Origin: Actinoplanes subtropicus
GTDB taxonomy: Bacteria; Actinomycetota; Actinomycetes; Mycobacteriales; Micromonosporaceae
Assembly (NCBI RefSeq): GCF_000721705.1
Contig: NZ_JOJL01000014.1
Coordinates: forward strand, 62,001-126,000
Direction of reading: 5' to 3'
DNA: 64,000 nt
Below the pieces are notes generated by a model. It did not search any database, was not told the origin of the DNA, and saw only the letters and a program-made list of their open reading frames with translations. The translations under genes were made by a program, and so were the position numbers. Each line of letters opens with the position of its first letter. The stretch's first letter is position 1. Positions 1 through 64,000 of this stretch are shown here, in pieces.

Positions 1-1089
1 GCGGACGAGCCGACCACCGCTCTCGACGTGACCGTGCAGGCGCAGATCCTCGACCTGCTCGACGAGGTGCGCGAGACCACCGGCACCGCGCTGCTGCTGA
101 TCAGCCACGACCTCGGCGTCGTCGCCGGGTCCACCGACCGGGTCGTGGTCATGCGCCGCGGCATCGCGGTCGAACAGGGCGAGACCGCCGCCGTGCTCGG
201 TGCGCCCGCCGACGCGTACACCCGGGAATTGCTCCAAGCCGCGCCCCACCCGACACCGCCCCGCCAGATCGCCGGGGAGCCGCTACTGCGGCTCTGCGGC
301 GTCCGGAAACACTTCAAACAACGCCGCAGGGAACCGGTCAAGGCCGTCGACGACGTGTCGGTCGACGTGCGGTCCGGGGAGACGCTCGGCATCGTCGGCG
401 AGTCCGGCACCGGCAAGACCACCCTCGCCCGGCTGATGACCGGGCTGCTCACGCCCTCGGCCGGCACGATCACCCTGGACGGGGTGGACATCGCCCGGCG
501 GCGCGGCGGCTCGGTGCAGATGGTGTTCCAGGACCCGTTGTCGTCGCTCAACCCGCGACGGACCATCGGCGAGAGCATCGCGGATCCGTTGCGCCTTTCC
601 GGCGTACGCGATCCGCGCCCGCGCGTCGAGGACCTGCTCGAGCGGGTCGGCCTGGCCCACCGCGAGTACGACCGCTACCCGCACCAACTCTCCGGCGGCA
701 TGCGGCAACGCGTCGGCATCGCCCGCGCCCTGGCTCCGCACCCGCGGCTGATCATCTGCGACGAGCCGGTCTCGTCGCTCGACGTGACCACCCAGGCGCA
801 GGTGCTGGCCCTGCTCGAGGACCTCCGCGAGGAGCTGGGCCTGACCATGGTCTTCGTCTCGCACGACCTCGCGGTGCTCCGGCAGATCGCCGACCGGGTG
901 GCCGTGCTCGCCGACGGCCGGATCGTCGAGATCGGTGACACCGCCCAGGTGTACGCGGCGCCCCAGCACCCGTACACGAAGGAGTTGCTCGCCGCGGTGC
1001 CGGTCGCCGATCCCGCCGAGGCGCGACGGCTGCGCGCCCTGCGGCGCTCGCTCGACCCCCAACCCGAGACAACCTCGCCACAAAGGTGA
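1..1089 (+). CDS. Dual-ATPase peptide/nickel-type ABC transporter ATP-binding protein, 5' end outside the window
   Basis: This is the C-terminal part of a cytoplasmic ATPase that powers an Opp/Dpp-type importer. The reading frame is open from base 1 and begins inside a first Walker B (DEPTTALDV), so a first nucleotide-binding domain lies mostly upstream of the window. A complete second domain follows, with Walker A (GESGTGKTT), the signature LSGGMRQRVGIARAL and Walker B (LIICDEPVSSLD). Two ATPase domains on one chain is the DppD-DppF fusion layout common in actinomycetes. The C-terminal segment with QHPYTKELL is typical of oligopeptide/nickel ATPases. Substrate cannot be assigned; the permease and binding-protein genes would lie to the left. 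No link to the antibiotic genes is seen. Confidence 0.93.
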   Translation, partial: ADEPTTALDVTVQAQILDLLDEVRETTGTALLLISHDLGVVAGSTDRVVVMRRGIAVEQGETAAVLGAPADAYTRELLQAAPHPTPPRQIAGEPLLRLCGVRKHFKQRRREPVKAVDDVSVDVRSGETLGIVGESGTGKTTLARLMTGLLTPSAGTITLDGVDIARRRGGSVQMVFQDPLSSLNPRRTIGESIADPLRLSGVRDPRPRVEDLLERVGLAHREYDRYPHQLSGGMRQRVGIARALAPHPRLIICDEPVSSLDVTTQAQVLALLEDLREELGLTMVFVSHDLAVLRQIADRVAVLADGRIVEIGDTAQVYAAPQHPYTKELLAAVPVADPAEARRLRALRRSLDPQPETTSPQR

Positions 1090-1282
1090 ATCGGCGTTCT
1101 CGTCCTCGCGTGTGCTGAGCATCATGCCGGCTCCGTCCGGCTGGTGCCACCCGCGGGCACCCCGCCGCCAGGGCACAGCGGCAACTCGGCGCGAACCCGT
1201 TTACCGCCCTCGTGCGACGCGGACGGCTCAGTGGCCGACGGCCTTGCGAATGCTGTCGGCCACTGCAGTCCGGGACCGTCGC

Positions 1283-1747
1283 TCAGGCGTCGGGGCGTGT
1301 CACTTCTCCCCGCCACGAGCCGGAGGCATCGCCGCGGCTCTCGATGAACTCCTTGAATCGCCTGGCGTCGGCCTTCACCTGGTGGCTGTCGACGCCGACG
1401 GCGCTGCCGACCTTCTCGGCCAGGCCCTCGGGTTCCCAGTCGAGCTGAATGGTCACCCGGGTCTGGTTGTCGCCGAGGCGGTGGAACGTGACCACGCCGG
1501 CGTGCCTGGTGTCACCGCCAGTGCTCTTCCACGCGACCCGCTCTTCGGGATGTTGTTCGGTGATCTCCGCATCGAACTCGCGGGTCTGCCCGGCGACCTC
1601 AGTCACCCAGTGGGTGTGGGTAGGGTCGGTCTGGGTGATCGACTCGACTCCGTCCATGAACTGCGGAAAGTCCTCGAACTGGGTCCATTGGTCGTACGCC
1701 GTCCTGATCGGCACGTTCACGTCGACGGATTCGGTCACGCTGGTCAC
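1283..1747 (-). CDS. SRPBCC (START-like) family protein
   Basis: A 154-residue single-domain protein of the SRPBCC/polyketide-cyclase-like fold. It shows the characteristic early pattern of a tyrosine-tryptophan-rich segment (YDQWTQFEDFPQFMDGV) followed by alternating beta strands and a long C-terminal helix (residues about 115-140). Such proteins bind hydrophobic ligands or act as stress-associated proteins; no function can be given. The start is GTG, preceded by a clear GAGGAG ribosome site. It converges with the ABC ATPase gene and lies downstream of decayed MFS sequence, whose broken frame runs into it. It is probably a housekeeping or stress gene and not part of the cluster. Confidence 0.8.
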   Translation of the reverse strand: MTSVTESVDVNVPIRTAYDQWTQFEDFPQFMDGVESITQTDPTHTHWVTEVAGQTREFDAEITEQHPEERVAWKSTGGDTRHAGVVTFHRLGDNQTRVTIQLDWEPEGLAEKVGSAVGVDSHQVKADARRFKEFIESRGDASGSWRGEVTRPDA

Positions 1748-1849
1748 GACTGTCTCTCCTCACCTTGGACGTGAAGGTGGGATACCCGGCGTCGGACGGT
1801 TCAATCAGTTGCGTCGTTATGTGCGTCGTTTTATCTTCCAACCGCTCGC

Positions 1850-2770
1850 CCGGCACCGGCCGAGCTGATCCGGACCGCCAGCCGATGATCGCGACCGCGA
1901 GCAGCGACACGCCGAAGACGGCGAAACAGATCGTGTAGGCGGCCGGTGCCGGCCAGGTTCGTGCCGAGCGTGCCGCCGACCGTACGCATGATGGTGTTGA
2001 CGCCGGCGGCAACCCCGGCCTGGTCGGCGGGCACGGACCGCACGGTGCGCACGGCCACGGCCGCGAATGCCAGGCCGATGCCGGCGCCCTCCACCAGCAG
2101 GGCCAGCAGCAGGCTGACCGGGCTGCCGTGGGCCGCTGCCATCCAGCCGTAGGAGACGGCCGCCGCGAGGCCGCCCAGGAACAGCGGGGAACGCGGCCCG
2201 GACGCCTCGGCGATCCGGCCCACCAACGGGGTCACGGCGAACGTCCCCGCGGCGGTCGGCAACAGGTAGAGCCCGACCGCGGCGGCCGGCGCCCCGAACC
2301 CGGCCCCCGTCCGCGGGTCCTGCTGGACCAGCAGCGGGACGATCATCCAGGCGGCGAACATCCCGAAGCCGAGCAGTAGCGTCGCCAGGTTCGTGTCCCG
2401 CACCTCCGGCCGCCACAGGGTGCGCAGGCCGACCATCGGACGGGCGGTGCGCAGCTCCCGCACCACCTATCCGGCGGCGGCCAGGAGCGTGAGCCCGAGC
2501 AGCCCCAGCACCACCACCGGCCGGCCCGCCGGGATCTCCGTGACGGCCAGCAGCAACGTCGTCAACCAGGTGGCGAGCAGGACGCCGGGCACGCTGACCC
2601 GCCCGGCGCAGGTGCGGCCGGTCTCCGGCGCGAATGCCAGGGTGGCCCCGGCCGCCGCCAGCGCCAGCCCCGCCGCCAGCGCCAGCCCCGCCGCCAGCGC
2701 CAGCCCCGCCGGCAGCCAGAACAGCCAGTGGTACGACAGCGGCCCGATCACCGGGCCGGCGAGCGGCGTG
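1850..2770 (-). pseudogene. Decayed MFS (DHA2-type) multidrug transporter remnant
   Basis: Several reading frames on the minus strand together give the interior and C-terminal half of a 14-TM drug:H+ antiporter. It begins near [18 protein letters not shown] and continues through several hydrophobic helices. The frame is cut by an in-frame TAG at 2467-2469. It shifts again near 1940, because the last helix (FAVFGVSLLAVAIIGWR) lies in another frame that then runs on without a stop into the neighbouring SRPBCC gene. The N-terminal helices are missing and the 5' end abuts a truncated ABC ATPase, suggesting a deletion junction. With at least two disabling changes plus truncation, a working transporter is unlikely. 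Sequencing error could explain one break but not all. Confidence 0.75.
2654..2707. repeat. Three tandem 18-bp repeats
   Basis: The unit GCCGCCAGCGCCAGCCCC occurs three times in perfect head-to-tail array. In the MFS remnant frame it encodes a repeated LALAAG in a hydrophobic helix. The expansion sits inside a pseudogene and looks like slippage in unconstrained sequence. Confidence 0.9.
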
Positions 2771-3053
2771 GGCGTACTGCTGGAAGACGATCCTGCGGTC
2801 GAGGCCCGGGCCGGTGATGGGCCGTCCGTCCAGCAGCAGGGTGCCCTCGGTCGGCCGGTCGAGGCCGCCGAGCAGGTTTGAGCGCCGTGGACTTCCCGCA
2901 CCCGCTCGGGCCGACGAGGACCAGGAACTCGCCGTCGCGGACCTCCAGGTCGAAGTCCTTCAGCGCGGTGTACCCGCCGGCGGCAGCACCGCCGGCGGGA
3001 AACACCTTGGTCGCGCCGCGCGCGCTGACCTTGACGCGGTGGGTGTCAGACAC
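2771..3053 (-). pseudogene. Truncated, frameshifted sulfonate/taurine-type ABC ATPase (SsuB/TauB-like)
   Basis: The N-terminal about 60 residues of a nitrate/sulfonate/taurine importer ATPase are present, including Walker A ([11 protein letters not shown]). A one-base frameshift follows near 2880. In the shifted frame the expected continuation is readable ([21 protein letters not shown], then the Q-loop FQQYAHA) before the sequence jumps into MFS interior sequence. The GTG start overlaps the stop of the dioxygenase gene by eight bases, so the two were once co-translated as a sulfonate uptake and oxidation operon. The signature motif, Walker B and everything after them are gone, so the protein cannot be functional. 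Confidence 0.75.
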
Positions 3054-3996
3054 CGGAGACCGCGGGTTCGCGCTGGGCCCGGAACTCGACGCCGGAGATC
3101 AGTTCGGAGGTGAAGCCGTCCGGGCCGACCGGGCGGTCACCGATCAGGGTGACCCGATGCAGTGTGCGCTCGACGTCGAGGTGTTCGAGGTCCTCCGGGG
3201 CCAGGTGGGCGGTGGCCCGGTTGTCCCAGAAGGCGATGTCGCCCGGCTGCCAGCGGAACCGCACCGTGTACGCGGGCCGGGCGATCTGTCCGAAGAACAG
3301 GTCGAGGATCTGCCGGCTCTCCGCGGCGGACAGGCCGAGGATCTTCTTGGTGAATCCCGGGTTGACGAACAGCGCGCGCTCCCCGGTCTCCGGATGCACC
3401 CGCACCACCGGATGGACGGCCACGAGCAGGTTCTTGTTGATGCGCTCGGCGTAGCGGCCGCTTTCGTCGGCCTCGCTGCCGGCCAGGAAGCGATGCTCGG
3501 CGCGCAGGCCGTCGGCTAGGGCGCGCAGCGGCTCGGACAGCCCTTCGTACGCGGCGACGAGGTTGCTCCAGGCGGTGTCGCCGCCGAAGGCGGGCACCGT
3601 CTCGGCGCGCAGGATGGACGCGGCGGGCGGGTTGACCGCCGCGGTGACGTCGGTGTGCCAGCCCGAGTAGTAGGAATACTGGCGGCGGGTCTGCTGCTTG
3701 CGGTCGAGTCCGTACAGCTTTTCGTAGCGGCGCGGGTCGATGGTCAGGATCTCCGGGTGTTCCTCCGGCGGGGCGTCCTCGTGCGGGTGGGCGTGGGTGA
3801 GCTCGCCGAACTGGCGGGCGAAGGCGATCTGGCGGCCGTGGTCGAGGTGCTGGCCACGGAAGAAGACCACCTTGTGGGCGAGCAGCGCGGCCCGGATCGC
3901 GGCGACGTCCTCTTCGGACAGCGGCGCGGACAGGTCGACGCCGGTGATCTCGGCGCCGATGTGACCGGCGACCCGGTCGATGCGGACGGTGGACAT
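3046..3996 (-). CDS. TauD/TfdA-family Fe(II)/2-oxoglutarate dioxygenase (taurine/alkylsulfonate dioxygenase-like)
   Basis: A 316-residue cytoplasmic oxygenase expected to hydroxylate the carbon next to a sulfonate (taurine or a related alkylsulfonate), releasing sulfite. The iron facial triad is visible: HxD in GWHTDVT and a distal His in RTLHRVT. The flanking NPPAAS and WDNRATAH segments are typical of TauD. The ATG at 3996 follows a strong AGGGAGG ribosome site; the frame extends further upstream but without better support. It overlaps a wrecked sulfonate ABC ATPase downstream and is divergent from a flavoprotein-ferredoxin pair. The promoter box at 4130-4156 resembles one before the carbonic anhydrase gene, suggesting common control, perhaps by sulfur limitation. 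The substrate is inferred from family and context. Confidence 0.88.
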
Positions 3997-4129
3997 GGCG
4001 TTGCCTCCCTGGAAGGGCTGACGGCGGTGATGGGCCCGCGCGGCCACGCCGAGCACACCGGTGTGCACGGCGGGTGTTGCGGGAGAAAGAGAGCGCTCAG
4101 CGACAGGCGGCGCAGGTCATAGCGCACAT

Positions 4130-4156
4130 CAAATATCCCTAACTCCTATATGTCAA
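4130..4156 (-). promoter_or_regulatory. Putative promoter/operator of the dioxygenase gene, matching one at 7341-7368
   Basis: Read on the minus strand, this AT-rich island gives TTGACA and TATTTG separated by 15 bases. The spacer carries the string TATAGG followed by TTAGG. A closely similar arrangement (CTATAGG, then TTAGG, then TATATT) lies in the other divergent region of this locus. The shared box inside the spacer is a candidate operator. It is not verified. Confidence 0.5.
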
Positions 4157-4279
4157 GTATGGATTTGGGACGCGGATCGCCCTAGCCTCACAAGGGTGAA
4201 CGCCCCACTGCCCGACCGCCGCGCCGAGCGGCTCGGCCCGCCGCACAGTGACCGCTGCCACCGGAACCCTGGAGGATCT

Positions 4280-5875
4280 GTGATCGACATCCTGGACCTG
4301 ACCGCCGACGTGCTGGTGGCCGGCGGAGGGCCGGCCGGCGCCTGGGCCGCGCTCAAGGCCGCCCAGGCCGGCGCCGACGTCATCCTGGTCGACAAGGGAT
4401 ATCTCGGAACCAGCGGCGCCACCGCCTCCGCCGGCACCGGCGTCTGGTACGTCGAACCCGAGACCGAGGCCCGCGAGGCAGCCATGGCCAGCCGGGAGAA
4501 CCTCAACGGCCACCTGTCCGACCGGCGCTGGATGGCCCGCGTCCTCGACCAGACCTACGCCAACATCAACGAGCTGGCGACAGCCGGCCGGTACCCGTTC
4601 CCCATCCTGGACGACGGCTCCGAATTGCGCCGTGGCGTCCAGGGACCGGAATACATGCGCCGGATGCGCGCCTGGCTCAAGCGGGCCGGCGTGCGCATCC
4701 TCGACCACAGCCCGGTCCTGGAACTGCTCACCGATCCGGCCGGTGCGGTCGCGGGCGTGGCCGGGCACCGGCGGCAGCTCGACCAGCCCTACCGGGTGCG
4801 GGCCGGCGCCGTGGTGCTCGCCACCGGCGGCTGCGCCTTCCTCTCCCGGGCGCTGGGGTGCGACGTCAACACCGGCGACGGTGCGTTGTTCGCGGCCGAG
4901 GTCGGCGCGGCCTTCTCCGGTATGGAGTTCTCCAACGCGTACGCCATCGCCCCGGAGTTCTCCACCGTGACCAAGACCGCCTACTACAACTACGCCACCT
5001 TCTACCGCGAGGACGGAACCGTCCTCGAGGGCGCGGGCAGTCAGCGCGGCCGCTCCGTCATCGCCCGCGCGCTGCTGACCGGGCGCGTCTTCGCCCGGCT
5101 CGACCTCGCCGGCGAGACCGTGCGGGCGGCCATGCGGCTCGGCCAGCCCAACTTCTTCCTGCCCTTCGACCGGATGCGGATCGACCCGTTCACCGACCGG
5201 TTCCCCATCACCCTGCTGCTCGAGGGCACCGTCCGGGGCACCGGCGGCGTCCGGGTGGCCGACGAGGACTGCTCGACCGGCGTGGCCGGCCTCTACGTGG
5301 CCGGCGACGCCGCCACCCGCGAGCTGATCTGCGGCGGCTTCACCGGCGGCGGCTCGCACAACTCCGCCTGGGCCATGTCGTCGGGCACCTGGGCGGGCAC
5401 CGCCGCCGCCCGGCACGCGCGGGCCCTGGGGCCGGCGGCGAAGCGGCGCCGGCTGATCGCCACCGGCCAGGCGGGACTGCGCCCCACCGGCGCGCAGCTG
5501 GGCACCCACCACGACGTCGTGCGGGCGGTCCAGGCCGAGACCCATCCGTACGAGAAGAACTACCTGCGCCACGGCGACGTGCTGGCCGAGGCGCTCGCCA
5601 CCCTCGACGAGCTCTGGACGTACACCAGCGCCCACACCCGGGGCCCGGATCCGGTCGGCGGCCGGCAGGCGGCCGCCATGGTGGCGCACGCTCGCTGGAT
5701 GTACACCGCCGCCCTGGCCCGCACCGAGTCCCGCGGCATGCACAAACGCCTCGACTACCCGGACACCGATCCGACCCGCCGGCACCGACTCCTGGTGGGC
5801 GGCCTCGACGAACTGTGGACCAAGGCCGACCCGGTCCGCCCGCACACCCCGCTCGACCTGGCGGTGGCTTCGTGA
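4280..5875 (+). CDS. Fumarate-reductase/APS-reductase-like FAD flavoprotein
   Basis: A 531-residue FAD-dependent oxidoreductase of the succinate dehydrogenase/fumarate reductase flavoprotein superfamily. An N-terminal Rossmann FAD motif is present (VLVAGGGPAGAWAALKAA). The superfamily end-of-FAD-domain motif appears near residue 335 (GLYVAGDAATRE, then GGFTGGGSHNSAW). The GTG at 4280 follows GGAGGATCT, which is why it is preferred to upstream in-frame codons. It overlaps the ferredoxin gene by GTGA, so the two probably form an electron-transfer complex resembling AprAB in architecture. In this neighbourhood (TauD, SsuD-like enzyme) the substrate is probably an organosulfur compound or sulfite, but this is inference. 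A long antisense open frame here is a GC shadow. Confidence 0.85.
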   Translation: MIDILDLTADVLVAGGGPAGAWAALKAAQAGADVILVDKGYLGTSGATASAGTGVWYVEPETEAREAAMASRENLNGHLSDRRWMARVLDQTYANINELATAGRYPFPILDDGSELRRGVQGPEYMRRMRAWLKRAGVRILDHSPVLELLTDPAGAVAGVAGHRRQLDQPYRVRAGAVVLATGGCAFLSRALGCDVNTGDGALFAAEVGAAFSGMEFSNAYAIAPEFSTVTKTAYYNYATFYREDGTVLEGAGSQRGRSVIARALLTGRVFARLDLAGETVRAAMRLGQPNFFLPFDRMRIDPFTDRFPITLLLEGTVRGTGGVRVADEDCSTGVAGLYVAGDAATRELICGGFTGGGSHNSAWAMSSGTWAGTAAARHARALGPAAKRRRLIATGQAGLRPTGAQLGTHHDVVRAVQAETHPYEKNYLRHGDVLAEALATLDELWTYTSAHTRGPDPVGGRQAAAMVAHARWMYTAALARTESRGMHKRLDYPDTDPTRRHRLLVGGLDELWTKADPVRPHTPLDLAVAS

Positions 5876-6276
5876 TCGAACTGGTCAGCAAGGACCGGTG
5901 CGTCACCTGCGACCGGTGCGTCGAGGCCTGCCCCACCAACGTCTTCGACCGCGGCGCCGACGGCATCCCCGTGATCGCCCGGCAGTCCGACTGCCAGACC
6001 TGCTTCATGTGCGAGGCGTACTGCCCCACCGACGCCCTCTTCGTAGCACCCACCGTGACCCCGCTACCGACCGGCGATCCGCTGCGCAACGAGGACCACC
6101 TCGTCGCCACCGGACTTCTCGGCAGCTACCGCACCGGCCTCGGCTGGGGCCACGGCCGCACACCCGGATCCCGCCTCGCCGTCGGACCCGACCTCACACC
6201 CCACAAGGAGAGCTCTCATCAGGCCGCCAGTAACGGCAGGAGCTGTTCGCCCTGCCGCCTGATCTCCGGTAGGTAG
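5872..6276 (+). CDS. Two-cluster 4Fe-4S ferredoxin, partner of the flavoprotein
   Basis: A 134-residue protein with two CxxCxxCxxxCP motifs (CVTCDRCVEACP and CQTCFMCEAYCP), diagnostic of 2[4Fe-4S] ferredoxins. The GTG start overlaps the flavoprotein stop by four bases. The first about 75 residues form the cluster-binding fold. The remaining tail is low-complexity and its last 58 bases overlap the convergent LLM monooxygenase gene, so the native product may be longer than usual for the family. It is predicted to pass electrons to or from the flavoprotein. Confidence 0.85.
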   Translation: MIELVSKDRCVTCDRCVEACPTNVFDRGADGIPVIARQSDCQTCFMCEAYCPTDALFVAPTVTPLPTGDPLRNEDHLVATGLLGSYRTGLGWGHGRTPGSRLAVGPDLTPHKESSHQAASNGRSCSPCRLISGR

Positions 6277-7271
6277 GGCGTGTCCGACAGGACGAAATGC
6301 GTGACGCCGAGGCTGCGGTACTTACGCAGGGCGAGGGCCACGTCCTCGGCCGAACCGACCAGCCAGGTGCTGCCCGCCCCGCCACCGCCGAACCGCCCCG
6401 GCACGGTGTAGAGGTTGTCGTCGAGCACCTCGCCGCGCTCGGCCAGGTCGAGCAGGCGCCGCTGGCCGACGGCGGCGTTCCAGCGCGGGTCGCGATCGGC
6501 CGCCTGGGCGCCGCCGGCCATCCGGGCCACGCGCGCCTCGGCGTTCGCCCACGCCTGACCGGTGGTGTCCCGCACCACGGTCGTCACCCGCAGGCCGAAC
6601 TCCAGCGGCGGCAGGTCGCGGTCCAGCTCGGCGGAGAGCCGGCGGAGCCGGTCGATCCGTTCGGCGATGTCGTCCAGCGGTTCACCCCAGAACAGCTGCA
6701 CGTCCGCCTCGGTGGCCGCGACCCGCTCGGCCGCCTCGGACGCGCCGCCGAAGTAGAGAAGCGGCTGCCGGACCAGGGGACGCGGCACGACCGTCGAGCC
6801 GTTCACCCGGAAATGCTCGCCGTGGAAGGTGACATGCTCCTCGGTCCACAGCCGGCGCACGAGACGCATGAACTCCTTGGTCCGCGCGTACCGCTGGGCC
6901 GGATCGCTCTGCCCGTCCCCGTACGCGGCCAAGTCGTCTGTGCCCGACACGATGTTGACCAGTACCCGGCCGCCGGAGAGGTGGTCGAGGGTCGCCGCGG
7001 CAGCGGCGAACTGGGCCGGCCGCCAGTAGCCCGGCCGCACGGCGACGAGCGGGCGGAACGTGGTGGTGCGCGCGGCGAGTGCCGTCGCGAGGGTGAACGT
7101 GTCGGGACGGCCCCACCCCGTACCGATCAGGGCCCCACCCCAGCCGTACGTTTCGAGAGCCAGCGCCTGCCGGGTCAACGTCGCCAAGCTGTTGTGCCCG
7201 GCCACCGCATCGTCGCCGCGGTGGCCCGGCTCGGCCTGGTTCGGCACGTACCAGAAATGCTCCGCACTCAC
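6219..7271 (-). CDS. LLM-class FMN-dependent alkanesulfonate monooxygenase (SsuD-like)
   Basis: A 350-residue TIM-barrel monooxygenase expected to use FMNH2 and O2 to cleave the C-S bond of alkanesulfonates, releasing sulfite and an aldehyde. SsuD-type features are the N-terminal FWYVPNQ segment, GTGWGRPDTFTLATALA, RPGYWRPAQFAAAAATLD, LSGGRVLVNIVSG (FMN phosphate region) and YFGGASEAA. The GTG at 7271 follows AGAAGGGA and gives a normal length; an earlier in-frame start would add about 140 unrelated residues. It converges on and slightly overlaps the ferredoxin gene. The expected flavin reductase partner is not in the window. Dimethylsulfone-type substrates are an alternative. Confidence 0.88.
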   Translation of the reverse strand: MSAEHFWYVPNQAEPGHRGDDAVAGHNSLATLTRQALALETYGWGGALIGTGWGRPDTFTLATALAARTTTFRPLVAVRPGYWRPAQFAAAAATLDHLSGGRVLVNIVSGTDDLAAYGDGQSDPAQRYARTKEFMRLVRRLWTEEHVTFHGEHFRVNGSTVVPRPLVRQPLLYFGGASEAAERVAATEADVQLFWGEPLDDIAERIDRLRRLSAELDRDLPPLEFGLRVTTVVRDTTGQAWANAEARVARMAGGAQAADRDPRWNAAVGQRRLLDLAERGEVLDDNLYTVPGRFGGGGAGSTWLVGSAEDVALALRKYRSLGVTHFVLSDTPYLPEIRRQGEQLLPLLAA

Positions 7272-7340
7272 ACCCCGGGTCCCTTCTGGGTGGTGAGGTG
7301 CCGCCGAGCTGCGCAACGGCACAAGTCCCCATAAGTCTAG

Positions 7341-7368
7341 TTGGTCTATAGGTTTAGGAGTATATTCC
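7341..7368 (+). promoter_or_regulatory. Putative promoter/operator of the carbonic anhydrase gene
   Basis: TTGGTC and TATTCC are spaced 16 bases apart on the plus strand, about 60 bases before the carbonic anhydrase start. The spacer holds CTATAGG and TTTAGGAG, matching the box at 4130-4156 with a one-base length difference. The region is divergent with the LLM monooxygenase gene and could serve both. Assignment is by eye. Confidence 0.5.
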
Positions 7369-7427
7369 GATCGGAGATCCGTCCATCCCGGCCCCGCAGC
7401 GTGGGAACGGGCCGAAGGGAGTGCACG

Positions 7428-7922
7428 ATGACCGCCACCGACGACCTGCTCGCCAACGCCGAGCGCTACGCCGCCGCCTTCGACAAGGGCGACCTGGCCC
7501 TGCCGCCGGCCAGACACGTCGCCGTGGTCGCCTGCATGGACGCCCGGCTGAACCCGTACGGCCTGCTCGGTCTCGCCGAAGGCGACGCCCACGTGATCCG
7601 CAACGCCGGCGGCGTGATCACCGCCGACGAGCTCCGCAGCCTCGCGATCAGCCAGCGCCTGCTCGGCACCACCGAGATCATCCTGATCCACCACACCGAC
7701 TGCGGCATGCTCACCTTCACCGACGACGAATTCCGCGGCAGCATCGAGCGCGAGGTGGGCATCAAGCCGCCATGGACCGCCGAGGCCTTCACCGACCTCG
7801 ACCAGGACGTCCGCCAGTCGCTCAGGCGAATTCTCGCGGACCCGTTCATCCCGGTGAAGGATTCGGTGCGCGGCTTCGTCTACGACGTCACCACGGGCAA
7901 GCTGGCCGAGGTCACGATCTGA
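7428..7922 (+). CDS. Beta-class carbonic anhydrase
   Basis: A 164-residue zinc enzyme interconverting CO2 and bicarbonate. The zinc ligands and active-site pair are visible: Cys-x-Asp-x-Arg (ACMDARLNP) and His-x2-Cys (HHTDCGM), with the NAGG motif between. The length matches the short beta-CA clade found in mycobacteria and streptomycetes. The ATG follows GAAGGGAG. It is divergent from the SsuD-like gene and shares its apparent promoter box with the dioxygenase, so it probably belongs to the same organosulfur regulon. Confidence 0.9.
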   Translation: MTATDDLLANAERYAAAFDKGDLALPPARHVAVVACMDARLNPYGLLGLAEGDAHVIRNAGGVITADELRSLAISQRLLGTTEIILIHHTDCGMLTFTDDEFRGSIEREVGIKPPWTAEAFTDLDQDVRQSLRRILADPFIPVKDSVRGFVYDVTTGKLAEVTI

Positions 7923-7957
7923 GCCTGGTCAGAGACTTCACGCGCGCGCGGGCCCGG

Positions 7958-10129
7958 TCACGGGCCGCTGACGATGCTGGTCACCTGGTGGCCGCTGTTC
8001 ACGGCCGCACCGGTGTTGTTGATGACGTGGCTGATCGTGCCGGTGCCGCCGAGCGAGACCGTCACCAGGTCGTGGAACTTGACCCCGGAGTTCGCCGGCA
8101 CCTCGAACGCGTGCGCGTTGACCACCGACGAGTTGACGTTGAAGTAGCAGTAGCTGCCCAGACCCCAGGCCTCGTGCGAGGTGACCGAGTCACCCACCTT
8201 GTAGGCCGCCCAGCCCTGGGTCGAGCCGTTCAGGTAGGCGGCCTGGTTCGGCGGGTCGTACGGCATCTCGTTCTGGTAGAAGTAGGTCCGCCCGCCGTTG
8301 CCGTTCCAGATCGTCTGGTACTGCTGGTAGTGCTCGACGAACAGGCCGTAGAAGGTCACGTTCTGGCCGTTCACGATCAGGCCGTTGCGGGCCGTGTTGA
8401 TCGTCCAGCCCACGGTGCCGTCGTTGCCGTGGTCGGCCCGCCAGATCCAGGCGTGGTCGCCGATCACGTTGTTGCTGTTGATCTCGACGCTTTCGGTCGC
8501 CTTGCCGGCGATGGCGCCGCCGATCCGGACGAAGACATCGGACAGCAGGGTCGGGTTGGCCGCGTGTGAGGCGTTCGACCCGGCCGGGCCGACCTGCAGC
8601 AGGATGTTCGAGTTGGTGGTGCCGGCGTCGAAGAGCAGACCGGCCAGCCGTACGCCGTCGACGTCGGCGATGTGCATGGCGTCGACCCCGCCGTCCGGCA
8701 CGAAGGTCGCCAGGCCCAGACCGAGAACGACGGTGCCGGCCCGGGTCACGTTCAGTGTCTGGTTGAGGTGGTAGACACCGGGCGTGACGAGCAGGTTCTT
8801 ACCGGCCGCGAGGGCCGCGTTGATCGTCGCGGCGGTGTCGCCGGATTTCACCACGTAGAACGTGCCGATCGGCAGCGAGGTGCCGGCCGGTGATCCGCTC
8901 GCCCAGGTGGTGCCGCTCGTGTCGGACCGCAGGGCGGGAACGAAGACCTGGTACGTGCCGGTGCCGTCCACGTACAGGTAAGGCTTCTCCGCGATGACCG
9001 GGGCCGACGCGACGGTGGTGTACGGCGGGGACGGGAAGCTCTGCGCGGGCGCACCCGGGTCGCCGACGAAGACCTGGTTCCAGTTCGAGCCGGTCCAGCT
9101 GCCCATCTGCGTGTTGCGGGTGAGGAACTGCTGTTGCGTGCCGGATTGGATCTGCCCGTCGATCTTGGAGTCGGCGATGAAGCCGCCGGACGACCAGCCC
9201 CCGTCCGAGAGGGCGAGGCTGCCGCGCAGATGCATCCGCCGGTACGGGGCCGCCTGGGAGACCGCCCATCGGTCGAGGCCATCGCCCGGCGTGACCGACA
9301 GGCCCTCGGCCGAGCGCCAGAAGTTCTGCGTGGCGTTCTGCGAACCGTCCGGCCACCAGTCGGCCTCGACGTGCACATGACCGTTGATGGTCACCTGGTC
9401 GGGGGTGAGACCGAGACCGGCGACCTGGGTGAAGAAGCCGACGTTGGCATCGACGTTGTAGGTGCCCGGCTTGAACAGCAGCGCGTACCGTGCGTCGCCG
9501 AACTGGTTGCTGACCTGTGCGTTGAAGACGCTGGTCAGCTTGCTCTGCACCGTCGACGCCGACATCGACGGGTCGAAGACCGTGACGTTCGGTCCGAGGT
9601 CAGGATTTGTCGGGTTTGTCGGAACGGTCGTCGGGGGCGTGGTCGTGCCGCCGGAGAAGGTCCACTTCTGATTGGCTGTCCCGGCACAGTCCCAGATCTG
9701 CAGCTTGGCGCCGTCCGCGGTGTTGTTGTCCTTGACGTCGAGGCACTTCCCGGCGGCGTTGTTGACAAGGTCACCGGCGGCGCTCAGCGTCCACTTCTGA
9801 GTGGCCACCGTGTCGTAGCAGTCCCAAAAATGCACGACGGCGCCGTTGGCGGTCGAGTTGTTGGCTATGTCCAGGCATTTGCCCCGGCCCTGCACCGAAC
9901 CGTTGTCGGCGAGGGTCCACTGCTGGTTCGGGTTGCCCGGCGTGCACGTCCACATCTGCGGCTGGTTGCCGTTGGCGGTCGACCCGTCGGTGACGTCGAG
10001 ACACTTGCCGTTCAGCGACGACACGAGCGTGCCGGATGAAGAGGCGAAGGCGGTGGTGACGCCGACGAGGCCGAGCGCGCCTACCGCGCAGGCCATGATG
10101 GCGCCGGCCATGAACTTGCGAGATCGCAT
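7958..10129 (-). CDS. Secreted ricin-B-lectin protein with right-handed beta-helix catalytic-like domain
   Basis: A 723-residue exported protein. A signal peptide spans about residues 1-30 (basic start, hydrophobic core, AFA cleavage). Residues 33-160 form a ricin-type beta-trefoil (CBM13) with three repeats carrying KCLDV/KCLDI and QxW motifs. A Thr/Pro linker spans about 163-180. The rest looks like a pectate-lyase/GH55-like beta-helix (repeated LFVEH, NVTRAGTVVLGLG, ADVDGVRLAGLLFDAG strands). It is likely a polysaccharide-binding and perhaps -degrading enzyme; the activity cannot be assigned. The upstream region carries a LacI-type palindrome, fitting carbohydrate control. It is unrelated to the antibiotic genes by content. 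Confidence 0.8.
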   Translation of the reverse strand: MRSRKFMAGAIMACAVGALGLVGVTTAFASSSGTLVSSLNGKCLDVTDGSTANGNQPQMWTCTPGNPNQQWTLADNGSVQGRGKCLDIANNSTANGAVVHFWDCYDTVATQKWTLSAAGDLVNNAAGKCLDVKDNNTADGAKLQIWDCAGTANQKWTFSGGTTTPPTTVPTNPTNPDLGPNVTVFDPSMSASTVQSKLTSVFNAQVSNQFGDARYALLFKPGTYNVDANVGFFTQVAGLGLTPDQVTINGHVHVEADWWPDGSQNATQNFWRSAEGLSVTPGDGLDRWAVSQAAPYRRMHLRGSLALSDGGWSSGGFIADSKIDGQIQSGTQQQFLTRNTQMGSWTGSNWNQVFVGDPGAPAQSFPSPPYTTVASAPVIAEKPYLYVDGTGTYQVFVPALRSDTSGTTWASGSPAGTSLPIGTFYVVKSGDTAATINAALAAGKNLLVTPGVYHLNQTLNVTRAGTVVLGLGLATFVPDGGVDAMHIADVDGVRLAGLLFDAGTTNSNILLQVGPAGSNASHAANPTLLSDVFVRIGGAIAGKATESVEINSNNVIGDHAWIWRADHGNDGTVGWTINTARNGLIVNGQNVTFYGLFVEHYQQYQTIWNGNGGRTYFYQNEMPYDPPNQAAYLNGSTQGWAAYKVGDSVTSHEAWGLGSYCYFNVNSSVVNAHAFEVPANSGVKFHDLVTVSLGGTGTISHVINNTGAAVNSGHQVTSIVSGP

Positions 10130-10210
10130 GGGGATGCCTCCCGGAGGGGATGAGGGGAAACCGGAAAGTCCCCTAACCGTTCTCGCCGGATATCCGCCGG
10201 GTCAAGCGAC

Positions 10211-10242
10211 GAACCTTTGACTTAAGGCTTAGTTAAAGGTTC
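10211..10242. promoter_or_regulatory. Inverted repeat, 12-bp arms, 8-bp loop
   Basis: GAACCTTTGACT and AGTTAAAGGTTC pair with one mismatch around TAAGGCTT, about 80 bases before the lectin gene start. It is a possible operator or part of the promoter; the AT-rich arms make a terminator unlikely. Confidence 0.5.
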
Positions 10243-10250
10243 CGGAACAA

Positions 10251-10262
10251 GAGAGCGCTCTC
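10251..10262. promoter_or_regulatory. LacI-family-type operator palindrome
   Basis: GAGAGCGCTCTC is a perfect 12-bp palindrome. It resembles the GAGCGCTC-cored operators of actinomycete LacI-type carbohydrate repressors such as CebR. It lies about 120 bases upstream of a secreted carbohydrate-binding protein, where such control is expected. No LacI gene is in the window. Confidence 0.55.
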
Positions 10263-10580
10263 TGCCGGTACCGCTCCCGGAAGCGGTTCCGACGCCTACA
10301 AAACACTCATTTCGTACGACGCCCCCGACGCCACCTCGTTTCCCGCGCCCTCAAACGCCGGCCCGATGTCCGGCTCCTCCCCGGCGGCTGATCGCGCACA
10401 GCGCCGTCCGCAACGACCGCGCCGGAGCGCAGGGGCGCACTACGCCGAAGCCCTGCGCGCCGCCCACCGGGGAGGCGGCCCGATCCTCGAGCCCATCGTG
10501 CGGCGCCACACTGCCGGGCACGTGATCGACCGCCGACCTGCCCGCGGGCGACCCGAACGCGCCACGCTCGTCCGGAGGGC

Positions 10581-11792
10581 TCAGGAGCGGTCGAGTCGAG
10601 GAAAGACGGTTTCCATCAGCAGAATCCGCACCGCGGCGGCGACCGGGATGGCGATCAGGGCACCGATTATCCCCAGGACCGCGCCGCCGAACAGCACCGC
10701 CACCACCGTGACGGTCGCCGGTACCTCGACCGCCTTGCCGATGATTTTCGGAACGATCAGGTAGTCCTCGAGAAGCCGGAACACCACGTAGAACAATGCG
10801 GTCGCGATGGCAATCGGAACGGAAACACTCAGCGCGACCAGCGACACGATGATCCCGCCGATGGTCGACCCCACGATCGGGATGAGATCGAGCAGAGCCA
10901 CCATCAAGGCCAGCAGCAACGGGTACGGCACCCCGAAAACCAGCAGCCACACGAACGTGCTCACCCCGGCCAGCAACGATGTCGCCAGATTGCCGAGGAC
11001 GAAAGCACCCACCTTGGCGAACATCTCGTCACCGATCAGAATGGCCCGCGGGCGCCGGCTGTTGGGCATCAGCCGATAGATCAGCTGCCGGATCCGAGGA
11101 AGATCCGCCAGGAAATAGATCGTCAGAACCAGTACGGTCGCGACGGCAGCGGTCGCACTGAGCACCATCTGCCCCGCGCCGAGCAGACCACCGAAAATGC
11201 TCTGGCCATTGCCCGACAGCAGCGCCTCGACCCGCTGCTGAACGTGGAACTGCACGTTCAGCCGGCCCAGCAGCGAACTGCGGTCCTGCAACTGACCCAC
11301 GTACTGCGGCAGCCGATGGATGAACTGGGTGCTCTGGGCCACCAACGGCGGAACGGCCGCGGCGATGAAACCGCCCACCACACCGAGCACCACCACGATG
11401 ACCGCCACGACGGCGGCGGCCCGGGGAATCCACCGGACGCCCCATCGCACGGCCGGCTCCAGCCCGACCGCCAGGAACAACGCCACCCCGACCAGCAGCA
11501 GAACCTCGCTCGAGGCGGCCAGAAACTTGATCACGCCGTACGTCACCGCGACGCCCGCCGCCCCCAGCATGCCCACCACGAACGGCGACCGCCGGTTGAT
11601 CGGCCGGCCCGGCCTGCCCAGCGGCGCCTCCTCCGTCCGGGCAGCCTCGGCAGCCTCCTCGGCAGCGGCCAACAACTCCTCGCCCGCCCCGGCATCGGTC
11701 ACCTCGCCGGCCAGAGCCCGAGAGTCCTGCTCAGCGGTGGAAAGCGACGCACGCTCCCCGGCGTCCGGTCGCGGCGCCTGGTCCTGGCCCAT
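10581..11792 (-). CDS. AI-2E family transporter (PerM/TqsA-like membrane protein)
   Basis: A 403-residue polytopic membrane protein of family PF01594. An acidic, alanine-rich N-terminal tail (about 75 residues) precedes paired helices (GMLGAAGVAVTYGVIKFLAA and LLLVGVALFLAVGLEPAV) and a large soluble segment. The family C-terminal core follows (ALMVALLDLIPIVGSTIGG, then VFRLLEDYLIVPKIIGKAV). Family members export small molecules or act as Na+/Li+:H+ antiporters, so substrate is unknown. The start at 11792 (MGQDQ) gives normal length; the ribosome site is weak and upstream in-frame codons exist. No connection to the cluster is evident. Confidence 0.85.
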   Translation of the reverse strand: MGQDQAPRPDAGERASLSTAEQDSRALAGEVTDAGAGEELLAAAEEAAEAARTEEAPLGRPGRPINRRSPFVVGMLGAAGVAVTYGVIKFLAASSEVLLLVGVALFLAVGLEPAVRWGVRWIPRAAAVVAVIVVVLGVVGGFIAAAVPPLVAQSTQFIHRLPQYVGQLQDRSSLLGRLNVQFHVQQRVEALLSGNGQSIFGGLLGAGQMVLSATAAVATVLVLTIYFLADLPRIRQLIYRLMPNSRRPRAILIGDEMFAKVGAFVLGNLATSLLAGVSTFVWLLVFGVPYPLLLALMVALLDLIPIVGSTIGGIIVSLVALSVSVPIAIATALFYVVFRLLEDYLIVPKIIGKAVEVPATVTVVAVLFGGAVLGIIGALIAIPVAAAVRILLMETVFPRLDRS

Positions 11793-12258
11793 GAGAGTCC
11801 ATTCACGTCGACAGGCGCCCCAAGGACAGAACGCCAACTGCGCTCGGCGTACCCGATGCCGGGCCCGGCCAATCGCGGCATCCGCCCGCGCCGGTGGCGG
11901 CCGGCTCACGGGCACGGTGGCCATATACAGCCTGCTTGGGTGGCCGGCCGGCAGCGGCTTCGCCTGATCACCGGCACGATCCCGCAGGACGTACCGGACG
12001 GGGTGCCCTTCCCGCGGCACCAGACTCAACCGACCAGCCGTTTCGCCGCGCCGACACCATCAGCAGGCGTCGGTTCCGCGGGGCGGCGGCCCGGCGCTCC
12101 GCCCCCAGCAGCCCGGCGGCGGAGAGCCGGTCACACCCTGCCCCGCATCGGTCATCCGGACCGACGACCGGCAGAGTTCACCACCCGGAACCCGCCATCA
12201 AGCCCGCACGTGGTGCGGGCACACCTCATCCGCCCAAGAGCGAGATCGGCGTGCATCG
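11793..12258. other. Intergenic region between the AI-2E gene and the vanA-like gene
   Basis: About 465 bases. Open frames here have atypical composition and no recognisable content. The left side must hold the promoter of the AI-2E gene; I see no clear boxes, terminator or vanHX sequence. Confidence 0.5.
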
Positions 12259-13290
12259 TCATCTGGCCGCCAGCGCCAGCGACACCAACCGGTCGATCAT
12301 TTCGCCGAACGGCAGTCCCGCGGCCTGCATCATTCGCGGGTAGCGGCTGTACGAGGTCAGTCCGGGCAGGGTGTTCACCTCGTTGAGCACCACCGTGCCG
12401 TCCTCCTTCAGGAACATGTCCACCCGGGCGAGTCCCCGGCAGCCGAGAAGGCGATAGATGGTCTTGGCCGTCTCCTGGACGAGTTCACGCGACTCGGCCG
12501 AGATGTCCGCGGGGCAGATGAAGGACGAATTCTCGGATCCGGTTTCGGGCGTGGCCTCCTGGTGAATTCGGAAGAAACCATGGGTCAGCGCGACCCGGTC
12601 CGGCTCGCCGACGAATAGCTCCCCCTCGTTCCCGAGAATGGCGCAGCCGATCTCGCTGCCGACCACACCCTCCTCGATCAGCACCTTCGAATCGTACTTC
12701 CGTGCGGCTTCCAGCGCGCTCGACAGTTCTTCCGCGCTGGTCACCTTGCTGACCCCGAAGGACGACCCGGAACGGGCCGGCTTGACGAAGACCGGGTAGT
12801 TGAGCTGGTCGGGATCGACCTCCTCGTCCGCCGAGACGATCCGGAAGTACGGCGTGGCGATCCCCCCGCTGCTGACGACCCGGTAGGTGAGGGACTTGTC
12901 TATGCACAGGGCAGAGCTCGGGATGTCGCAGCCCGCGTACGGAATGCCGGAGAACTCGAACAGGCCCTGGATCGCGCCGTCCTCGCCGAGCTTGCCGTGC
13001 AGAACCGGCAGCACGACGTCCAGCCGGATCGCCTCGTACTTGCCGTCGTCCAGCACGAGCAGTCCGTGGACACCGCGGTCCGGCGACAGTTCGGCCGGGC
13101 GGCTGTTGCTCTCCCAGTTCTCGTGCGGGCCGTCGCAGAGCTTCCATTCACCGTTCTCCGTGATGCCGATGTAGAACGGCTCGTATTTCTGGAGATCGAG
13201 GTATTTTGCGACCTCGCGTGCGGACTTGAGCGAGACGGGGTGCTCTTCGGAGATGCCGCCAAAGATGATGCCGAGCTTCAATCGGGCCAT
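12259..13290 (-). CDS. vanA: VanA-type D-alanine-D-lactate ligase
   Basis: A 343-residue ATP-grasp ligase, the same length as VanA, that would join D-Ala to D-lactate so that peptidoglycan precursors no longer bind glycopeptides. Similarity to enterococcal VanA is strong throughout: SEEHPVSLKSA, HGKLGEDGAIQGLFEFSGIPYAGCD, KPARSGSSFGV, EEGVVGSEIGCA, CRGLARVDMFL and NEVNTLPG. The omega-loop FRIHQEATPETGSEN has the His typical of D-Lac ligases rather than the Tyr-Lys of D-Ala-D-Ala ligases. The ATG at 13290 is preferred over one three codons upstream for spacing from GCGAG. It is self-resistance in function, yet no vanH (D-lactate dehydrogenase) or vanX (dipeptidase) is adjacent or elsewhere in the window, which is unusual for producers. 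Confidence 0.92.
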   Translation of the reverse strand: MARLKLGIIFGGISEEHPVSLKSAREVAKYLDLQKYEPFYIGITENGEWKLCDGPHENWESNSRPAELSPDRGVHGLLVLDDGKYEAIRLDVVLPVLHGKLGEDGAIQGLFEFSGIPYAGCDIPSSALCIDKSLTYRVVSSGGIATPYFRIVSADEEVDPDQLNYPVFVKPARSGSSFGVSKVTSAEELSSALEAARKYDSKVLIEEGVVGSEIGCAILGNEGELFVGEPDRVALTHGFFRIHQEATPETGSENSSFICPADISAESRELVQETAKTIYRLLGCRGLARVDMFLKEDGTVVLNEVNTLPGLTSYSRYPRMMQAAGLPFGEMIDRLVSLALAAR

Positions 13291-13764
13291 ACTGATCATC
13301 TCGCTTTCGTATTCCGGGCTGTGGATGAGGCATTCTAAAACATGTCGTTTCGAGCGCGTTCCGCGGGATAGGCGCAACGCGGCTGACGAGCACGTCCGAC
13401 CATTTCCGCGACGGCTCGCCGGTGTCATTTCGTACGACCGGCGGCCGCCCCCGCGTGCAGAATGAGCCGAGGGGACGCCTCCCGCAGCCCGGCTCAGAAT
13501 GCCCCGTCTCGTCGGCAAAGTCACGACCCCGGAAGAAGATCAGGTTCGCCAAGAGCAGTGCCTCCGATGAGGTGAGGTGGACGTCCGCGGAACGGAGTGT
13601 CGCCCTCACGTTGTCCATGTCGAGCTGTCCGAAACCCTCCGGATCAGCCGATTGCCTGGCGGCGAGGACGAGCCGGCACCAGGCTAGTCGTTCAGGTTGC
13701 CAAGGGGTGGGACGCGTGGGGCCCAGGACGTGGTAGGTGTGTGGCCGGGCGGGAGACTGGCTTG
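13291..13764. other. Divergent intergenic region vanA / aminotransferase
   Basis: About 470 bases between two divergent starts. The vanA-side 80 bases are AT-richer and probably hold its promoter. On the minus strand, 13520-13690 reads as a plausible protein fragment (ATLRSADVHLTSSEALLLA, then FFRGRDF), but it has no good start and runs out of frame into the vanA region. I do not recognise it; a gene remnant is possible. Confidence 0.4.
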
Positions 13765-14970
13765 GTGAAGCAGGCACAGCGGTTGAAGAGTGTCCGGTAT
13801 GACATTCGCGGTCCGGTGTTGCGGCGGGCGCAAGAGTTGGAGGACGCGGGACATCAGATCCTGAAGCTGAATCTTGGTAATCCGGCGCCGTGGGGGTTGG
13901 CGACGCCGGAGCCGATCGTCGCGGACATGGTGCACAACCTGTCGTCGGCGCAGGGTTACAGCGACGCGCGGGGTATCTACTCGGCGCGGGTTGCGGTCGC
14001 GCAGTATTACCAGAGTCAGGGCGTCACGGATGTGCAGCCTGAGGATGTCATGCTCGGCAACGGTGTTTCCGAGCTGATCGTGATGGTGTTGCAGGCGCTG
14101 CTCGACGCCGGTGACGAGGTGCTCGTGCCGAGCCCCGACTATCCGCTCTGGACCGGTGCCGTACTGCTGTGCGGTGGTCGCGCCGTGCACTACCGGTGTG
14201 ACGAGGCAGCGGGCTGGGTTCCCGATCTGGAGCATCTCGCCGCCCGGATCGGCCCGGACACCCGCGCCATGGTCATCATCAATCCGAACAATCCGACCGG
14301 GGCGGTCTATCCCCGCGAGACGCTGCTGGGGATGCTGGAGCTGGCTCGTGAGCACCGGCTGCTCGTGCTGACCGACGAGATCTACGACAAGATCGTGTTC
14401 GACGGGCAGACGCATTACACGGCCGCGGCGCTCGCCCCGGACATTCCGATGGTGAGCATGGGCGGGCTCTCGAAGACCTACCGGGCGGCTGGTTTCCGGT
14501 CGGGCTGGCTGGCGCTGAGCGGTTTCACCGGGCACTCGGGCGATTATCGTGAGGGCCTGCAGCTGCTCGCGAACATGCGGTTGTGTCCCAACGTTCCCGG
14601 CCAGCACGCCATCCAGACGGCCCTGGGTGGCTATCAGAGCATCGAGGCGCTGATCCGGCCGGGCGGCCGGCTGTACGAGCAGCGCAACCACGCGTGGGAG
14701 AAGCTGGTCGCGATCCCGGGGGTCGATTGCGTACGCCCGCAGGGCGCGCTCTACCTGTTCGCCCGCCTGGACCCGGCCATCCACAAGATCCACGACGACG
14801 AACGGCTGATCATCGACCTCCTGGAGCAGCAGCACCTGCTGCTCTCCCACGGCACCGGCTTCAACCTCGACACACCCGACCACCTACGCCTGGTCTTCCT
14901 CGCCCCGCACGAAGTCCTCGATGACGCCACCGACCGCCTGAGCATCTTCCTGGAGACCTACCACCAGTAG
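13765..14970 (+). CDS. Class I aminotransferase, AlaA/AlaT-like (glutamate-pyruvate type)
   Basis: A 401-residue PLP enzyme likely to interconvert alanine and pyruvate with glutamate/2-oxoglutarate. The family N-terminus (YDIRGPVLRRAQELEDAGHQILKLNLGNP) and NPNNPTGAVYP are present, as are TDEIYDKIVFDG and the PLP lysine in SMGGLSKTYRAAGFRSGW. GTG at 13765 or the adjacent TTG at 13762 may start it, after GGGAGA. It is divergent from the vanA-like ligase. Alanine is the source of D-Ala, so a link to resistance is conceivable, but such enzymes are also housekeeping. It may mark the left edge of the antibiotic cluster. Confidence 0.85.
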   Translation: MKQAQRLKSVRYDIRGPVLRRAQELEDAGHQILKLNLGNPAPWGLATPEPIVADMVHNLSSAQGYSDARGIYSARVAVAQYYQSQGVTDVQPEDVMLGNGVSELIVMVLQALLDAGDEVLVPSPDYPLWTGAVLLCGGRAVHYRCDEAAGWVPDLEHLAARIGPDTRAMVIINPNNPTGAVYPRETLLGMLELAREHRLLVLTDEIYDKIVFDGQTHYTAAALAPDIPMVSMGGLSKTYRAAGFRSGWLALSGFTGHSGDYREGLQLLANMRLCPNVPGQHAIQTALGGYQSIEALIRPGGRLYEQRNHAWEKLVAIPGVDCVRPQGALYLFARLDPAIHKIHDDERLIIDLLEQQHLLLSHGTGFNLDTPDHLRLVFLAPHEVLDDATDRLSIFLETYHQ

Positions 14971-14998
14971 CCGGCCGCGGCTTCGACTGCCGGGCCAC

Positions 14999-15751
14999 CT
15001 ATGGCTCCTGGCCGGGGCGAGCGGTGAATTCGCGCAAGGTGTCGGCGAGCAGGCGCCGAAACGGTGGTTGCGTGATGAAGAAGTGGTCGCCGGCCAGCAG
15101 GCGGGTACGGGCAGGACCGGAGGTGCACTGCTGCCATGCGTCGAGATCGGCGACGGACACGGCGGGATCGGCGTCACCGCCGAAGGCCACGACCGGCACA
15201 GCCGGAAGGAGACCCGGGCACCAGCGATAGCCGTCGAGCATCCGCAGGTCGGTCCGCATGGTCGGGAAGATGAGCGGCTTCAGCTCGGGAGTCAGCCAAC
15301 CACTCGGGAGATCGGTGCGGTGCAGAAGCATCCGTTCGAGCTCCTCGTCGGAGAGGTAGCGGCCCCACTTCCGCCGCCGCACGGAGGGCGCCGGAGCGCC
15401 GGAAACCAGCAGGGCCGCGGGCAGCCGGCCGGATTTCGCGGCGAAGGCGCGGCAGAACTCGTACGCGACGGCCGCGCCCCAGCTGTGGCCGAACAGGATG
15501 AACGGAGCGCGACCGAGCACGGGACCGGCGGCCGCCACCAAGGGGGAGATCAGCGCGTCCAGATCGGCGATGGCCGGCTCGCGCTGACGGGCACCCCGGC
15601 CGGGTAGCGTGGCGGCGACCAGTTCCACTCCGGCGGGCAGCAACCTGGCCCACGGATGATAGGCGCTGGCACTCCCGCCGGCGTACGGGAAGCAGACCAG
15701 GCGCAACCGCGGGGCCGTGAGCGGAGCCGGCGTGCTGAACCAGACGCTCAC
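14999..15751 (-). CDS. Type II thioesterase (NRPS editing)
   Basis: A 250-residue alpha/beta hydrolase that removes wrong acyl groups from carrier domains. The canonical nucleophile elbow GHSWG (Ser about 90) and catalytic His (GDHFF) are present, with the CFPYAGGSASAY start typical of GrsT-like enzymes. The GTG start overlaps the Hmo stop (GTGA), so it is co-translated with the hydroxyphenylglycine genes. This fits a role in the glycopeptide NRPS lying outside the window. Contrast the second thioesterase at 45171-45908, which lacks Ser and His. Confidence 0.9.
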   Translation of the reverse strand: MSVWFSTPAPLTAPRLRLVCFPYAGGSASAYHPWARLLPAGVELVAATLPGRGARQREPAIADLDALISPLVAAAGPVLGRAPFILFGHSWGAAVAYEFCRAFAAKSGRLPAALLVSGAPAPSVRRRKWGRYLSDEELERMLLHRTDLPSGWLTPELKPLIFPTMRTDLRMLDGYRWCPGLLPAVPVVAFGGDADPAVSVADLDAWQQCTSGPARTRLLAGDHFFITQPPFRRLLADTLREFTARPGQEP

Positions 15752-16848
15752 ATCGACGCCCCCGTCACGGCGGTCAACTCGCGTGCCGTCGCGATGTCGG
15801 TACAACCCGCCAGCCGCATCGCGGCCCGCAGTTCGGTGTCGAGCACGGACAGCACTCCGGTCGCGCCGGCCTCCCCACCCGCGGCCAGGCCCCACAGCAG
15901 CGGCCGCCCGATCAGCACGCCGTCCGCGCCGAGGGCCAGGGCGCGCAGGATGTCGGTGCCGCTGCGGAAGCCACTGTCGACGAGCACCTGGCAGGTGTCC
16001 GGGACGGCGTCGACGGCCGCGGGCAGCATCGTGACGCTGGCCGGCGCGCCGTCCAGCTGACGGCCGCCGTGGTTGGAGATCACCACGCCGGCCGCACCGA
16101 TCTCGGCCGCGCGGCGGGCGTCCCGCGGGTCCAGGATGCCCTTGACCAGGATCGGCAGGGACGTCCGGGAGCGGAGCATCTCCAGGTGGGCCCAGCCGAG
16201 CGCCGGGTGGAACTCGCCGTTGGTGTGCGCGATCAGGGCCGAGCCGCCGCCGGTCCGGTCGTGCGCCGAGCTCGGCGCCCCGGACCGGATGTTCGCGGCG
16301 CGCACCTCCGGCGGCAGGGTGAACTCGTTGCGAATGTCCCGGAGGCGCCGGCCCATGATGGGCACGTCCACCGTGACCATCAGCACCCGGCAGCCCGCGT
16401 CCTCGGCTCGGCCGACCAGGTCCAACGTCCTGTGGTCGTCGTTCAGCCAGTACAGCTGGAACCACTGCGCGCCACCGGCGGTGCTCAGTTCCTCGACGGT
16501 GACGCTGCTGAGCGTGCTGGTGACGAACGGGACACCGGCGGCCGCCGCGGCACGGGCGACCGCCAGCTCACCCTCGGGGTGCAGCAGCCGTTGGTACGCC
16601 ATCGGCGCCACCGCCAGCGGCAGGGAGCTGCGGGTCCCGGCGAGCGTGGCGCCCGGATCGGTGCTGTCTCCCCCGGTCAGCACTCGCGGGACGATCGTCA
16701 CCCGGTCCAGCGCCGCCCGGTTGGCGGCCAGCGTGGTTTCCGACTCACTGCCGCCCGCCACGAAGTCGCGGACCGGGGCCGGCAGCGCGGCCTCGGCGCG
16801 TACCCGGAAGTCGTCGATCGTTTCCAGCCGGAGCAGTGCGGTCGTCAT
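15748..16848 (-). CDS. hmo: 4-Hydroxymandelate oxidase (Hmo)
   Basis: A 366-residue FMN-dependent alpha-hydroxy-acid oxidase converting 4-hydroxymandelate to 4-hydroxybenzoylformate, step two of 4-hydroxyphenylglycine synthesis. The catalytic His about 260 lies in VVISNHGGRQLDG, preceded by LVKGILDPRDA. The FMN-binding PMAYQRLLHPEGE and WFQLYWLND segments are also visible. It overlaps the end of hmaS (ATGA) and the start of the thioesterase, giving a three-gene operon hmaS-hmo-TE. Family identity is certain; the specific substrate is inferred from the neighbouring HmaS. Confidence 0.93.
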   Translation of the reverse strand: MTTALLRLETIDDFRVRAEAALPAPVRDFVAGGSESETTLAANRAALDRVTIVPRVLTGGDSTDPGATLAGTRSSLPLAVAPMAYQRLLHPEGELAVARAAAAAGVPFVTSTLSSVTVEELSTAGGAQWFQLYWLNDDHRTLDLVGRAEDAGCRVLMVTVDVPIMGRRLRDIRNEFTLPPEVRAANIRSGAPSSAHDRTGGGSALIAHTNGEFHPALGWAHLEMLRSRTSLPILVKGILDPRDARRAAEIGAAGVVISNHGGRQLDGAPASVTMLPAAVDAVPDTCQVLVDSGFRSGTDILRALALGADGVLIGRPLLWGLAAGGEAGATGVLSVLDTELRAAMRLAGCTDIATARELTAVTGASM

Positions 16849-17900
16849 CGGCCGTCGGCCGCGGACTGGTCCAGCTCCACCGCCTCGTACAGTGCCTTGA
16901 TGTTGCCGGAACCGAAGGTCCGGGCCCCGACCCGCTCGATGATCTCGAAGAACAGCGTGCCCCGCGGATGGGTCGACTTGGTGAAGATCTGGTAGAGCTG
17001 GCCGTCGTGGTCCTGGTCGGCCAGCACGTTGAGGCTGCTCAGCTCGGCGACGCTGTGCCGGGTGAGCTGCAGCCGATGACGCATGAGCTCGTAGTAGGAG
17101 GCGGGGGTGTGGAGGAATCCGATGCCGGCCTCGCTCATCACGCCGACCGAACGGATCGCGTCATCGGTCTCGAACGCGACGTGCTGAACGCCCGCGCCGC
17201 CGTGGTCCTTGAGGAAGGTGTCGATCTGGCCTGGCCGCCGGGTGGTGTCCGGCGCGATCACGGTGAGCGTCACCGCCCCGCCGGCGCTCTGCACGACCTG
17301 GGAGTCCATTGCCTGCTCGCCGACCACGATGCGCTCGGTGAAGATCATCGAGAAGTCGAACACGCGCTCGTAGTGCTCGACGACCTCCTCGAGCCGGCCG
17401 GGTTCGACACACACCGCGAAGTGGTCGATCAACCGCAGATTGACACCGGGCGTACCGGGCCGCTGCACCGGGACGAGCCCCGGCAGGGACCACGACCCTC
17501 CGGGTTCGCGCTCGACGAAGGTGTGAATGACGTCGCCGAAGCCGCCGACCGAGGCGGTGACCAGGCCGGCGTTCCGCTCGGGGGCGACGATGGGCCGCGC
17601 GCCCCGCCGGACGGCCTCGTGGAAGGCACCGGCCGCATCGTCCGTGCCCAGCGCGATGTCCGACACGCCGTGGCCGTGCTGCGACGTGTACATCGCGCCC
17701 GGGTGATCCCCGGTGCCCGGCTGGGTCAGCACCAGCCGGATGTCGCCGTGCCCGAGGACGATCGATTGCTCCGCACCCGGTCCGGCGCCCTCGGCCCGCA
17801 CGTCCAGACCGTAGCAGCCGAATTGGGCGATCAACGGGTCGAGCTCTTCGCAATAGATGCGTACGTGATCGACGGTGAGGTTCTGGAAATGACCGGTCAT
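16845..17900 (-). CDS. hmaS: 4-Hydroxymandelate synthase (HmaS)
   Basis: A 351-residue non-heme Fe(II) dioxygenase of the HPPD fold that turns 4-hydroxyphenylpyruvate into 4-hydroxymandelate, the committed step to 4-hydroxyphenylglycine. Iron ligands are visible at His160 (RLIDHFAV), His240 (VQHVAFETDD) and Glu319 (LFFEIIERVG), close to the spacing known in HmaS. Length fits HmaS better than the longer HPPD, and the next gene is Hmo. ATG at 17900 follows GGAGGAG. It is the first gene of the hmaS-hmo-TE operon and divergent from chorismate mutase. Confidence 0.93.
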   Translation of the reverse strand: MTGHFQNLTVDHVRIYCEELDPLIAQFGCYGLDVRAEGAGPGAEQSIVLGHGDIRLVLTQPGTGDHPGAMYTSQHGHGVSDIALGTDDAAGAFHEAVRRGARPIVAPERNAGLVTASVGGFGDVIHTFVEREPGGSWSLPGLVPVQRPGTPGVNLRLIDHFAVCVEPGRLEEVVEHYERVFDFSMIFTERIVVGEQAMDSQVVQSAGGAVTLTVIAPDTTRRPGQIDTFLKDHGGAGVQHVAFETDDAIRSVGVMSEAGIGFLHTPASYYELMRHRLQLTRHSVAELSSLNVLADQDHDGQLYQIFTKSTHPRGTLFFEIIERVGARTFGSGNIKALYEAVELDQSAADGR

Positions 17901-18167
17901 CGTGACTCCTCCGCTCGTACGGAATTGCGGTCATGCTCGTCCTCGAAAGGATTTCTCGACGGACTTTTCCTTTCGACGGGAAGGCAATTCAGCACGGTCC
18001 TTCGCTGCCGATCAGGGTGGCACGGGCACCGACCGGCGACAACCGCGTCCAACCGACCGGCCCGAACCGCTTAATCGGGGCGTCACCTGGACAGCCGGAA
18101 TCCTTGTTAATCTCCGGGTGATTTTTGACCGCCGAAGGCGGGCACCGTCCGTCCATGGGAGATCAGG
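17901..18167. promoter_or_regulatory. Divergent promoter region hmaS / chorismate mutase
   Basis: About 270 bases between divergent starts, AT-enriched at 17940-18000 and 18070-18130. One GTCCAA half-site (18047-18052) and a CTGGAC (18087-18092) occur but are 34 bases apart rather than the 17 expected for a StrR-type operator. No full operator was found. Confidence 0.5.
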
Positions 18168-18452
18168 ATGGCCGCGGAAGAGACGATCATCGACCCTCTG
18201 GAATTGCTTCCGGCCGAGTCCATCCCCCGCATGCGCATGCGCATCGACGAGATCGACATGGCCATTATCGAGCTGTGGCACGAGCGCGCCGAACTGTCCC
18301 GGCGCATCGGCGCCACCCGGCTCGCCAACGGCGGAACACGCCTTGTCCTGTCCCGCGAGGCCGAGGTCCTGCACCGTTTCCGGGACGCCATCGGCAGCGA
18401 CGGGACGCAGCTCGCGCTTCTGCTGTTGCGGGCCGGCCGGGGGCGGCTCTGA
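18168..18452 (+). CDS. AroQ-type chorismate mutase
   Basis: A 94-residue all-helical enzyme that rearranges chorismate to prephenate, feeding tyrosine and 4-hydroxyphenylpyruvate for Tyr and Hpg units. AroQ features are present: MRMRIDEIDMAIIELWHERAELSRRIGATR, then LSREAEVLHRFRDAIG. The ATG follows GGGAGATCAGG. It lies upstream of a CmlA-like gene on the same strand with a 60-base gap. Together with DAHP synthase and prephenate dehydrogenase it makes a cluster-dedicated aromatic supply line. Confidence 0.9.
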   Translation: MAAEETIIDPLELLPAESIPRMRMRIDEIDMAIIELWHERAELSRRIGATRLANGGTRLVLSREAEVLHRFRDAIGSDGTQLALLLLRAGRGRL

Positions 18453-18512
18453 AACGGCGTACAACCGCGCATCCGTGTCAGTCGGACAGTGACTCCGACT
18501 CGAGGAGGGCCC

Positions 18513-20069
18513 ATGAGCGTCCGTGAAGAGACGGTCCATCTCCGTTCCAACGTGCTGATCGAGCCGCTGGTCGACCGCTTCTATGCCTGGATGCACCTCG
18601 TGGCACCGGTTCCGGCCGCCCGGAACCTGGCCGGCTTTCAGGTGCCGCTCCTGGAATCGTGCCTGGGGCATTCGCCGGTACGGCGGGCGGCCGGCCACGG
18701 CCCGGCACCGCGCGACCGGTCTTCGGCCGACATCGACGGGCCTCGCGCCAGGGAGATCGCCGCACTGCTGGACGCCATCCGCGCCGACCGGGCCGGCATG
18801 CTCGGGTTCGCCGCCGCCATGGCCGAGGCCGAGGAGATGCTCCGGCGGACCACCCCCGGCGACGACCTCACGCCGCTCTACCGGAGACTGCCCGCGGCGC
18901 TGAACGGCCTGGTCGAGCTGACCTACGACTCGAGCGGCCAACCGGTGAGCCGGTACCTCGAGTCGCTGGCCTACACCAGCCGGTACTACGACGAGCACCG
19001 GCAGTCGGTGCAGCTGTCGCTCGACGACGGCGGCGAGCGGCCCGGCATCCTCGGCACGCCACGGCTCCCCCGGCCGGGGGTGCTCGACCTCGCGGTCCCG
19101 TTCCGGCACGGCGGGCTGGACGAGCTTTTCGCGGCCCGCCTGCGGCCCACCACGATCTCGCGGCTGCGCGAGGCGCTCGGGCTCGACGCCCGGCAGACCG
19201 CCCAGCTGCGGACCCTGCTCGACACCGAGCCCGCGGCCGCGCCGGACCGGCATATCGGGTCGGGCGGCCGGGTCCGCTACTTCGGTCACGCCTGCCTGCT
19301 GCTGCAGACGCCGCAGGGCGCCGTCCTGACCGACCCGTTCATCAGCACCGGCAACCGGCACGCCGACCGATACACCCTCGCCGACCTGCCGGACCGCATC
19401 GATCTGGCGGTCATCACGCACGGCGGCCGAGACCACGTCGTCCTGGAGACGCTGCTGCAGCTGCGGTCACGGATCGGTGCGGTGGTGGTACCACGGCCCG
19501 CACCCGGCAACCTGTGCGACCCGTCGATCGGCCGCTACCTCAGGGCGCTGGCGTTCCCGGTGATCGAGGTGGACGACTTCGACGAGGTGCCGTTCCCGGG
19601 CGGCAAGGTGGTCGCCACACCGTTTCTGAGCGACCATGCCGACCTGGCCGTCAGCGCCAAGTCCACGTACTTCATCCGGTTGTCCGGGGCGACCTTCCTG
19701 ATCGGCGCGAACTCGTCGGGCGTCGATCCGGCGCGGTACCGCTACCTCCGCAGCCACCTCGGCGACGTCGACCTCGCCTTTCTCGGCCTGGGCGGCGGTA
19801 CCCCGCCGATGCTCCGGCACGACTGCGGCCGCGCCGTCCGGATGCCCGGCTCCGACGCCGAACCGGCCGCCGCGATCGTGCGGGAGCTGGGGGCGGACGA
19901 GGCCTACCTCTACGACATGGGCGGGGAGAGCTGGCAGAGCCACGTTCTGGAGACCGCGTACGACGAGGACCCGGACCACACCAACCAGGTCGACAAGTTC
20001 CTCGGCTGGTGCCACGAGCGGGGCATCACCGCCGAGCGCCTGGTCAACCGGCGGGAGTGGCGCTGGTAG
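18513..20069 (+). CDS. CmlA-like diiron beta-hydroxylase paralogue with damaged metal site
   Basis: A 518-residue paralogue of the CmlA-type protein at 52412-54004, aligning along its whole length: N-terminal regulatory domain to about 235, then metallo-beta-lactamase-fold domain. CmlA enzymes hydroxylate the beta carbon of carrier-bound aromatic amino acids with a diiron centre held by HxHxDH plus Glu, Asp and His. Here the motif is THGGRDH (His303, Gly305, Asp307, His308), so the second His is lost. The expected Glu is Asp374 (LSDHADL) and the expected Asp is Asn400 (LIGANSSG). The late His (ESWQSHV) remains. The frame is intact and well kept, so it is not an ordinary pseudogene; an inactive partner or regulator is possible. 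Start is the ATG after GAGGAGGGCCC. Its 3' end overlaps prephenate dehydrogenase by 26 bases. Confidence 0.88.
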   Translation: MSVREETVHLRSNVLIEPLVDRFYAWMHLVAPVPAARNLAGFQVPLLESCLGHSPVRRAAGHGPAPRDRSSADIDGPRAREIAALLDAIRADRAGMLGFAAAMAEAEEMLRRTTPGDDLTPLYRRLPAALNGLVELTYDSSGQPVSRYLESLAYTSRYYDEHRQSVQLSLDDGGERPGILGTPRLPRPGVLDLAVPFRHGGLDELFAARLRPTTISRLREALGLDARQTAQLRTLLDTEPAAAPDRHIGSGGRVRYFGHACLLLQTPQGAVLTDPFISTGNRHADRYTLADLPDRIDLAVITHGGRDHVVLETLLQLRSRIGAVVVPRPAPGNLCDPSIGRYLRALAFPVIEVDDFDEVPFPGGKVVATPFLSDHADLAVSAKSTYFIRLSGATFLIGANSSGVDPARYRYLRSHLGDVDLAFLGLGGGTPPMLRHDCGRAVRMPGSDAEPAAAIVRELGADEAYLYDMGGESWQSHVLETAYDEDPDHTNQVDKFLGWCHERGITAERLVNRREWRW

Positions 20070-20919
20070 GCCGGGTCCGGGCCGCGCCGGCCACGCCCCG
20101 CTGGAGCAGGTCGGTGATCACCCGCTGGGCTTCGGCGTGGCCGGCCGGATCCGGCTGCGCCAGGATGTCGGCCGCGGCCACGAGCGACGCGAGGTCGTCG
20201 CGGACCTCGCGGAGTACCGCGGCGATCGCCGCCGCGTTCGACCGGACGATGTCGGTCCACAGTGCCGGGTCGCCGGCCGCGATCCGGGTGACATCGCGAA
20301 CGCCCTGGCCGGCCAGCGTCTCCGTGGCGGACGGTCCCGGCCGCAGGCGGGCGGCGGTGAGACTCGCCATCAGATGAGGAACGTGGGAGGTCAATGCGAT
20401 CACGGCGTCGTGGGTCGGGCTGTCCATCCGCACCGGCGTCGCCCCGCAGATCTCGGCGAGTGCGGTGGCGCGCTCGATCGCCGCGACGCCGGACCGCTCG
20501 TGCGGTGTCAGCACCCACGTCCGGCCGTCGAACAGGTCGGCCCTGGCCGCCAGCGGGCCGGAGCGTTCACGGCCCGCGATCGGGTGCCCGCCGACATAGG
20601 ATGCCGGATCGGGCGCCAGCCGCAGCACGTCGCGTTCCGGCTCCCCCTTGACCCCCGCCACGTCGGTGTAGCTGCGCGCCGTCCGGCGGGCCTGCGCGTC
20701 CCCGAGCACCGTGCCGACCTGGCCGGGCGGGACGGCGACGAGCGCGAGGTCCACCGGCCGGCCCGGCGGCTCGGCCCGGCCGGCACCGAGCGCCTCGGCG
20801 GCGCGGGCCGTGGCGGCGTCGCGGTCGGCGAGGAAGACCGCCACGCCGGCGCGCCGTGCGGCCAGCGCCACCGAGGTGCCGATCAGGCCGGTTCCGATCA
20901 CGAGCAGCGTGCGTACCAC
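20044..20919 (-). CDS. Prephenate dehydrogenase (TyrA family)
   Basis: A 291-residue NAD(P)-dependent enzyme making 4-hydroxyphenylpyruvate from prephenate, the immediate HmaS substrate and tyrosine precursor. The Rossmann motif is GTGLIGTSVALAARRAG. Family signatures YTDVAGVKGE, YVGGHPIAGRERSG and SHVPHLMASLTA include the substrate-binding His residues. The GTG start lies two bases after the hpgT stop, so it ends the dpgABCD-antiporter-hpgT-pdh operon. The tail overlaps the convergent CmlA paralogue. Confidence 0.93.
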   Translation of the reverse strand: MVRTLLVIGTGLIGTSVALAARRAGVAVFLADRDAATARAAEALGAGRAEPPGRPVDLALVAVPPGQVGTVLGDAQARRTARSYTDVAGVKGEPERDVLRLAPDPASYVGGHPIAGRERSGPLAARADLFDGRTWVLTPHERSGVAAIERATALAEICGATPVRMDSPTHDAVIALTSHVPHLMASLTAARLRPGPSATETLAGQGVRDVTRIAAGDPALWTDIVRSNAAAIAAVLREVRDDLASLVAAADILAQPDPAGHAEAQRVITDLLQRGVAGAARTRPTSATPAG

Positions 20920-20921
20920 GG

Positions 20922-22244
20922 TCAGGCCACGCTCGCGCCGGCACGATGGCGGCCGGTCTCGGCCTCGACGAACGCACCCAGCCGGGTGACGCCTTCGTCG
21001 ATCTCCTCCGGCGACAGGTAGCTGACCGAGAGCCGGATGGCGCGCCGGCCACCGTCGTCCGGGTGGAAGTAGCGCATGGGTGTCCAGATGACACCGAACT
21101 CCTCGGCGGAACGGGTGAGTGCCGCCTCGTCAGCCTCGAATCCCACGGTCAGGCTGAGGAAGAAGCCGCCGCTGGGCTCGTTCCACCGCACGCCGAGCTC
21201 GGCGCGGCGCGGTTCCGGCCACTGGTCGGCGAGCCGGTCGAGCACCCGTCGCATGGCCTCGCCGTAGTGGCCGGCCGCCTTGGCGTTCAGCTCCGAGACC
21301 CGGCCGCCGGCCGCCAGCAGCGCCCCGGCCACCACCGCCTGGCTCAGCGAGGAGGTGTTGACAGTGATCATGCTCTTGATCTTCGCGAGCTCGTCCGCCA
21401 GCAGCCCGCTCCGGCCATCGTCGCCGGTCACCGCCTGGTCGGCCACGACGAAACCCAGCCGCGCGCCCGGGAAGATCGTCTTCGAGTACGAGCCGAGATG
21501 CACCACCGAGCGACGGCGGTCCAGCGCCTTCAGGGTCGGCACCGGCTCGCCCGGGCTGACCAGCCGGTACGGCGTGTCCTCCAGGATCAGCAGGTCCTCG
21601 CGGGCGGCCAGGTCGAGCAACTCCGCCCGGCCGGCGGCGGAGAGCGTGGAACCGGACGGGTTGGCGTGATCGGGCACCAGGTAGAACGCCCGCGGGCGGC
21701 GCCCGGCCGCCCGTTCGGCCCGGATCACCGCCGCCAGGTTCTCCAGGGAGAACCCCCGCGCCGACTCGGCCACCGGGCTGAGCGTCACGTCGAGCAGCCG
21801 GGCCACCCCGGTGATCCCCACGTAGCAGGGGCTGGAGACCAGCAGCACGTCCTCCGGTTCCCGGATCAGCGCCCGGACGACCAGCATCATCGCCTCCTGC
21901 GCGCCGACGGTCACCACGATCGACTCGGGCGGCACGTCGATCCCCTCGTCCCGGCGCAGCGAGTCGGCCACGATGGTCCGGATCTGGCCCGCGGTCGGGC
22001 CGTACTGGTAGATCGCCGTGCGCACCTGCGCGGGCGAGGCGCCCTCGTCGGCGAGATGGTCGAGATAGCGGCGGAGGTGCGCGAGGACCTCCTCGGTCTC
22101 GAAGAAGCCGTCGTACGGCCGGCCCGGCGCGAACGAGATCGCCTCGGGATAGCGCAGGGTCACCTCGTTGAGGAAGTTCATCGTGTCCAGAACCGGGTCG
22201 GAAACGCTCGCATGCAGTTCCGACTTGTGCAGCACGTTGGTCAT
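20922..22244 (-). CDS. hpgT: HpgT, (dihydroxy)phenylglycine aminotransferase
   Basis: A 440-residue PLP fold-type I aminotransferase of the MocR/KAT-like group. In glycopeptide clusters it transaminates both 4-hydroxybenzoylformate and 3,5-dihydroxyphenylglyoxylate to Hpg and Dpg, usually with Tyr as donor. PLP lysine is in LGSYSKTIFPGARLGF; DHANPSGSTLS and LEDTPYRLV are typical. The ATG overlaps the antiporter stop (ATGA) and is preceded by GGAG. Assignment rests on position between dpg genes and prephenate dehydrogenase as well as on sequence. Confidence 0.92.
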   Translation of the reverse strand: MTNVLHKSELHASVSDPVLDTMNFLNEVTLRYPEAISFAPGRPYDGFFETEEVLAHLRRYLDHLADEGASPAQVRTAIYQYGPTAGQIRTIVADSLRRDEGIDVPPESIVVTVGAQEAMMLVVRALIREPEDVLLVSSPCYVGITGVARLLDVTLSPVAESARGFSLENLAAVIRAERAAGRRPRAFYLVPDHANPSGSTLSAAGRAELLDLAAREDLLILEDTPYRLVSPGEPVPTLKALDRRRSVVHLGSYSKTIFPGARLGFVVADQAVTGDDGRSGLLADELAKIKSMITVNTSSLSQAVVAGALLAAGGRVSELNAKAAGHYGEAMRRVLDRLADQWPEPRRAELGVRWNEPSGGFFLSLTVGFEADEAALTRSAEEFGVIWTPMRYFHPDDGGRRAIRLSVSYLSPEEIDEGVTRLGAFVEAETGRHRAGASVA

Positions 22245-23599
22245 GCGGGTTCTCCAGCGCTCGATGGGGACCGCGAAGCAGCCGGGACACCGTTCCAGGT
22301 GTCCTGGTCGATCTTGCGAAGGCGCTCGTCCTCGTTCTGTGCGATGCGGGCGTACGCAAGGCGCAGCAACGGCGGCGCCATCATCGAGGTGACGACCGCG
22401 ACCAGCACGATGATCGTGTAGGTGGCCGTGTTCAGGACGCCGAGCCGCAGCCCGGTGATTGCCACCACCACCTCGACCACGCCCCTCGAGTTCATCCCCG
22501 CGCCGATCGCCAGGCCCTCCCACCGGGTCAGCCGGCTGGCGCGCGCGCCGGCATACGCACCGGCGAACTTGCCGAGGACCGCGACGACGAGGACGACCAG
22601 CGCGGCGAGGGCCACCTCCGGACGGGCCAGTGCGCTCAGGTCCATCCGGAAGCCGGCCATGGCGAGGAACAGCGGCGCCAGCAGGCTGAGCACGACCGTA
22701 CGCAGGGCGGCGAGCTTGGCGTGGTCGGCCGCCCGCGGCAACCCGACCAGGATGCCCGCCACGAAGGCGCCGAAGATCGGCTCCAGGCCCAGTGCCTGGG
22801 TCACCGCCGCACCGGCCAGCACGATCACGACGGCGGTCACGATGCTCGAGCCCGGCCCCTCGCCCCGGTCCGCCAGACGCATCGCACCGCGGACCAGTGG
22901 CCGGCCGAGCAGCAGGGCGACAAGGACGAAGCCGAGCAGGCAGCCGACGGCCGTGGCGACGTGTCCCATGGTCAGCCCGGTCGTCGCAGCCATCGAGACC
23001 GCGGACAGCAGGAACCAGCCCACGGCGTCGTCGATCGTGCCCGCCGCCAGCGTCAGCTGGCCGATGTCGCGGTGGAGCAGCCGCATGTCGGCGAACGTCT
23101 TGGCGATCACCGGAATGGCCGTCACGCACATCGCCACCCCCATGAAGGCGGCGAAGACCAGCCGGTTCCGGACGTCGTGGCCGCTGAGCCAGTCCGCGAG
23201 CTGGTAACCGACGAGCAGACCGAGAGCCAGCGGCAGCAGCAGGCCGCCCAGGCTGATCCGGGCGGCGGTGGCCTTGCGCCGCCGGACCATGGCGACGTCC
23301 AGGTGGGCTCCGGTGAGCCCGACCAGGAGCAGGATGCCGATCTGGCCGACCCCGTCGAGCAGGTGCATCTGCTCGGCGGTGGGCGGGAAGACCCAGCCGG
23401 TCGGGCCGGGCAGGAGGTGGCCCAGCAGCGACGGTCCCAGAATGACACCGGCGGCCAGCTCGCCGGCGATGGCCGGCATGCGCACCAGCTCCGCCAGGCG
23501 GGCGAGGAGATGGGCGACGAGCAGCAGGGTCCCGACCGCGACCAGGAAAACGAGCAACGCGTGCCCGCCGAGTGCGGCCGGCGGCATCTTGAGGGTCAT
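22241..23599 (-). CDS. CPA2-type cation/proton antiporter
   Basis: A 452-residue membrane protein with about 12 hydrophobic helices of the KefB/NapA-like Na+(K+)/H+ exchanger family, e.g. GELAAGVILGPSLLGHLLPGP, DDAVGWFLLSAVSMAATTGL and PIFGAFVAGILVGLPR. The DD pair in the unwound-helix region is conserved. Glycopeptide clusters such as teicoplanin and balhimycin carry a comparable antiporter; its role there is unclear, perhaps pH balance or efflux. The ATG follows GAGGAGAGC and lies 40 bases after dpgD; it overlaps hpgT. Confidence 0.9.
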   Translation of the reverse strand: MTLKMPPAALGGHALLVFLVAVGTLLLVAHLLARLAELVRMPAIAGELAAGVILGPSLLGHLLPGPTGWVFPPTAEQMHLLDGVGQIGILLLVGLTGAHLDVAMVRRRKATAARISLGGLLLPLALGLLVGYQLADWLSGHDVRNRLVFAAFMGVAMCVTAIPVIAKTFADMRLLHRDIGQLTLAAGTIDDAVGWFLLSAVSMAATTGLTMGHVATAVGCLLGFVLVALLLGRPLVRGAMRLADRGEGPGSSIVTAVVIVLAGAAVTQALGLEPIFGAFVAGILVGLPRAADHAKLAALRTVVLSLLAPLFLAMAGFRMDLSALARPEVALAALVVLVVAVLGKFAGAYAGARASRLTRWEGLAIGAGMNSRGVVEVVVAITGLRLGVLNTATYTIIVLVAVVTSMMAPPLLRLAYARIAQNEDERLRKIDQDTWNGVPAASRSPSSAGEPA

Positions 23600-23639
23600 C
23601 TGGCAGCTCTCCTCTTCAGGGAAGGGAAGCCTCGCGGGG

Positions 23640-26393
<2,754 letters not shown>

Positions 26394-26397
<4 letters not shown>

Positions 26398-27497
26398 CAC
26401 TGGACCAACGCCATTTCGATGGTCGAACCGGGCCCCATGGTCATCAGAACCCCGTAGTCGCCGGGGCGGGTCACGCCCTCCTCGACCAGCCGCTCGTAGG
26501 AGAACAGGAACGAGCCGCTGGACACGTTGCCGTGGTCGCGCAGGACCTGGATGGTGTGGCGGACATCGTGTCGGCTCAGGCCGAGGTTGACCATGACCGC
26601 GTCGATCACCTTCTTGCCGCCGGAGTGCACGAGCCAGTGCGCGATGTCGCTGCGGCGCAGGCCGGTGCCGGCCAGCAGACGGTCGACCACGGTCTCCGCG
26701 TTGGCGCCGACGACGTACGGGATCTGCGGGTCCAGGAAGAAGCTGAAGCGGGCGAGGTCGTCGTCCCAGTCGTAGCGCATGGCGTCGATCGCTTCGGTGA
26801 TCAGAAAACTGGCGAACTTGAGGATCCGCGGCCCCGGCCGGGGCTCCTGCGCACCGTCGCTGATCAGCGCGAGGGCGGCGGCGCCGTCGCCGAACAGGCT
26901 GTTGACGACCGCGGTGCGCATGGTGTCGTCGAGAGCGTAGGCGGCCGAGCACGCCTCGGTGCAGAGAATGACCCCCAGTTCGCCGGGGTGGGCGGCGGAC
27001 CAGCCGGCGACGACGTTGAGGGCGTTGAGACCGGCGTTGCAGCCCATGCCCACGATGTCGGACCGGCTGCAGTGCGGGTCGATGCCGAGCTCTTTGATCA
27101 TCAGTGCGCTGAGGCCGGGGGTGAGGAAGCCGGTCGACGTCACGCAGCAGAGGTGGCGCAGGTCGGAGAGGGACGCGTCGATGGTCTTCAGGCAGGCGGT
27201 GAGCGCCTGAGCCCCCATCTCGATGGCGAGACGCTTGTGCTTGGCCAGCAGCGCGCCCTGCGGCTCGGGCCGGCGCACGCCGGTCGCGTCGGGCTCCGGG
27301 AGGGTGAGACGGCGCTGGTCGATGGCGCTGTTCAGATAGATCGACCGGACCTTCGGGTCGTCGATTCCGAAAAGATCCAGCAATGCGGTCTGGGAGATCG
27401 AGGTTCCGGTGACGGCGGTGCCCACCCCCACCATTCGGGAAATGGCCGGCGGGAGCACACCGGGCAACGCGGAGAGGCGCTCGAGGATAGCAGTCAT
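26394..27497 (-). CDS. dpgA: DpgA, type III polyketide synthase for 3,5-dihydroxyphenylacetyl-CoA
   Basis: A 367-residue chalcone-synthase-like enzyme condensing four malonyl-CoA units. It closely matches characterised DpgA: LCCVTSTGFLTPGLSA, the catalytic Cys in GMGCNAGLNALN, VVNSLFGDGAAALALI, DAMRYDWDDD, WLVHSGGKKVID and GNVSSGSFLFSYERL. Two starts are possible. ATG at 27497 overlaps the stop of a small upstream frame (ATGA). ATG at 27509 agrees better with the amino-acid pattern of known DpgA N-termini and would include a rare TTA leucine codon, but has a poor ribosome site. First of the seven-gene operon running to prephenate dehydrogenase. Confidence 0.95.
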
Positions 27498-27562
27498 CGA
27501 TAAATCCATCCCCACATCCGGCGCTTGCTGCGAACCAGTTCCTTGACTTTCTCGACAGACAT
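27494..27562 (-). CDS. Candidate 22-codon leader peptide translationally coupled to dpgA
   Basis: ATG at 27562 is preceded by GGAGGTCGG with good spacing, a stronger ribosome site than dpgA itself has. The 22-residue product is basic and ends in RRMWGWIYR, and its TGA overlaps the ATG at 27497 as ATGA. Codon third positions are less GC-rich than in the neighbouring genes. It could be a chance frame, but the site strength and exact overlap argue for real translation that delivers ribosomes to dpgA. The Trp-Gly-Trp then Tyr ending invites, but does not prove, an aromatic-amino-acid attenuation role. No attenuator hairpin was identified. Confidence 0.4.
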   Translation of the reverse strand: MSVEKVKELVRSKRRMWGWIYR

Positions 27563-27661
27563 CTCCGACCTCCGGGAATGCGGAAGAACCGACCCCGTGA
27601 CGGTATGGATGAAGATTCATCGCCGTCAAACGGCTGTCCAACCGCCGATCCCGGCGAAAGA

Positions 27662-30142
27662 TCAGTAACCGTATCGCCGCAGCCCCGAACGGCTGCGCAC
27701 GTGCAACTTCCGATAGATCTTCGTGAGATGCTGCTCGACGGTGCTCACCGTGATGAACAACGACTCGGCGATCTGCCGGTTGGTGACGCCGGCCGCGGCG
27801 AGGGCGGCCACCCGCCGTTCGGCGTCGGTGAGCTGAGAGCCGTCCTCGGTGGAGCGTTCCGCGGCCCGGTCGTGTTTCGCGGCGCGCCGGCGGCCGCCCG
27901 GTCCGGTCCGCCGCGAAACGGTCGGCGCAGCCGGCTCACCGACGCCCGGCAGGCAGGGTTCGCCGGCATCCGGCCGGCTCACGGCGGACGCCGGCGCCGG
28001 CCGGGACATGGTCAGCTCGGGTGGCCCGGCGGCGATCCGCCCGGCCTCGACCCCCCACCGCGTGATCAGCTCCAGGCAGGACCGGGTATGCAGGAGAGCA
28101 CTCTCCGGGTGGCCCATGGCCAGGTGATATCCGCCCAGCGCCAGGAGGTACGGCAGGGCGAACGGGGTGTCGAACATGGCGGGCGGCACCGGGACGGCCA
28201 GGTAGGACCGGGCGGCATCCGTGTCGCCCAGTTCGGTGCTGGCGCGAACCGCCACCGACAACGGCAGGCCCGCCGCCACGCCCCAGGCCGGTGCCGGGAC
28301 GACCTCGAGCACCTCCCGGATGCACTGCAGGGCTCTCGCGCTGTCGCCGGCCCGCAGCAGGGCCACCGATTCGATCGTCTCGATCATGGCCCGGCGCATC
28401 GGCGTCCGGCTGATCCACTCCTCTTTCAGCAGCCGCTCACACCAGGTGATCGCCTCCTCCAGCCGGCCCGTCTGCACCAACAGGACGAGGGCCGAGAGGG
28501 CCGGGGTGAGCGGCGCGCCCGTCCGGATGCCCAGCAAGATCTGATCGGCCCGATCGGTGCTCACGCCGCCGCACTTCAGGCTCGCCGCGGAGCTGAGGTA
28601 GGTGACCACGGCCATGGGGCCGGACCGGGTGAGCGGCGAGTCGCTGGGCAGGGTGTTCTCGTCGTCCGGCTCGGTTCCGCCGCCCGCCCGGCCGAAGATC
28701 GCCCAGAGGTGAGCGAGGCTCGAGTCGCCACCGCCCTGTTCGTCGGTGAGACGTAACAACTCGTCCGCCTCCGCGAACTCACCCCACCAGAGCATGTGGT
28801 TGACGGCGGTCACGATGTCGGGGCCGGTGAACAAGCCGGCCCGGGCGTCCCGGCCGAGTTCACCGAGGCGGCGCATGGCCCGGCTGGGATCGGTGTGCCA
28901 CTGCGCCTCGGCGAGCAGCACACCGGCCCGCGCGCGCTGGGTGTCATCGGAACTCGCCTCGACCGCGTGCCGCAGACTCAGCACCGCGCTCTCGACGTCG
29001 CCGCCGGCCATCGCCTCGCGGGCCGCTTCGCAGAGGATGACGACCCGCCACGGAGCCTTGCCGCCGTCCTGGGCGGCGATCAACTGCTCGGCCACGGCGC
29101 CGGCCGGCGCCCCGCTCAGGTGCAACAGCTCCGCGGCCCGCCGGTGCAGTTCCGGCAGGCCCGGCAACGGGATGTCGGCCAGGACGGCCGCCCGGGTCTG
29201 CGGGTGCCGGAACCATTCCCCCTCGAGCAGTCCCATCTCCCGCAGATCCCGGATGCTCTCGTCGACGAGGGCGACGTCCACCGCACCGAGCTCGGCGATC
29301 AGTTCCGGAGTCGCACAGCCGCCGAGCACCGCGATCGCCCGGGCAGCCGCGGCGGTCGACGGGGCGCACCGGTGCAGGCTGCGCTGGACGGTCTGCCGGA
29401 AATTCGCTCCCGGCTCGCCGGCGCCCGGGGCGGGCGCGGCGGCCAGATCATCCATCAGTGCCTGCAGCAGCAGCGGTATCCCCCCGGTGACCTGCGCGCA
29501 GAATTGCACCAGAGCATCGTCGACCGCGCCGCCCCACCGCTTCCGCAGCCGCTCGGCGATCTCGGCCGGGGCCAGCGGAGTGAGCCGAACCCGGTGGCAG
29601 AACGGCAGATGCAGCACCTCGGCCCGAAGACCCGCCATGTCGCGCTCGTACGACGTGCTCTCGGTCAGCACCACGACCACACCGGACGATTCGATCCGCC
29701 GGATGAGGTAGCTGACGGCCCGCAGCGACTGCTCGTCCGCGAAATGGACGTCGTCGATGCCGACCATGACCGGCCGGCCGCAAGCGAACTCCCGGACCGC
29801 GGCGCCCACCCGGTCCATCATGAAGAAGAAATCCTGGCCGTCCGCCCGGCCGCCGGGGACGGGCTCCGCCATCCCGGCCGCACACATGGATGGGATCAGA
29901 CGATCCAGGAGTCCGAACGGGTGGCCGCGTTCTCGCGCCGAACCGGTGACCACGAACGACCAGCCACCGCGGCGACCGGCGCGCTCGGCCATCGCCTGCA
30001 GGAGGGCCGTCTTCCCGCTGCCCACCGGGCCGCTGATGTGCAGCACCGAACCCTCGTCGCGCGTCGACGCCTCGTGGACATGGTCGAACAGAAGTAATTC
30101 CGGGAGAGGTTCGGTCAGTGTCACGGGCCTCCCGTCAGGCAT
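27662..30142 (-). CDS. LuxR-family LAL-type transcriptional regulator
   Basis: An 826-residue large ATP-binding LuxR regulator. A P-loop lies near the N-terminus (HISGPVGSGKTALLQ), with Walker B-like VMVGIDDVHFADEQSLRA. A long helical/TPR-like middle follows, and a C-terminal LuxR helix-turn-helix (LTDAERRVAALAAAGVTNRQ, then STVEQHLTKIYRKLHVRSR). Teicoplanin-type clusters pair such a LuxR with a StrR-type activator, as here. A perfect StrR-type operator lies about 200 bases upstream of its start, so StrR probably controls it. The start is uncertain: ATG at 30142, or GTG at 30124 behind GGGAGG. The dpg operon follows on the same strand after 150 bases. Confidence 0.9.
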   Translation of the reverse strand: MPDGRPVTLTEPLPELLLFDHVHEASTRDEGSVLHISGPVGSGKTALLQAMAERAGRRGGWSFVVTGSARERGHPFGLLDRLIPSMCAAGMAEPVPGGRADGQDFFFMMDRVGAAVREFACGRPVMVGIDDVHFADEQSLRAVSYLIRRIESSGVVVVLTESTSYERDMAGLRAEVLHLPFCHRVRLTPLAPAEIAERLRKRWGGAVDDALVQFCAQVTGGIPLLLQALMDDLAAAPAPGAGEPGANFRQTVQRSLHRCAPSTAAAARAIAVLGGCATPELIAELGAVDVALVDESIRDLREMGLLEGEWFRHPQTRAAVLADIPLPGLPELHRRAAELLHLSGAPAGAVAEQLIAAQDGGKAPWRVVILCEAAREAMAGGDVESAVLSLRHAVEASSDDTQRARAGVLLAEAQWHTDPSRAMRRLGELGRDARAGLFTGPDIVTAVNHMLWWGEFAEADELLRLTDEQGGGDSSLAHLWAIFGRAGGGTEPDDENTLPSDSPLTRSGPMAVVTYLSSAASLKCGGVSTDRADQILLGIRTGAPLTPALSALVLLVQTGRLEEAITWCERLLKEEWISRTPMRRAMIETIESVALLRAGDSARALQCIREVLEVVPAPAWGVAAGLPLSVAVRASTELGDTDAARSYLAVPVPPAMFDTPFALPYLLALGGYHLAMGHPESALLHTRSCLELITRWGVEAGRIAAGPPELTMSRPAPASAVSRPDAGEPCLPGVGEPAAPTVSRRTGPGGRRRAAKHDRAAERSTEDGSQLTDAERRVAALAAAGVTNRQIAESLFITVSTVEQHLTKIYRKLHVRSRSGLRRYGY

Positions 30143-30337
30143 TCCCGTCGCGATACCGGCCGAAGCATAACGAAGTGGAGCTTTTGAGGGAAACGCCTGT
30201 CCACATCGGACAAGAGGGCATTTATTGCAGGCCAAGGGCCGTTATCCGGCGCGCGGACCCACCTCTGAGTTGACTGTGAATGCGCGCCGACCGCACGCTT
30301 CAAAACTTCACTACCGCGTATTGCCAGCTCAGGTTCG

Positions 30338-30382
30338 CCGGCGGTGTCCAACTGTCCGTTCCCGGCAGTTGGACACCGCCGG
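30338..30382. promoter_or_regulatory. StrR/Bbr-type operator upstream of luxR
   Basis: Perfect 17-bp inverted repeat: CCGGCGGTGTCCAACTG (30338-30354), an 11-base spacer, then CAGTTGGACACCGCCGG (30366-30382). Inside it is GTCCAA-N17-TTGGAC, the pattern reported for the glycopeptide activator Dbv4, and it matches the 9-N11-9 geometry of StrR sites. It lies between strR and luxR, both on the minus strand, so it is placed to activate luxR and perhaps genes beyond. Confidence 0.9.
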
Positions 30383-30421
30383 TGGGGCTTGTTCGCGAGA
30401 GGCACCCGTCGCGGCGCGCCG

Positions 30422-31411
30422 TCAGCTGGCCATGCGCTCGCCCGGCCCGACCCGGGTGGCGAAATCCGACCACAGGTCCGCCAGCTGACGGGCCAGGTCG
30501 GCCACCACGTCGGCGCAGTGCGGGGGCACGTTGTCCACGATGGCCTCCCACTCCTTCGCCCAGCGGGAGTGCAGGGAGAGAAGCCGCAGCAGGTTACGGC
30601 CGGTGTCGGTGTACCGGAGCGCCGGGTCGCTCATCAGCCGGTTGACGGTGGAGCTGTCGAGCACCGGTTCCGGCCGTTTCCCGGGCCGGACCAGGTTCAA
30701 TGGGTGCTGCTCCCGGTCCGGGGCGGTCCCGGTCGCGGGCGCGCCGTCGCGGGCGCGCCGGGTCGGCACCAGGTCCGCGCCGCTGTGCAGCCGGTTACGG
30801 ACGTCCCGGGCCGTTTCCGGGGAGATCGCCGCGGCCTTGGCGACCTGCCGGAGCGACAGGTGGGGGTTCTCGGACATCAGCCGCCCGGCGAGCAGGCGGC
30901 CCGCGCTGCAGTCCAGCGGGCGTACCCGGCCGTCCTGTCCGATCCGGCTGGAGTCGCGGGCCGAGGTTCCGGCGACCCGCCTGCGGATGTCGGCGACCGT
31001 ACCCGGGGAGATGCCGGTCACCGCGGCGACCCGGCGATCCGACCACTGGGGGTGCGAGACCGCGATGCGCTCGGCGGCACGCTTGCGATCGGCCAGGGCG
31101 AGCGGAAGACCGTGCGAGATGTTCAGCCATACCGACAACACGAACGCGTCGTCCTCGGGGCCGTCGTAGAACCGTCCGGCGATCGTCGCCTCCCCCCGCC
31201 GGAGCGCCGCGTGGACGCGATGGGCGCCGTCGATGACGCGCATCGTCGGCCGGTGCACCACGATGGGCGGCAACTCCCCTTGCGTCGCGACCATCGCCTC
31301 CACGTGCACCAGATCGGCGCCGGCGAGCCGGGGCGACCCGCTGAGGCTGAGTGAACTGATCTCCATCTCGATGATCGGCTGGTGGCTGATGTCCTCTTCG
31401 TCGGGCGTCAA
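30422..31411 (-). CDS. StrR-type pathway-specific transcriptional activator
   Basis: A 329-residue ParB/Srx-fold DNA-binding regulator, related to StrR, Bbr, Dbv4 and Tei15*. Visible features are an N-terminal ParB-like segment (LPPIVVHRPTMRVIDGAHRVHAALRRGE), then two helix-turn-helix-like repeats (WSDRRVAAVTGISPGTVADI and LSLRQVAKAAAISPETARDV). The start is TTG at 31411, chosen because AGGAG precedes it by five bases and it gives family length. It binds GTCCAA/TTGGAC-type sites in other clusters, and two such sites occur in this window. Confidence 0.92.
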   Translation of the reverse strand: MTPDEEDISHQPIIEMEISSLSLSGSPRLAGADLVHVEAMVATQGELPPIVVHRPTMRVIDGAHRVHAALRRGEATIAGRFYDGPEDDAFVLSVWLNISHGLPLALADRKRAAERIAVSHPQWSDRRVAAVTGISPGTVADIRRRVAGTSARDSSRIGQDGRVRPLDCSAGRLLAGRLMSENPHLSLRQVAKAAAISPETARDVRNRLHSGADLVPTRRARDGAPATGTAPDREQHPLNLVRPGKRPEPVLDSSTVNRLMSDPALRYTDTGRNLLRLLSLHSRWAKEWEAIVDNVPPHCADVVADLARQLADLWSDFATRVGPGERMAS

Positions 31412-32038
31412 TGCAACTCCTAGACTCGTGACGCGCGCTCGACGCGCAACCGGCACGCAGGTGAGTCGACGCGCCCCGGTGAGATGGGGCACAGCCGACC
31501 CGACTGGCTCATCTGGCTGTGCGCCTTCCGGCCGCGAGCAACGTCGCGCGCCGCCCGGCGACGGATGTCCGGGCCGTGCGAGGCGAGCTGCCGGCGACCG
31601 GCCGTGGCGAATCCGGGCAGGGCGGTACGGCCCGGCCGGGATGTCCGTCGCGGCGGGCGACACAGAAATGGCCGCACGAAAGGCCGGCGGGCGAATGGTA
31701 ATGAGTGCCCGGCCGTTCTGGCTTTCCGTTGAGAAGGTGAACCGGCGATCGGCCCACCGCGACCATGGTGGTGACCGACCGGAAGATCGCTTTGGATCAG
31801 CCTGAAGACATCGCTCTTCTCCCCGTGCTCGCTACCAATCGGCCGCGCGGCTTTCCAGCCGGGCGCGATGCCGGATCATCTACCAGCCGACCGAAATTAA
31901 CATCGACCCTGAGCGAACCGTAACCCCTATCCTACGGAGCGTGCGCACCCCTAAGACCCGCCACCCCCTACCCGACTATGCGCGCCTTGCGGCATCTAGC
32001 ACGTCTTGGCGAGGGTCGCACCGAAATCGTCGTGATCC
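31412..32038. other. Long non-coding region upstream of strR
   Basis: About 630 bases with only short spurious frames. 31895-31945 is an AT-enriched patch (AAATTAACATCGACC) that could be a promoter reading toward strR, leaving a long 5' region. No StrR-type operator, tRNA or clear terminator was found. Confidence 0.5.
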
Positions 32039-33100
32039 TCAGCGGGATACCCCAGCGGCGACTTGTCCGAATTCGCCGGAAGGCGCGGCAAGCGTACGTC
32101 CCATCAGCGTCGACAGACTCGCTGCGACGTCGGCGATCTCCCGGATGTCGGATTCGGGTAGCGCCTGATCACCATCACAGAGTGCCGACTTCGGATTCGG
32201 GTGAACGTCGATGAGAAGCCCGTCCGCGCCCACGGCGATCGCCGCCCGGGCCAGCGGCACCACGAGATCGCGGCGGCCGCCCGAGTGCGAGGGATCCACG
32301 ATCACCGGCAGATGGGAGAGCCGCTGCGCCACCGGCACCGCGCTGATGTCCAGCGTGTTGCGGGTGGCGGTCTCGAACGTCCGGATGCCACGTTCACACA
32401 ACACGATGTTCAGGTTGCCGCGTTGCGCGATGTACTCGGCCGCGCTCAGCCACTCGTCGATCGTCGCGCTGAAACCGCGTTTGAGCAGGACCGGTTTGCC
32501 GGCCGAACCCACCGCTTGGAGCAGCGCGAAGTTCTGCATGTTGCGGGCACCGACCTGGAGCATGTCGGCGTACTTCGCCACCACGTCGACCCCCGCCGGG
32601 TCGACGACCTCGGTGACGACCGCCAGGCCCGTCTCGGCCCGCACGTCGGCCAGGATGCGCAGGCCCTGTTCGCCGAGCCCCTGGTAGGCGTACGGCGAGG
32701 TCCGCGGCTTGAAGGCACCGCCGCGCAGCATCGAGGCGCCGGCGGACTTCGCCATCCGGGCCGCCTCCAGCGTCTGCTCCGGGGACTCCACGGCGCACGG
32801 TCCGGCGATCACGGTCAGCGTGCCCGGCCCGATCGGCACCCCGCCGACCCGGATCTGCGAGCGCGCCGGATGATGCTCCCTGCTGACGAGCTTGTACGGC
32901 ACCGAAACCCGGATCACCTGGAGCACGCCCGCCAGGCTGCCCAGGTTGAGCGCCTCGAAGTCGGTCACGTCGCCGACCAGGCCGACGATGGTGCGGGAGA
33001 GCCCGCGGCTGACGAACGCCTGTCCACTCACCGACCGGACGAGGCCGACGACCGCCTCCACCTCCGCCGCCGTGGCCTCCGGCGCCATCACAACGACCAT
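32039..33100 (-). CDS. DAHP synthase, type I-beta with N-terminal regulatory domain
   Basis: A 353-residue enzyme joining PEP and erythrose 4-phosphate, the entry to the shikimate pathway. The N-terminal about 70 residues form a ferredoxin-like regulatory domain (MVVVMAPEATAAEVEAVV), as in Bacillus/Thermotoga-type enzymes. The barrel shows IAGPCAVESPEQ, MLRGGAFKPRTSPYAYQGLG, KPVLLKRGFSATIDEWL and VDPSHSGGRRD, all catalytic or metal-binding segments. ATG at 33100 follows GGGAGAAA. A cluster copy presumably escapes housekeeping feedback control and raises aromatic supply. It shares PEP with the phosphonate pathway next door. Confidence 0.94.
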   Translation of the reverse strand: MVVVMAPEATAAEVEAVVGLVRSVSGQAFVSRGLSRTIVGLVGDVTDFEALNLGSLAGVLQVIRVSVPYKLVSREHHPARSQIRVGGVPIGPGTLTVIAGPCAVESPEQTLEAARMAKSAGASMLRGGAFKPRTSPYAYQGLGEQGLRILADVRAETGLAVVTEVVDPAGVDVVAKYADMLQVGARNMQNFALLQAVGSAGKPVLLKRGFSATIDEWLSAAEYIAQRGNLNIVLCERGIRTFETATRNTLDISAVPVAQRLSHLPVIVDPSHSGGRRDLVVPLARAAIAVGADGLLIDVHPNPKSALCDGDQALPESDIREIADVAASLSTLMGRTLAAPSGEFGQVAAGVSR

Positions 33101-33171
33101 GACAGTTTCTCCCCTCTCGCGTCCGCGGCCCGCACAAGGGGATACTAAGCACGACCGATGACCCGAGAATG

Positions 33172-33248
33172 GTGTCCGACTGTCCATTTTGAAGACACCG
33201 GCGGAAACGCGCCGGAAATGGTTTTCGAACGCTTGCGCAGTCGGACAC
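33172..33248. promoter_or_regulatory. Widely spaced StrR-like half-sites upstream of DAHP synthase
   Basis: GTGTCCGACTG (33172-33182) and its exact complement CAGTCGGACAC (33238-33248) are separated by 55 bases, about 70 bases before the DAHP synthase start. Each arm resembles the StrR half-site GTTCGACTG. The usual spacing is 11, so binding would need two dimers or looping. A shorter GGTGTC-N17-GACACC also occurs at 33171-33199. Confidence 0.45.
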
Positions 33249-33290
33249 AGCGCATTCCGGCCAACATTTGCCAACGCCGGGGCCGAGCGT

Positions 33291-33731
33291 TCAAACGGTA
33301 TTGAGATCCTTGCTGAACCGGTGCGGCACCACCCGGTAGCCGGCCGCTTCGTAGAACCGGTGGGCCGCCGTGCGGTGCGCCGCGCTGGTCAGCTCCAGCT
33401 TGGCGCAGCCGCGCTGCCGGGCCGCCGTCTCCGCCGCGCGCAGCAGCCGGCCGCCGATGCCCGTGCCGCGGCGCGCCGACTCGACGACCAGCGCGGTGAG
33501 CCGGGCCCGGTCGGCGCCCGGCTCGTGGAAGAACACCGTGACGTGCAGGCATGCCACCCCGACGACCCGGCCGTCGAGTTCCGCGACGAGCACGGTGTCG
33601 GTGTCGGTGTCGGCCAGCTGCTTGATGCGTTCCGGCAGCGTAGTGACCTGCTGCGGGTAACCCAGCTCGGCCAGCAGCGGCGCCATCTCCGGCGCGTCCT
33701 CGGGCATCGCGGTCCGAATCGTCAACGGCAT
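33291..33731 (-). CDS. GNAT acetyltransferase, PhnO-like
   Basis: A 146-residue single-domain acetyl-CoA-dependent N-acetyltransferase. The acetyl-CoA loop is RRGTGIGGRLL, preceded by LTALVVESA. The pattern ACLHVTVFFHEPG and the end TAAHRFYEAAGYRVVPHRFSKDL resemble the aminoalkylphosphonate acetyltransferase PhnO. Next to a phosphonate operon, N-acetylation of aminoethylphosphonate or of a toxic product for self-protection is a reasonable inference, not proven. It stands alone, 125 bases after the exporter gene that ends the operon. Confidence 0.8.
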   Translation of the reverse strand: MPLTIRTAMPEDAPEMAPLLAELGYPQQVTTLPERIKQLADTDTDTVLVAELDGRVVGVACLHVTVFFHEPGADRARLTALVVESARRGTGIGGRLLRAAETAARQRGCAKLELTSAAHRTAAHRFYEAAGYRVVPHRFSKDLNTV

Positions 33732-33856
33732 GCGGGGCAGTTTAGCCCTCGCCCCGGACGCCCTCGCCGCAGCGGCGCCACCACCGGTCGATCACGTCGC
33801 CGGGCCGGATGCTTGCCGCGCGGAAACGGGCGGTACGACCTCCAGCCGGCCGAGTG

Positions 33857-35104
33857 CTATTCCGGAACAGCCGTCGAATCGACTCGCTCCGATGACAAGG
33901 TAATCGTCCGTACGTCGGCCGGCAGCAAGGTCAGCAGCTTCGTGGCCAGATACAGCGTGCCCGCGCCGAGCAGCAGCGGCGCGGCTCCTACGACCGTCGC
34001 GAGGAATCCGCCCGAGAAATATCCGATCGGCCGCAACGAAAGCGACCCCAGCCAGTCGTAGGACGACACGCGGGACAGCGCGTCGGGTGCGAGCTGACGT
34101 TGCAGCACGGTGAACCACAGCGAGTCGGGCAGCGTAACGGCGATGCCGGCCGGCACCGCCGCCACGATGACGACCCAGGACGGGGCACGCACGGCCAGGA
34201 CGAACAGCACCGGCGCGCCGAGCAGGTCGACCAGGCGGCAGAACACCAGCGGCCGCCGCGGCCGGACCCGCAGCGCCAGGGCATCGCCGACGATCTGGCC
34301 GACGCTCATCGCCGCGACGGTGACGCCCCAGATCAGAGCTCCACCCGCGCGCTGCAGGAGCAGCAACGGGCCGACGACCAGGAAGACCGCCTGGGCCAAC
34401 TGCCCGACCATGAAGCCGAGGATGGTCGACCACACCCACGGACGGGTGATCACTTCCCGGAAGCCGGCGGCGAGATCGGCGACGAACGAGGTGCGGTCGG
34501 TGCGCGGCGCCGGCCGCACGTCGATCCGCGACAGCAGCCACCCACCGACCAGGAACGTGAACGCATCGATCAACAGTGCGACGCCCGCGTCGCCACTGAC
34601 CGCCAGCACGGACGCGACAAGCGGCCCGAGGCTACCGGCGATGCTCCGGACCAGCGACAGCAGCGCGTTCGCCGGTTGCAGCAGCTCATCCGGCACGACC
34701 TGGGCGGTCAGCCCGTTCACCGACGGGAAGTAGAACGCGAGGGCGGTTCCGGTGCACGCCTGCGCGAGCACGGCGATCCAGAGGTGGAAGGCACCCGTGA
34801 CGAGCATGATTCCGATGGCGGCCTGAGCCGCGGCGCTCACCAGGTTCGTCACGACCATGACCTTGTGGCGGGGCAGACGGTCGGCCCAGACGCCGCCGAC
34901 GAGCAGGAACAGGACCGTCGGAACGCTGCTGGCCACCAGGACGAGGCTGTAGTCGTGGGCCGATCGGGTCAGGCTCAGCACACCCAGCGACAGCGCGACC
35001 GGGCTGAGCATGCTGCCGAAGATCGAAGTTGCCTGAGCCAGGAACTGATAACGGAAAGCGGGAACGCGAAGGGGCGCCGTCCAGTGCTGCCCGGCGGCGC
35101 TCAT
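33857..35104 (-). CDS. MFS exporter (EntS-like)
   Basis: A 415-residue membrane protein with 12 hydrophobic segments, starting FRYQFLAQATSIFGSMLSPVALSLGVLSL and carrying the loop-2/3 motif GGVWADRLPRHKVMVV of the major facilitator superfamily. It resembles the EntS-like group of siderophore and antibiotic exporters. It is the last gene of the long operon and overlaps the FemAB-like gene (ATGA), so it probably exports the phosphonate product or an intermediate. The glycopeptide has its own ABC exporter at the window end. Confidence 0.9.
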   Translation of the reverse strand: MSAAGQHWTAPLRVPAFRYQFLAQATSIFGSMLSPVALSLGVLSLTRSAHDYSLVLVASSVPTVLFLLVGGVWADRLPRHKVMVVTNLVSAAAQAAIGIMLVTGAFHLWIAVLAQACTGTALAFYFPSVNGLTAQVVPDELLQPANALLSLVRSIAGSLGPLVASVLAVSGDAGVALLIDAFTFLVGGWLLSRIDVRPAPRTDRTSFVADLAAGFREVITRPWVWSTILGFMVGQLAQAVFLVVGPLLLLQRAGGALIWGVTVAAMSVGQIVGDALALRVRPRRPLVFCRLVDLLGAPVLFVLAVRAPSWVVIVAAVPAGIAVTLPDSLWFTVLQRQLAPDALSRVSSYDWLGSLSLRPIGYFSGGFLATVVGAAPLLLGAGTLYLATKLLTLLPADVRTITLSSERVDSTAVPE

Positions 35105-36162
35105 CGGTCGCCGCCCGCGTCACCGCCGACCGCCCAGACGGACGAGAGCGTCGCACCCCGCAACATCTTCGGCCGGCTCGAGCCCAGGCCCAGCTGCAGG
35201 AGCCGGCAACCGTTCTCGATCGCGAACCGCAGGGGTGCGTAGACCAATGCCTCCACGTACGCGTAGTGCCGGTGCGCCGATTCCGCGAGCCCGATCTCGT
35301 AGAGCTCGAGAACGTCGCCGTGCCGGCATCCGAACGACACCGCCAGCAGCTCGCCGCCGGGATCCCGGACGGTGAAGGCCAGCCGCCGGCCCAGCGCGGC
35401 ACTGGCCCAGCCGGTCAGCCGCATGGCCGCGAGTCGCGGGTGGTCCGGGATGCCGTGCCGGGCCTTCACCGCGGCGACCAGGCCGGCCGACTCCGTGATC
35501 GCGTCCGCGGCCGGCACCGTCCGGCTCCGCAGCCCCCGCCGCCGCAGGCCGTCGAGGTCACGCCGTACGGTCGAGCGTCGCCCGGAGCTGAGCCCGCGAA
35601 GGTACGCCTCGATGCCCAGAGCGGGCACCGCCAGCTCGGCGAACTCGTCCACCGCACACGCGGCCCGGCGACCGCCCGCCCCGGCGCCGACGAAGGAATC
35701 CAGCTGAGCCTCGCGGACGTACAGCGAAGCACCCCGCAGGCCCCGCTCCCCGGCCTCGGCGAAGGCGCGCCCGACCAGCGCCGTTCCGACCCGGTGCCGT
35801 TCGGCGCCGGTCAGCTGCCCGGCCACGCTGTAGCCGGCGACGAGGTCGGCGGCCCCACCGATCAGCAGGTAGTCCCGCGCGTCCCCGCCGGAGCCGAAGA
35901 TCTCCGGAGCGACTTGCCGCGGATCGAACAACCCGCTCGCGAAACGGGGCCGGATGCTGCGCCACATCGGCAGCAGGCCGACCACCGCACCGTCCGACTC
36001 GGCCAGCACCCAGGAGACGGCCCACTGGGCGTCGGGTGCCCGCCGGAGCAGGTCCTGCGGCGCCAATGCGGCGGAGATCTGCCACCACCGGCGGGCTGCC
36101 AGCCCGGGTGGCAGGTCGGCCTGCTCCCGCACCGACACCGTCATGGCGACGCCCACACTCAT
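35101..36162 (-). CDS. FemAB/BioF2-like acyl or aminoacyl transferase
   Basis: A 353-residue protein with two GNAT-like halves, of the Acetyltransf_6 (FemAB-related) group. The Arg-rich segment LSSGRRSTVRRDLDGLRRRGL is followed by VKARHGIPDHPRLAA, then VSFGCRHGDVLELYEIGL and AYVEALVYAPLRFAIENGCRLLQLGLG, typical of the family. FemAB relatives use aminoacyl-tRNA to form amides, and tRNA-dependent transferases are known in other phosphonate pathways such as dehydrophos. A role in adding an amino acid to a phosphonate amine is therefore plausible. It overlaps both neighbours by ATGA. Confidence 0.75.
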   Translation of the reverse strand: MSVGVAMTVSVREQADLPPGLAARRWWQISAALAPQDLLRRAPDAQWAVSWVLAESDGAVVGLLPMWRSIRPRFASGLFDPRQVAPEIFGSGGDARDYLLIGGAADLVAGYSVAGQLTGAERHRVGTALVGRAFAEAGERGLRGASLYVREAQLDSFVGAGAGGRRAACAVDEFAELAVPALGIEAYLRGLSSGRRSTVRRDLDGLRRRGLRSRTVPAADAITESAGLVAAVKARHGIPDHPRLAAMRLTGWASAALGRRLAFTVRDPGGELLAVSFGCRHGDVLELYEIGLAESAHRHYAYVEALVYAPLRFAIENGCRLLQLGLGSSRPKMLRGATLSSVWAVGGDAGGDR

Positions 36163-37379
36163 GACGGGACCTCGAGCACGGCCGCCGTGCGTGCCACCGC
36201 GTCGAGCCGCCGCAACCGGGCAGCCATCGACCCTCGATCGGCTTCGACGAACACCGCGTACAGCGCCTGCAGGGAGCCCGCGCGGGAATCCACCAGATCG
36301 CCCGGCCGGGCGCGCATCCAAGCCTGCCAAACTCCGGGCTCCCTCCGGAAGAGCTGCGGGCCGGCCATCTCCACGACCCGATGCCGGCCCTCGGGCGGCT
36401 GCACCAGCAGGACCGCGGCATGCTCGCGAAAGGCGATCGCCTCGGCCTCGACCGCACGGCCGGCGGCCACGTCCATGGCCCACCGTACCGGATCCACATC
36501 GGTGACGCGACGCATCAGATCGCCGATCCAGCCGCCCAGCCGGCCATTGACCTCGATGATTCGCGGCCCGTCCGGCGTCAGCTTGATCTCGGTGTGGGTG
36601 AGGCCCGACCGTACGCCCAAGGCGGCGAGCGCCGCGGTCGCCAGGTCGCGCAGCGGGCCGCATTCGGCCGGGGCCAGCAGGCTCGGTGTGAGCAGGCCGC
36701 GCTCCCGGAAGGGCGGCGCCATCGCGAGCCGGTCGGTGACGGCGAAGTGGGTCGGCACTCCATCCTGGACGACGGACTCCACCGAGACGAAATCGGCCAG
36801 CACGTCTCCGTACGGGTGCACGCCGGGCGCCAGCATCTCCTCGACGATCCAGTCGGCCGGGCTCCCCGGATCGGCCGCGGCCGCGGCGGCGAACCGGCGT
36901 ACGTCCGCGGCCGAGTCACATCGCTGGGTCCATCGACTGCTGTCACTCACGGCGGGCTTGACGACCGCCGGGAACCCGATCCGGGCCGCGGCCGCCGGCA
37001 GGGCGGTCGGCGCGGCCACCGCCTCGAACCGGGTGACGCTGACGCCGGCGGCGTTCAACGCCCGCCGCTGCTCCACCTTCCCGGTGAGCAGCCGCGCCGT
37101 TCGTGGCGTATGGAAGGGCAGGCCCAACCGCTGCGCCAGGTCGGCGGCCGGCGGCACGGCCGCGTCGCTGAACGCCACGATGCCGGCGGGTTCCCTCCGC
37201 CGGAGAGCCATCAGGTCGGCGGCGTCGGCCGGTGGCCGGACGACCGGTGCCATCCGCTCCAGCAACGGATCCGGCTCGCCGACGAAGACGATCTCGTACC
37301 GCCCGTGTCCGGCCCGGATCACGTCGCGCGGCCCGGCCGTTCCGGGTGTCCGCACGACAAGCAGCGTCGGCCCGGTCAT
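36159..37379 (-). CDS. ATP-grasp ligase (amino-acid/peptide ligase type)
   Basis: A 406-residue carboxylate-amine ligase. Visible are the lysine loop IGFPAVVKPAVSDSS, hinge DWIVEEML, and the Mg-ATP end motif GLTHTEIKLTPDGPRIIEVNGRLGG. An N-terminal pre-ATP domain and a C-terminal extension fit the L-amino-acid ligase/CARNS group, whose members make dipeptides and, in rhizocticin-type pathways, join amino acids to phosphonates. It most likely forms an amide here; substrates are unknown. It is co-translated with the adenylation and FemAB-like genes. Confidence 0.85.
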   Translation of the reverse strand: MTGPTLLVVRTPGTAGPRDVIRAGHGRYEIVFVGEPDPLLERMAPVVRPPADAADLMALRRREPAGIVAFSDAAVPPAADLAQRLGLPFHTPRTARLLTGKVEQRRALNAAGVSVTRFEAVAAPTALPAAAARIGFPAVVKPAVSDSSRWTQRCDSAADVRRFAAAAAADPGSPADWIVEEMLAPGVHPYGDVLADFVSVESVVQDGVPTHFAVTDRLAMAPPFRERGLLTPSLLAPAECGPLRDLATAALAALGVRSGLTHTEIKLTPDGPRIIEVNGRLGGWIGDLMRRVTDVDPVRWAMDVAAGRAVEAEAIAFREHAAVLLVQPPEGRHRVVEMAGPQLFRREPGVWQAWMRARPGDLVDSRAGSLQALYAVFVEADRGSMAARLRRLDAVARTAAVLEVPS

Positions 37380-38938
37380 GACGCCCGGGCCAGGAGTTCG
37401 CGCAGAGCGAGGTGGTCGACCTTCCCGTTCCGGTTGACCGGGAACGAGTCAAGCCAGATCACCGTGGTCGGTATCTTGTAACGGGGCATCCGCCGGAGCA
37501 GGTAGGTCCTCATCTCCTCGAGCGGTCGCGGATTGCCGATCACCGCCGCCCGCAGACAGAGCCCGTCCCGCCCGTCCGGCAGGGCCAGCACAGCGGCGTC
37601 GAAGATGTCCGGGTGGGAGGCGAGCTGATATTCCACCTCGCCCAGTTCGACGCGACGACCGCTGAGCTTCACCTGCCGATCGGCCCGGCCGAGGTGCAGC
37701 AGGCCGTCGTCGACGACGCGTACCAGGTCGCCGGTGCGGTACCACCACTGCTCGGGAACCGTGCCGGGCTCGTCCATCAGTACCTCCGCCGAGCCGTCGG
37801 TCAGCCGGACGAAGCGACCCGGGTTGTCCGCCGGCGCGAGATAACCCCGGAATCGCTGGGCACCGCGAAGGCAGAGTTCCCCCTCGGCGGCCGAGGCCTT
37901 GTCGCCGTCCAGCAGGAACCAGTCGGCGCCCGGGTGCACGGTGCCGATCGGGACCGTGCCGTTGCTGGTGGCGGGCCACGCGGTGACGTCGGCCGGCAAC
38001 TCGTACTCGACGCAGGTGACGGTCAGTTCCGTCGGGCCGTAGGCGTTGCGGATCCGAGTGTTCGGCGCGGCGTCGACCCAGTCCGCGACCAGATGCAGCG
38101 GAAGCGGTTCGCCGACGAACATGCTGTAGCGCAGGGTCGGCATCGAGCCGGGACGCAACCTTCCGGACCGTCGCGCGTACGCCACGATCGACGGCACCGA
38201 GTACCAGTGGGTGATGCCTCGTTCGCGCACGTAGAAGGCCGGCGAGAGCAGCTCGCGACCGCGGGGGACGACCAGCGTGCCCCCGGAGGTCCAAGCGGCG
38301 AACATGTCGTGCACCGAGGGGTCGAAGGTGAGCGCATACGTGTGGGAGAGCCGTGCACCCGGTCCGGCGTCCGCCCGCGGCACCGCCTCGTCCAGGTAGG
38401 CCACGAGATTGCCGTGCGTGATCTGGACGCCCTTCGGCCGGCCGGTGGAGCCGGACGTGAACATGATGTACGCCAGGTCGCCGGGCCGCACTTCGTCGCC
38501 CGGCCGGTGGGACGGTGGGTCCGCATCCGCCGGGTCCACGACGACGACCCCGGCGTCCCGGACCGAGGCGATGAGGCCGGGATGGGCCGGCGGGTCGGCC
38601 ACGATCGCCGCGACGCCCGCGGCGCGACAGATCTCGACGTTGGCGGCGACCGGATTCTCGGGGTTCAACGGTACGACCACGTGGGCCTGCCGCCAGCACG
38701 CCAGGTACCAGGCGTAGGTGCTCGGGACCTTGTCCCCGACCAGGCCGACGCGACTCTGCCGGGGCAACCGCAGCCGGGCCAGGCGATCGGCACAGCCGCC
38801 GATGGCTCCGGCGAACTCGGCGTAGGTCAGCCGCGCCGAACCGGTGTCGAGCGCGATGCCGCGCGGATGCCTCGATGCGGTCAGCAGGACCCGCTCCAGG
38901 GTGAGCACCTCGGGGGCGAACGAGCCGTAGTCGGTCAT
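37376..38938 (-). CDS. Stand-alone NRPS adenylation domain
   Basis: A 520-residue amino-acid-activating enzyme without carrier or condensation domain. Core motifs: A3 FTSGSTGRPKGV, A5 NAYGPTELTVTC, A7 YRTGDLVRV, A8 segment GRADRQVKLSGRRVELGEVE and A10 NRNGKVD. The A4 region YALTFDPSVHDMF supplies the usual amino-group Asp, so an alpha-amino acid is the likely substrate; the pocket is not one I can decode. Carrier partners are the fusion protein at 38955-39857 and the T-C protein at 48544-50052. The ATG follows GGAGG. Confidence 0.9.
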   Translation of the reverse strand: MTDYGSFAPEVLTLERVLLTASRHPRGIALDTGSARLTYAEFAGAIGGCADRLARLRLPRQSRVGLVGDKVPSTYAWYLACWRQAHVVVPLNPENPVAANVEICRAAGVAAIVADPPAHPGLIASVRDAGVVVVDPADADPPSHRPGDEVRPGDLAYIMFTSGSTGRPKGVQITHGNLVAYLDEAVPRADAGPGARLSHTYALTFDPSVHDMFAAWTSGGTLVVPRGRELLSPAFYVRERGITHWYSVPSIVAYARRSGRLRPGSMPTLRYSMFVGEPLPLHLVADWVDAAPNTRIRNAYGPTELTVTCVEYELPADVTAWPATSNGTVPIGTVHPGADWFLLDGDKASAAEGELCLRGAQRFRGYLAPADNPGRFVRLTDGSAEVLMDEPGTVPEQWWYRTGDLVRVVDDGLLHLGRADRQVKLSGRRVELGEVEYQLASHPDIFDAAVLALPDGRDGLCLRAAVIGNPRPLEEMRTYLLRRMPRYKIPTTVIWLDSFPVNRNGKVDHLALRELLARAS

Positions 38939-38954
38939 GACCGCGCGCCTCCGC

Positions 38955-39857
38955 TCACTTCTCGGCCACGCTCTCGCACGCCCCGGTCACGGCGTCGAGC
39001 GTGCCCTCGACGAACAGCACTTCCAGCGGGAACGCGATTCCCAGCCGTCCCTCGACGCGCTCGGCGAGGGTCAGCGCCAGCTGGGAGTCACCGCCGATCG
39101 AGAAGAAGTCGTCATCGCCGTGCGCTTCGTCCAGCCCTAGGACGTCGCACCATTCCTGTCGCACCGCATCGGCGACCGCCGCCTTGTGCACGTGGACGAA
39201 CCCCTCTCGATCGCTCCCGTCGACGCGGTCTTCGCCGCGCGACTCCTCCGGTCGGTCGTCGCTCAGGCGGAACCGGCCCGCGGCGTCGACCGTGATCCGT
39301 ACCGGCTCGGTGTGCCCGGGATGGCGGTACCGCGCCCAGTAGCGGTGGGCCGGCACCCGCTCGCACCGGGCCAGCGCCGCTATCAGGGTGCCCTTGTGCC
39401 CGACGACGAGCACGTGTCCGGGTTGCGCGCGGGCCAGTTCGGTCAGGCGCTCGCAAACCCGCTCGGACATGGCCTCGTAGGGCTCGCCGGCGGTCCAGCC
39501 CGTGCCCTCGCCCGCGGTCCAGCGCCGCCATCGCCCGGGAAAGCGCGTGGCGATCTCCGCGTCGGTGAGGCCGGCCCATTCGCCGAGGTCGACCTCGCGA
39601 AGGCCGGGGTCCGGGCGCACCGGGAGACCGTGCGGCCCGGCTATCGTCACGGCGGTCTCCATGGCGCGCGCGAGATCGCTGGAATAGACCGCGTCGAAGC
39701 GTTCACCGGCGAGCGCACCCGCGCTTTCGGCGGCCTGCCGGCGACCGGTGGCGTTCAGCGGGACGTCGGTCTGCCCCAGCGACCGCCCCTGCCGGTTCCA
39801 ATCGGTCTCGCCGTGGCGCACCAGCACGAACGAGGTCGCACACTCCTCCGGGGTCAT
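38955..39857 (-). CDS. Histidine phosphatase fused to a peptidyl carrier domain
   Basis: A 300-residue two-domain protein. Residues about 8-205 are a histidine phosphatase (phosphoglycerate-mutase-like) with the phosphohistidine motif LVRHGETDWN (His15) and second His154 (VVGHKGT). Residues about 225-295 are a carrier domain with the phosphopantetheine serine Ser258 in FFSIGGDSQLAL. The join is in one continuous frame with an Asp/Glu-rich linker. The arrangement suggests dephosphorylation of a carrier-bound or nearby phosphate ester. I do not know of a characterised protein with this architecture. The ATG overlaps the aminotransferase stop. Confidence 0.85.
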   Translation of the reverse strand: MTPEECATSFVLVRHGETDWNRQGRSLGQTDVPLNATGRRQAAESAGALAGERFDAVYSSDLARAMETAVTIAGPHGLPVRPDPGLREVDLGEWAGLTDAEIATRFPGRWRRWTAGEGTGWTAGEPYEAMSERVCERLTELARAQPGHVLVVGHKGTLIAALARCERVPAHRYWARYRHPGHTEPVRITVDAAGRFRLSDDRPEESRGEDRVDGSDREGFVHVHKAAVADAVRQEWCDVLGLDEAHGDDDFFSIGGDSQLALTLAERVEGRLGIAFPLEVLFVEGTLDAVTGACESVAEK

Positions 39858-40933
39858 GTCCAGTCCTTCCCGATCTCGGTCAGCGCGGCCAGCAGGTCGT
39901 CGATGTCGGGCTCGCTGACCCAGCCCAGATGCCCGATCCGGATGGTGTCGGCATGCCAGTCCTCGCGGCCCGCGCTGACCGCGATCCCGTGGTCGGCCAG
40001 TCGCCGGCGGACCGCGGCCGCGGTGGCCCCGGGACCGGGGATCCGAACCGCCGTCACGGTGTCCGAGCGGCAACCGGGTTCCGCCCTCACCACGACGCCC
40101 AGGTTCGCCAGCCCGGCGCGCAGCCGGCCGGCGAGCGTCCGGTGCCGTTCGAAGACCGCCGCCAGGCCTTCGGACTCGATCTCGGCCAGCGCGGCGTCCA
40201 GCGCGAACAGGACGGTGACCGCGGGCGTGTAGCTGGTGGTACCCGCGTCGACCGACTCGGCCATCCGGACCAGGTCCAGCGACCATCGGGAACCGGGATT
40301 CGCGGCGGCGACCCGCAGAGCCCGGTCGCTGACCGCGACCAGAGCCAGGCCGGGTGGCGACATCAGCGCCTTCTGCGTCACGCCGACGGCGATGTCGATG
40401 CCGTGCCGATCGACCTCCACGGGCATTCCGCCGACGCTCGACACGACGTCGACCAGGAGAAGTGCCGCGCTCTCCTGGTGCACGACGGCGGCCAGCTCGG
40501 GCAGCGGATTGACCGCGCCGGTAGCGGTTTCGTTGTGCGTGAGCAGGACCGCCTTGACCGCTCTGCGCCGTCGCAGCAGACGGCGGAGAGCATCCGGAGC
40601 CGCCGCCTCACCCCAGGGCACCTGGAGGCGGGACACCGCGGCGCCGAACCCGGCGGCCACGTCCGCGAAGCGGTCGCCGAAGTAGCCGATGGTGACGGCC
40701 ACGACCTCGTCCCCCGGCGCGATGACGTTGCCGGCGGCGACTTCCAGCCCGCCGGTTCCCGAGGTCGTGAACGGCAGAACCGGGCGGCTCGAGCCGAACA
40801 CCGGTTGCAGGCGACGGCTGATGCCGGTCAGCATCGTACGGAACTCGGGTGAGCGGTGGCCGACGATCTGCCGGGCGCCGGCTCGGCGTACCGAAGGCGG
40901 AAGCGGAGTCGGTCCGGTCAGACGAAGGTTCAT
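39854..40933 (-). CDS. Class V aminotransferase (AEP transaminase/serine-glyoxylate type)
   Basis: A 359-residue PLP enzyme starting with the family hallmark LTGPTPLPPSVRRAG and carrying PLP lysine in GVTQKALMSPPGLALV, with VDVVSSVGGMPVEVD before it. The group contains PhnW-type 2-aminoethylphosphonate transaminases and alanine/serine-glyoxylate aminotransferases. Beside phosphonopyruvate decarboxylase, conversion of phosphonoacetaldehyde to 2-aminoethylphosphonate is the simplest role. ATG at 40933 is chosen because family members begin there; a GTG at 40942 would overlap the preceding stop. Confidence 0.83.
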   Translation of the reverse strand: MNLRLTGPTPLPPSVRRAGARQIVGHRSPEFRTMLTGISRRLQPVFGSSRPVLPFTTSGTGGLEVAAGNVIAPGDEVVAVTIGYFGDRFADVAAGFGAAVSRLQVPWGEAAAPDALRRLLRRRRAVKAVLLTHNETATGAVNPLPELAAVVHQESAALLLVDVVSSVGGMPVEVDRHGIDIAVGVTQKALMSPPGLALVAVSDRALRVAAANPGSRWSLDLVRMAESVDAGTTSYTPAVTVLFALDAALAEIESEGLAAVFERHRTLAGRLRAGLANLGVVVRAEPGCRSDTVTAVRIPGPGATAAAVRRRLADHGIAVSAGREDWHADTIRIGHLGWVSEPDIDDLLAALTEIGKDWT

Positions 40934-40938
40934 CGCCG

Positions 40939-42072
40939 TCACCACCGGGCCAGCAGCATCCGCCGGGCCGGCCCCGGCTCGACCCGGACCGGGGAGTTGA
41001 CCGCGCGGGTCGAGCTCAGCGCCTGGCCGACGAGTTCGTCGAGCTCATGGCCGGAGGCCGCGTAGGCACGCATCCGAGTCTCGAAACCGACCGACGCCAC
41101 GATCGCGGTCATCCGCGCCCCCAGCTCCTGCGGGCCGGCCGCACCGAGCATCGCGGCCAGTTCGGCGAGTCGCGCACCGACGAAGTCCGCCCCACGCCGG
41201 TCGGCGCAGAGCGGCCCGTGCAGCCGGTGGACGTAGTCGAGCAGCCAGCAGAGATGCAGGGCGCAGGCAAGTCCGTGGGGCACCCCGAGCCGCATGGTCG
41301 TGGGATAGGCGAAGGCGTGCGCCGCCGTGGTACGGGTCAGATCGATCGCCCGGCCGGCCAGCAGGGAGGCCGAGGCCAGCCCGGTCCGGTCCTCGACGGT
41401 CAGCTCGCGCACCCCGCCGTTCGCCAGCGGCACCAGCAGTTCCAGCGCCTGGCCGGCCAGCGCGCGCGACGCGACGGTGGACCGCACCGACCAGTACGAC
41501 TCGATCGCGTGCGCCAGGGCATCCAGAAGACAGCTGAACATGACTTCCGGTGGACAGGTTCCGGCGAGCTCGGGGTCGATCACGGCCGCGTTCGCCAGCA
41601 CCGCGTGATGGTCGACCGAGTATTTGCGCTGCGCGTGATAGACGGTCGCGAACCGGGTCACCTCGCTGCCGGTGCCGCTGGTCGTCGGTACCAGCACCAG
41701 GCCCGGCCCCGGGCGGCGGAGATCGTCGGCCGACCCGCCGACCACCGTCCGGGCACCGGCCTCCCCCGGCGGGAGCACTCGGATCAGCTTGGCGACGTCC
41801 ATGCTGGATCCACCGCCGACACCCACGATCAACCCCGGACGGCGCCGGTACGCCCGCTCGCAGCCACGAAGCACGTCCGTCAACCGCGGGTTGGGGGTGA
41901 ACTGGTCGAAGGTGTCGACGGCGACCGCGCCCAGCAGGTCCAGGATGCCGGTCCGTGCCCGGGCCCGTTCGCTGCCGACGACGAGTACCCGGTCCGGGGC
42001 CCAGCGGCGCACGAGGTCCGCGACGACCGGCAGGCAGCCGGCGCCCAGAGTGACATCGACGCCGGTTGTCAT
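40939..42072 (-). CDS. Iron-type alcohol dehydrogenase, predicted phosphonoacetaldehyde reductase
   Basis: A 377-residue group III metal-dependent dehydrogenase. Nucleotide-binding GVGGGSSMDVAKLIR, the TTSGTGSEVTRF loop, and metal ligands in DALAHAIESYWS and LGVPHGLACALHL are visible. Close functional relatives in phosphonate clusters (FomC, DhpG, PhpC type) reduce phosphonoacetaldehyde to 2-hydroxyethylphosphonate. It overlaps the decarboxylase gene by ATGA. Presence of both this and a transaminase means the pathway could branch at phosphonoacetaldehyde. Confidence 0.87.
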   Translation of the reverse strand: MTTGVDVTLGAGCLPVVADLVRRWAPDRVLVVGSERARARTGILDLLGAVAVDTFDQFTPNPRLTDVLRGCERAYRRRPGLIVGVGGGSSMDVAKLIRVLPPGEAGARTVVGGSADDLRRPGPGLVLVPTTSGTGSEVTRFATVYHAQRKYSVDHHAVLANAAVIDPELAGTCPPEVMFSCLLDALAHAIESYWSVRSTVASRALAGQALELLVPLANGGVRELTVEDRTGLASASLLAGRAIDLTRTTAAHAFAYPTTMRLGVPHGLACALHLCWLLDYVHRLHGPLCADRRGADFVGARLAELAAMLGAAGPQELGARMTAIVASVGFETRMRAYAASGHELDELVGQALSSTRAVNSPVRVEPGPARRMLLARW

Positions 42073-43184
42073 AGCGCACCGCGCCCGGGGGCGGCGGCGA
42101 GCCGGGCGTTGACCGTCTCCCGCAGACGCGCGCTGATCGCCGGCGCCTCGAGCGATCGGGTCGCCCGCGGGGGTGCCTGGGCCGGCCCGATCGCGATGTC
42201 GATCACGACGAGGTGCGGTCCCGGTTCGGCGGCGACCCGCCGGAGAGCCGATTCGACGGTTTCCGGCGTACGGCACCAGTGGCTGGTGCGGTAACCGGCT
42301 GCTTCCCCGAGCCGGGCCCAGTCGAGCCGCCCGGCGCAGGTCGGCTGCCCGCCGGTCGATTCGTACGCCGCGTTGTTCAGCACGACGTGGACCAGATTGG
42401 GCAGTCCGGCGCTGCCGGTGGTCACCATGGTGCCCAGGTGCATGACGGCCGCGCCGTCACCGTCGAGCACCCACACCCGTTCGCCGGTCGTCCGGGCGGC
42501 GCCGACGCCCATGGCCAGCGCGTGACCCATCGCGCCCTGCATGTAGAAGTTCCCCGGCCGGTCGCCGACCGCGAACAGCTCCCGGGCGATGTAGCCGGTG
42601 GTCGCGAACACCAGGTCCTGATCGACGTGCCGGACGACCGCTCGGATCGCATCGCGCCGGGTCCAGCCCGGACCGCCGCCCGGCGCGCCGGCCGACTTGG
42701 CCATGGTTCGCCGGCCCACCAGCAGCGCCGCGGGCGACCCGGACCGGAGAACCTGGTCGAGCTCGTCGAGGGCGTCGCGGAGCAGCGCCGGATCCGGATC
42801 GAGGACCCGGTGGGCGACCTGGCAGGCGGTGAGGATCGCCGGCGTCGCCGGCCCCATGACGCTGTGCTGAACCTCGTCGTCGGCGGGGTCGGGCCAGCCG
42901 CGCATGCTGACCACGAGCAGTACCGGAATCCGGTACGGAACGACCAGCGAGGTGAGCGGATTGACGAGGTTGCCGACTCCCGAGTTCTGCAGGAGAACCG
43001 CGCTGCGTCCGCCGGTGACCTGAGCGCCCGCGGCCATGCCCAGCGCGGCCCCCTCGTTCGCGGCCGCCACGTACTCGCCGCCCAGCTCGTCGATGACCGA
43101 GCCGAGATAGGAACAGGGGACACCGGCGAAGAACCGGAAGCCGCGCGACCGCAGGGCGGCCACGAACGCTGCACCGTCGATCAT
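42069..43184 (-). CDS. ppd: Phosphonopyruvate decarboxylase
   Basis: A 371-residue thiamine-diphosphate enzyme with PYR domain first (PCSYLGSVIDELGGEYVAAANEGAALGMAAG) and PP domain second. The ThDP/Mg motif is GDGAAVMHLGTMVTTG ending in LNNAAYESTGG. This short two-domain layout and sequence are those of Ppd. The reaction, phosphonopyruvate to phosphonoacetaldehyde and CO2, pulls the unfavourable PEP mutase equilibrium forward. It overlaps genes on both sides. Confidence 0.94.
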   Translation of the reverse strand: MIDGAAFVAALRSRGFRFFAGVPCSYLGSVIDELGGEYVAAANEGAALGMAAGAQVTGGRSAVLLQNSGVGNLVNPLTSLVVPYRIPVLLVVSMRGWPDPADDEVQHSVMGPATPAILTACQVAHRVLDPDPALLRDALDELDQVLRSGSPAALLVGRRTMAKSAGAPGGGPGWTRRDAIRAVVRHVDQDLVFATTGYIARELFAVGDRPGNFYMQGAMGHALAMGVGAARTTGERVWVLDGDGAAVMHLGTMVTTGSAGLPNLVHVVLNNAAYESTGGQPTCAGRLDWARLGEAAGYRTSHWCRTPETVESALRRVAAEPGPHLVVIDIAIGPAQAPPRATRSLEAPAISARLRETVNARLAAAPGRGAL

Positions 43185-44311
43185 GTCGGTTGCTCCTCAT
43201 CGGGTGCCCGCACCCGGCGCGGCGGGTCGACCTCGAGATCGCCGGCGAGGGCGGCCACCGCGGCGGCGACGTCGGCGTCGAGGGGTATGCCGTAGCGGCG
43301 CCCGTGCCGGCGGCTTGCCCGCTCCTGATCCCCGGCGATACGTACCGACGGCGCGCCGGTCGCGGGGCGGGTTCCGCGTATCTCGGCGAACATGCGGGCG
43401 GCCTCGGAACGGAACTCCGCGGGCGTGGTCAGGTGCCCGACGTCGACGCACAGGACGAAATGGCCGAGACCGGCGCCGTCCGAGCCGTAGACGTGCCGGC
43501 CCCACCGAGCGCCGGCGAGCGGACCGCAGAGCAGGTCGGCGATCATGCCGAGGCCGAAGCCCTTGTGGCCGCCGAAGTCCTCCCCCGCGCCACCGAGTGG
43601 CAGCATCGCGTGCCGGTCCGGAAGACGCAGGCCGGCGAGGATGTCGCGGAGGTCGGTGGCGGGGCGGCCCTCGCCGTCGATCACCCAGCCCGCGCCGATG
43701 TCGCCCACGCCCCGGCCGGCCATCCGCTCCAGCCGCCCACGCGGAACGACGCTGGTCGCGGCGTCGAAGACGAAAGGCTCGTCGACCGCCGTCGGCAGCG
43801 CGATCGCCAGGGGGTTCGTGCCCAGCATCCGTTCCGCCCCGTTGGTCGGCGCGACCTGTGGCGTCGCGTTCGTGGTGACGATCGTCAGCAGCCCGGCCCG
43901 GGCGCCCAGCCGGGCGTAGTAGCCGGCGACACCGAAGTGGTTCGAGCGGCGCACCGTCACCGCGGCCGTGCCGTACTCGCGGGCCTTGTCGATCGCGAGC
44001 CCGACGGCTCGCGTCATCGCCGGTTGCCCGAGGCCGTTGCCGGCGTCCAGCACCGCCGTGGTCGGGCCCTCACGAACGATCGAGGTGCGGTTGTCGGCGG
44101 CGATCGTGCCGCGCCGGATGCCGTCGACGTAGCGACGCAGCCGGCTGACCCCATGGCTGTCGATGCCGCCGAGGTCGGCGGTCACGAGGACGTCGGCGAC
44201 CACCTCGGCATCCGCCCGGCCGACCCCGACGGCGGTCAGGCACTCGGTCACGACCCGGACGAGCTCGTCGGCGGCGACGGTGATCGGAACGGTGTCCGCG
44301 CGGGTCGTCAT
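43181..44311 (-). CDS. Ldh2-family malate/L-lactate/sulfolactate-type dehydrogenase
   Basis: A 376-residue NAD(P)-dependent 2-hydroxyacid/2-oxoacid oxidoreductase of the MDH2/LDH2 fold. Characteristic segments are DSHGVSRLRRYV, SNHFGVAGYYA, VAPTNGAERMLGTNPLAIALP and GGHKGFGLGMIADLLCGPL. In this setting a likely substrate is a phosphonate analogue of malate/lactate, for example phosphonopyruvate/phosphonolactate, but none can be fixed. It sits between the decarboxylase and a dioxygenase with four-base overlaps. Confidence 0.85.
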   Translation of the reverse strand: MTTRADTVPITVAADELVRVVTECLTAVGVGRADAEVVADVLVTADLGGIDSHGVSRLRRYVDGIRRGTIAADNRTSIVREGPTTAVLDAGNGLGQPAMTRAVGLAIDKAREYGTAAVTVRRSNHFGVAGYYARLGARAGLLTIVTTNATPQVAPTNGAERMLGTNPLAIALPTAVDEPFVFDAATSVVPRGRLERMAGRGVGDIGAGWVIDGEGRPATDLRDILAGLRLPDRHAMLPLGGAGEDFGGHKGFGLGMIADLLCGPLAGARWGRHVYGSDGAGLGHFVLCVDVGHLTTPAEFRSEAARMFAEIRGTRPATGAPSVRIAGDQERASRRHGRRYGIPLDADVAAAVAALAGDLEVDPPRRVRAPDEEQPT

Positions 44312-45171
44312 GAGTTCTTCCGGATCCAGGTGCGCAGGAGCAGTCTCTTGCGGCCCCCGCCGGCGGAATCCTCGAAGGTGGTCCGCCCGTGCAGCACGCG
44401 GGTATTGTTGATCACCGCGAACTCGCCCGGCCGCAGCTTGCCGGCGATCCCGTTGGCCGGGTCGGAGAGGACCGCGTCCAGCGCGTCGAGCGCGGCCCGC
44501 TGCCGCGTCGTGCAGGGGGCGACGCCCGGGTGCCGGTGGCCGATGTCGATGTAGTCACGGAGATACGTGATGCCGGTACCGTGCTCGTCCTCGAAGAGAA
44601 CCGGCTTGCGCAGGGTCGGCGGCTCGCCGTCCGGCTGGTCGCCGCGCCGGTCGAAGTGCCACGGCTCACGCAGCGCGGACACCAGGTCGGGGACGTCGTG
44701 CAGCTGTTTCAGGACGGTGTCGACGTGCACCACGCGCAGCGCACCACCCCGGTCGGCCTGGGACACGCAGAGCAGGGTGAAGTAGTCGGGCAGCGGGAAG
44801 GCACGCTCGGCACCGTCGGTGTGCAGGCTGCCGCCGAACCGGGAGTCCGCGTACCGCGCGGTCGCTCCCTCGCCGATGCGGGTGCCCCGGTCGGTGACGT
44901 CGCGGACGAGTGTCCCGCTCGCGTCCTGCGGCATGATCGTCCCGAGGTGCCGCGACAGGCGCCGGGACACCGCCCGGAGTCGGTCCGGCTCGGCGTCGAA
45001 CCCGGTCAGCACGAGAATGCCGGCGCCCTCGTCCACGCTTTCCCGCAGGCGTTCGCCCAGCCACTGCCGGTCGGCCGGGTCCTCGATGTCCCGGTCCTCG
45101 AGCAGCGCCGAGCGCATCGAGGACGGAACGGCGTAGCGCTGCGCATCGAAGGCATCGTTCATGGTCACCAT
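44308..45171 (-). CDS. TauD/TfdA-family Fe(II)/2-oxoglutarate dioxygenase, possible phosphonate hydroxylase
   Basis: A 287-residue oxygenase. The HxD part of the iron site is in FGGSLHTDGAERAF and the distal His in NNTRVLHGRTTF; a 2-oxoglutarate-anchoring Arg follows (LLLRTWIR). Relatives in phosphonate pathways hydroxylate next to phosphorus, and others hydroxylate carrier-bound amino acids; either is possible. The ATG at 45171 overlaps the thioesterase stop (TGATG) behind AAGGAG; a second ATG three codons later is an alternative. It is distinct from the sulfonate-locus TauD homologue at 3046-3996. Confidence 0.85.
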   Translation of the reverse strand: MVTMNDAFDAQRYAVPSSMRSALLEDRDIEDPADRQWLGERLRESVDEGAGILVLTGFDAEPDRLRAVSRRLSRHLGTIMPQDASGTLVRDVTDRGTRIGEGATARYADSRFGGSLHTDGAERAFPLPDYFTLLCVSQADRGGALRVVHVDTVLKQLHDVPDLVSALREPWHFDRRGDQPDGEPPTLRKPVLFEDEHGTGITYLRDYIDIGHRHPGVAPCTTRQRAALDALDAVLSDPANGIAGKLRPGEFAVINNTRVLHGRTTFEDSAGGGRKRLLLRTWIRKNS

Positions 45172-45908
45172 CAGCTCCTTCGGGTGCTGCGATAGGGGGC
45201 CAGGACGGTCCCCAACGAGTCGGCCAGTTCGGGCCAGCCCGCGGCGGACGGGATCAACGGCCCTCCCGGTACCGGCCATCCGGTCACCGCACCGGTGGTT
45301 TCGGACGCCCAGGCGGCCAGCACGGCCGGCTCGACCGGCTCGGCCGCCGGATGCAGGAGCGTGACCGGCAGGTCCAGGACGGCACCCGGCCGGTACACAT
45401 ACCGGCTCACCAGGCGGATGTCCGCTTCGATGCCCGGCCGCAGGAGGGCGAAGGCTCGGGGATTGGGCACCGCCGCCCGGTAGAGCCGCAGCTCCTCCTC
45501 CATGTCCGGAGCGGGGCCGCCCGTGGTGTGGGTGGCCGGCGGGGTGCCGTCGACCACGAGAAGAGCGCGGCAGTCGGCGGTGTGGCCGCGCAGCGCCCGC
45601 AGCAGTTCGAAGGCGAGAAGCGCGCCCATGCATCGCCCGAACATGACCGTGGGCCGCCGGGGGAGCGTGGGAAAGTCCTCCACCAGCCGCTCCACGACGT
45701 CGTCGATCCGGTCGAGCGGCGGTTCGGCGAGCCGGGTCTCCCGGCCCGGCAACCGGACGCCGAAGACCTCGACGTCGGCCGGAAACCGGGCGGCCCAGGC
45801 TCGATAGGGTGCGACCCCGGAACCGGCCCAGGGCAGGCAGACGAGATTGATCGACGCTTGCGGCCGGGCGAAGAAGTCGACGTAGAACCGGCGGTCACGT
45901 CCCGGCAT
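45171..45908 (-). CDS. Type II thioesterase-like protein with Cys nucleophile and no recognisable catalytic His
   Basis: A 245-residue alpha/beta hydrolase of the GrsT type (NLVCLPWAGSGVAPYRAW, VRLPGRETRLAEPP). The nucleophile elbow reads GRCMGA, so Cys93 replaces the usual Ser and Arg replaces the preceding His. The catalytic-His region, normally GxHFF, reads PVPGGPLIPSAAG. Cys-type thioesterases exist and tend to favour acyl transfer over hydrolysis, but loss of the His makes activity uncertain. The ORF overlaps the nucleotidyltransferase by 14 bases. The cluster has a canonical editing thioesterase at 14999-15751, so this one may have a different task on the small carrier proteins. Confidence 0.85.
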   Translation of the reverse strand: MPGRDRRFYVDFFARPQASINLVCLPWAGSGVAPYRAWAARFPADVEVFGVRLPGRETRLAEPPLDRIDDVVERLVEDFPTLPRRPTVMFGRCMGALLAFELLRALRGHTADCRALLVVDGTPPATHTTGGPAPDMEEELRLYRAAVPNPRAFALLRPGIEADIRLVSRYVYRPGAVLDLPVTLLHPAAEPVEPAVLAAWASETTGAVTGWPVPGGPLIPSAAGWPELADSLGTVLAPYRSTRRS

Positions 45909-46641
45909 CGGTGCTCTCCCGCCGGCCGGCGAGCCGCCGGACGAGCCGCTCGGCGACGGCCAGGTCGGGCCGGCTGTCGACCTCGGCCCACTCTCGTTCG
46001 TCCGCGGGTACGGTGCGGACGTCGTAGGTCGCGCTCAGGTCCACGATGGCCTCCTCGTACCAGTCCCGGTGGCCGCCCGCGTCGAGACGGCGGCCGATCG
46101 CCTCGGCCAGCCTCGTCGCGCCCTCCGCGGACCAGTACGACACCCCGAAGAACTCGCCCGCCGTCTCGCCCACCGGCAGGCTCTTGCTCATGCCGGTCAC
46201 CTTGCCGTCGGTCACGGCCGCCTTCATGTCGATCGCGCCGTACGGCTTGGAGACGTCGATGGCGAGACGATCGCCCCCGGCCTCCAGGAGCCGGCCGACG
46301 AGGGCCGCGTCGACCACGACGTCGCCGTCGACCAGGCAGAAGCCGTCGGTCCAGCGGTGCCGGGTCAGCCACAGCGAGACGATGCTGTTGGTCTCGGCGT
46401 AGTCGGCGTTGTTCTCGAATCGCACGGCGGGCCGCTCCGGGCACCGCCGGACCGAATCCTCCAGCACCCGGCGGTGGTGCCCGGTGACGACGACGGCCTC
46501 GGACACGCCCGCGTGTCCCAGCTGACGCAGGGTGTGCCAGATCAGTGGTTCGCCGTCGACCGGGACCAGCGCCTTGGGCATGGTGTCGGTGAACGGCGCC
46601 AGGCGCGAGCCGAGACCGGCCGCCGGAATGATCGCGAGCAT
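45895..46641 (-). CDS. LicC/PntC-like nucleotidyltransferase, predicted phosphonate cytidylyltransferase
   Basis: A 248-residue sugar-nucleotidyltransferase-fold enzyme. The N-terminal signature is IIPAAGLGSRLAPFTDTMPK, then LVPVDGEPLI, VVTGHH, DGDVVVD, and late acidic residues in WYEEAI and EVDSRPDL. LicC and PntC of this group make CDP-choline and CMP-aminoethylphosphonate. Two genes away is a CDP-alcohol transferase, so a CMP-phosphonate is the likely product. Sugar-1-phosphate activation cannot be excluded. Its start and the aminotransferase stop overlap as TGATG. Confidence 0.84.
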   Translation of the reverse strand: MLAIIPAAGLGSRLAPFTDTMPKALVPVDGEPLIWHTLRQLGHAGVSEAVVVTGHHRRVLEDSVRRCPERPAVRFENNADYAETNSIVSLWLTRHRWTDGFCLVDGDVVVDAALVGRLLEAGGDRLAIDVSKPYGAIDMKAAVTDGKVTGMSKSLPVGETAGEFFGVSYWSAEGATRLAEAIGRRLDAGGHRDWYEEAIVDLSATYDVRTVPADEREWAEVDSRPDLAVAERLVRRLAGRRESTDAGT

Positions 46642-47864
46642 CAGGCCCTCCGGGGTATCTGGTTGCTTGTCCCGGCCGCCAGCGCGGCGATCCGGCCCAG
46701 AGCCTCGTCGAGCCGCTCCGGCCGGCCGGGAAAGGACAGGCGTACGTGGTCTCGGGAAGTGGTGCCGAAGGCGGAACCCGCCACGACGGCGACGCGCGCC
46801 CGCTCGAGCAGGGCTTCCGCGACCAGGTCACCGGCGGCCCGGTCGGCACCGGCCGCGCCACCGGGCAGCCGGCCGGCGAGGTCCCGCACGTCGGCGAAGG
46901 CGTAGAAGCCGCCGTCGGGAAACCGGACATCGATGCCCGGGATCTCGGCGAGGCCGGCGACGAACGCCTCACCCTGGTGCCGTACCTGCCGGACCTGCCG
47001 GCCGACCCGGGTGTCCAGGTCCGGGTCGGCGAGGGCCGAGGCGCAGGCGAGTTGAACGACGTGGTTGACCGCCAGGTTCCCGAAGGTGTGCGCCTTCGCG
47101 GCCTCGGCGGCGAAGCCCGGTGCCGCGATCAGCCAGCCGATCCGCCAGCCGGCCATGCCGAACCGCTTCGACAGGCTGTTCACGGTGATTCCGACGTCGG
47201 GTGCGAGGGCGTGGAGGTGCGCGTGCCGATGCGCGTACGAGAAGTTCTCCAGCACCTCGTCGTAGACGATCCGCAGGCCACGCCGCCGGGCCAGGTCGGC
47301 GAACCGGGAGAGCAGATCGGCGGGACAGACCACACCGGTCGGGTTGGCCGGCGAGTTGATGATCAGCATCCGGGTCCTGCTCGTGACGGCGGCCTCGACC
47401 CGCTCCGGGTCGAGCGCGAAGCCGTCGGCCGGGTACGTCGGCACTCGTACCGGGACCCGGCCCAGCACCGCGACGACCGGCTCGTAGAGCATGTAGCACG
47501 GATCCGGCAGCAGGATCTCGTCGCCGGCGTCGCTGCCGGTGAGCACGGCGAGGAACATCGCGCCGGCCGCACCGTGGGTGACGACGACGTCGGCGTCCGG
47601 GTCGACGTGGACGCCCTGGCGTCCGTACAGCCCGGCGATGGCGGCCAGCAGCGCCGGAGCCCCGCGAACCGGGGCGTAGCGGTCGTGCCGGGCGGCCGCC
47701 GCGCCCTGCCCGGCCAGGGTGAGCGCGAGCTCGGCGCGGACGATGTCCGGCGGCCCGTACGCCGGCAGACCCATCGTCAGATCCACGATGCCGGGATCGC
47801 GGGCGACCATTTCGGCGATCCGGCTCGACTGATGTGCCGGCAGCCGGGCGAGCAGTTCGTTCAC
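46641..47864 (-). CDS. Class I PLP aminotransferase
   Basis: A 407-residue fold-type I enzyme with NSPANPTGVVCP, YDEVLENFSYAH, PLP lysine in VNSLSKRFGMAGWRIGW and the terminal RLSFPGR motif. It belongs to the broad aspartate aminotransferase superfamily; substrate unknown. It is the second aminotransferase of the operon, after the class V enzyme, and might make phosphonoalanine from phosphonopyruvate or an amino acid for conjugation. The GTG at 47864, after GGGAGAAG, overlaps the CDP-alcohol transferase stop. Confidence 0.87.
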   Translation of the reverse strand: MNELLARLPAHQSSRIAEMVARDPGIVDLTMGLPAYGPPDIVRAELALTLAGQGAAAARHDRYAPVRGAPALLAAIAGLYGRQGVHVDPDADVVVTHGAAGAMFLAVLTGSDAGDEILLPDPCYMLYEPVVAVLGRVPVRVPTYPADGFALDPERVEAAVTSRTRMLIINSPANPTGVVCPADLLSRFADLARRRGLRIVYDEVLENFSYAHRHAHLHALAPDVGITVNSLSKRFGMAGWRIGWLIAAPGFAAEAAKAHTFGNLAVNHVVQLACASALADPDLDTRVGRQVRQVRHQGEAFVAGLAEIPGIDVRFPDGGFYAFADVRDLAGRLPGGAAGADRAAGDLVAEALLERARVAVVAGSAFGTTSRDHVRLSFPGRPERLDEALGRIAALAAGTSNQIPRRA

Positions 47865-48550
47865 GGCGCTTCTCCCGGCGCTTCGCGACCGGCCAGGCGG
47901 ACGACGGCGACCAGGCGCCACAGCAGGTTCAGCACCGACACACCGGCCACGACGAGGACCGCGGCCAGGAGCACCACCGCGCGGCCGGTGACACCCTCGA
48001 TCACCAAGCCGAGCGAGAGCAGCGTGAACCGGGCATCGCTGCCGGACGTGAGCCAGCAGAACAGGCCGTCCGCCTGCCGCTTCGGATAACCGCGGCCGAA
48101 GGCGCTGCGAAACTTCTCCGACGACACGACGAGCAACAACACGGCGGCCAACAGCACCAGGCCGGCTGCCGGGCCCCAGTGCGGGTACGTCCGGCGCAGG
48201 TCGACGGCGAGGGCGAGCACGAAGGCGCATTCCACGATGCGGTCCACCATCGTGTCCAGGAAGTCACCGAGGCGGCTGGTCTGGCCACGCAACCGCGCGA
48301 CCTCGCCGTCCACACACGACAGCACGCTGAAGGCAGTGATCACGACGGCCGCCACGATCGGCCATCCCGCGGCCGCGGCCGCCGCGGCGGCCAGCCCGGC
48401 CAGCAGACCCCATCCGGTCGCGGCGTTGGCCGACATCCGGGGAGCGACCAGCGGCGACACCCGGGCGGACACCGGCCGGTGCAGGTAGTGGTTGTAGGGG
48501 CCGTCGGTGGCGGGCTTACCCAGACGGCGTATCGGCCGGGCGGTCACCAT
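47861..48550 (-). CDS. CDP-alcohol phosphatidyltransferase-family membrane enzyme
   Basis: A 229-residue integral membrane protein with about six hydrophobic helices. The family motif DG-x2-AR-x8-G-x3-D-x3-D is present as VDGEVARLRGQTSRLGDFLD ending at Asp103. The usual extra Asp three residues before the DG pair is Ser78 (SCVDG), a notable change at a metal-ligand position. Such enzymes swap CMP of a CDP-alcohol for an acceptor hydroxyl. With a nucleotidyltransferase gene close by, the pair resembles the IPCT/DIPPS module of inositol phosphodiester synthesis and could place a phosphonate on an alcohol or lipid. Confidence 0.87.
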   Translation of the reverse strand: MVTARPIRRLGKPATDGPYNHYLHRPVSARVSPLVAPRMSANAATGWGLLAGLAAAAAAAAGWPIVAAVVITAFSVLSCVDGEVARLRGQTSRLGDFLDTMVDRIVECAFVLALAVDLRRTYPHWGPAAGLVLLAAVLLLVVSSEKFRSAFGRGYPKRQADGLFCWLTSGSDARFTLLSLGLVIEGVTGRAVVLLAAVLVVAGVSVLNLLWRLVAVVRLAGREAPGEAP

Positions 48551-50052
48551 TGCCGCTCCAGGAACGTCGCCAGTGTCCGCAGGTGCTGGTCGGCGAGCCG
48601 GTCGACCGTCGCCGGCCGGTAGGCCGCGAGACTGTAGTGCCAGCCGATCACCAGCTCCCCGTCGACCACATCGGCGGTGACCTCGAGATTGTAGGGCTGC
48701 AGGCCGTGCGGTAGCCGCCAGAGCCCGGCACCGCGGTCGACCTCCGCGATCGAGGCCGGCGGCGGGGCGGCGGGTCCGCCTCGATAGTTCACGTACAACT
48801 CCGGCTGCGGCAGCTCGGCCAGCTGAGCGGCGATCCGGGGATCCGCCAGCCACCGCAACGCCAGGAACCCGAGGGCATCGCCCGGCATCGCGGCCCGCGC
48901 CCGGGCGACCGCCGCGACGGATCCGGACGTGTCGTTCACCGCGCCGAGGTCCACCACCAGCGGGTCGATCGCGGCGAGCCAGCCCACGATGTCGCCCACG
49001 GTCCCGAAGCCGGGCAGTTCCCGGCCCGGCCCGTACATGTCGACGGCGATCGTCGACGTGTCGAGCCAGCTTCGCCAGACGTCGCAGAGCGTGCCGATGA
49101 AGACGTCCCGGGCGGTCCGGCCGGACACCGAGCGGCGGAGCTGCCTCGTCTGGGCGGCCGGCAACCGGCGGGAGGCCACCTGAACACTGGCGAAGGTTCG
49201 CTCACCGTCGAGGTCCACCGGGACCGCCGCGAGCCGGTCCCACGGCCGGGTGCGCCAGTACCGGGCGCGTTCGGCGGCCAGCGGGCCGGATGCCGCCTCC
49301 GCGAGCAGGGCGGCCCACGACCGGTAGGAGATGGTGGGCGGAGTCAGCGCGGCGCCGGCCAGTGCACGCTCGAGGTCCGCGGTGATCGTCGCCCAGGAGA
49401 AGACGTCGTAGATCAGGTGGTGGACGACGATCAGCACCTCCCGCCGGCGAGGCGCCGCGAAGTCGAGAACGACGAACCGGGCGAGAGCGCCGGCGGCCGG
49501 GCCGACCTCGCGGTGGGTCTCCTCCAGGATCTGCCCGAGCGTCTCCTCCGTGGTGTCCGCCGGAAGCTCGCGGACGAGGACCGGAGGCAGGCCCGGCCGG
49601 TCCGCGACCCGCCCGTGCCAGCCGTCATCGTCGTGGCCGATGACGAGCCGGAACGCCTCGTGACGCTCGGCCACGGCGGTCAGCGCGGTGACGAGCCGGT
49701 CCACCGGCAGGTCCTCGGCCGGCCGGAACCACGCGACCCCGTTGTAGCGCTCGGTCGAGCGGTTCTCCTGATGAAGGAAGCGCAGCTGGCTGGGCAGCAG
49801 CGGCACCCGCGCCGATTCGGCCGGCCGACGGGGTGGCGTCACCGGGCCCACCCGGGCCGCCAGCTCGGCCACGCTATCGGCCAGCATGAGATCTTCCTGG
49901 CCGACCAGGATTCCGGCGCGGGTCGCGAGTTCCGAGATCCGGACCGCGGTCAGGGAATCGCCGCCGAGATCGTAGAAGTTGTCGTCCGGCTTGACCTCGT
50001 CGACCTGGAGTACCGACCGCCAGATGTCGATGAGTGTGTCCAGCTGATTCAT
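48544..50052 (-). CDS. NRPS carrier-condensation (T-C) didomain protein
   Basis: A 502-residue protein. Residues about 5-68 are a carrier domain with phosphopantetheine Ser33 (YDLGGDSLTAVRIS). From about residue 85 comes a condensation domain with the active-site motif HHLIYD (His211, His212, Asp216) intact. It lacks adenylation and termination domains. It would receive an aminoacyl or phosphonate unit loaded by the separate adenylation enzyme and form an amide with a free amine. ATG at 50052 follows GAGGGTGG, 11 bases after the PEP mutase stop. Confidence 0.9.
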   Translation of the reverse strand: MNQLDTLIDIWRSVLQVDEVKPDDNFYDLGGDSLTAVRISELATRAGILVGQEDLMLADSVAELAARVGPVTPPRRPAESARVPLLPSQLRFLHQENRSTERYNGVAWFRPAEDLPVDRLVTALTAVAERHEAFRLVIGHDDDGWHGRVADRPGLPPVLVRELPADTTEETLGQILEETHREVGPAAGALARFVVLDFAAPRRREVLIVVHHLIYDVFSWATITADLERALAGAALTPPTISYRSWAALLAEAASGPLAAERARYWRTRPWDRLAAVPVDLDGERTFASVQVASRRLPAAQTRQLRRSVSGRTARDVFIGTLCDVWRSWLDTSTIAVDMYGPGRELPGFGTVGDIVGWLAAIDPLVVDLGAVNDTSGSVAAVARARAAMPGDALGFLALRWLADPRIAAQLAELPQPELYVNYRGGPAAPPPASIAEVDRGAGLWRLPHGLQPYNLEVTADVVDGELVIGWHYSLAAYRPATVDRLADQHLRTLATFLERQW

Positions 50053-50063
50053 GTCCACCACCC

Positions 50064-50978
50064 TCAGGACGCCAGTCGAGGCTTCGGACCGCCACCGGCG
50101 GGTTGTTCGTCCATCGCCGTCCACGTGGTCATGTCCACCAGATCGAAGATCTCCTTGATCGGCGTGATCTCACCCTCCACGGGGGCCGAGCCATCGGCCG
50201 CGCTGATGGCGGCGAGGACCTCCTGGGTGGCACGGACCGACGCGCGCAGCGTCTGGTTGGCGTAGATGACCATGGACACTCCCTCCGCCGCCGCCTGGTC
50301 GGCGGTCCAGTGCGGATAGGTCGTGGGCACGACCACGACCGGTCGCCGCCGCTGCCAGCGGGACAGGAACGCGCGAATCTCCTCCGGCCCGTTCCGCTTC
50401 GAGTGGATGAGGACCGCGTCGGCGCCGGCGTCCGCGTACGCGTTCGCCCGCCGCAGCACCTCGTCGACGCCCATGCCGGCGACGAACGCCTCGACGCGGG
50501 CCACCACGACGAAGTCGGCGCGCTGCTGAGAACCCTTCGCCAGCTCGATCCGCGCGGCGAACTCGTCGATGTCCTCCAGCACCTGACCCTCGTCCACGAA
50601 GCTGTTCCGCTTGGGGAAGACCTTGTCCTCGATGCAGACGCCGGCGACGCCCGCGGCCTCGTACCGCCGGATCATGTGCGCGATGTTCGCCCGGCCGCCG
50701 AAGCCGGTGTCGCAATCGGCGAGCATGGGCAGCTCGGTCGCGACGTCGATCGACACGGAGACGGTCAACAGCTCGGACATGCCCAGCAGGCTCAGGTCGG
50801 GCAGCGCCTGGGTGGCCGACAGCTCGAAGCTCGACGCCCAGATGCCGTCGAAGCCGGCCCGCTCCACCAGGCGAGCGGTGAGGGCGTCCCGGGCCCCGGC
50901 CAGGCGCGCGACCCGGGGCCGGGTCAACAGGTCCCGCAGGTGCGCCGCCTTGGATCCGATCCCGAAACTGATGTCCAC
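50064..50978 (-). CDS. pepM: Phosphoenolpyruvate mutase
   Basis: A 304-residue isocitrate-lyase-superfamily enzyme forming the C-P bond by converting PEP to phosphonopyruvate, the first step of nearly all phosphonate pathways. The diagnostic EDKxxxxxNS motif is exact: EDKVFPKRNS (Glu117 to Ser126), separating it from carboxyphosphonoenolpyruvate and methylisocitrate enzymes. Further support: GADAVLIHSK and MLADCDTGFGG (Mg site). The GTG follows AAGGAG. It is second gene of the operon, after glycerate kinase. Confidence 0.96.
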   Translation of the reverse strand: MDISFGIGSKAAHLRDLLTRPRVARLAGARDALTARLVERAGFDGIWASSFELSATQALPDLSLLGMSELLTVSVSIDVATELPMLADCDTGFGGRANIAHMIRRYEAAGVAGVCIEDKVFPKRNSFVDEGQVLEDIDEFAARIELAKGSQQRADFVVVARVEAFVAGMGVDEVLRRANAYADAGADAVLIHSKRNGPEEIRAFLSRWQRRRPVVVVPTTYPHWTADQAAAEGVSMVIYANQTLRASVRATQEVLAAISAADGSAPVEGEITPIKEIFDLVDMTTWTAMDEQPAGGGPKPRLAS

Positions 50979-51068
50979 GGTGGTGTTCTCCTTCGTGACG
51001 GCCGCCGGTGACGGCAGCGGGCAGGGCAGGGGCAGGCCGGCAGGTGGATCCGGGAGAAGGCGGTCCCG

Positions 51069-52181
51069 TCACCGGGGAGCCGGATCGGCGCAGAGCCGGG
51101 TGTGGTGCTCGCGCACGATCCGCTCGGCCGCCCGCCGGATGTCGGCGGCGCCGACCTCCGAGCCGTTCTCGCTCAATGGCAGGCACCGGGTGCCCGGCGG
51201 CAGCAGGTGGCCGGGGATGTCCGCGGTCGCCGAGACGACGGTGCACGGTACGCCGTGCCGCGCGGCCATGGCGGCGACGGCCAGCGGCAGCTTGCCGTCG
51301 GCGGACGACGGGTCGACCCGCCCCTCCCCGGTGATCACCAGGTCGGCGTCGCCCATCAGCGACTCCACCCCGGCCAGGGCCAGAAAGAACTGGCTGCCCG
51401 AGGAGGCGGTGGCGCCGATCCGGCTCAGGCCGGAGGCGAGGCCGCCCCCCGCGCCGTACCACGGGCGAGACAGGCCGGCGGAGCCCGCCGGTAACAAGTG
51501 TTCGGACAGCGCTCGCAGCATGGTCTCGAAACGCGACACCGTCCGCGGGTCCATGCCCTTCTGGGGGCCGAAGAGCCGGGCGTTGTCGGCCAAGGGCGTG
51601 CGGACGTCGCTCAGCACGGTGAGCTCGACCCCGCGCAGCAGCGGGCTGAGCCGGCTGGTGTCGACGGCGGCGATCTCGTGCAGTTCGCTCGGCACCGGGG
51701 ACCTCGCGCGGCCGGATCCGTCCAGGAACCGTACGCCCAGCGCGGCCAGGGCGCCGGCGCCCATGTCCAGGGTGGCGCTGCCGCCGGCACCGATCACGAT
51801 CCAGCGCGCGCCCCGCGCGGCCGCCGCGAGGATCAGCTGGCCGGTGCCGAACGTGTTGGACCGCAACGGATCCCGGGCGGCCCCGGTGAGCAGCCGGAGC
51901 CCGCTGGCCGCGGCCATCTCGATGAAGGCCGTGCCGTCCTCGGCCACGGCGTACCCGGCCTCGACCGGGCGGCCCAGCGGGTCCCGGGCCTGGGCCGGCA
52001 CCTCGCGGCCCCCGACCAGGCGCAGCCATTGTTCCTGGCTGCCGTCGCCGCCGTCGGCCAGCGGCACCGCAACGACGGAGACCGACGGGCCGGCGGCTCG
52101 CGCACCGTCCGCCGCGGCCCGCGCGACGACGGCGGAGGTCAGGGTGCCGCGGAAACAATTGGTCACGACGACGACTTTCAT
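51069..52181 (-). CDS. Glycerate kinase (GarK/GlxK type)
   Basis: A 370-residue kinase with the PF02595 features PLADGGDGSQE, IGAGGSATLDMGAGALAALG, FGPQKGMDP, YGAGGGLASGL and VITGEGRVDPSSADGK. This family phosphorylates glycerate, commonly at the 2-position; 2-phosphoglycerate gives PEP by enolase. As first gene of the operon, 90 bases before PEP mutase, it may increase PEP supply, or it may phosphorylate a glycerate-like unit of the product. The ATG follows GGGGGATCC. Confidence 0.9.
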   Translation of the reverse strand: MKVVVVTNCFRGTLTSAVVARAAADGARAAGPSVSVVAVPLADGGDGSQEQWLRLVGGREVPAQARDPLGRPVEAGYAVAEDGTAFIEMAAASGLRLLTGAARDPLRSNTFGTGQLILAAAARGARWIVIGAGGSATLDMGAGALAALGVRFLDGSGRARSPVPSELHEIAAVDTSRLSPLLRGVELTVLSDVRTPLADNARLFGPQKGMDPRTVSRFETMLRALSEHLLPAGSAGLSRPWYGAGGGLASGLSRIGATASSGSQFFLALAGVESLMGDADLVITGEGRVDPSSADGKLPLAVAAMAARHGVPCTVVSATADIPGHLLPPGTRCLPLSENGSEVGAADIRRAAERIVREHHTRLCADPAPR

Positions 52182-52275
52182 GGATCCCCCGTAGTCGGCC
52201 GACGGCGTCATTCACCATTCGAAGTGATCGATGGCTGGTGGGCTGCCCGAATGCATGGATATTCGCCGGCGCCAC

Positions 52276-52312
52276 GTCGCGGTCAAGATTTGTTAACGCC
52301 GATGACCGCGAC
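52276..52312. promoter_or_regulatory. Inverted repeat in the phosphonate-operon promoter
   Basis: GTCGCGGTCA (52276-52285) and TGACCGCGAC (52303-52312) are perfect 10-base complements with a 17-base AT-rich spacer, about 95 bases before the glycerate kinase start. The sequence does not match the StrR operator, so a different regulator is implied. A TTCGAA string occurs on both sides of it. Confidence 0.6.
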
Positions 52313-52363
52313 CGTTCGAACATATGCCGTCGTCGCTTAACGGTCAACCGGGCCTCATGAAAG

Positions 52364-52395
52364 AAGCACCGGAACCCGTCCGGGTTCCGGTGCTT
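52364..52395 (-). terminator. Strong hairpin after the CmlA-like hydroxylase gene
   Basis: AAGCACCGGAACCC and GGGTTCCGGTGCTT form a perfect 14-bp stem around a four-base loop, 17 bases beyond the hydroxylase stop. Read on the minus strand it is followed by CTTTCAT rather than a long T run. It would insulate the GPA tailoring operon from the phosphonate operon. Confidence 0.75.
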
Positions 52396-52411
52396 ACGGG
52401 TTCGGCGATCT

Positions 52412-54004
52412 TCAGGGCTGCGACCAGTGCCATTCGTGCCGGTCCAGCAGGTGGCCGGACTTCACGCCGTTGTTCGAGCACCAGGTCTCGAACTCGGCGA
52501 TCTGCCGGAGCTGGTAGGAGTCCTCGTTGTAGCTGGTCGCCATGACGTGGCCGAGCCAGCTCTCCTCGCCCATGGCGTAGATGTAGACCTCGTCGACACC
52601 CAGCTCCGTGACGATCGCGCTCGCCTGCTCCGCGTTGGAGCCGGACATCTTGCGACTGTCGCTCATGGCCTTCGGCATCGGGCGGGTGATCAGCGGCTGA
52701 TACTGCCAGTTCAGGGGGGCGCCGTCGCATTCCATGCCGAGGAAGGCGATGTCGACCGGTCCGAGATGCGTCCGGACGTAGCGGTAGAGGACCGGATCGA
52801 GGCCGGACGAGTCCGCACCCACATAGATGGTCTTCCCGCCGAGACTGATCCAGTACGTCGACTTCGCCCGGATGTCGAGATCGGCGTGCTCGCCGAAGAA
52901 CGGAGTCGCAACGATCTTGCCGCCGGGGAACTTCACCTCGTCGAAGTCGTCCACCTCGACGGCGTTCAGCCCGAAGGATCTGAGGTAGAGCGCCAGCGAG
53001 GGATCGCAGAGATTGCCCCGCGAGGACCTCGGCACGATGAAGGCACCCACCCGGCCACGCAGTTGAAGCAGGGTCTCGGGCACGAGGTGGTCGGAATGCC
53101 CGTGGGTGATGATCACGTAATCGAGGTGATCAGGCAGATCGTTGTACGTGTACCGGCCGGTCGCGTCGGTGTCCGCGCTGAGGAACGGATCCGTCATGAT
53201 GGCGACCTCGGGCGTCTGCATGAGCAGGCAGGCGTGGCCCCAGTACCGGATCCGGGCGCCGGCCGCGACGTGCCGGTCGGCGGCGAGGGCGGGCTGCGGA
53301 ACCAGCAGGCCGGAGAGCCGCTTCGCCTCCGCGTCGCCGAGTTCCAGCGCCTCCCGGAGGGTGGCCAGGGTGGTGGGCCTGATCCTGGACAGGAACAGTT
53401 CTTCCAGGCCCGGGTGCCGGAAGGGGATGTTCAGCTCCAGCACCTCGGGCGAGGGCAACCGCGGGGTACTCATCACGAAGGGCCGCTCGATTCCGGTCTC
53501 CACCGAGAGTTGAACCGCCTGGCGTTCCTCCGTGTAGGCCTTGCTGTGGTAGACGAGCGGCTCCTGGAAGTGCAGCGAGGCGGCGTTGCCGGTGTCGTAT
53601 GCGATCTCCACCAGACCCGACAACTCCGCGGGCAGCTTCGGGTAGAGCGGCCTGAGGTCGTAGCCGGTCGCCTCGTTCGCCACGGTCTTCTCCGCCTCGG
53701 CGATCGCCTCGGCAAACCGGATCATGGCGGCCCGATCACGTCGGATGGCGGCGAGCAGCGCCTCGACCTCATCCTTGCGCCGGTCGTCGACGCCGACGAA
53801 GAATCCGCCGCGGAACTTCGGGTTCCGGCTGCCCGAGAAATGCAGGTCCGGCGCCTGGAGGTAGGACTCCAGCATGGGTATCTGCCGGAAGGCGAGGTTC
53901 ATGGTGGCCGGAATGGGAGCCGTCGCGTAAAGCGTGGCGTAAAACCGGTCTACCAGCGGCTCGACAATGGTGTTGGGCCGGAGAAAGAGACGCTCCTCAT
54001 TCAC
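52412..54004 (-). CDS. CmlA-type diiron beta-hydroxylase (tyrosine on carrier protein)
   Basis: A 530-residue non-heme diiron oxygenase with an N-terminal docking/regulatory domain (to about 240) and a C-terminal metallo-beta-lactamase fold. All expected ligands are visible: His301, His303, Asp305, His306 in THGHSDH, Glu372 (FGEHADL), Asp398 (VGADSSG) and a late His (ESWLGHV). In teicoplanin-type clusters the homologue hydroxylates carrier-bound tyrosine to beta-hydroxytyrosine. The GTG overlaps the halogenase stop (GTGA). It is last in the tailoring operon and is followed by a strong hairpin. Confidence 0.92.
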   Translation of the reverse strand: MNEERLFLRPNTIVEPLVDRFYATLYATAPIPATMNLAFRQIPMLESYLQAPDLHFSGSRNPKFRGGFFVGVDDRRKDEVEALLAAIRRDRAAMIRFAEAIAEAEKTVANEATGYDLRPLYPKLPAELSGLVEIAYDTGNAASLHFQEPLVYHSKAYTEERQAVQLSVETGIERPFVMSTPRLPSPEVLELNIPFRHPGLEELFLSRIRPTTLATLREALELGDAEAKRLSGLLVPQPALAADRHVAAGARIRYWGHACLLMQTPEVAIMTDPFLSADTDATGRYTYNDLPDHLDYVIITHGHSDHLVPETLLQLRGRVGAFIVPRSSRGNLCDPSLALYLRSFGLNAVEVDDFDEVKFPGGKIVATPFFGEHADLDIRAKSTYWISLGGKTIYVGADSSGLDPVLYRYVRTHLGPVDIAFLGMECDGAPLNWQYQPLITRPMPKAMSDSRKMSGSNAEQASAIVTELGVDEVYIYAMGEESWLGHVMATSYNEDSYQLRQIAEFETWCSNNGVKSGHLLDRHEWHWSQP

Positions 54005-55308
54005 TTCCGCTCCTCACGATCAATTGATTTCCACTTCATTCCGTCGGACGAGGCCACCAGTCCGCCCGGGAACAGCGGCGTCTCGGGGACGTCCGACCAG
54101 CCGTACGGCAGCCCACCGGCCAGATCCGCGAAGGACTCCCGCTCGCCGTGCTCGTTGTTCGTGACCCGCTTGGCGTGCCGGAAGTACGCGTCCTCGTTCC
54201 CGCTCGGGTCGTAGAACCCGGTCAGGAACTTGTCGTACGCCTCGTACTCACGGCGGTACCGCGCCTCGAACTCGGTCAGGGCGGTCTTCTCGTCCAGATC
54301 GTCGTCGAGGACGCTGGTGATGGAACGGGCCGCCAGCAGCGCACCGTGGGTCGCCAGATGCACGCCCGAGGCCAGCACCGGATCGACGACGCAGGCGGCG
54401 TCGCCGACCAGCACCATCCCGGGGCGCCAGAACGTCGTCTGGCAATAGGCGTGATTCTCGCTGATCCGCAACTTCCCGTACTTGCCGGCGATCACCCGCG
54501 CCGCGTCCGAGAGCAGCTCCGAGATCAGCGGGGATTCGGCGAGCAGAGCCGCGAAGGCCTTCTCCCGGTCACCCTCGAACCGGTCCGCCATCTCCGGCCG
54601 CACCACCACGCCGACGCTGCTCAGGCCTCCGGTCAGCGGGGTGTACCAGAGCCAGCCGCGGTCGGACGCCACGGTCAGGGTGTTGCCCGAGTAGGGCGCC
54701 GGCTGGCGGCAGAGACCGAAGTAGCCGGACAGCGCCAGGCCGCGGAAGACCTCCGAGTAGTTCCGGGTGCCGCCGACACTCGCGTGAAGCCCGCTCGTGC
54801 CGCCCGTCGCGTCGACCACGAACCGCGCACTCACCACCCGCTCATCGCCGTCGGGATCGGTGTAACGCAGGCCGCCGGCCCGCCCGTCCCTTTCGACCAC
54901 GCCGGTGACCGAGCAGCCCGCCCGCGCCTCGACACCCTTGCGCGTGGCGTTGTTCAGCAGGATCTCGTCGAACCGCGCCCGCTCCACCTGATAGGCGAAC
55001 GAGGTCCGGCCGGTCAGCAATGGCGAGTCGGCGAAGGAGAACGTCCACGGCTCGGGATTCGTGCCCCACCGGAAGGTGGCACCCCGCCGGACCCGGAACT
55101 GTGCCGCCACCAGCTCATCCGTGACGCCGAGCAGCCGGCACACGCCGTGCACCGTGGACGGCAGCAACGACTCGCCGATCCGGTACCGGGACGGGGACTC
55201 CTTCTCCAGCAGCAACACCCGGTGACCCGCCATCGCCACCAGCGTGGCCACCGTCGAACCGGCCGGCCCGCCGCCGGCCACCACCACGTCGAACTCTTCC
55301 ACCGGCAC
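54001..55308 (-). CDS. FAD-dependent halogenase, divergent short copy
   Basis: A 435-residue flavin halogenase with FAD motif VVVAGGGPAGSTVA, GESLLPSTVHGVCRLLG, VERARFDEILLNNA, and a glycopeptide-halogenase end (ETPLFPGGLVASSDGMKW). Compared with the neighbour at 56607-58091 it is about 60 residues shorter in the C-terminal region. Its halogenase signature reads WLWYTP where the neighbour has WFWYIP. It may chlorinate another residue or be less active. Start is GTG at 55308, matching the neighbour's N-terminus and preceded by GGAGGG. Confidence 0.88.
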   Translation of the reverse strand: MPVEEFDVVVAGGGPAGSTVATLVAMAGHRVLLLEKESPSRYRIGESLLPSTVHGVCRLLGVTDELVAAQFRVRRGATFRWGTNPEPWTFSFADSPLLTGRTSFAYQVERARFDEILLNNATRKGVEARAGCSVTGVVERDGRAGGLRYTDPDGDERVVSARFVVDATGGTSGLHASVGGTRNYSEVFRGLALSGYFGLCRQPAPYSGNTLTVASDRGWLWYTPLTGGLSSVGVVVRPEMADRFEGDREKAFAALLAESPLISELLSDAARVIAGKYGKLRISENHAYCQTTFWRPGMVLVGDAACVVDPVLASGVHLATHGALLAARSITSVLDDDLDEKTALTEFEARYRREYEAYDKFLTGFYDPSGNEDAYFRHAKRVTNNEHGERESFADLAGGLPYGWSDVPETPLFPGGLVASSDGMKWKSIDREERK

Positions 55309-55343
55309 TCCCTGCCCTCCACCTAGTGCTGATCCGTCGTGCG

Positions 55344-56576
55344 CTACCAGGCGACCGGCAACCGGTCCGGGCAGTCGATGAACGCGTTCCGGAGCTTGAC
55401 TTCCCCGGCGGGTATCGCCAGGCGTAGCCCGGGTAGTCGCCGCCACAGCGTCTGGTAGGCCATCCGCAGCACCGTTCGGGCCACCGCGGCACCTATGCAG
55501 TGATGGATCCCGTGCCCGAACGCGACGTGCGGCGCCGAGTGGCGGTAGGCGTCCAGGACGTTCGGATCCGGCGTGACCGCTTCGTCCCGGTTCGCCATCA
55601 GAATCGAGCACAGGACGATGTCCCCCGCCTTGATCAGCTGCCCGTCGACGACCACGTCCCGCACGGCCATCCGCGGAGTCGGCTGCTGCAGGGCGGACAC
55701 GTAGCGCAGCAACTCGTTGACCAGGCGGTCCGACTCCTCGCTGCCGGCGAGCAGCAACCGCTGCTGGCCGGGATGGTCCAGCAGCGCGAAGATCCCGAAA
55801 CCGATCATCCCGGCGAGGGTCTCGAGGCCACCGAGGACGAGCGCCGTGCACACGCCCTTCAGCTCCTCGTCCGTGATGTCGTCGCCGTGGTCCCGCAGGA
55901 GCATGCCGAGGAACCCCTCGTCCGGGTCCTTCCGCTGCTGGGTGATGAGGCTGCTCAGATATCGGTTGAACGCCGCGCTGTCGGCGGCTCGGGCCCGGTA
56001 GCCGCGGCTCAGGTCGACGTTCTGCCGCATGCGCCGCATGAACTCGTTCCGATCGTCACGCGGAATGCCGAGCAACTCGCACAGGACACCCCCGCCGATC
56101 GGATCGGCGAACAGCGCCTGCGCGTCGGCCGGCGGTCCCGCCGCCTCCAGCACGTCGACGCGGTCATCGATGAGGGCCTGGATGCCGGGTTCCAGCCGGC
56201 GGATCCGCCGGACCGTGAACTCCGGTGTCAGCATCCCCCGCAGGCGGGTGTGCTCCGGCGGATCATAGGTCCCTATCTGCCCGACGAGCTGGGGCGGAAT
56301 GGGTAGCCCTTCGCCGCTGATCGGTTGCGTCTCGGTCAACCGGACCCGGGTGCTGAAATTCTCGTGATCACTGAAGATCTTCCGTACGACGTCGTAGCCC
56401 ATCGCCTGCCACAGATAGTCGACGCCGCGCTGGGTGGCGCCCTCGCCGTCGATGCGGATCAGCGCGCCGTGCGCCCGGAGCGCGAACATGTCCTCGTGCG
56501 GGTCGCACTGCGTTCGCAGCATGTAGTTCGCCGTCGGCCGCACGACCGGCGCGACCTGGTCGACGCTGTGGTCCAT
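55344..56576 (-). CDS. oxyC: Cytochrome P450 OxyC (A-B biaryl cross-link)
   Basis: A 410-residue P450. The heme Cys is in FGHGIHHCIGAAVAR; ExxR is in NELLRYV; the I-helix LGGLETLAG keeps the acid-Thr pair. By position (after halogenase, last of the P450s) and sequence it is OxyC, which makes the C-C bond between Hpg5 and Dpg7. The order oxyA-oxyE-oxyB-hal-oxyC is that of teicoplanin-type clusters. Gaps to both halogenase genes are about 30 bases, so it is in the same operon. Confidence 0.9.
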   Translation of the reverse strand: MDHSVDQVAPVVRPTANYMLRTQCDPHEDMFALRAHGALIRIDGEGATQRGVDYLWQAMGYDVVRKIFSDHENFSTRVRLTETQPISGEGLPIPPQLVGQIGTYDPPEHTRLRGMLTPEFTVRRIRRLEPGIQALIDDRVDVLEAAGPPADAQALFADPIGGGVLCELLGIPRDDRNEFMRRMRQNVDLSRGYRARAADSAAFNRYLSSLITQQRKDPDEGFLGMLLRDHGDDITDEELKGVCTALVLGGLETLAGMIGFGIFALLDHPGQQRLLLAGSEESDRLVNELLRYVSALQQPTPRMAVRDVVVDGQLIKAGDIVLCSILMANRDEAVTPDPNVLDAYRHSAPHVAFGHGIHHCIGAAVARTVLRMAYQTLWRRLPGLRLAIPAGEVKLRNAFIDCPDRLPVAW

Positions 56577-56606
56577 GTCGGGTGAACCCCTCTGTCGCCG
56601 GTGCGG

Positions 56607-58091
56607 TCAGCTTCCGTTCCCGGGCCGGAAGGGCAGCCATCTCATCCCGTCCGGCGAGACGACCAGCCCGCCGGGGAACAGCGGCAGTTCGGGCTCGGCA
56701 CCGGCGCCGAGGACCGCCTTCATCTGTACCTGGCCGCTCTCCTGCATCACCTGCTTGACCACTTGCGACTTGAACAGCGGCACCATGTTGCCGTCGTCGC
56801 TGGTGGCCATGCGGTCCACGGCCGCGGAGAACTCGGCGCTGCGCTCGGCGATCCGGGCCGACGCGGTCAGGGCCGCTTCCCGGGACGACACCCCGCCGAT
56901 CAGCTCCACGAACGACTCCAGGTCGGTGTGCCCGCTGTTGGTGACTTTCTTCGCCGTCCAGAAGTACGACTCCTCGTTCACATTCATCTCGTAGAACGAC
57001 ACGAGGAATTCGTAGAACACCCCGTACTCGCGGCGGTACCGGGCCTCGAACTCGGTCAGGGCGGTCTTCTCGTCCAGATCGTCGGCGAGCACCGAATTGA
57101 TCGAACGGGCCGCCAGCAACGCGCTGTAGGTGGCCAGATGCACCCCCGAGGAGAACACCGGGTCCACGAAGCAGGCGGCGTCGCCGACCAGAATCATCCC
57201 GGGCCGCCAGAAGGTCGTCTGGTAATAGGAGTAATCCTTGCGGACCCGCAATTCGCCGTACCGGCCGGTCGTGATCCGGCGCGCGTCCTCGAGATACTCC
57301 GAGATCAACGGGCATTCGGCGATCAAGGCGCGCAGCGCCTTCTCCTGGTCGCCCTGAATCTTCTCCGCCATCTCCCGGCGTACCACCGCGCCGACGCTGG
57401 TCATCGTGTCGCTCAGCGGGATGTACCAGAACCAGCCGCTGTCGAAGGCCACGCTCAGGATGTTTCCCGAGTACGGCTCGGGCAGCCGCTTGCCGTTCTC
57501 GAAGTACCCGAACAGCGCCAGGCTGCGGAAGAACTCCGAATAGTTCCGGGTGCCGCCGACACTCGAGTGGAGGCGGCTCTTGTTGCCCGATGCGTCGACC
57601 ACGAAACGGGCCAGCACCTCCCGTTCCCGGCCGGCCGGATCGGTGTAGCGCAGGCCGGCGACCCGCCCCTCCCCCTCGACCACGCCGGTGACCGGGCAGC
57701 CCTCGCGGACCTCGACGCCCTTGCGCTTCGCGTTGTTCAGCAGGATCTGGTCGAACCGCGCCCGTTCGACCTGGTAGGCGAACGACGTCGGCCCGCTCAT
57801 CCGGGGCGACACGCCGAACGAGAAGGTCCACGGCTCCGGTCGAGCGCCCCAGCGGAACGTGCCGCCGCGTTTGATCGGGAAGCCGGCCGCCGCCAGCTCG
57901 TCCGCGACGCCGAGCAGCCGGCACACGCCGTGGACCGTGGCGGGCAACAACGACTCACCGATCTGATATCGCGGGAAAACCTCCTTCTCCAGCAACAACA
58001 CCCGATGACCCTGCATGGCCACCAGCGAAGCCACCGTCGAACCGGCCGGTCCGCCACCCGCCACGACCACGTCGAATTCCTCTATCGGCAT
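56607..58091 (-). CDS. FAD-dependent glycopeptide halogenase
   Basis: A 494-residue enzyme using FADH2, O2 and chloride to chlorinate carrier-bound tyrosines. FAD motif VVVAGGGPAGSTVAS, the halogenase signature WFWYIP (GWFWYIPLSDTMTSVG), FGHGI-free fold and the LFPGGLVVSPDGMRWLPF end match the BhaA/teicoplanin type. Full length for the family. A 148-base gap separates it from oxyB and may hold a minor promoter. A second, divergent halogenase lies two genes on. Confidence 0.93.
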   Translation of the reverse strand: MPIEEFDVVVAGGGPAGSTVASLVAMQGHRVLLLEKEVFPRYQIGESLLPATVHGVCRLLGVADELAAAGFPIKRGGTFRWGARPEPWTFSFGVSPRMSGPTSFAYQVERARFDQILLNNAKRKGVEVREGCPVTGVVEGEGRVAGLRYTDPAGREREVLARFVVDASGNKSRLHSSVGGTRNYSEFFRSLALFGYFENGKRLPEPYSGNILSVAFDSGWFWYIPLSDTMTSVGAVVRREMAEKIQGDQEKALRALIAECPLISEYLEDARRITTGRYGELRVRKDYSYYQTTFWRPGMILVGDAACFVDPVFSSGVHLATYSALLAARSINSVLADDLDEKTALTEFEARYRREYGVFYEFLVSFYEMNVNEESYFWTAKKVTNSGHTDLESFVELIGGVSSREAALTASARIAERSAEFSAAVDRMATSDDGNMVPLFKSQVVKQVMQESGQVQMKAVLGAGAEPELPLFPGGLVVSPDGMRWLPFRPGNGS

Positions 58092-58239
58092 CGCACAACG
58101 CCTTTCGGTCGATCACCACTCGTCATAACCGAATTGCTTGGCCGGCTTTCCCGGAACGCATCCTCCAAGTCTTCGCCCCGGACGGCAAGCGACTGCCCTG
58201 GCCACCCGGCACCGATGGACGGGAATTGTTTCGCCGGCT

Positions 58240-59436
58240 TCACCAGGTCACCATCAGACTGGTCAGCCCGTACGCCGGGGTGCTCGTCCGGAATTCGGCT
58301 TCCCGGCCGGGGTCCGCCGCCCGCAGACCGGGAAAGCGCTGCCACAGCGACGTGTAGACGATGCGCAGTTCGAGACGGGCCAGAGCGGCTCCGAGGCAAT
58401 GGTGCACGCCGTGGCCGAAGGCGACGTGCGGGATCGGCTCCCGGGTGACGTCGAGGCGGTCCACGTCCGGAGTCAGGTCGGGATCCCGGTTCGCCATGGG
58501 GAGCGAGCAGAGGACGGTCTCCCCCGCCTTGATCACCTGACCCGCCACGACGATGTCCTCGACGGCGGTCCGGGGCGTAGGGGCGTACGGGACCGTCAGG
58601 TACCGGATCAGCTCGTCCACGGCGCGGTCCGCCGACCTCTCGTCGGCCCGGAACGCGGCGATCTGCTCGGGGTGGCGCAGCAGCGCCAGCACACCGAGGC
58701 CGATCATGCCGGAGATGTTGTCGTCGCCGGCCAGCATCACCTGCACGCAGAAGCCCCTCAGCTCCTCATCGGTGATCGTGTCGCCGTGTTCGGCGACGAT
58801 CGAGCCGATCAACCCGTCGCCCGGGTTCGTCCGCTCCCGGGCCATCATGGCGAGGAGGTAGCGGGAGAAGGCCTCACCGGCGGCCGCCCGCTTCCGGGGG
58901 CTCCGCGAGGCGTCGAGATGCGCGTGACACAGCTGGCGGAACATGGCGCGGTCGTCCCGCGGGACCCCGATCAGCTCGCACAACACGGCCGCGGGCACCT
59001 CGTCGGCGACGAACTCGATCAGGTCCGCCGGCGACCCCGCCCGCTCCATGGCGTCGAGACGTTCCGCGACGATCCGGTCGATGCCCGGCGCCAGCAGCCG
59101 CATCCGGCGCTGGGTGAATCCAGGCGTCATCAACTGGCGGAGCCGGGTGTGCTCGGGCGGGTCGTAGTCCATCAGGTTGCCGACCAGTTCCCGCGGCCGG
59201 AAGACGCCCGTCCCGCCGATCTCGTCCCGCGGGTGGAAGCGGCGCCGGGTGCTGAACCCCCGGTGATCACCGAGCACCTGGCGGACGACGGCGTGCCCCG
59301 CGGCGAGCCAGGTGTCGGTGGCCTCCACCCCGGATCCCATCGAGATCTTCGTCAGCTTTCCGGCCGCCCGCAGGTCGTCCGCCGGATCGAAGCCTCGCCG
59401 GCGAGCATGCAGCGGGAGCGAGTCGTCACCACTCAA
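58240..59436 (-). CDS. oxyB: Cytochrome P450 OxyB (C-O-D cross-link)
   Basis: A 398-residue P450 very close to vancomycin OxyB: I-helix AGDDNISGMIGLGVLALLRHPEQ, DELIRYLTVPYAPTPR, and heme Cys in FGHGVHHCLGAALARLELR. OxyB forms the first aryl-ether ring (residues 4 and 6) on the carrier-bound peptide. The I-helix Thr is replaced by Asn, as in other OxyB proteins. The TTG start follows GAGGAGCTTCCCC, and the ORF overlaps oxyE by 11 bases. Confidence 0.95.
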   Translation of the reverse strand: MSGDDSLPLHARRRGFDPADDLRAAGKLTKISMGSGVEATDTWLAAGHAVVRQVLGDHRGFSTRRRFHPRDEIGGTGVFRPRELVGNLMDYDPPEHTRLRQLMTPGFTQRRMRLLAPGIDRIVAERLDAMERAGSPADLIEFVADEVPAAVLCELIGVPRDDRAMFRQLCHAHLDASRSPRKRAAAGEAFSRYLLAMMARERTNPGDGLIGSIVAEHGDTITDEELRGFCVQVMLAGDDNISGMIGLGVLALLRHPEQIAAFRADERSADRAVDELIRYLTVPYAPTPRTAVEDIVVAGQVIKAGETVLCSLPMANRDPDLTPDVDRLDVTREPIPHVAFGHGVHHCLGAALARLELRIVYTSLWQRFPGLRAADPGREAEFRTSTPAYGLTSLMVTW

Positions 59437-60580
59437 GGGGAAGCTCCTCGACCGCGAAGGGCGCCGGCCGGCCCGGTTTGAACCGCAGGTCCCCCTCGGG
59501 GACCGCCAGCCGCAACAACGGGAACCGGCGGACCACCGCCGGCAGCACCACCTGAAGCTCGAGCTTGGCCAGCGGCGCGCCGATGCAGTGGTGGATGCCG
59601 TGCCCGAAGGACAGGTGCGTCGGGTTCGGCCGGGTGATGTCGAACCGGTCTTCCCGCGTACGGTTGGCGCCCAGCGTGGAACACGTCAGGACCTCACCGG
59701 CGCGGATGTCGCGGCCGGCCAGGCGGACGTCGGTGAGCGCGACCCGGGGCGAGGGCGCTTCGACGATCGACGCGTAGCGGAGCACTTCCTCGATCGCGCC
59801 GTCGGTGAGCTCCGGACACTCGCGTAGCAGCGCCATCTGCGCCGGATGGGTGACCAGGAGCAGCACCGCGACCGCCAGCTGGGCGGCCATCTGCTCGGTC
59901 GCCATGGTCAGGCTCGCCTCGGCAAGGCCCGCCAATTCCTCGTCGGACACCGCGGCACCGTGCTCGCGGACGAGGACGCCGATCATTCCTTCGCCGGGGT
60001 CGCGCCGTTTCCGGGCGGCGAGCCTCTCGGCGTAGTTGACGACGCCGAGGCCCGCCGCGGCCCGCTGCCGGGGTATCCGGCTCTCCCGGCTGTCCCGGAT
60101 CATCCGCGACAACTCGGCCTGATCGTCCCGCGGGACGCCGAGGAACTCGCAGGCGACGAATGCCGGGATCGGCCAGGCGGCGTACCGGACGAAGTCGACC
60201 GGTGATCCCACGCTCTCGAAATCGTCCAGGCAGTCCTCGACGATTCCCTCGATGCGGGGGCGCAGCCCGTTCAGGCGCCGGGCGGAGTACGCCGGGGCCA
60301 CCGTCCGGCGCAGCCGGGTGTGCTCGGGCTGGTCGTACACCTGCAGGAGCCCCGGCAATTGAGCCCGATCCGCCTCGTCGTCGACCGGTCGCCGGGAACT
60401 GAATCGGCCGTGGTCGGCGAGGATCTCCCGCATCTCGTCATACCCGGTGACCAGCCACTGCTTGCGGCCGTCCATTCCCGGTTCCGTGTCGTACTCGTGC
60501 AGCGGGCCCTGCTCCTGCAGCGCACAGAACTCGGGCACCGGATCGAGCCGGTTCCGCTGGTGCGGTAGGGGAAGTGCCAT
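59426..60580 (-). CDS. oxyE: Cytochrome P450 OxyE (F-O-G cross-link)
   Basis: A 384-residue P450 with heme Cys in FGHGIHHCIGAPLAKLELQ, ExxR in EEVLRYASIVEAPSPR and an unusual I-helix (MATEQMAAQ) lacking the usual Thr. Position between oxyA and oxyB is that of OxyE, the enzyme linking residues 1 and 3 in teicoplanin, ristocetin and A40926. Its presence predicts aromatic residues at positions 1 and 3. It starts 22 bases after oxyA. Confidence 0.88.
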   Translation of the reverse strand: MALPLPHQRNRLDPVPEFCALQEQGPLHEYDTEPGMDGRKQWLVTGYDEMREILADHGRFSSRRPVDDEADRAQLPGLLQVYDQPEHTRLRRTVAPAYSARRLNGLRPRIEGIVEDCLDDFESVGSPVDFVRYAAWPIPAFVACEFLGVPRDDQAELSRMIRDSRESRIPRQRAAAGLGVVNYAERLAARKRRDPGEGMIGVLVREHGAAVSDEELAGLAEASLTMATEQMAAQLAVAVLLLVTHPAQMALLRECPELTDGAIEEVLRYASIVEAPSPRVALTDVRLAGRDIRAGEVLTCSTLGANRTREDRFDITRPNPTHLSFGHGIHHCIGAPLAKLELQVVLPAVVRRFPLLRLAVPEGDLRFKPGRPAPFAVEELPLEW

Positions 60581-60602
60581 CGGTCCTCCTGTGCGTCCGG
60601 CG

Positions 60603-61778
60603 CTACCAGTCGAGCGGCAGGGCTTCCACGTCGAACGGGGGCGGCCCGAACCGGATGGCGCGATCCGGCTCGGCCGGCCTCAGCGTGGGGAAGCGATGCG
60701 CCAGAGCCGGAATGGCCGCCCGGAACACCAGCTCGGCCAGGGAGCGGCCGAGGCAGTGATGGATGCCGTGCCCGAACGCGAGGTGCTCCGATCGTCTCCG
60801 GGTGATGTCGAACCGGTCCTCCGGGCCCGGGAAGCTCCACCGGTTCGCGGCCAGCAGGGAACACGTGACGGTGTCCCCCGCTCTGACGAGGCGGCCACCG
60901 ATGTGGACGTCCTCCAACGCGATGCGCGGATGGGTCTTCTCGTCGGTGGTGAGGTAGCGAGTCACCTCGTCCAGCCAGTCCGGAATCGTCTCCGGCTTCT
61001 CCCGGAGCAGGGCGAACTGCTCCGGGGCGTCGACCATCAGGAGTGCGCCGGCGGCGAGGAAACGCGCGACCTGGTCCGCGCCCGCGCCCATGACGAACGC
61101 GGCGACCCCGGTCAGCTCGGCGTCCGTGATCTCGTCGCCGTGTTCGCGCACCACCACGCCGAACATGTCGTCGCCGGGATCGCGGCGGGTGCGAGCCGTG
61201 GCCTTGTTCATGTACGTCATGAACTTGTTGCCGGCTGCCGTGCGCCTCTTGCCCGACCGTTCCGTCCGGCTGGCATGCAGGCAGCGGGAGAGGTCCGCCT
61301 GATCGTCCCGGGGAATGCCGAGGAAGTCGCAGGTCGCCGTCGTCGCGATGGACCACCCGAAGTGCGGGACGAAGTCCAGCGGGCCGCCGGTCGCCTCGAT
61401 CGTGTCCAGGGTGTCCTCGACGACCCGGTCGACCCGGGGGCGGAAATTCTGCATCCGCCGGACGGCGAAGGCGGGCGCCACCAGCCGGCGCAGTCGCGTG
61501 TGCTCCGGCGGATCGTACTGGGTGAGGAACCCGGGCCAGGCGATGCCGGCCGCGGTCCCGCCGTAGATCAACCGAGCGCTGAACTTGTCCGAGCCGAGCA
61601 CCTGCCGGACCTCGTCCAGCCCGGTGGCGAGCCATGCGGTCCGTCCGCCGGGGTGCTCCTCGGTGCCCAATGACGTCATCGGCCCCTCGGCCATCAGGGA
61701 GCGGAGTTCCGGCATCGGATCGAACCGGTTCCTGCGGTGCAGCTCCAGGGCGTGGACAACATTGATCTCCTCGAACAC
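60603..61778 (-). CDS. oxyA: Cytochrome P450 OxyA (D-O-E cross-link)
   Basis: A 391-residue P450 matching vancomycin OxyA over its length: FEEINVV start, GGRTAWLATGLDEVRQVLGSDKFSAR, AAFVMGAGADQVARFL, heme Cys in FGHGIHHCLGRSLAE, end PPPFDVEALPLDW. It makes the second aryl-ether ring (residues 2 and 4). GTG at 61778 is chosen because AAAGGAG precedes it and the N-terminus then matches OxyA; the frame extends to TTG at 61808. A StrR-like site lies directly upstream, as reported for oxyA in the balhimycin cluster. Confidence 0.95.
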   Translation of the reverse strand: MFEEINVVHALELHRRNRFDPMPELRSLMAEGPMTSLGTEEHPGGRTAWLATGLDEVRQVLGSDKFSARLIYGGTAAGIAWPGFLTQYDPPEHTRLRRLVAPAFAVRRMQNFRPRVDRVVEDTLDTIEATGGPLDFVPHFGWSIATTATCDFLGIPRDDQADLSRCLHASRTERSGKRRTAAGNKFMTYMNKATARTRRDPGDDMFGVVVREHGDEITDAELTGVAAFVMGAGADQVARFLAAGALLMVDAPEQFALLREKPETIPDWLDEVTRYLTTDEKTHPRIALEDVHIGGRLVRAGDTVTCSLLAANRWSFPGPEDRFDITRRRSEHLAFGHGIHHCLGRSLAELVFRAAIPALAHRFPTLRPAEPDRAIRFGPPPFDVEALPLDW

Positions 61779-61802
61779 GCCACCGCTCCTTTCCCTCGGG
61801 CC

Positions 61803-61831
61803 GTCCAACCGCGCGGATCGGGCGGCTGGAC
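61803..61831. promoter_or_regulatory. StrR-like operator between mbtH and oxyA
   Basis: GTCCAACCG (61803-61811), 11 bases, CGGCTGGAC (61823-61831): a 9-N11-9 inverted repeat with one mismatch, i.e. GTCCAA-N17-CTGGAC. It occupies the 61-base gap between mbtH and oxyA and would let the StrR-type activator start the P450-halogenase operon. Confidence 0.7.
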
Positions 61832-61839
61832 GCCGCCGG

Positions 61840-62049
61840 TCACGCGCCGACTTCCTCGATCAGGCTCTTCGGCCGCAGGTCCGTCCAGTTCCGCTCGACG
61901 AAGGTGAGGCACTCCGATCGGGACGCCTCGCCGTGTACGACGGTCCAGCCGGCCGGCACCTCGGCGAAGGCGGGCCAGAGCGAGTGCTGGCCCTCGTCGT
62001 TGACGAGCACGAAGAACGAGCCGTCCTCGTTGTCGAAGGGGTTGGTCAT
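61840..62049 (-). CDS. MbtH-like protein
   Basis: A 69-residue chaperone for NRPS adenylation domains, with the family pattern NPFDNEDGSFFVLVNDEGQHSLWP and the conserved paired tryptophans of the fold (SLWPAF, AGWTVVHG, ERNWTDLRP). ATG follows AGAGAGGA. In teicoplanin-type clusters it lies between the exporter/NRPS genes and oxyA, as here. It is needed for Tyr- and Hpg-activating domains of the NRPS expected beyond the window. Confidence 0.96.
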   Translation of the reverse strand: MTNPFDNEDGSFFVLVNDEGQHSLWPAFAEVPAGWTVVHGEASRSECLTFVERNWTDLRPKSLIEEVGA

Positions 62050-62068
62050 CGTGGTGTCCTCTCTGTTG

Positions 62069-64000
62069 TCATCCGCCGCGGACCGCGTGGCGCACCGGCT
62101 CCGGCTCGTCGTCGTCCAGTTCGGCAGCGTCGGTCACCGGCTCGATGGCACTGTTTCCGGACTTGAAGTACTGCGTGTGATAGAGATCCGCGTAGAGACC
62201 GCCCCGGGCCAGCAGTTCCTCGTGCGTCCCGCTCTCGCGGACCCGCCCGTCGTCGATGACCAGGATCTGGTCGGCCTCGCGGATCGTGGACAACCGGTGA
62301 GCGATCACCAGCGAAGTGCGGTTGCGCAGGGCGGTCCGCAGGGCCCGCTGGACGGCGGCCTCCGACTCGGAGTCGAGGTGCGCGGTGGCCTCGTCGAGCA
62401 CCACCACGGTAGGCGCCTTCAGCAGCAGCCGGGCGATGGCCAGCCGTTGCTTCTCGCCCCCCGACAAGCGGTAGCCGCGATCACCCACGATGGTGTCGAG
62501 CCCGCCCGGGAGGGACTCGATCAGATTCCAGATCTGGGCTCCCCGGCAGGCCTCGATCAGATCGTCCTCGGTCGCGGTGGGACGGGCGTACAGGAGGTTC
62601 TCCCGGATCGAGTCGTGGAAGAGGTAGGCGTCCTGGCTGACCACCCCGACCGTCTCCCGGATCGAGTCGAAGGTGAGGTCGCGCAGATCGTGTCCGCCGA
62701 CGCGAACGGTGCCGGAGGTCGGGTCGTACAGGCGCGACACCAGGTGGGTGAGGGTGCTCTTCCCGGCGCCGGACGGGCCGACGAGCGCGGTGAGGGTTCC
62801 GGCCGGCACGTGCAGGTCCACCCCGCGCAGGACCTCCGGCGTCGTCTCGCCGCGCACTCGCGCGGCGCGCACGTACTCCAGCGAGGCCAGCGAGACCTCG
62901 TCGGCGGAGGGATAGCGGAACCAAACGTCCTGGAACTCGATGTCCGGAGCGAGGTTCTTCGCGAGTCCGATCGCGTCCGGGCGCTCCTCGATCAGCGGCT
63001 TGAGATCGAGCAGCTCGAAGGTCCGGGCGAAGCCCACCACGATGGTCTGCGCGGTCTCCTGCAGCCCGGACAGCTGGACGATCGGCCCGAACAGCCGGCC
63101 CAGCAGGGTGACGATGGCGACCAGCGTCCCGAGCTGGAACGCGCCGTTGAGCACCAGGCCACCGCCGACCCCGTAGACGAGCGCCGTGGCGAGCGAGGCC
63201 ATCAACCCCATCATGACGAAGGCCAGCCGGCCGTACACGGAAAGACGCACACCGATCCCGCGGATGTGCACGGCGCGGTTCGCGTACTCGGCCAGTTCCT
63301 CCTTCGGACGGCCGAAGAGCTTGGAGAGCATCGCGCCCTGCACGTTGAACCGCTCCTGGAGGAGCCCGCCGAGGGCGGCATTCGCCTCCATCAGCCCTTC
63401 GGTGCGCCGCTGGATCAGCCGGCCCACGTAGACCCAGGGCACGATGAACAGCGGGATCACCACCAGCGTGACGACCGCGACGAGCCACGACAGGACGAAC
63501 AGCTCCACCAGCACCAGCAGGACGGTCAGCCCGCTGGTGGCCGCCATCAGCAGGTAGCCGAACTGCTGCTGCGACATGATGAGCTCGGTGTGCAGCCGGT
63601 TGATCAGCACTCCGGTCTGGGTGCGGGTGAAGAAGGCGACCGGCAACCGCTGGACGTGGCCGAGAGCCTGCACCCGCAGGTCGTAGGTGACACCCTGGCC
63701 GATCCGGCCGGAGATGTAGGCCGACACCAGTTCCAGCAACCCACTGGCCACCGCCAGCCCCGCGGTGGCGAACGAAATCATCACCAACAGCCGGAGGTCG
63801 TGCTTGAGGATGCCGTCGTTGACCAGCTTCATCAGCAACAACGGAACCGCGACGACCAGGAGCGAATCGAGCGAGGCGACCAGGACGAAGAGCGCCACCT
63901 TGCCGATGTGCGGGCGGAAATACGCGAGCACCCGGCGCACCGTCCCCGGACGGACCTTGGTCACCCAGGGATCCGGATCATCGTCCGCGCCCTTGCCCGG
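62069..64000 (-). CDS. ABC exporter (fused TMD-NBD), 5' end probably outside the window
   Basis: A half-transporter of at least 631 residues: six-helix membrane domain (about 1-330) and C-terminal ATPase with Walker A GPSGAGKSTLTHL, signature LSGGEKQRLAIARLL, Walker B VVVLDEATAHLDSE and H-loop IAHRLSTI. It matches the glycopeptide exporter family (Tba-like) by position before mbtH. The first in-window start is GTG at 63964, but the frame stays open to base 64000 with acidic residues, so the true start may lie beyond. Expected to export the mature glycopeptide. Confidence 0.93.
   Translation of the reverse strand, partial: PGKGADDDPDPWVTKVRPGTVRRVLAYFRPHIGKVALFVLVASLDSLLVVAVPLLLMKLVNDGILKHDLRLLVMISFATAGLAVASGLLELVSAYISGRIGQGVTYDLRVQALGHVQRLPVAFFTRTQTGVLINRLHTELIMSQQQFGYLLMAATSGLTVLLVLVELFVLSWLVAVVTLVVIPLFIVPWVYVGRLIQRRTEGLMEANAALGGLLQERFNVQGAMLSKLFGRPKEELAEYANRAVHIRGIGVRLSVYGRLAFVMMGLMASLATALVYGVGGGLVLNGAFQLGTLVAIVTLLGRLFGPIVQLSGLQETAQTIVVGFARTFELLDLKPLIEERPDAIGLAKNLAPDIEFQDVWFRYPSADEVSLASLEYVRAARVRGETTPEVLRGVDLHVPAGTLTALVGPSGAGKSTLTHLVSRLYDPTSGTVRVGGHDLRDLTFDSIRETVGVVSQDAYLFHDSIRENLLYARPTATEDDLIEACRGAQIWNLIESLPGGLDTIVGDRGYRLSGGEKQRLAIARLLLKAPTVVVLDEATAHLDSESEAAVQRALRTALRNRTSLVIAHRLSTIREADQILVIDDGRVRESGTHEELLARGGLYADLYHTQYFKSGNSAIEPVTDAAELDDDEPEPVRHAVRGG

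What the first reader, a model, noticed from the sequence alone, without database searches (positions are those of the whole stretch)
33857..52181. Seventeen-gene phosphonate operon embedded in a glycopeptide antibiotic cluster
PEP mutase and phosphonopyruvate decarboxylase sit in a co-directional operon with mostly four-base overlaps from glycerate kinase to an MFS exporter. GPA precursor genes lie on one side and GPA hydroxylase, halogenase and P450 genes on the other. Known GPA clusters contain sugar, acyl, sulfate or methyl tailoring genes here, and none of those is in the window. This suggests a phosphonate-bearing glycopeptide or an obligately co-produced phosphonate. I know of no described example but could not search.
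Basis: partly seen in the sequence, partly recalled or inferred. Interest (0 to 1): 0.95.

Follow-up and report, generated by a model that had tools for sequence, protein, structure and literature searches.

The report
Phosphonopeptide operon inside glycopeptide antibiotic cluster
A 17-gene operon predicted to make a small peptide with a carbon-phosphorus bond sits in the middle of a glycopeptide antibiotic gene cluster, behind terminator-like and promoter-like signals, so this bacterium would likely make two separate antibiotics from one chromosomal neighbourhood rather than one hybrid molecule.

Summary
In detail: 17 co-directional genes run from glycerate kinase (start 52181) to an MFS exporter (end 33857), with PepM (EDKxxxxxNS) and Ppd, between glycopeptide (GPA) precursor genes and GPA hydroxylase, halogenase and P450 genes. 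The main inference does not. The sugar and methyl tailoring genes and four NRPS genes lie just right of the window. In two related clusters DAHP synthase and the beta-hydroxylase are 207 and 172 bp apart; here 19.3 kb separates them. That segment holds the operon, a perfect 14-bp hairpin after the hydroxylase gene and a sigma70-like site, but no StrR-type box as good as those of the GPA genes. Its core (TauD-like dioxygenase, glycerate kinase, Ldh_2, PepM, Ppd, alcohol dehydrogenase, class-V aminotransferase) occurs in two Streptomyces without GPA-specific genes in the stretch held; it also has A, PCP, C, ATP-grasp and FemX-fold peptide ligases. Best reading: a self-sufficient phosphonopeptide pathway, probably ending in a serine- or alanine-like aminophosphonate, co-located with a GPA. 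A phosphonate-bearing glycopeptide is possible but disfavoured. No second GPA-phosphonate pair turned up in the genomes or papers searched.

The parts
33101..52411 (-). Whole inserted segment between DAHP synthase (start 33100) and CmlA-type hydroxylase (stop at 52412)
   Evidence: Intergenic distance 19,311 bp here, 207 bp in G043 and 172 bp in G094
51069..52181 (-). Glycerate kinase family protein
   Evidence: PF02595, 307.6 bits; 55-56% to Streptomyces L015/L016
50064..50978 (-). PepM, phosphoenolpyruvate mutase
   Evidence: PF13714, 183.9 bits; EDKVFPKRNS
48544..50052 (-). Free-standing carrier protein plus condensation domain (PCP-C)
   Evidence: PF00550 + PF00668; GGDS and HHLIYD motifs; 72% full-length relative and 98% fragment in metagenomes
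47861..48550 (-). CDP-alcohol phosphatidyltransferase-like membrane protein
   Evidence: PF01066, 37.4 bits, cut-off 22; start; no NCBIfam match at 1e-30
46641..47864 (-). Fold-type I aminotransferase-like PLP enzyme
   Evidence: PF00155; a 34% relative lies between the TauD-like gene and pepM in G880
45895..46641 (-). MobA-like nucleotidyltransferase (PntC/LicC-like)
   Evidence: PF12804; solved relatives LicC 1jyk and PntC 6pd1
45171..45908 (-). Thioesterase with GRCMG at the nucleophile site
   Evidence: PF00975; motif
44308..45171 (-). TauD-family dioxygenase, likely phosphonate hydroxylase
   Evidence: PF02668; best solved relative FrbJ 5eqn, also TmpA 6npb
43181..44311 (-). Malate/L-lactate/sulfolactate dehydrogenase family (Ldh_2)
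   Evidence: PF02615, 351.2 bits; best NCBIfam model L-sulfolactate dehydrogenase, below cut-off (235.3 of 500)
42069..43184 (-). Ppd, phosphonopyruvate decarboxylase
   Evidence: TIGR03297, 326.7 bits, cut-off 312.5; PF02775/PF02776
40939..42072 (-). Iron-type alcohol dehydrogenase, likely phosphonoacetaldehyde reductase
   Evidence: PF00465; best NCBIfam model is the phosphonate-linked TIGR03405, below cut-off (182.3 of 423.7); lies near pepM/ppd in other genomes
39854..40945 (-). Class V aminotransferase
   Evidence: PF00266; solved relatives serine-pyruvate and AEP aminotransferases; no NCBIfam cut-off reached
38955..39857 (-). Histidine phosphatase fused to a carrier protein
   Evidence: PF00300 + PF00550; RHGET and GGDS motifs; best NCBIfam model is alpha-ribazole phosphatase, below cut-off (136 of 162.9)
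37376..38938 (-). Free-standing NRPS-type adenylation domain
   Evidence: PF00501, 215.8 bits; PDB relatives; amino acid adenylation model 291.4 of 317.4
36159..37379 (-). ATP-grasp amino-acid ligase
   Evidence: PF13535; solved relatives BacD and L-amino acid ligases
35101..36162 (-). FemX-fold GNAT, likely aminoacyl-tRNA-dependent peptide ligase
   Evidence: PF13480; no PDB match by sequence; AlphaFold pLDDT 94; top fold matches Sba18/Sbb17 and FemX
33857..35104 (-). MFS exporter
   Evidence: PF07690, 98.9 bits
33291..33731 (-). Small GNAT, possible self-protection acetyltransferase, inside the insert but outside the 17-gene operon
   Evidence: PF00583; best NCBIfam match is aminoalkylphosphonate N-acetyltransferase but far below its cut-off (56.4 of 142)
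52340..52415 (-). Terminator-like perfect 14-bp hairpin after the CmlA hydroxylase gene; short T tract
   Evidence: -35.8 kcal/mol, z -4.0; no such stem in the G043 or G094 gaps
52319..52347 (-). Sigma70-like site TTGACC-17-TATGTT before glycerate kinase
   Evidence: 1 found in 33200-52800 against 0.7 expected, so weak on its own
52412..54004 (-). GPA CmlA-type beta-hydroxylase, right border
   Evidence: PF18456, 247.6 bits; 81-87% to three relatives
32039..33100 (-). GPA DAHP synthase, left border (start inferred from the upstream and start sequence shared with relatives)
   Evidence: PF00793; 84-90% to three relatives; start

Best explanation
A 19.3-kb segment carrying a 17-gene phosphonate operon separates the DAHP-synthase and beta-hydroxylase genes of a glycopeptide cluster that otherwise resembles related clusters, and it is predicted to make a separate phosphonopeptide that is likely co-produced with, not attached to, the glycopeptide. 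Shown by sequence: the insertion point, gene content, intact frames and motifs. Inferred route: PepM makes phosphonopyruvate, Ppd phosphonoacetaldehyde and the iron dehydrogenase hydroxyethylphosphonate; the TauD-like enzyme hydroxylates it to dihydroxyethylphosphonate, which is glycerate with a phosphonate in place of the carboxylate. Glycerate kinase, Ldh_2, an aminotransferase and the histidine phosphatase would then replay the phosphorylated serine pathway and give the phosphonic analogue of serine, or, if the second PLP enzyme eliminates phosphate as recalled for dehydrophos, of alanine. The A/PCP/C proteins, the ATP-grasp ligase and the FemX-type ligase would add amino acids, and the MFS pump would export the peptide. 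The nucleotidyltransferase would make a CMP-phosphonate intermediate.
For: Empty site in G043 and G094. GPA tailoring and NRPS genes present right of the window. Seven core genes form an operon in two Streptomyces at 47-60% identity; of 26 GPA-cluster proteins only the ABC exporter matched there, at 34-35%. Ppd above its NCBIfam cut-off. TauD-like protein nearest to FrbJ, also TmpA; nucleotidyltransferase to LicC and PntC; ATP-grasp to BacD; GNAT predicted with the fold of tRNA-dependent peptide synthases and FemX. A GNAT-PCP-A-ATP-grasp cassette (40-49%) occurs in another Actinoplanes, G051, with no PepM match at E 1e-60 and no GPA-specific match in the 36 kb around it. Hairpin and promoter-like site; no StrR-type box above 14 of 18 before the operon, against 16-18 before GPA genes.
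Against: No metabolite data. PepM scores below NCBIfam's equivalog cut-off, and the dehydrogenases, class-V aminotransferase and phosphatase reach no NCBIfam cut-off; the phosphatase's best model there is alpha-ribazole phosphatase, not phosphoserine phosphatase. The step order after hydroxyethylphosphonate is inferred; dehydrophos enzymes were recalled, not compared. The CDP-alcohol transferase has no role in a simple peptide route. The promoter match is at chance level (1 against 0.7), and terminator-like sites in the region are 7 against 4.1 expected. G068 also carries an extra gene at this junction, so genes there might serve the GPA.
Confidence: 0.62

Rival explanations
1. The phosphonate is attached to the glycopeptide: the free-standing C domain, an amino-acid ligase or the CDP-alcohol transferase puts the aminophosphonate (or a CMP-activated form) on the GPA peptide or a sugar.
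For: Location inside the GPA cluster; the same junction holds an adenylating-enzyme-like frame in G068; carrier protein, C domain and a PntC-like enzyme are present.
Against: GPA tailoring set already present; the operon has its own exporter and ligases and stands behind terminator- and promoter-like signals; its core and its ligation cassette both occur elsewhere without GPA-specific genes in the stretches held; no StrR-type box.
Confidence: 0.1
2. Cell-surface tailoring: the operon makes a phosphonolipid or phosphonoglycan, with the PntC-like enzyme and CDP-alcohol transferase as its core and the A/PCP/C genes adding an aminoacyl group.
For: MobA-like nucleotidyltransferase nearest to LicC/PntC plus CDP-alcohol transferase. 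PMC6697681 (passages read) states that most bacterial phosphonate capacity tailors cell surfaces.
Against: TauD-like enzyme, kinase, Ldh_2, three kinds of peptide ligase and an MFS exporter are not needed for that; the CDP-alcohol enzyme lacks the first Asp of its recalled motif.
Confidence: 0.15
3. Chance landing: the operon makes a phosphonopeptide but has no functional or selective tie to the glycopeptide.
For: 1 GPA cluster of the 4 compared carries it; 2 of 23 CmlA-positive family genomes have a PepM match and in the second, G104, it is on another contig; hairpin and promoter-like site; no StrR-type box.
Against: Placement between two co-directional neighbouring GPA genes with the GPA genes around it open; GC (0.725 against 0.722) shows no sign of recent arrival.
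Confidence: 0.35
4. Assembly artefact joining two clusters.
For: Draft assembly of 215 contigs; no independent read of the two junctions was available.
Against: Both borders lie inside one 221-kb contig; composition is uniform; the insert begins and ends between conserved genes without breaking either.
Confidence: 0.03

Closest known systems
Teicoplanin/actaplanin-type glycopeptide clusters (here the unnamed G068, G043, G094)
   Same: Dpg/Hpg precursor genes, DAHP synthase, CmlA hydroxylase, halogenase, four P450s, MbtH, ABC exporter, glycosyltransferase(s) and NRPS in each; named single genes match at 46-90%. G068 has the left half in the same order; in G043 and G094 the precursor genes are reordered
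   Different: None of the three has a phosphonate operon at the DAHP-hydroxylase junction; G068 has an adenylating-enzyme-like frame there and gave no match to the hexose dehydratase, epimerase or methyltransferases in the 100 kb held. Product names are recalled, not tested
Dehydrophos pathway of Streptomyces luridus (recalled from literature; sequences not available here)
   Same: Recalled set: PepM, Ppd, alcohol dehydrogenase, two-oxoglutarate dioxygenase, glycerate kinase, malate-dehydrogenase-like enzyme, aminotransferase, tRNA-dependent peptide ligase
   Different: No methyltransferase family match in the operon; adds phosphatase-PCP fusion, A and PCP-C proteins, ATP-grasp ligase, PntC-like and CDP-alcohol enzymes
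Seven-gene phosphonate operon of Streptomyces sp. HB132 (L015) and S. mutomycini (L016)
   Same: TauD-like, glycerate kinase, Ldh_2, PepM, Ppd, Fe-ADH, class V aminotransferase, 47-60% identical
   Different: None of the other ten operon proteins found in the 21 kb held of each; no GPA-specific match
Antibiotic superclusters such as cephamycin C plus clavulanic acid (recalled)
   Same: Two different pathways side by side
   Different: No synergy or shared regulator shown here; the operon sits inside, not beside, the other cluster

Membership tests
PepM-dependent phosphonate gene cluster | PepM with EDKxxxxxNS motif | tested here: met
   EDKVFPKRNS; Pfam above cut-off. NCBIfam equivalog cut-off not reached (289.4 of 319.55)
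PepM-dependent phosphonate gene cluster | Driving second step: Ppd or equivalent near pepM | tested here: met
   NCBIfam phosphonopyruvate decarboxylase 326.7 of 312.5; 38-51% to genes near pepM in other genomes
PepM-dependent phosphonate gene cluster | Phosphonate is actually produced | not testable with these tools
   Needs 31P NMR
Glycopeptide antibiotic cluster | Heptapeptide NRPS, four Oxy P450s, Dpg/Hpg precursor genes, van genes | tested here: met
   Four NRPS-size genes of 2089, 1499, 4066 and 1887 aa, matching NRPS of relatives; four P450s; DpgA/C/D, HmaS, HmO; VanA-like ligase. Domains read for one NRPS gene only; module number not counted
Type V glycopeptide (no sugars) | No glycosyltransferase | tested here: not met
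   Glycosyltransferases and sugar genes right of the window
Dehydrophos-type pathway | Hydroxylase, glycerate kinase, Ldh_2-type dehydrogenase and aminotransferase after hydroxyethylphosphonate | tested here: inconclusive
   All gene types present, but no dehydrophos sequence was on hand to compare
Dehydrophos-type pathway | tRNA-dependent peptide ligase | tested here: inconclusive
   Fold matches Sba18/Sbb17 and FemX, TM about 0.5-0.57; activity untested
GPA StrR-type regulon | StrR-type palindrome before the operon | tested here: not met
   Best 14 of 18 against 16-18 before GPA genes; consensus recalled, then refined on these clusters

The most novel reading that the evidence does not exclude
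A two-drug supercluster against one target: the cluster makes a glycopeptide that caps D-Ala-D-Ala and, from the embedded operon, a serine- or alanine-phosphonate peptide (alafosfalin-like) that starves the cell of D-Ala, so that both hit the same step of wall assembly. It would be the first natural glycopeptide-phosphonopeptide pair, built by replaying phosphorylated serine biosynthesis on a phosphonate scaffold.
Probability: 0.2. Interest if true: 0.88.

Novelty: new variant of a known kind. Interest (0 to 1): 0.64.

Why it matters
Phosphonates and glycopeptides are both proven antibiotic classes, and no joint cluster appeared in the paper searches made here (mostly listings). If the two products act together, the producer has already solved a drug combination; alafosfalin, a synthetic aminophosphonate peptide, is reported to synergise with other wall inhibitors (PMC7144462, passages read). 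Even without synergy, the operon predicts a new phosphonopeptide from a defined 19.3-kb piece that can be cloned whole.

Tried and rejected
Phosphonate operon in place of GPA tailoring: rejected, tailoring genes found outside the window. Type V (sugar-free) GPA: rejected for the same reason. PepM near GPA-like P450s in three Actinoplanes (L073, L075, L076): followed and rejected; the P450 matches there are 32-38%, the wider flanks L091-L096 give only P450 pieces (34-42%) and adenylating-domain pieces (25-27%) and no CmlA, Dpg, HmaS or halogenase match at E 1e-8, and the ORFs of L075, read by eye, are ketosynthase-, acyltransferase- and P450-like. Glycerate kinase orthologues in a class sample: only the window's own, 1 of 394 at E 1e-70. 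PepM in an order sample: 5 of 397 at E 1e-75 including own, best other 51%; the flanks of the three new ones hold, of the GPA-region proteins, only NRPS, VanH-type dehydrogenase and an aminotransferase match. Border repeats as an insertion scar: none longer than 9 bp. A recalled StrR consensus gave 7 hits in the own 124 kb against 1-5 in shuffles, so it was refined on the clusters' own boxes; that second scan is not independent, gives 18 own hits of 15 or more against 5-12 in shuffles, and one 15-of-18 match lies inside the glycerate kinase gene (51623). Adenylation-domain specificity: PDB relatives only, no residue code computed by a call. Dehydrophos enzyme order: not found in the papers. 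HisPhos-PCP fusion: the only hit with both domains among 120 listed of 1344 is the window's own cluster.


Full report
WHAT IS THERE. The window is G000:C14:62001-126000 of an 11.26-Mb genome in 215 contigs. The pattern in the finding is real. Seventeen minus-strand genes run from a glycerate kinase (start 52181) to an MFS exporter (end 33857): glycerate kinase, PepM, PCP-C, CDP-alcohol transferase, aminotransferase I, nucleotidyltransferase, thioesterase, TauD-like dioxygenase, Ldh_2 dehydrogenase, Ppd, Fe-alcohol dehydrogenase, aminotransferase V, histidine phosphatase-PCP, adenylation domain, ATP-grasp ligase, FemX-like GNAT and MFS. Of the 16 junctions 8 overlap by exactly four bases, 5 overlap by another amount and 3 are gaps of 90, 11 and 16 bp. 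PepM carries EDKVFPKRNS and is the only one of six PEP_mutase-family loci in the genome with that motif, though it scores 289.4 against NCBIfam's cut-off of 319.55. Ppd passes its cut-off (326.7 of 312.5). An eighteenth gene, a small GNAT at 33291-33731, lies between the operon and the next GPA gene.

THE GLYCOPEPTIDE CLUSTER IS NOT SHORT OF TAILORING GENES. To the left lie precursor genes (HmaS, HmO, Pdh, HpgT, DpgA, DpgC, DpgD, DAHP synthase) and a second CmlA-type hydroxylase; to the right a CmlA-type hydroxylase, two halogenases, four P450s, MbtH and an ABC exporter. They are absent only because the window ends. From 41 bases beyond it come a PMT-type mannosyltransferase, several family-28-type glycosyltransferase frames, two methyltransferases, an NDP-hexose 2,3-dehydratase and an epimerase, then NRPS-size genes of 1887, 4066, 1499 and 2089 aa. 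Domains were read for one of these four; modules were not counted.

THE OPERON IS AN INSERTION RELATIVE TO RELATED CLUSTERS. The hydroxylase at 52412 has homologues in 22 other genomes of the family (23 of 354 with own, E 1e-100); the regions of the three closest (87, 83 and 81%) were fetched. All three hold glycopeptide genes; G068 has the left half in the same order as here, while G043 and G094 share the stretch from DAHP synthase through the P450s but have the precursor genes reordered. In G043 and G094 the hydroxylase stop and the DAHP-synthase start are 207 and 172 bp apart; here they are 19,311 bp apart. In G068 the same gap is 2.4 kb and holds an open frame of 604 codons with adenylating-enzyme motifs. 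The junction is therefore variable in this cluster family. No repeat longer than 9 bp marks the borders, and GC is the same as in the GPA genes (0.725 against 0.722). Which state is ancestral was not tested.

IT STANDS BEHIND ITS OWN SIGNALS. Directly after the hydroxylase stop there is a perfect 14-bp hairpin (-35.8 kcal/mol, z -4.0, 0 of 200 shuffles as stable) with a short T tract; no perfect stem of 8 or more with a loop of 3-8 occurs in the G043 or G094 gaps. The generic scan finds 7 terminator-like sites in the region against 4.1 expected, and a TTGACC-17-TATGTT site, the only promoter match, where 0.7 are expected. StrR-type palindromes of 16-18 of 18 lie before GPA genes (for example 18459, 30346 and 61803); the best before the operon, the small GNAT and DAHP synthase are 14, 13 and 14. 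That box was refined on these clusters; the own 124 kb gives 18 hits of 15 or more against 5-12 in shuffles, one of them (15, at 51623) inside the glycerate kinase gene. The evidence points to a separate transcription unit without being proof.

WHERE ITS PARTS OCCUR ELSEWHERE. Two Streptomyces records (L015, L016) hold a compact operon of TauD-like enzyme, glycerate kinase, Ldh_2, PepM, Ppd, Fe-ADH and aminotransferase V at 47-60% identity; of 26 GPA-cluster proteins only the ABC exporter matches in their 21 kb, at 34-35%. In Actinoplanes G051, which had no PepM match at E 1e-60, GNAT, PCP, A and ATP-grasp genes sit side by side at 40-49%, with only generic NRPS and ABC matches in the 36 kb around them. 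In G880 a TauD-like gene (52%) and an aminotransferase (34%) adjoin pepM, ppd and Fe-ADH. So the operon looks like a joining of a phosphonate core and a peptide-ligation cassette. Metagenome proteins match PCP-C at 72% (full length) and 98% (fragment) and the GNAT at 98% and 67%, so parts of the operon are not confined to this genome; their context could not be read.

CO-OCCURRENCE. PepM matches at E 1e-60 occur in 20 of 354 family genomes and at E 1e-75 in 5 of 397 of an order sample, own included in both. About 10 kb on each side was read for 20 of the 21 other family places and for the 3 new order places. No CmlA, DpgA, HmaS or halogenase match was found there. Three family places have P450 matches of 32-38% nearby; 50-60 kb around each shows no GPA-specific gene. 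Of the 23 family genomes with the hydroxylase only G104 besides the window's own has such a PepM, on a different contig. Conserved GPA-phosphonate pairing was thus not found.

HOW IT PROBABLY WORKS. Standard steps (established knowledge): PepM, Ppd and Fe-ADH give hydroxyethylphosphonate. The TauD-like enzyme is nearest among solved structures to FrbJ and also matches TmpA, a phosphonate hydroxylase, so C1 hydroxylation to dihydroxyethylphosphonate is likely. That compound is glycerate with a phosphonate for the carboxylate. A glycerate kinase, an Ldh_2 dehydrogenase (relatives include sulfolactate dehydrogenase), an aminotransferase V (relatives serine-pyruvate and AEP aminotransferases) and a histidine phosphatase would repeat the phosphorylated serine pathway and end at the phosphonic analogue of serine. 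Against this, the dehydrogenase, aminotransferase V and phosphatase reach no specific NCBIfam cut-off, and the phosphatase's best model there is alpha-ribazole phosphatase. From recall, dehydrophos uses the same early steps and then eliminates phosphate to reach the alanine analogue; the second aminotransferase-like enzyme could do this here. Three kinds of peptide-bond former are present: A/PCP/C proteins with GGDS and HHxxxD motifs, an ATP-grasp ligase related to BacD, and a GNAT without a PDB match by sequence whose predicted structure (pLDDT 94) best matches aminoacyl-tRNA-dependent peptide synthases Sba18/Sbb17 and FemX. The nucleotidyltransferase resembles LicC and PntC; with the CDP-alcohol transferase it could mask the phosphonate as a CMP adduct or ester. 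This last step is the least certain, and the same gene pair is what a cell-surface phosphonate would need.

WHAT IT MEANS. The best reading is a self-sufficient phosphonopeptide pathway placed inside a glycopeptide cluster. Whether the two products cooperate is open. A serine- or alanine-phosphonate peptide could aim at D-alanine supply, as alafosfalin does, and alafosfalin synergises with other wall inhibitors (PMC7144462, passages read); this makes a combined attack on D-Ala-D-Ala an attractive but untested idea. Literature: searches for phosphonate or phosphoenolpyruvate mutase with glycopeptide terms and for Actinoplanes glycopeptide clusters and phosphonate clusters, seen as listings, gave no description of such a pair. 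The one paper with all three terms, the review PMC9231227, treats the two classes in separate passages (passages read). PMC12723261, on phosphonate mining in actinomycetes, contains neither 'glycopeptide' nor 'Actinoplanes' (term search). The library lacks most subscription journals.

Noticed in passing
window 12259-13524; G000:C14:170218-171860: A VanA-type D-Ala-D-Lac ligase (NCBIfam 587.5 bits, cut-off 550) lies at the far left of the cluster, about 95 kb from a 2-hydroxyacid dehydrogenase (VanH-like) gene and its neighbour, a VanX-like gene by eye. In G094 the homologues of all three lie within 6 kb of each other.
   Followed up: partly
G000:C14:168319-169440 (+): A plus-strand frame looks like a second, VanH-like sequence by eye; no family search was made on it.
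   Followed up: no
window 45171-45908: The thioesterase has GRCMG, a cysteine where thioesterases of this kind usually have serine (recalled).
   Followed up: no
window 47861-48550: The CDP-alcohol transferase keeps DGxxARx8Gx3Dx3D but has serine in place of the first aspartate of the recalled motif.
   Followed up: no
L147 10418-14442 (G051:C97): A four-gene GNAT-PCP-A-ATP-grasp cassette without pepM: possibly a small peptide pathway of its own.
   Followed up: partly
G068:C1:3542196-3544563: An open frame of 604 codons with adenylating-enzyme motifs occupies the same DAHP-hydroxylase junction in a related cluster.
   Followed up: partly
L073, L075, L076: Three Actinoplanes share a pepM/ppd/aminotransferase region with P450 matches; in L075 the neighbours look like ketosynthase and acyltransferase genes by eye: another uncharacterised phosphonate locus.
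   Followed up: partly
window 38955-39857: Histidine phosphatase fused to a carrier protein; apart from the window's own cluster, no protein with both precomputed domains among the 120 listed homologues.
   Followed up: partly
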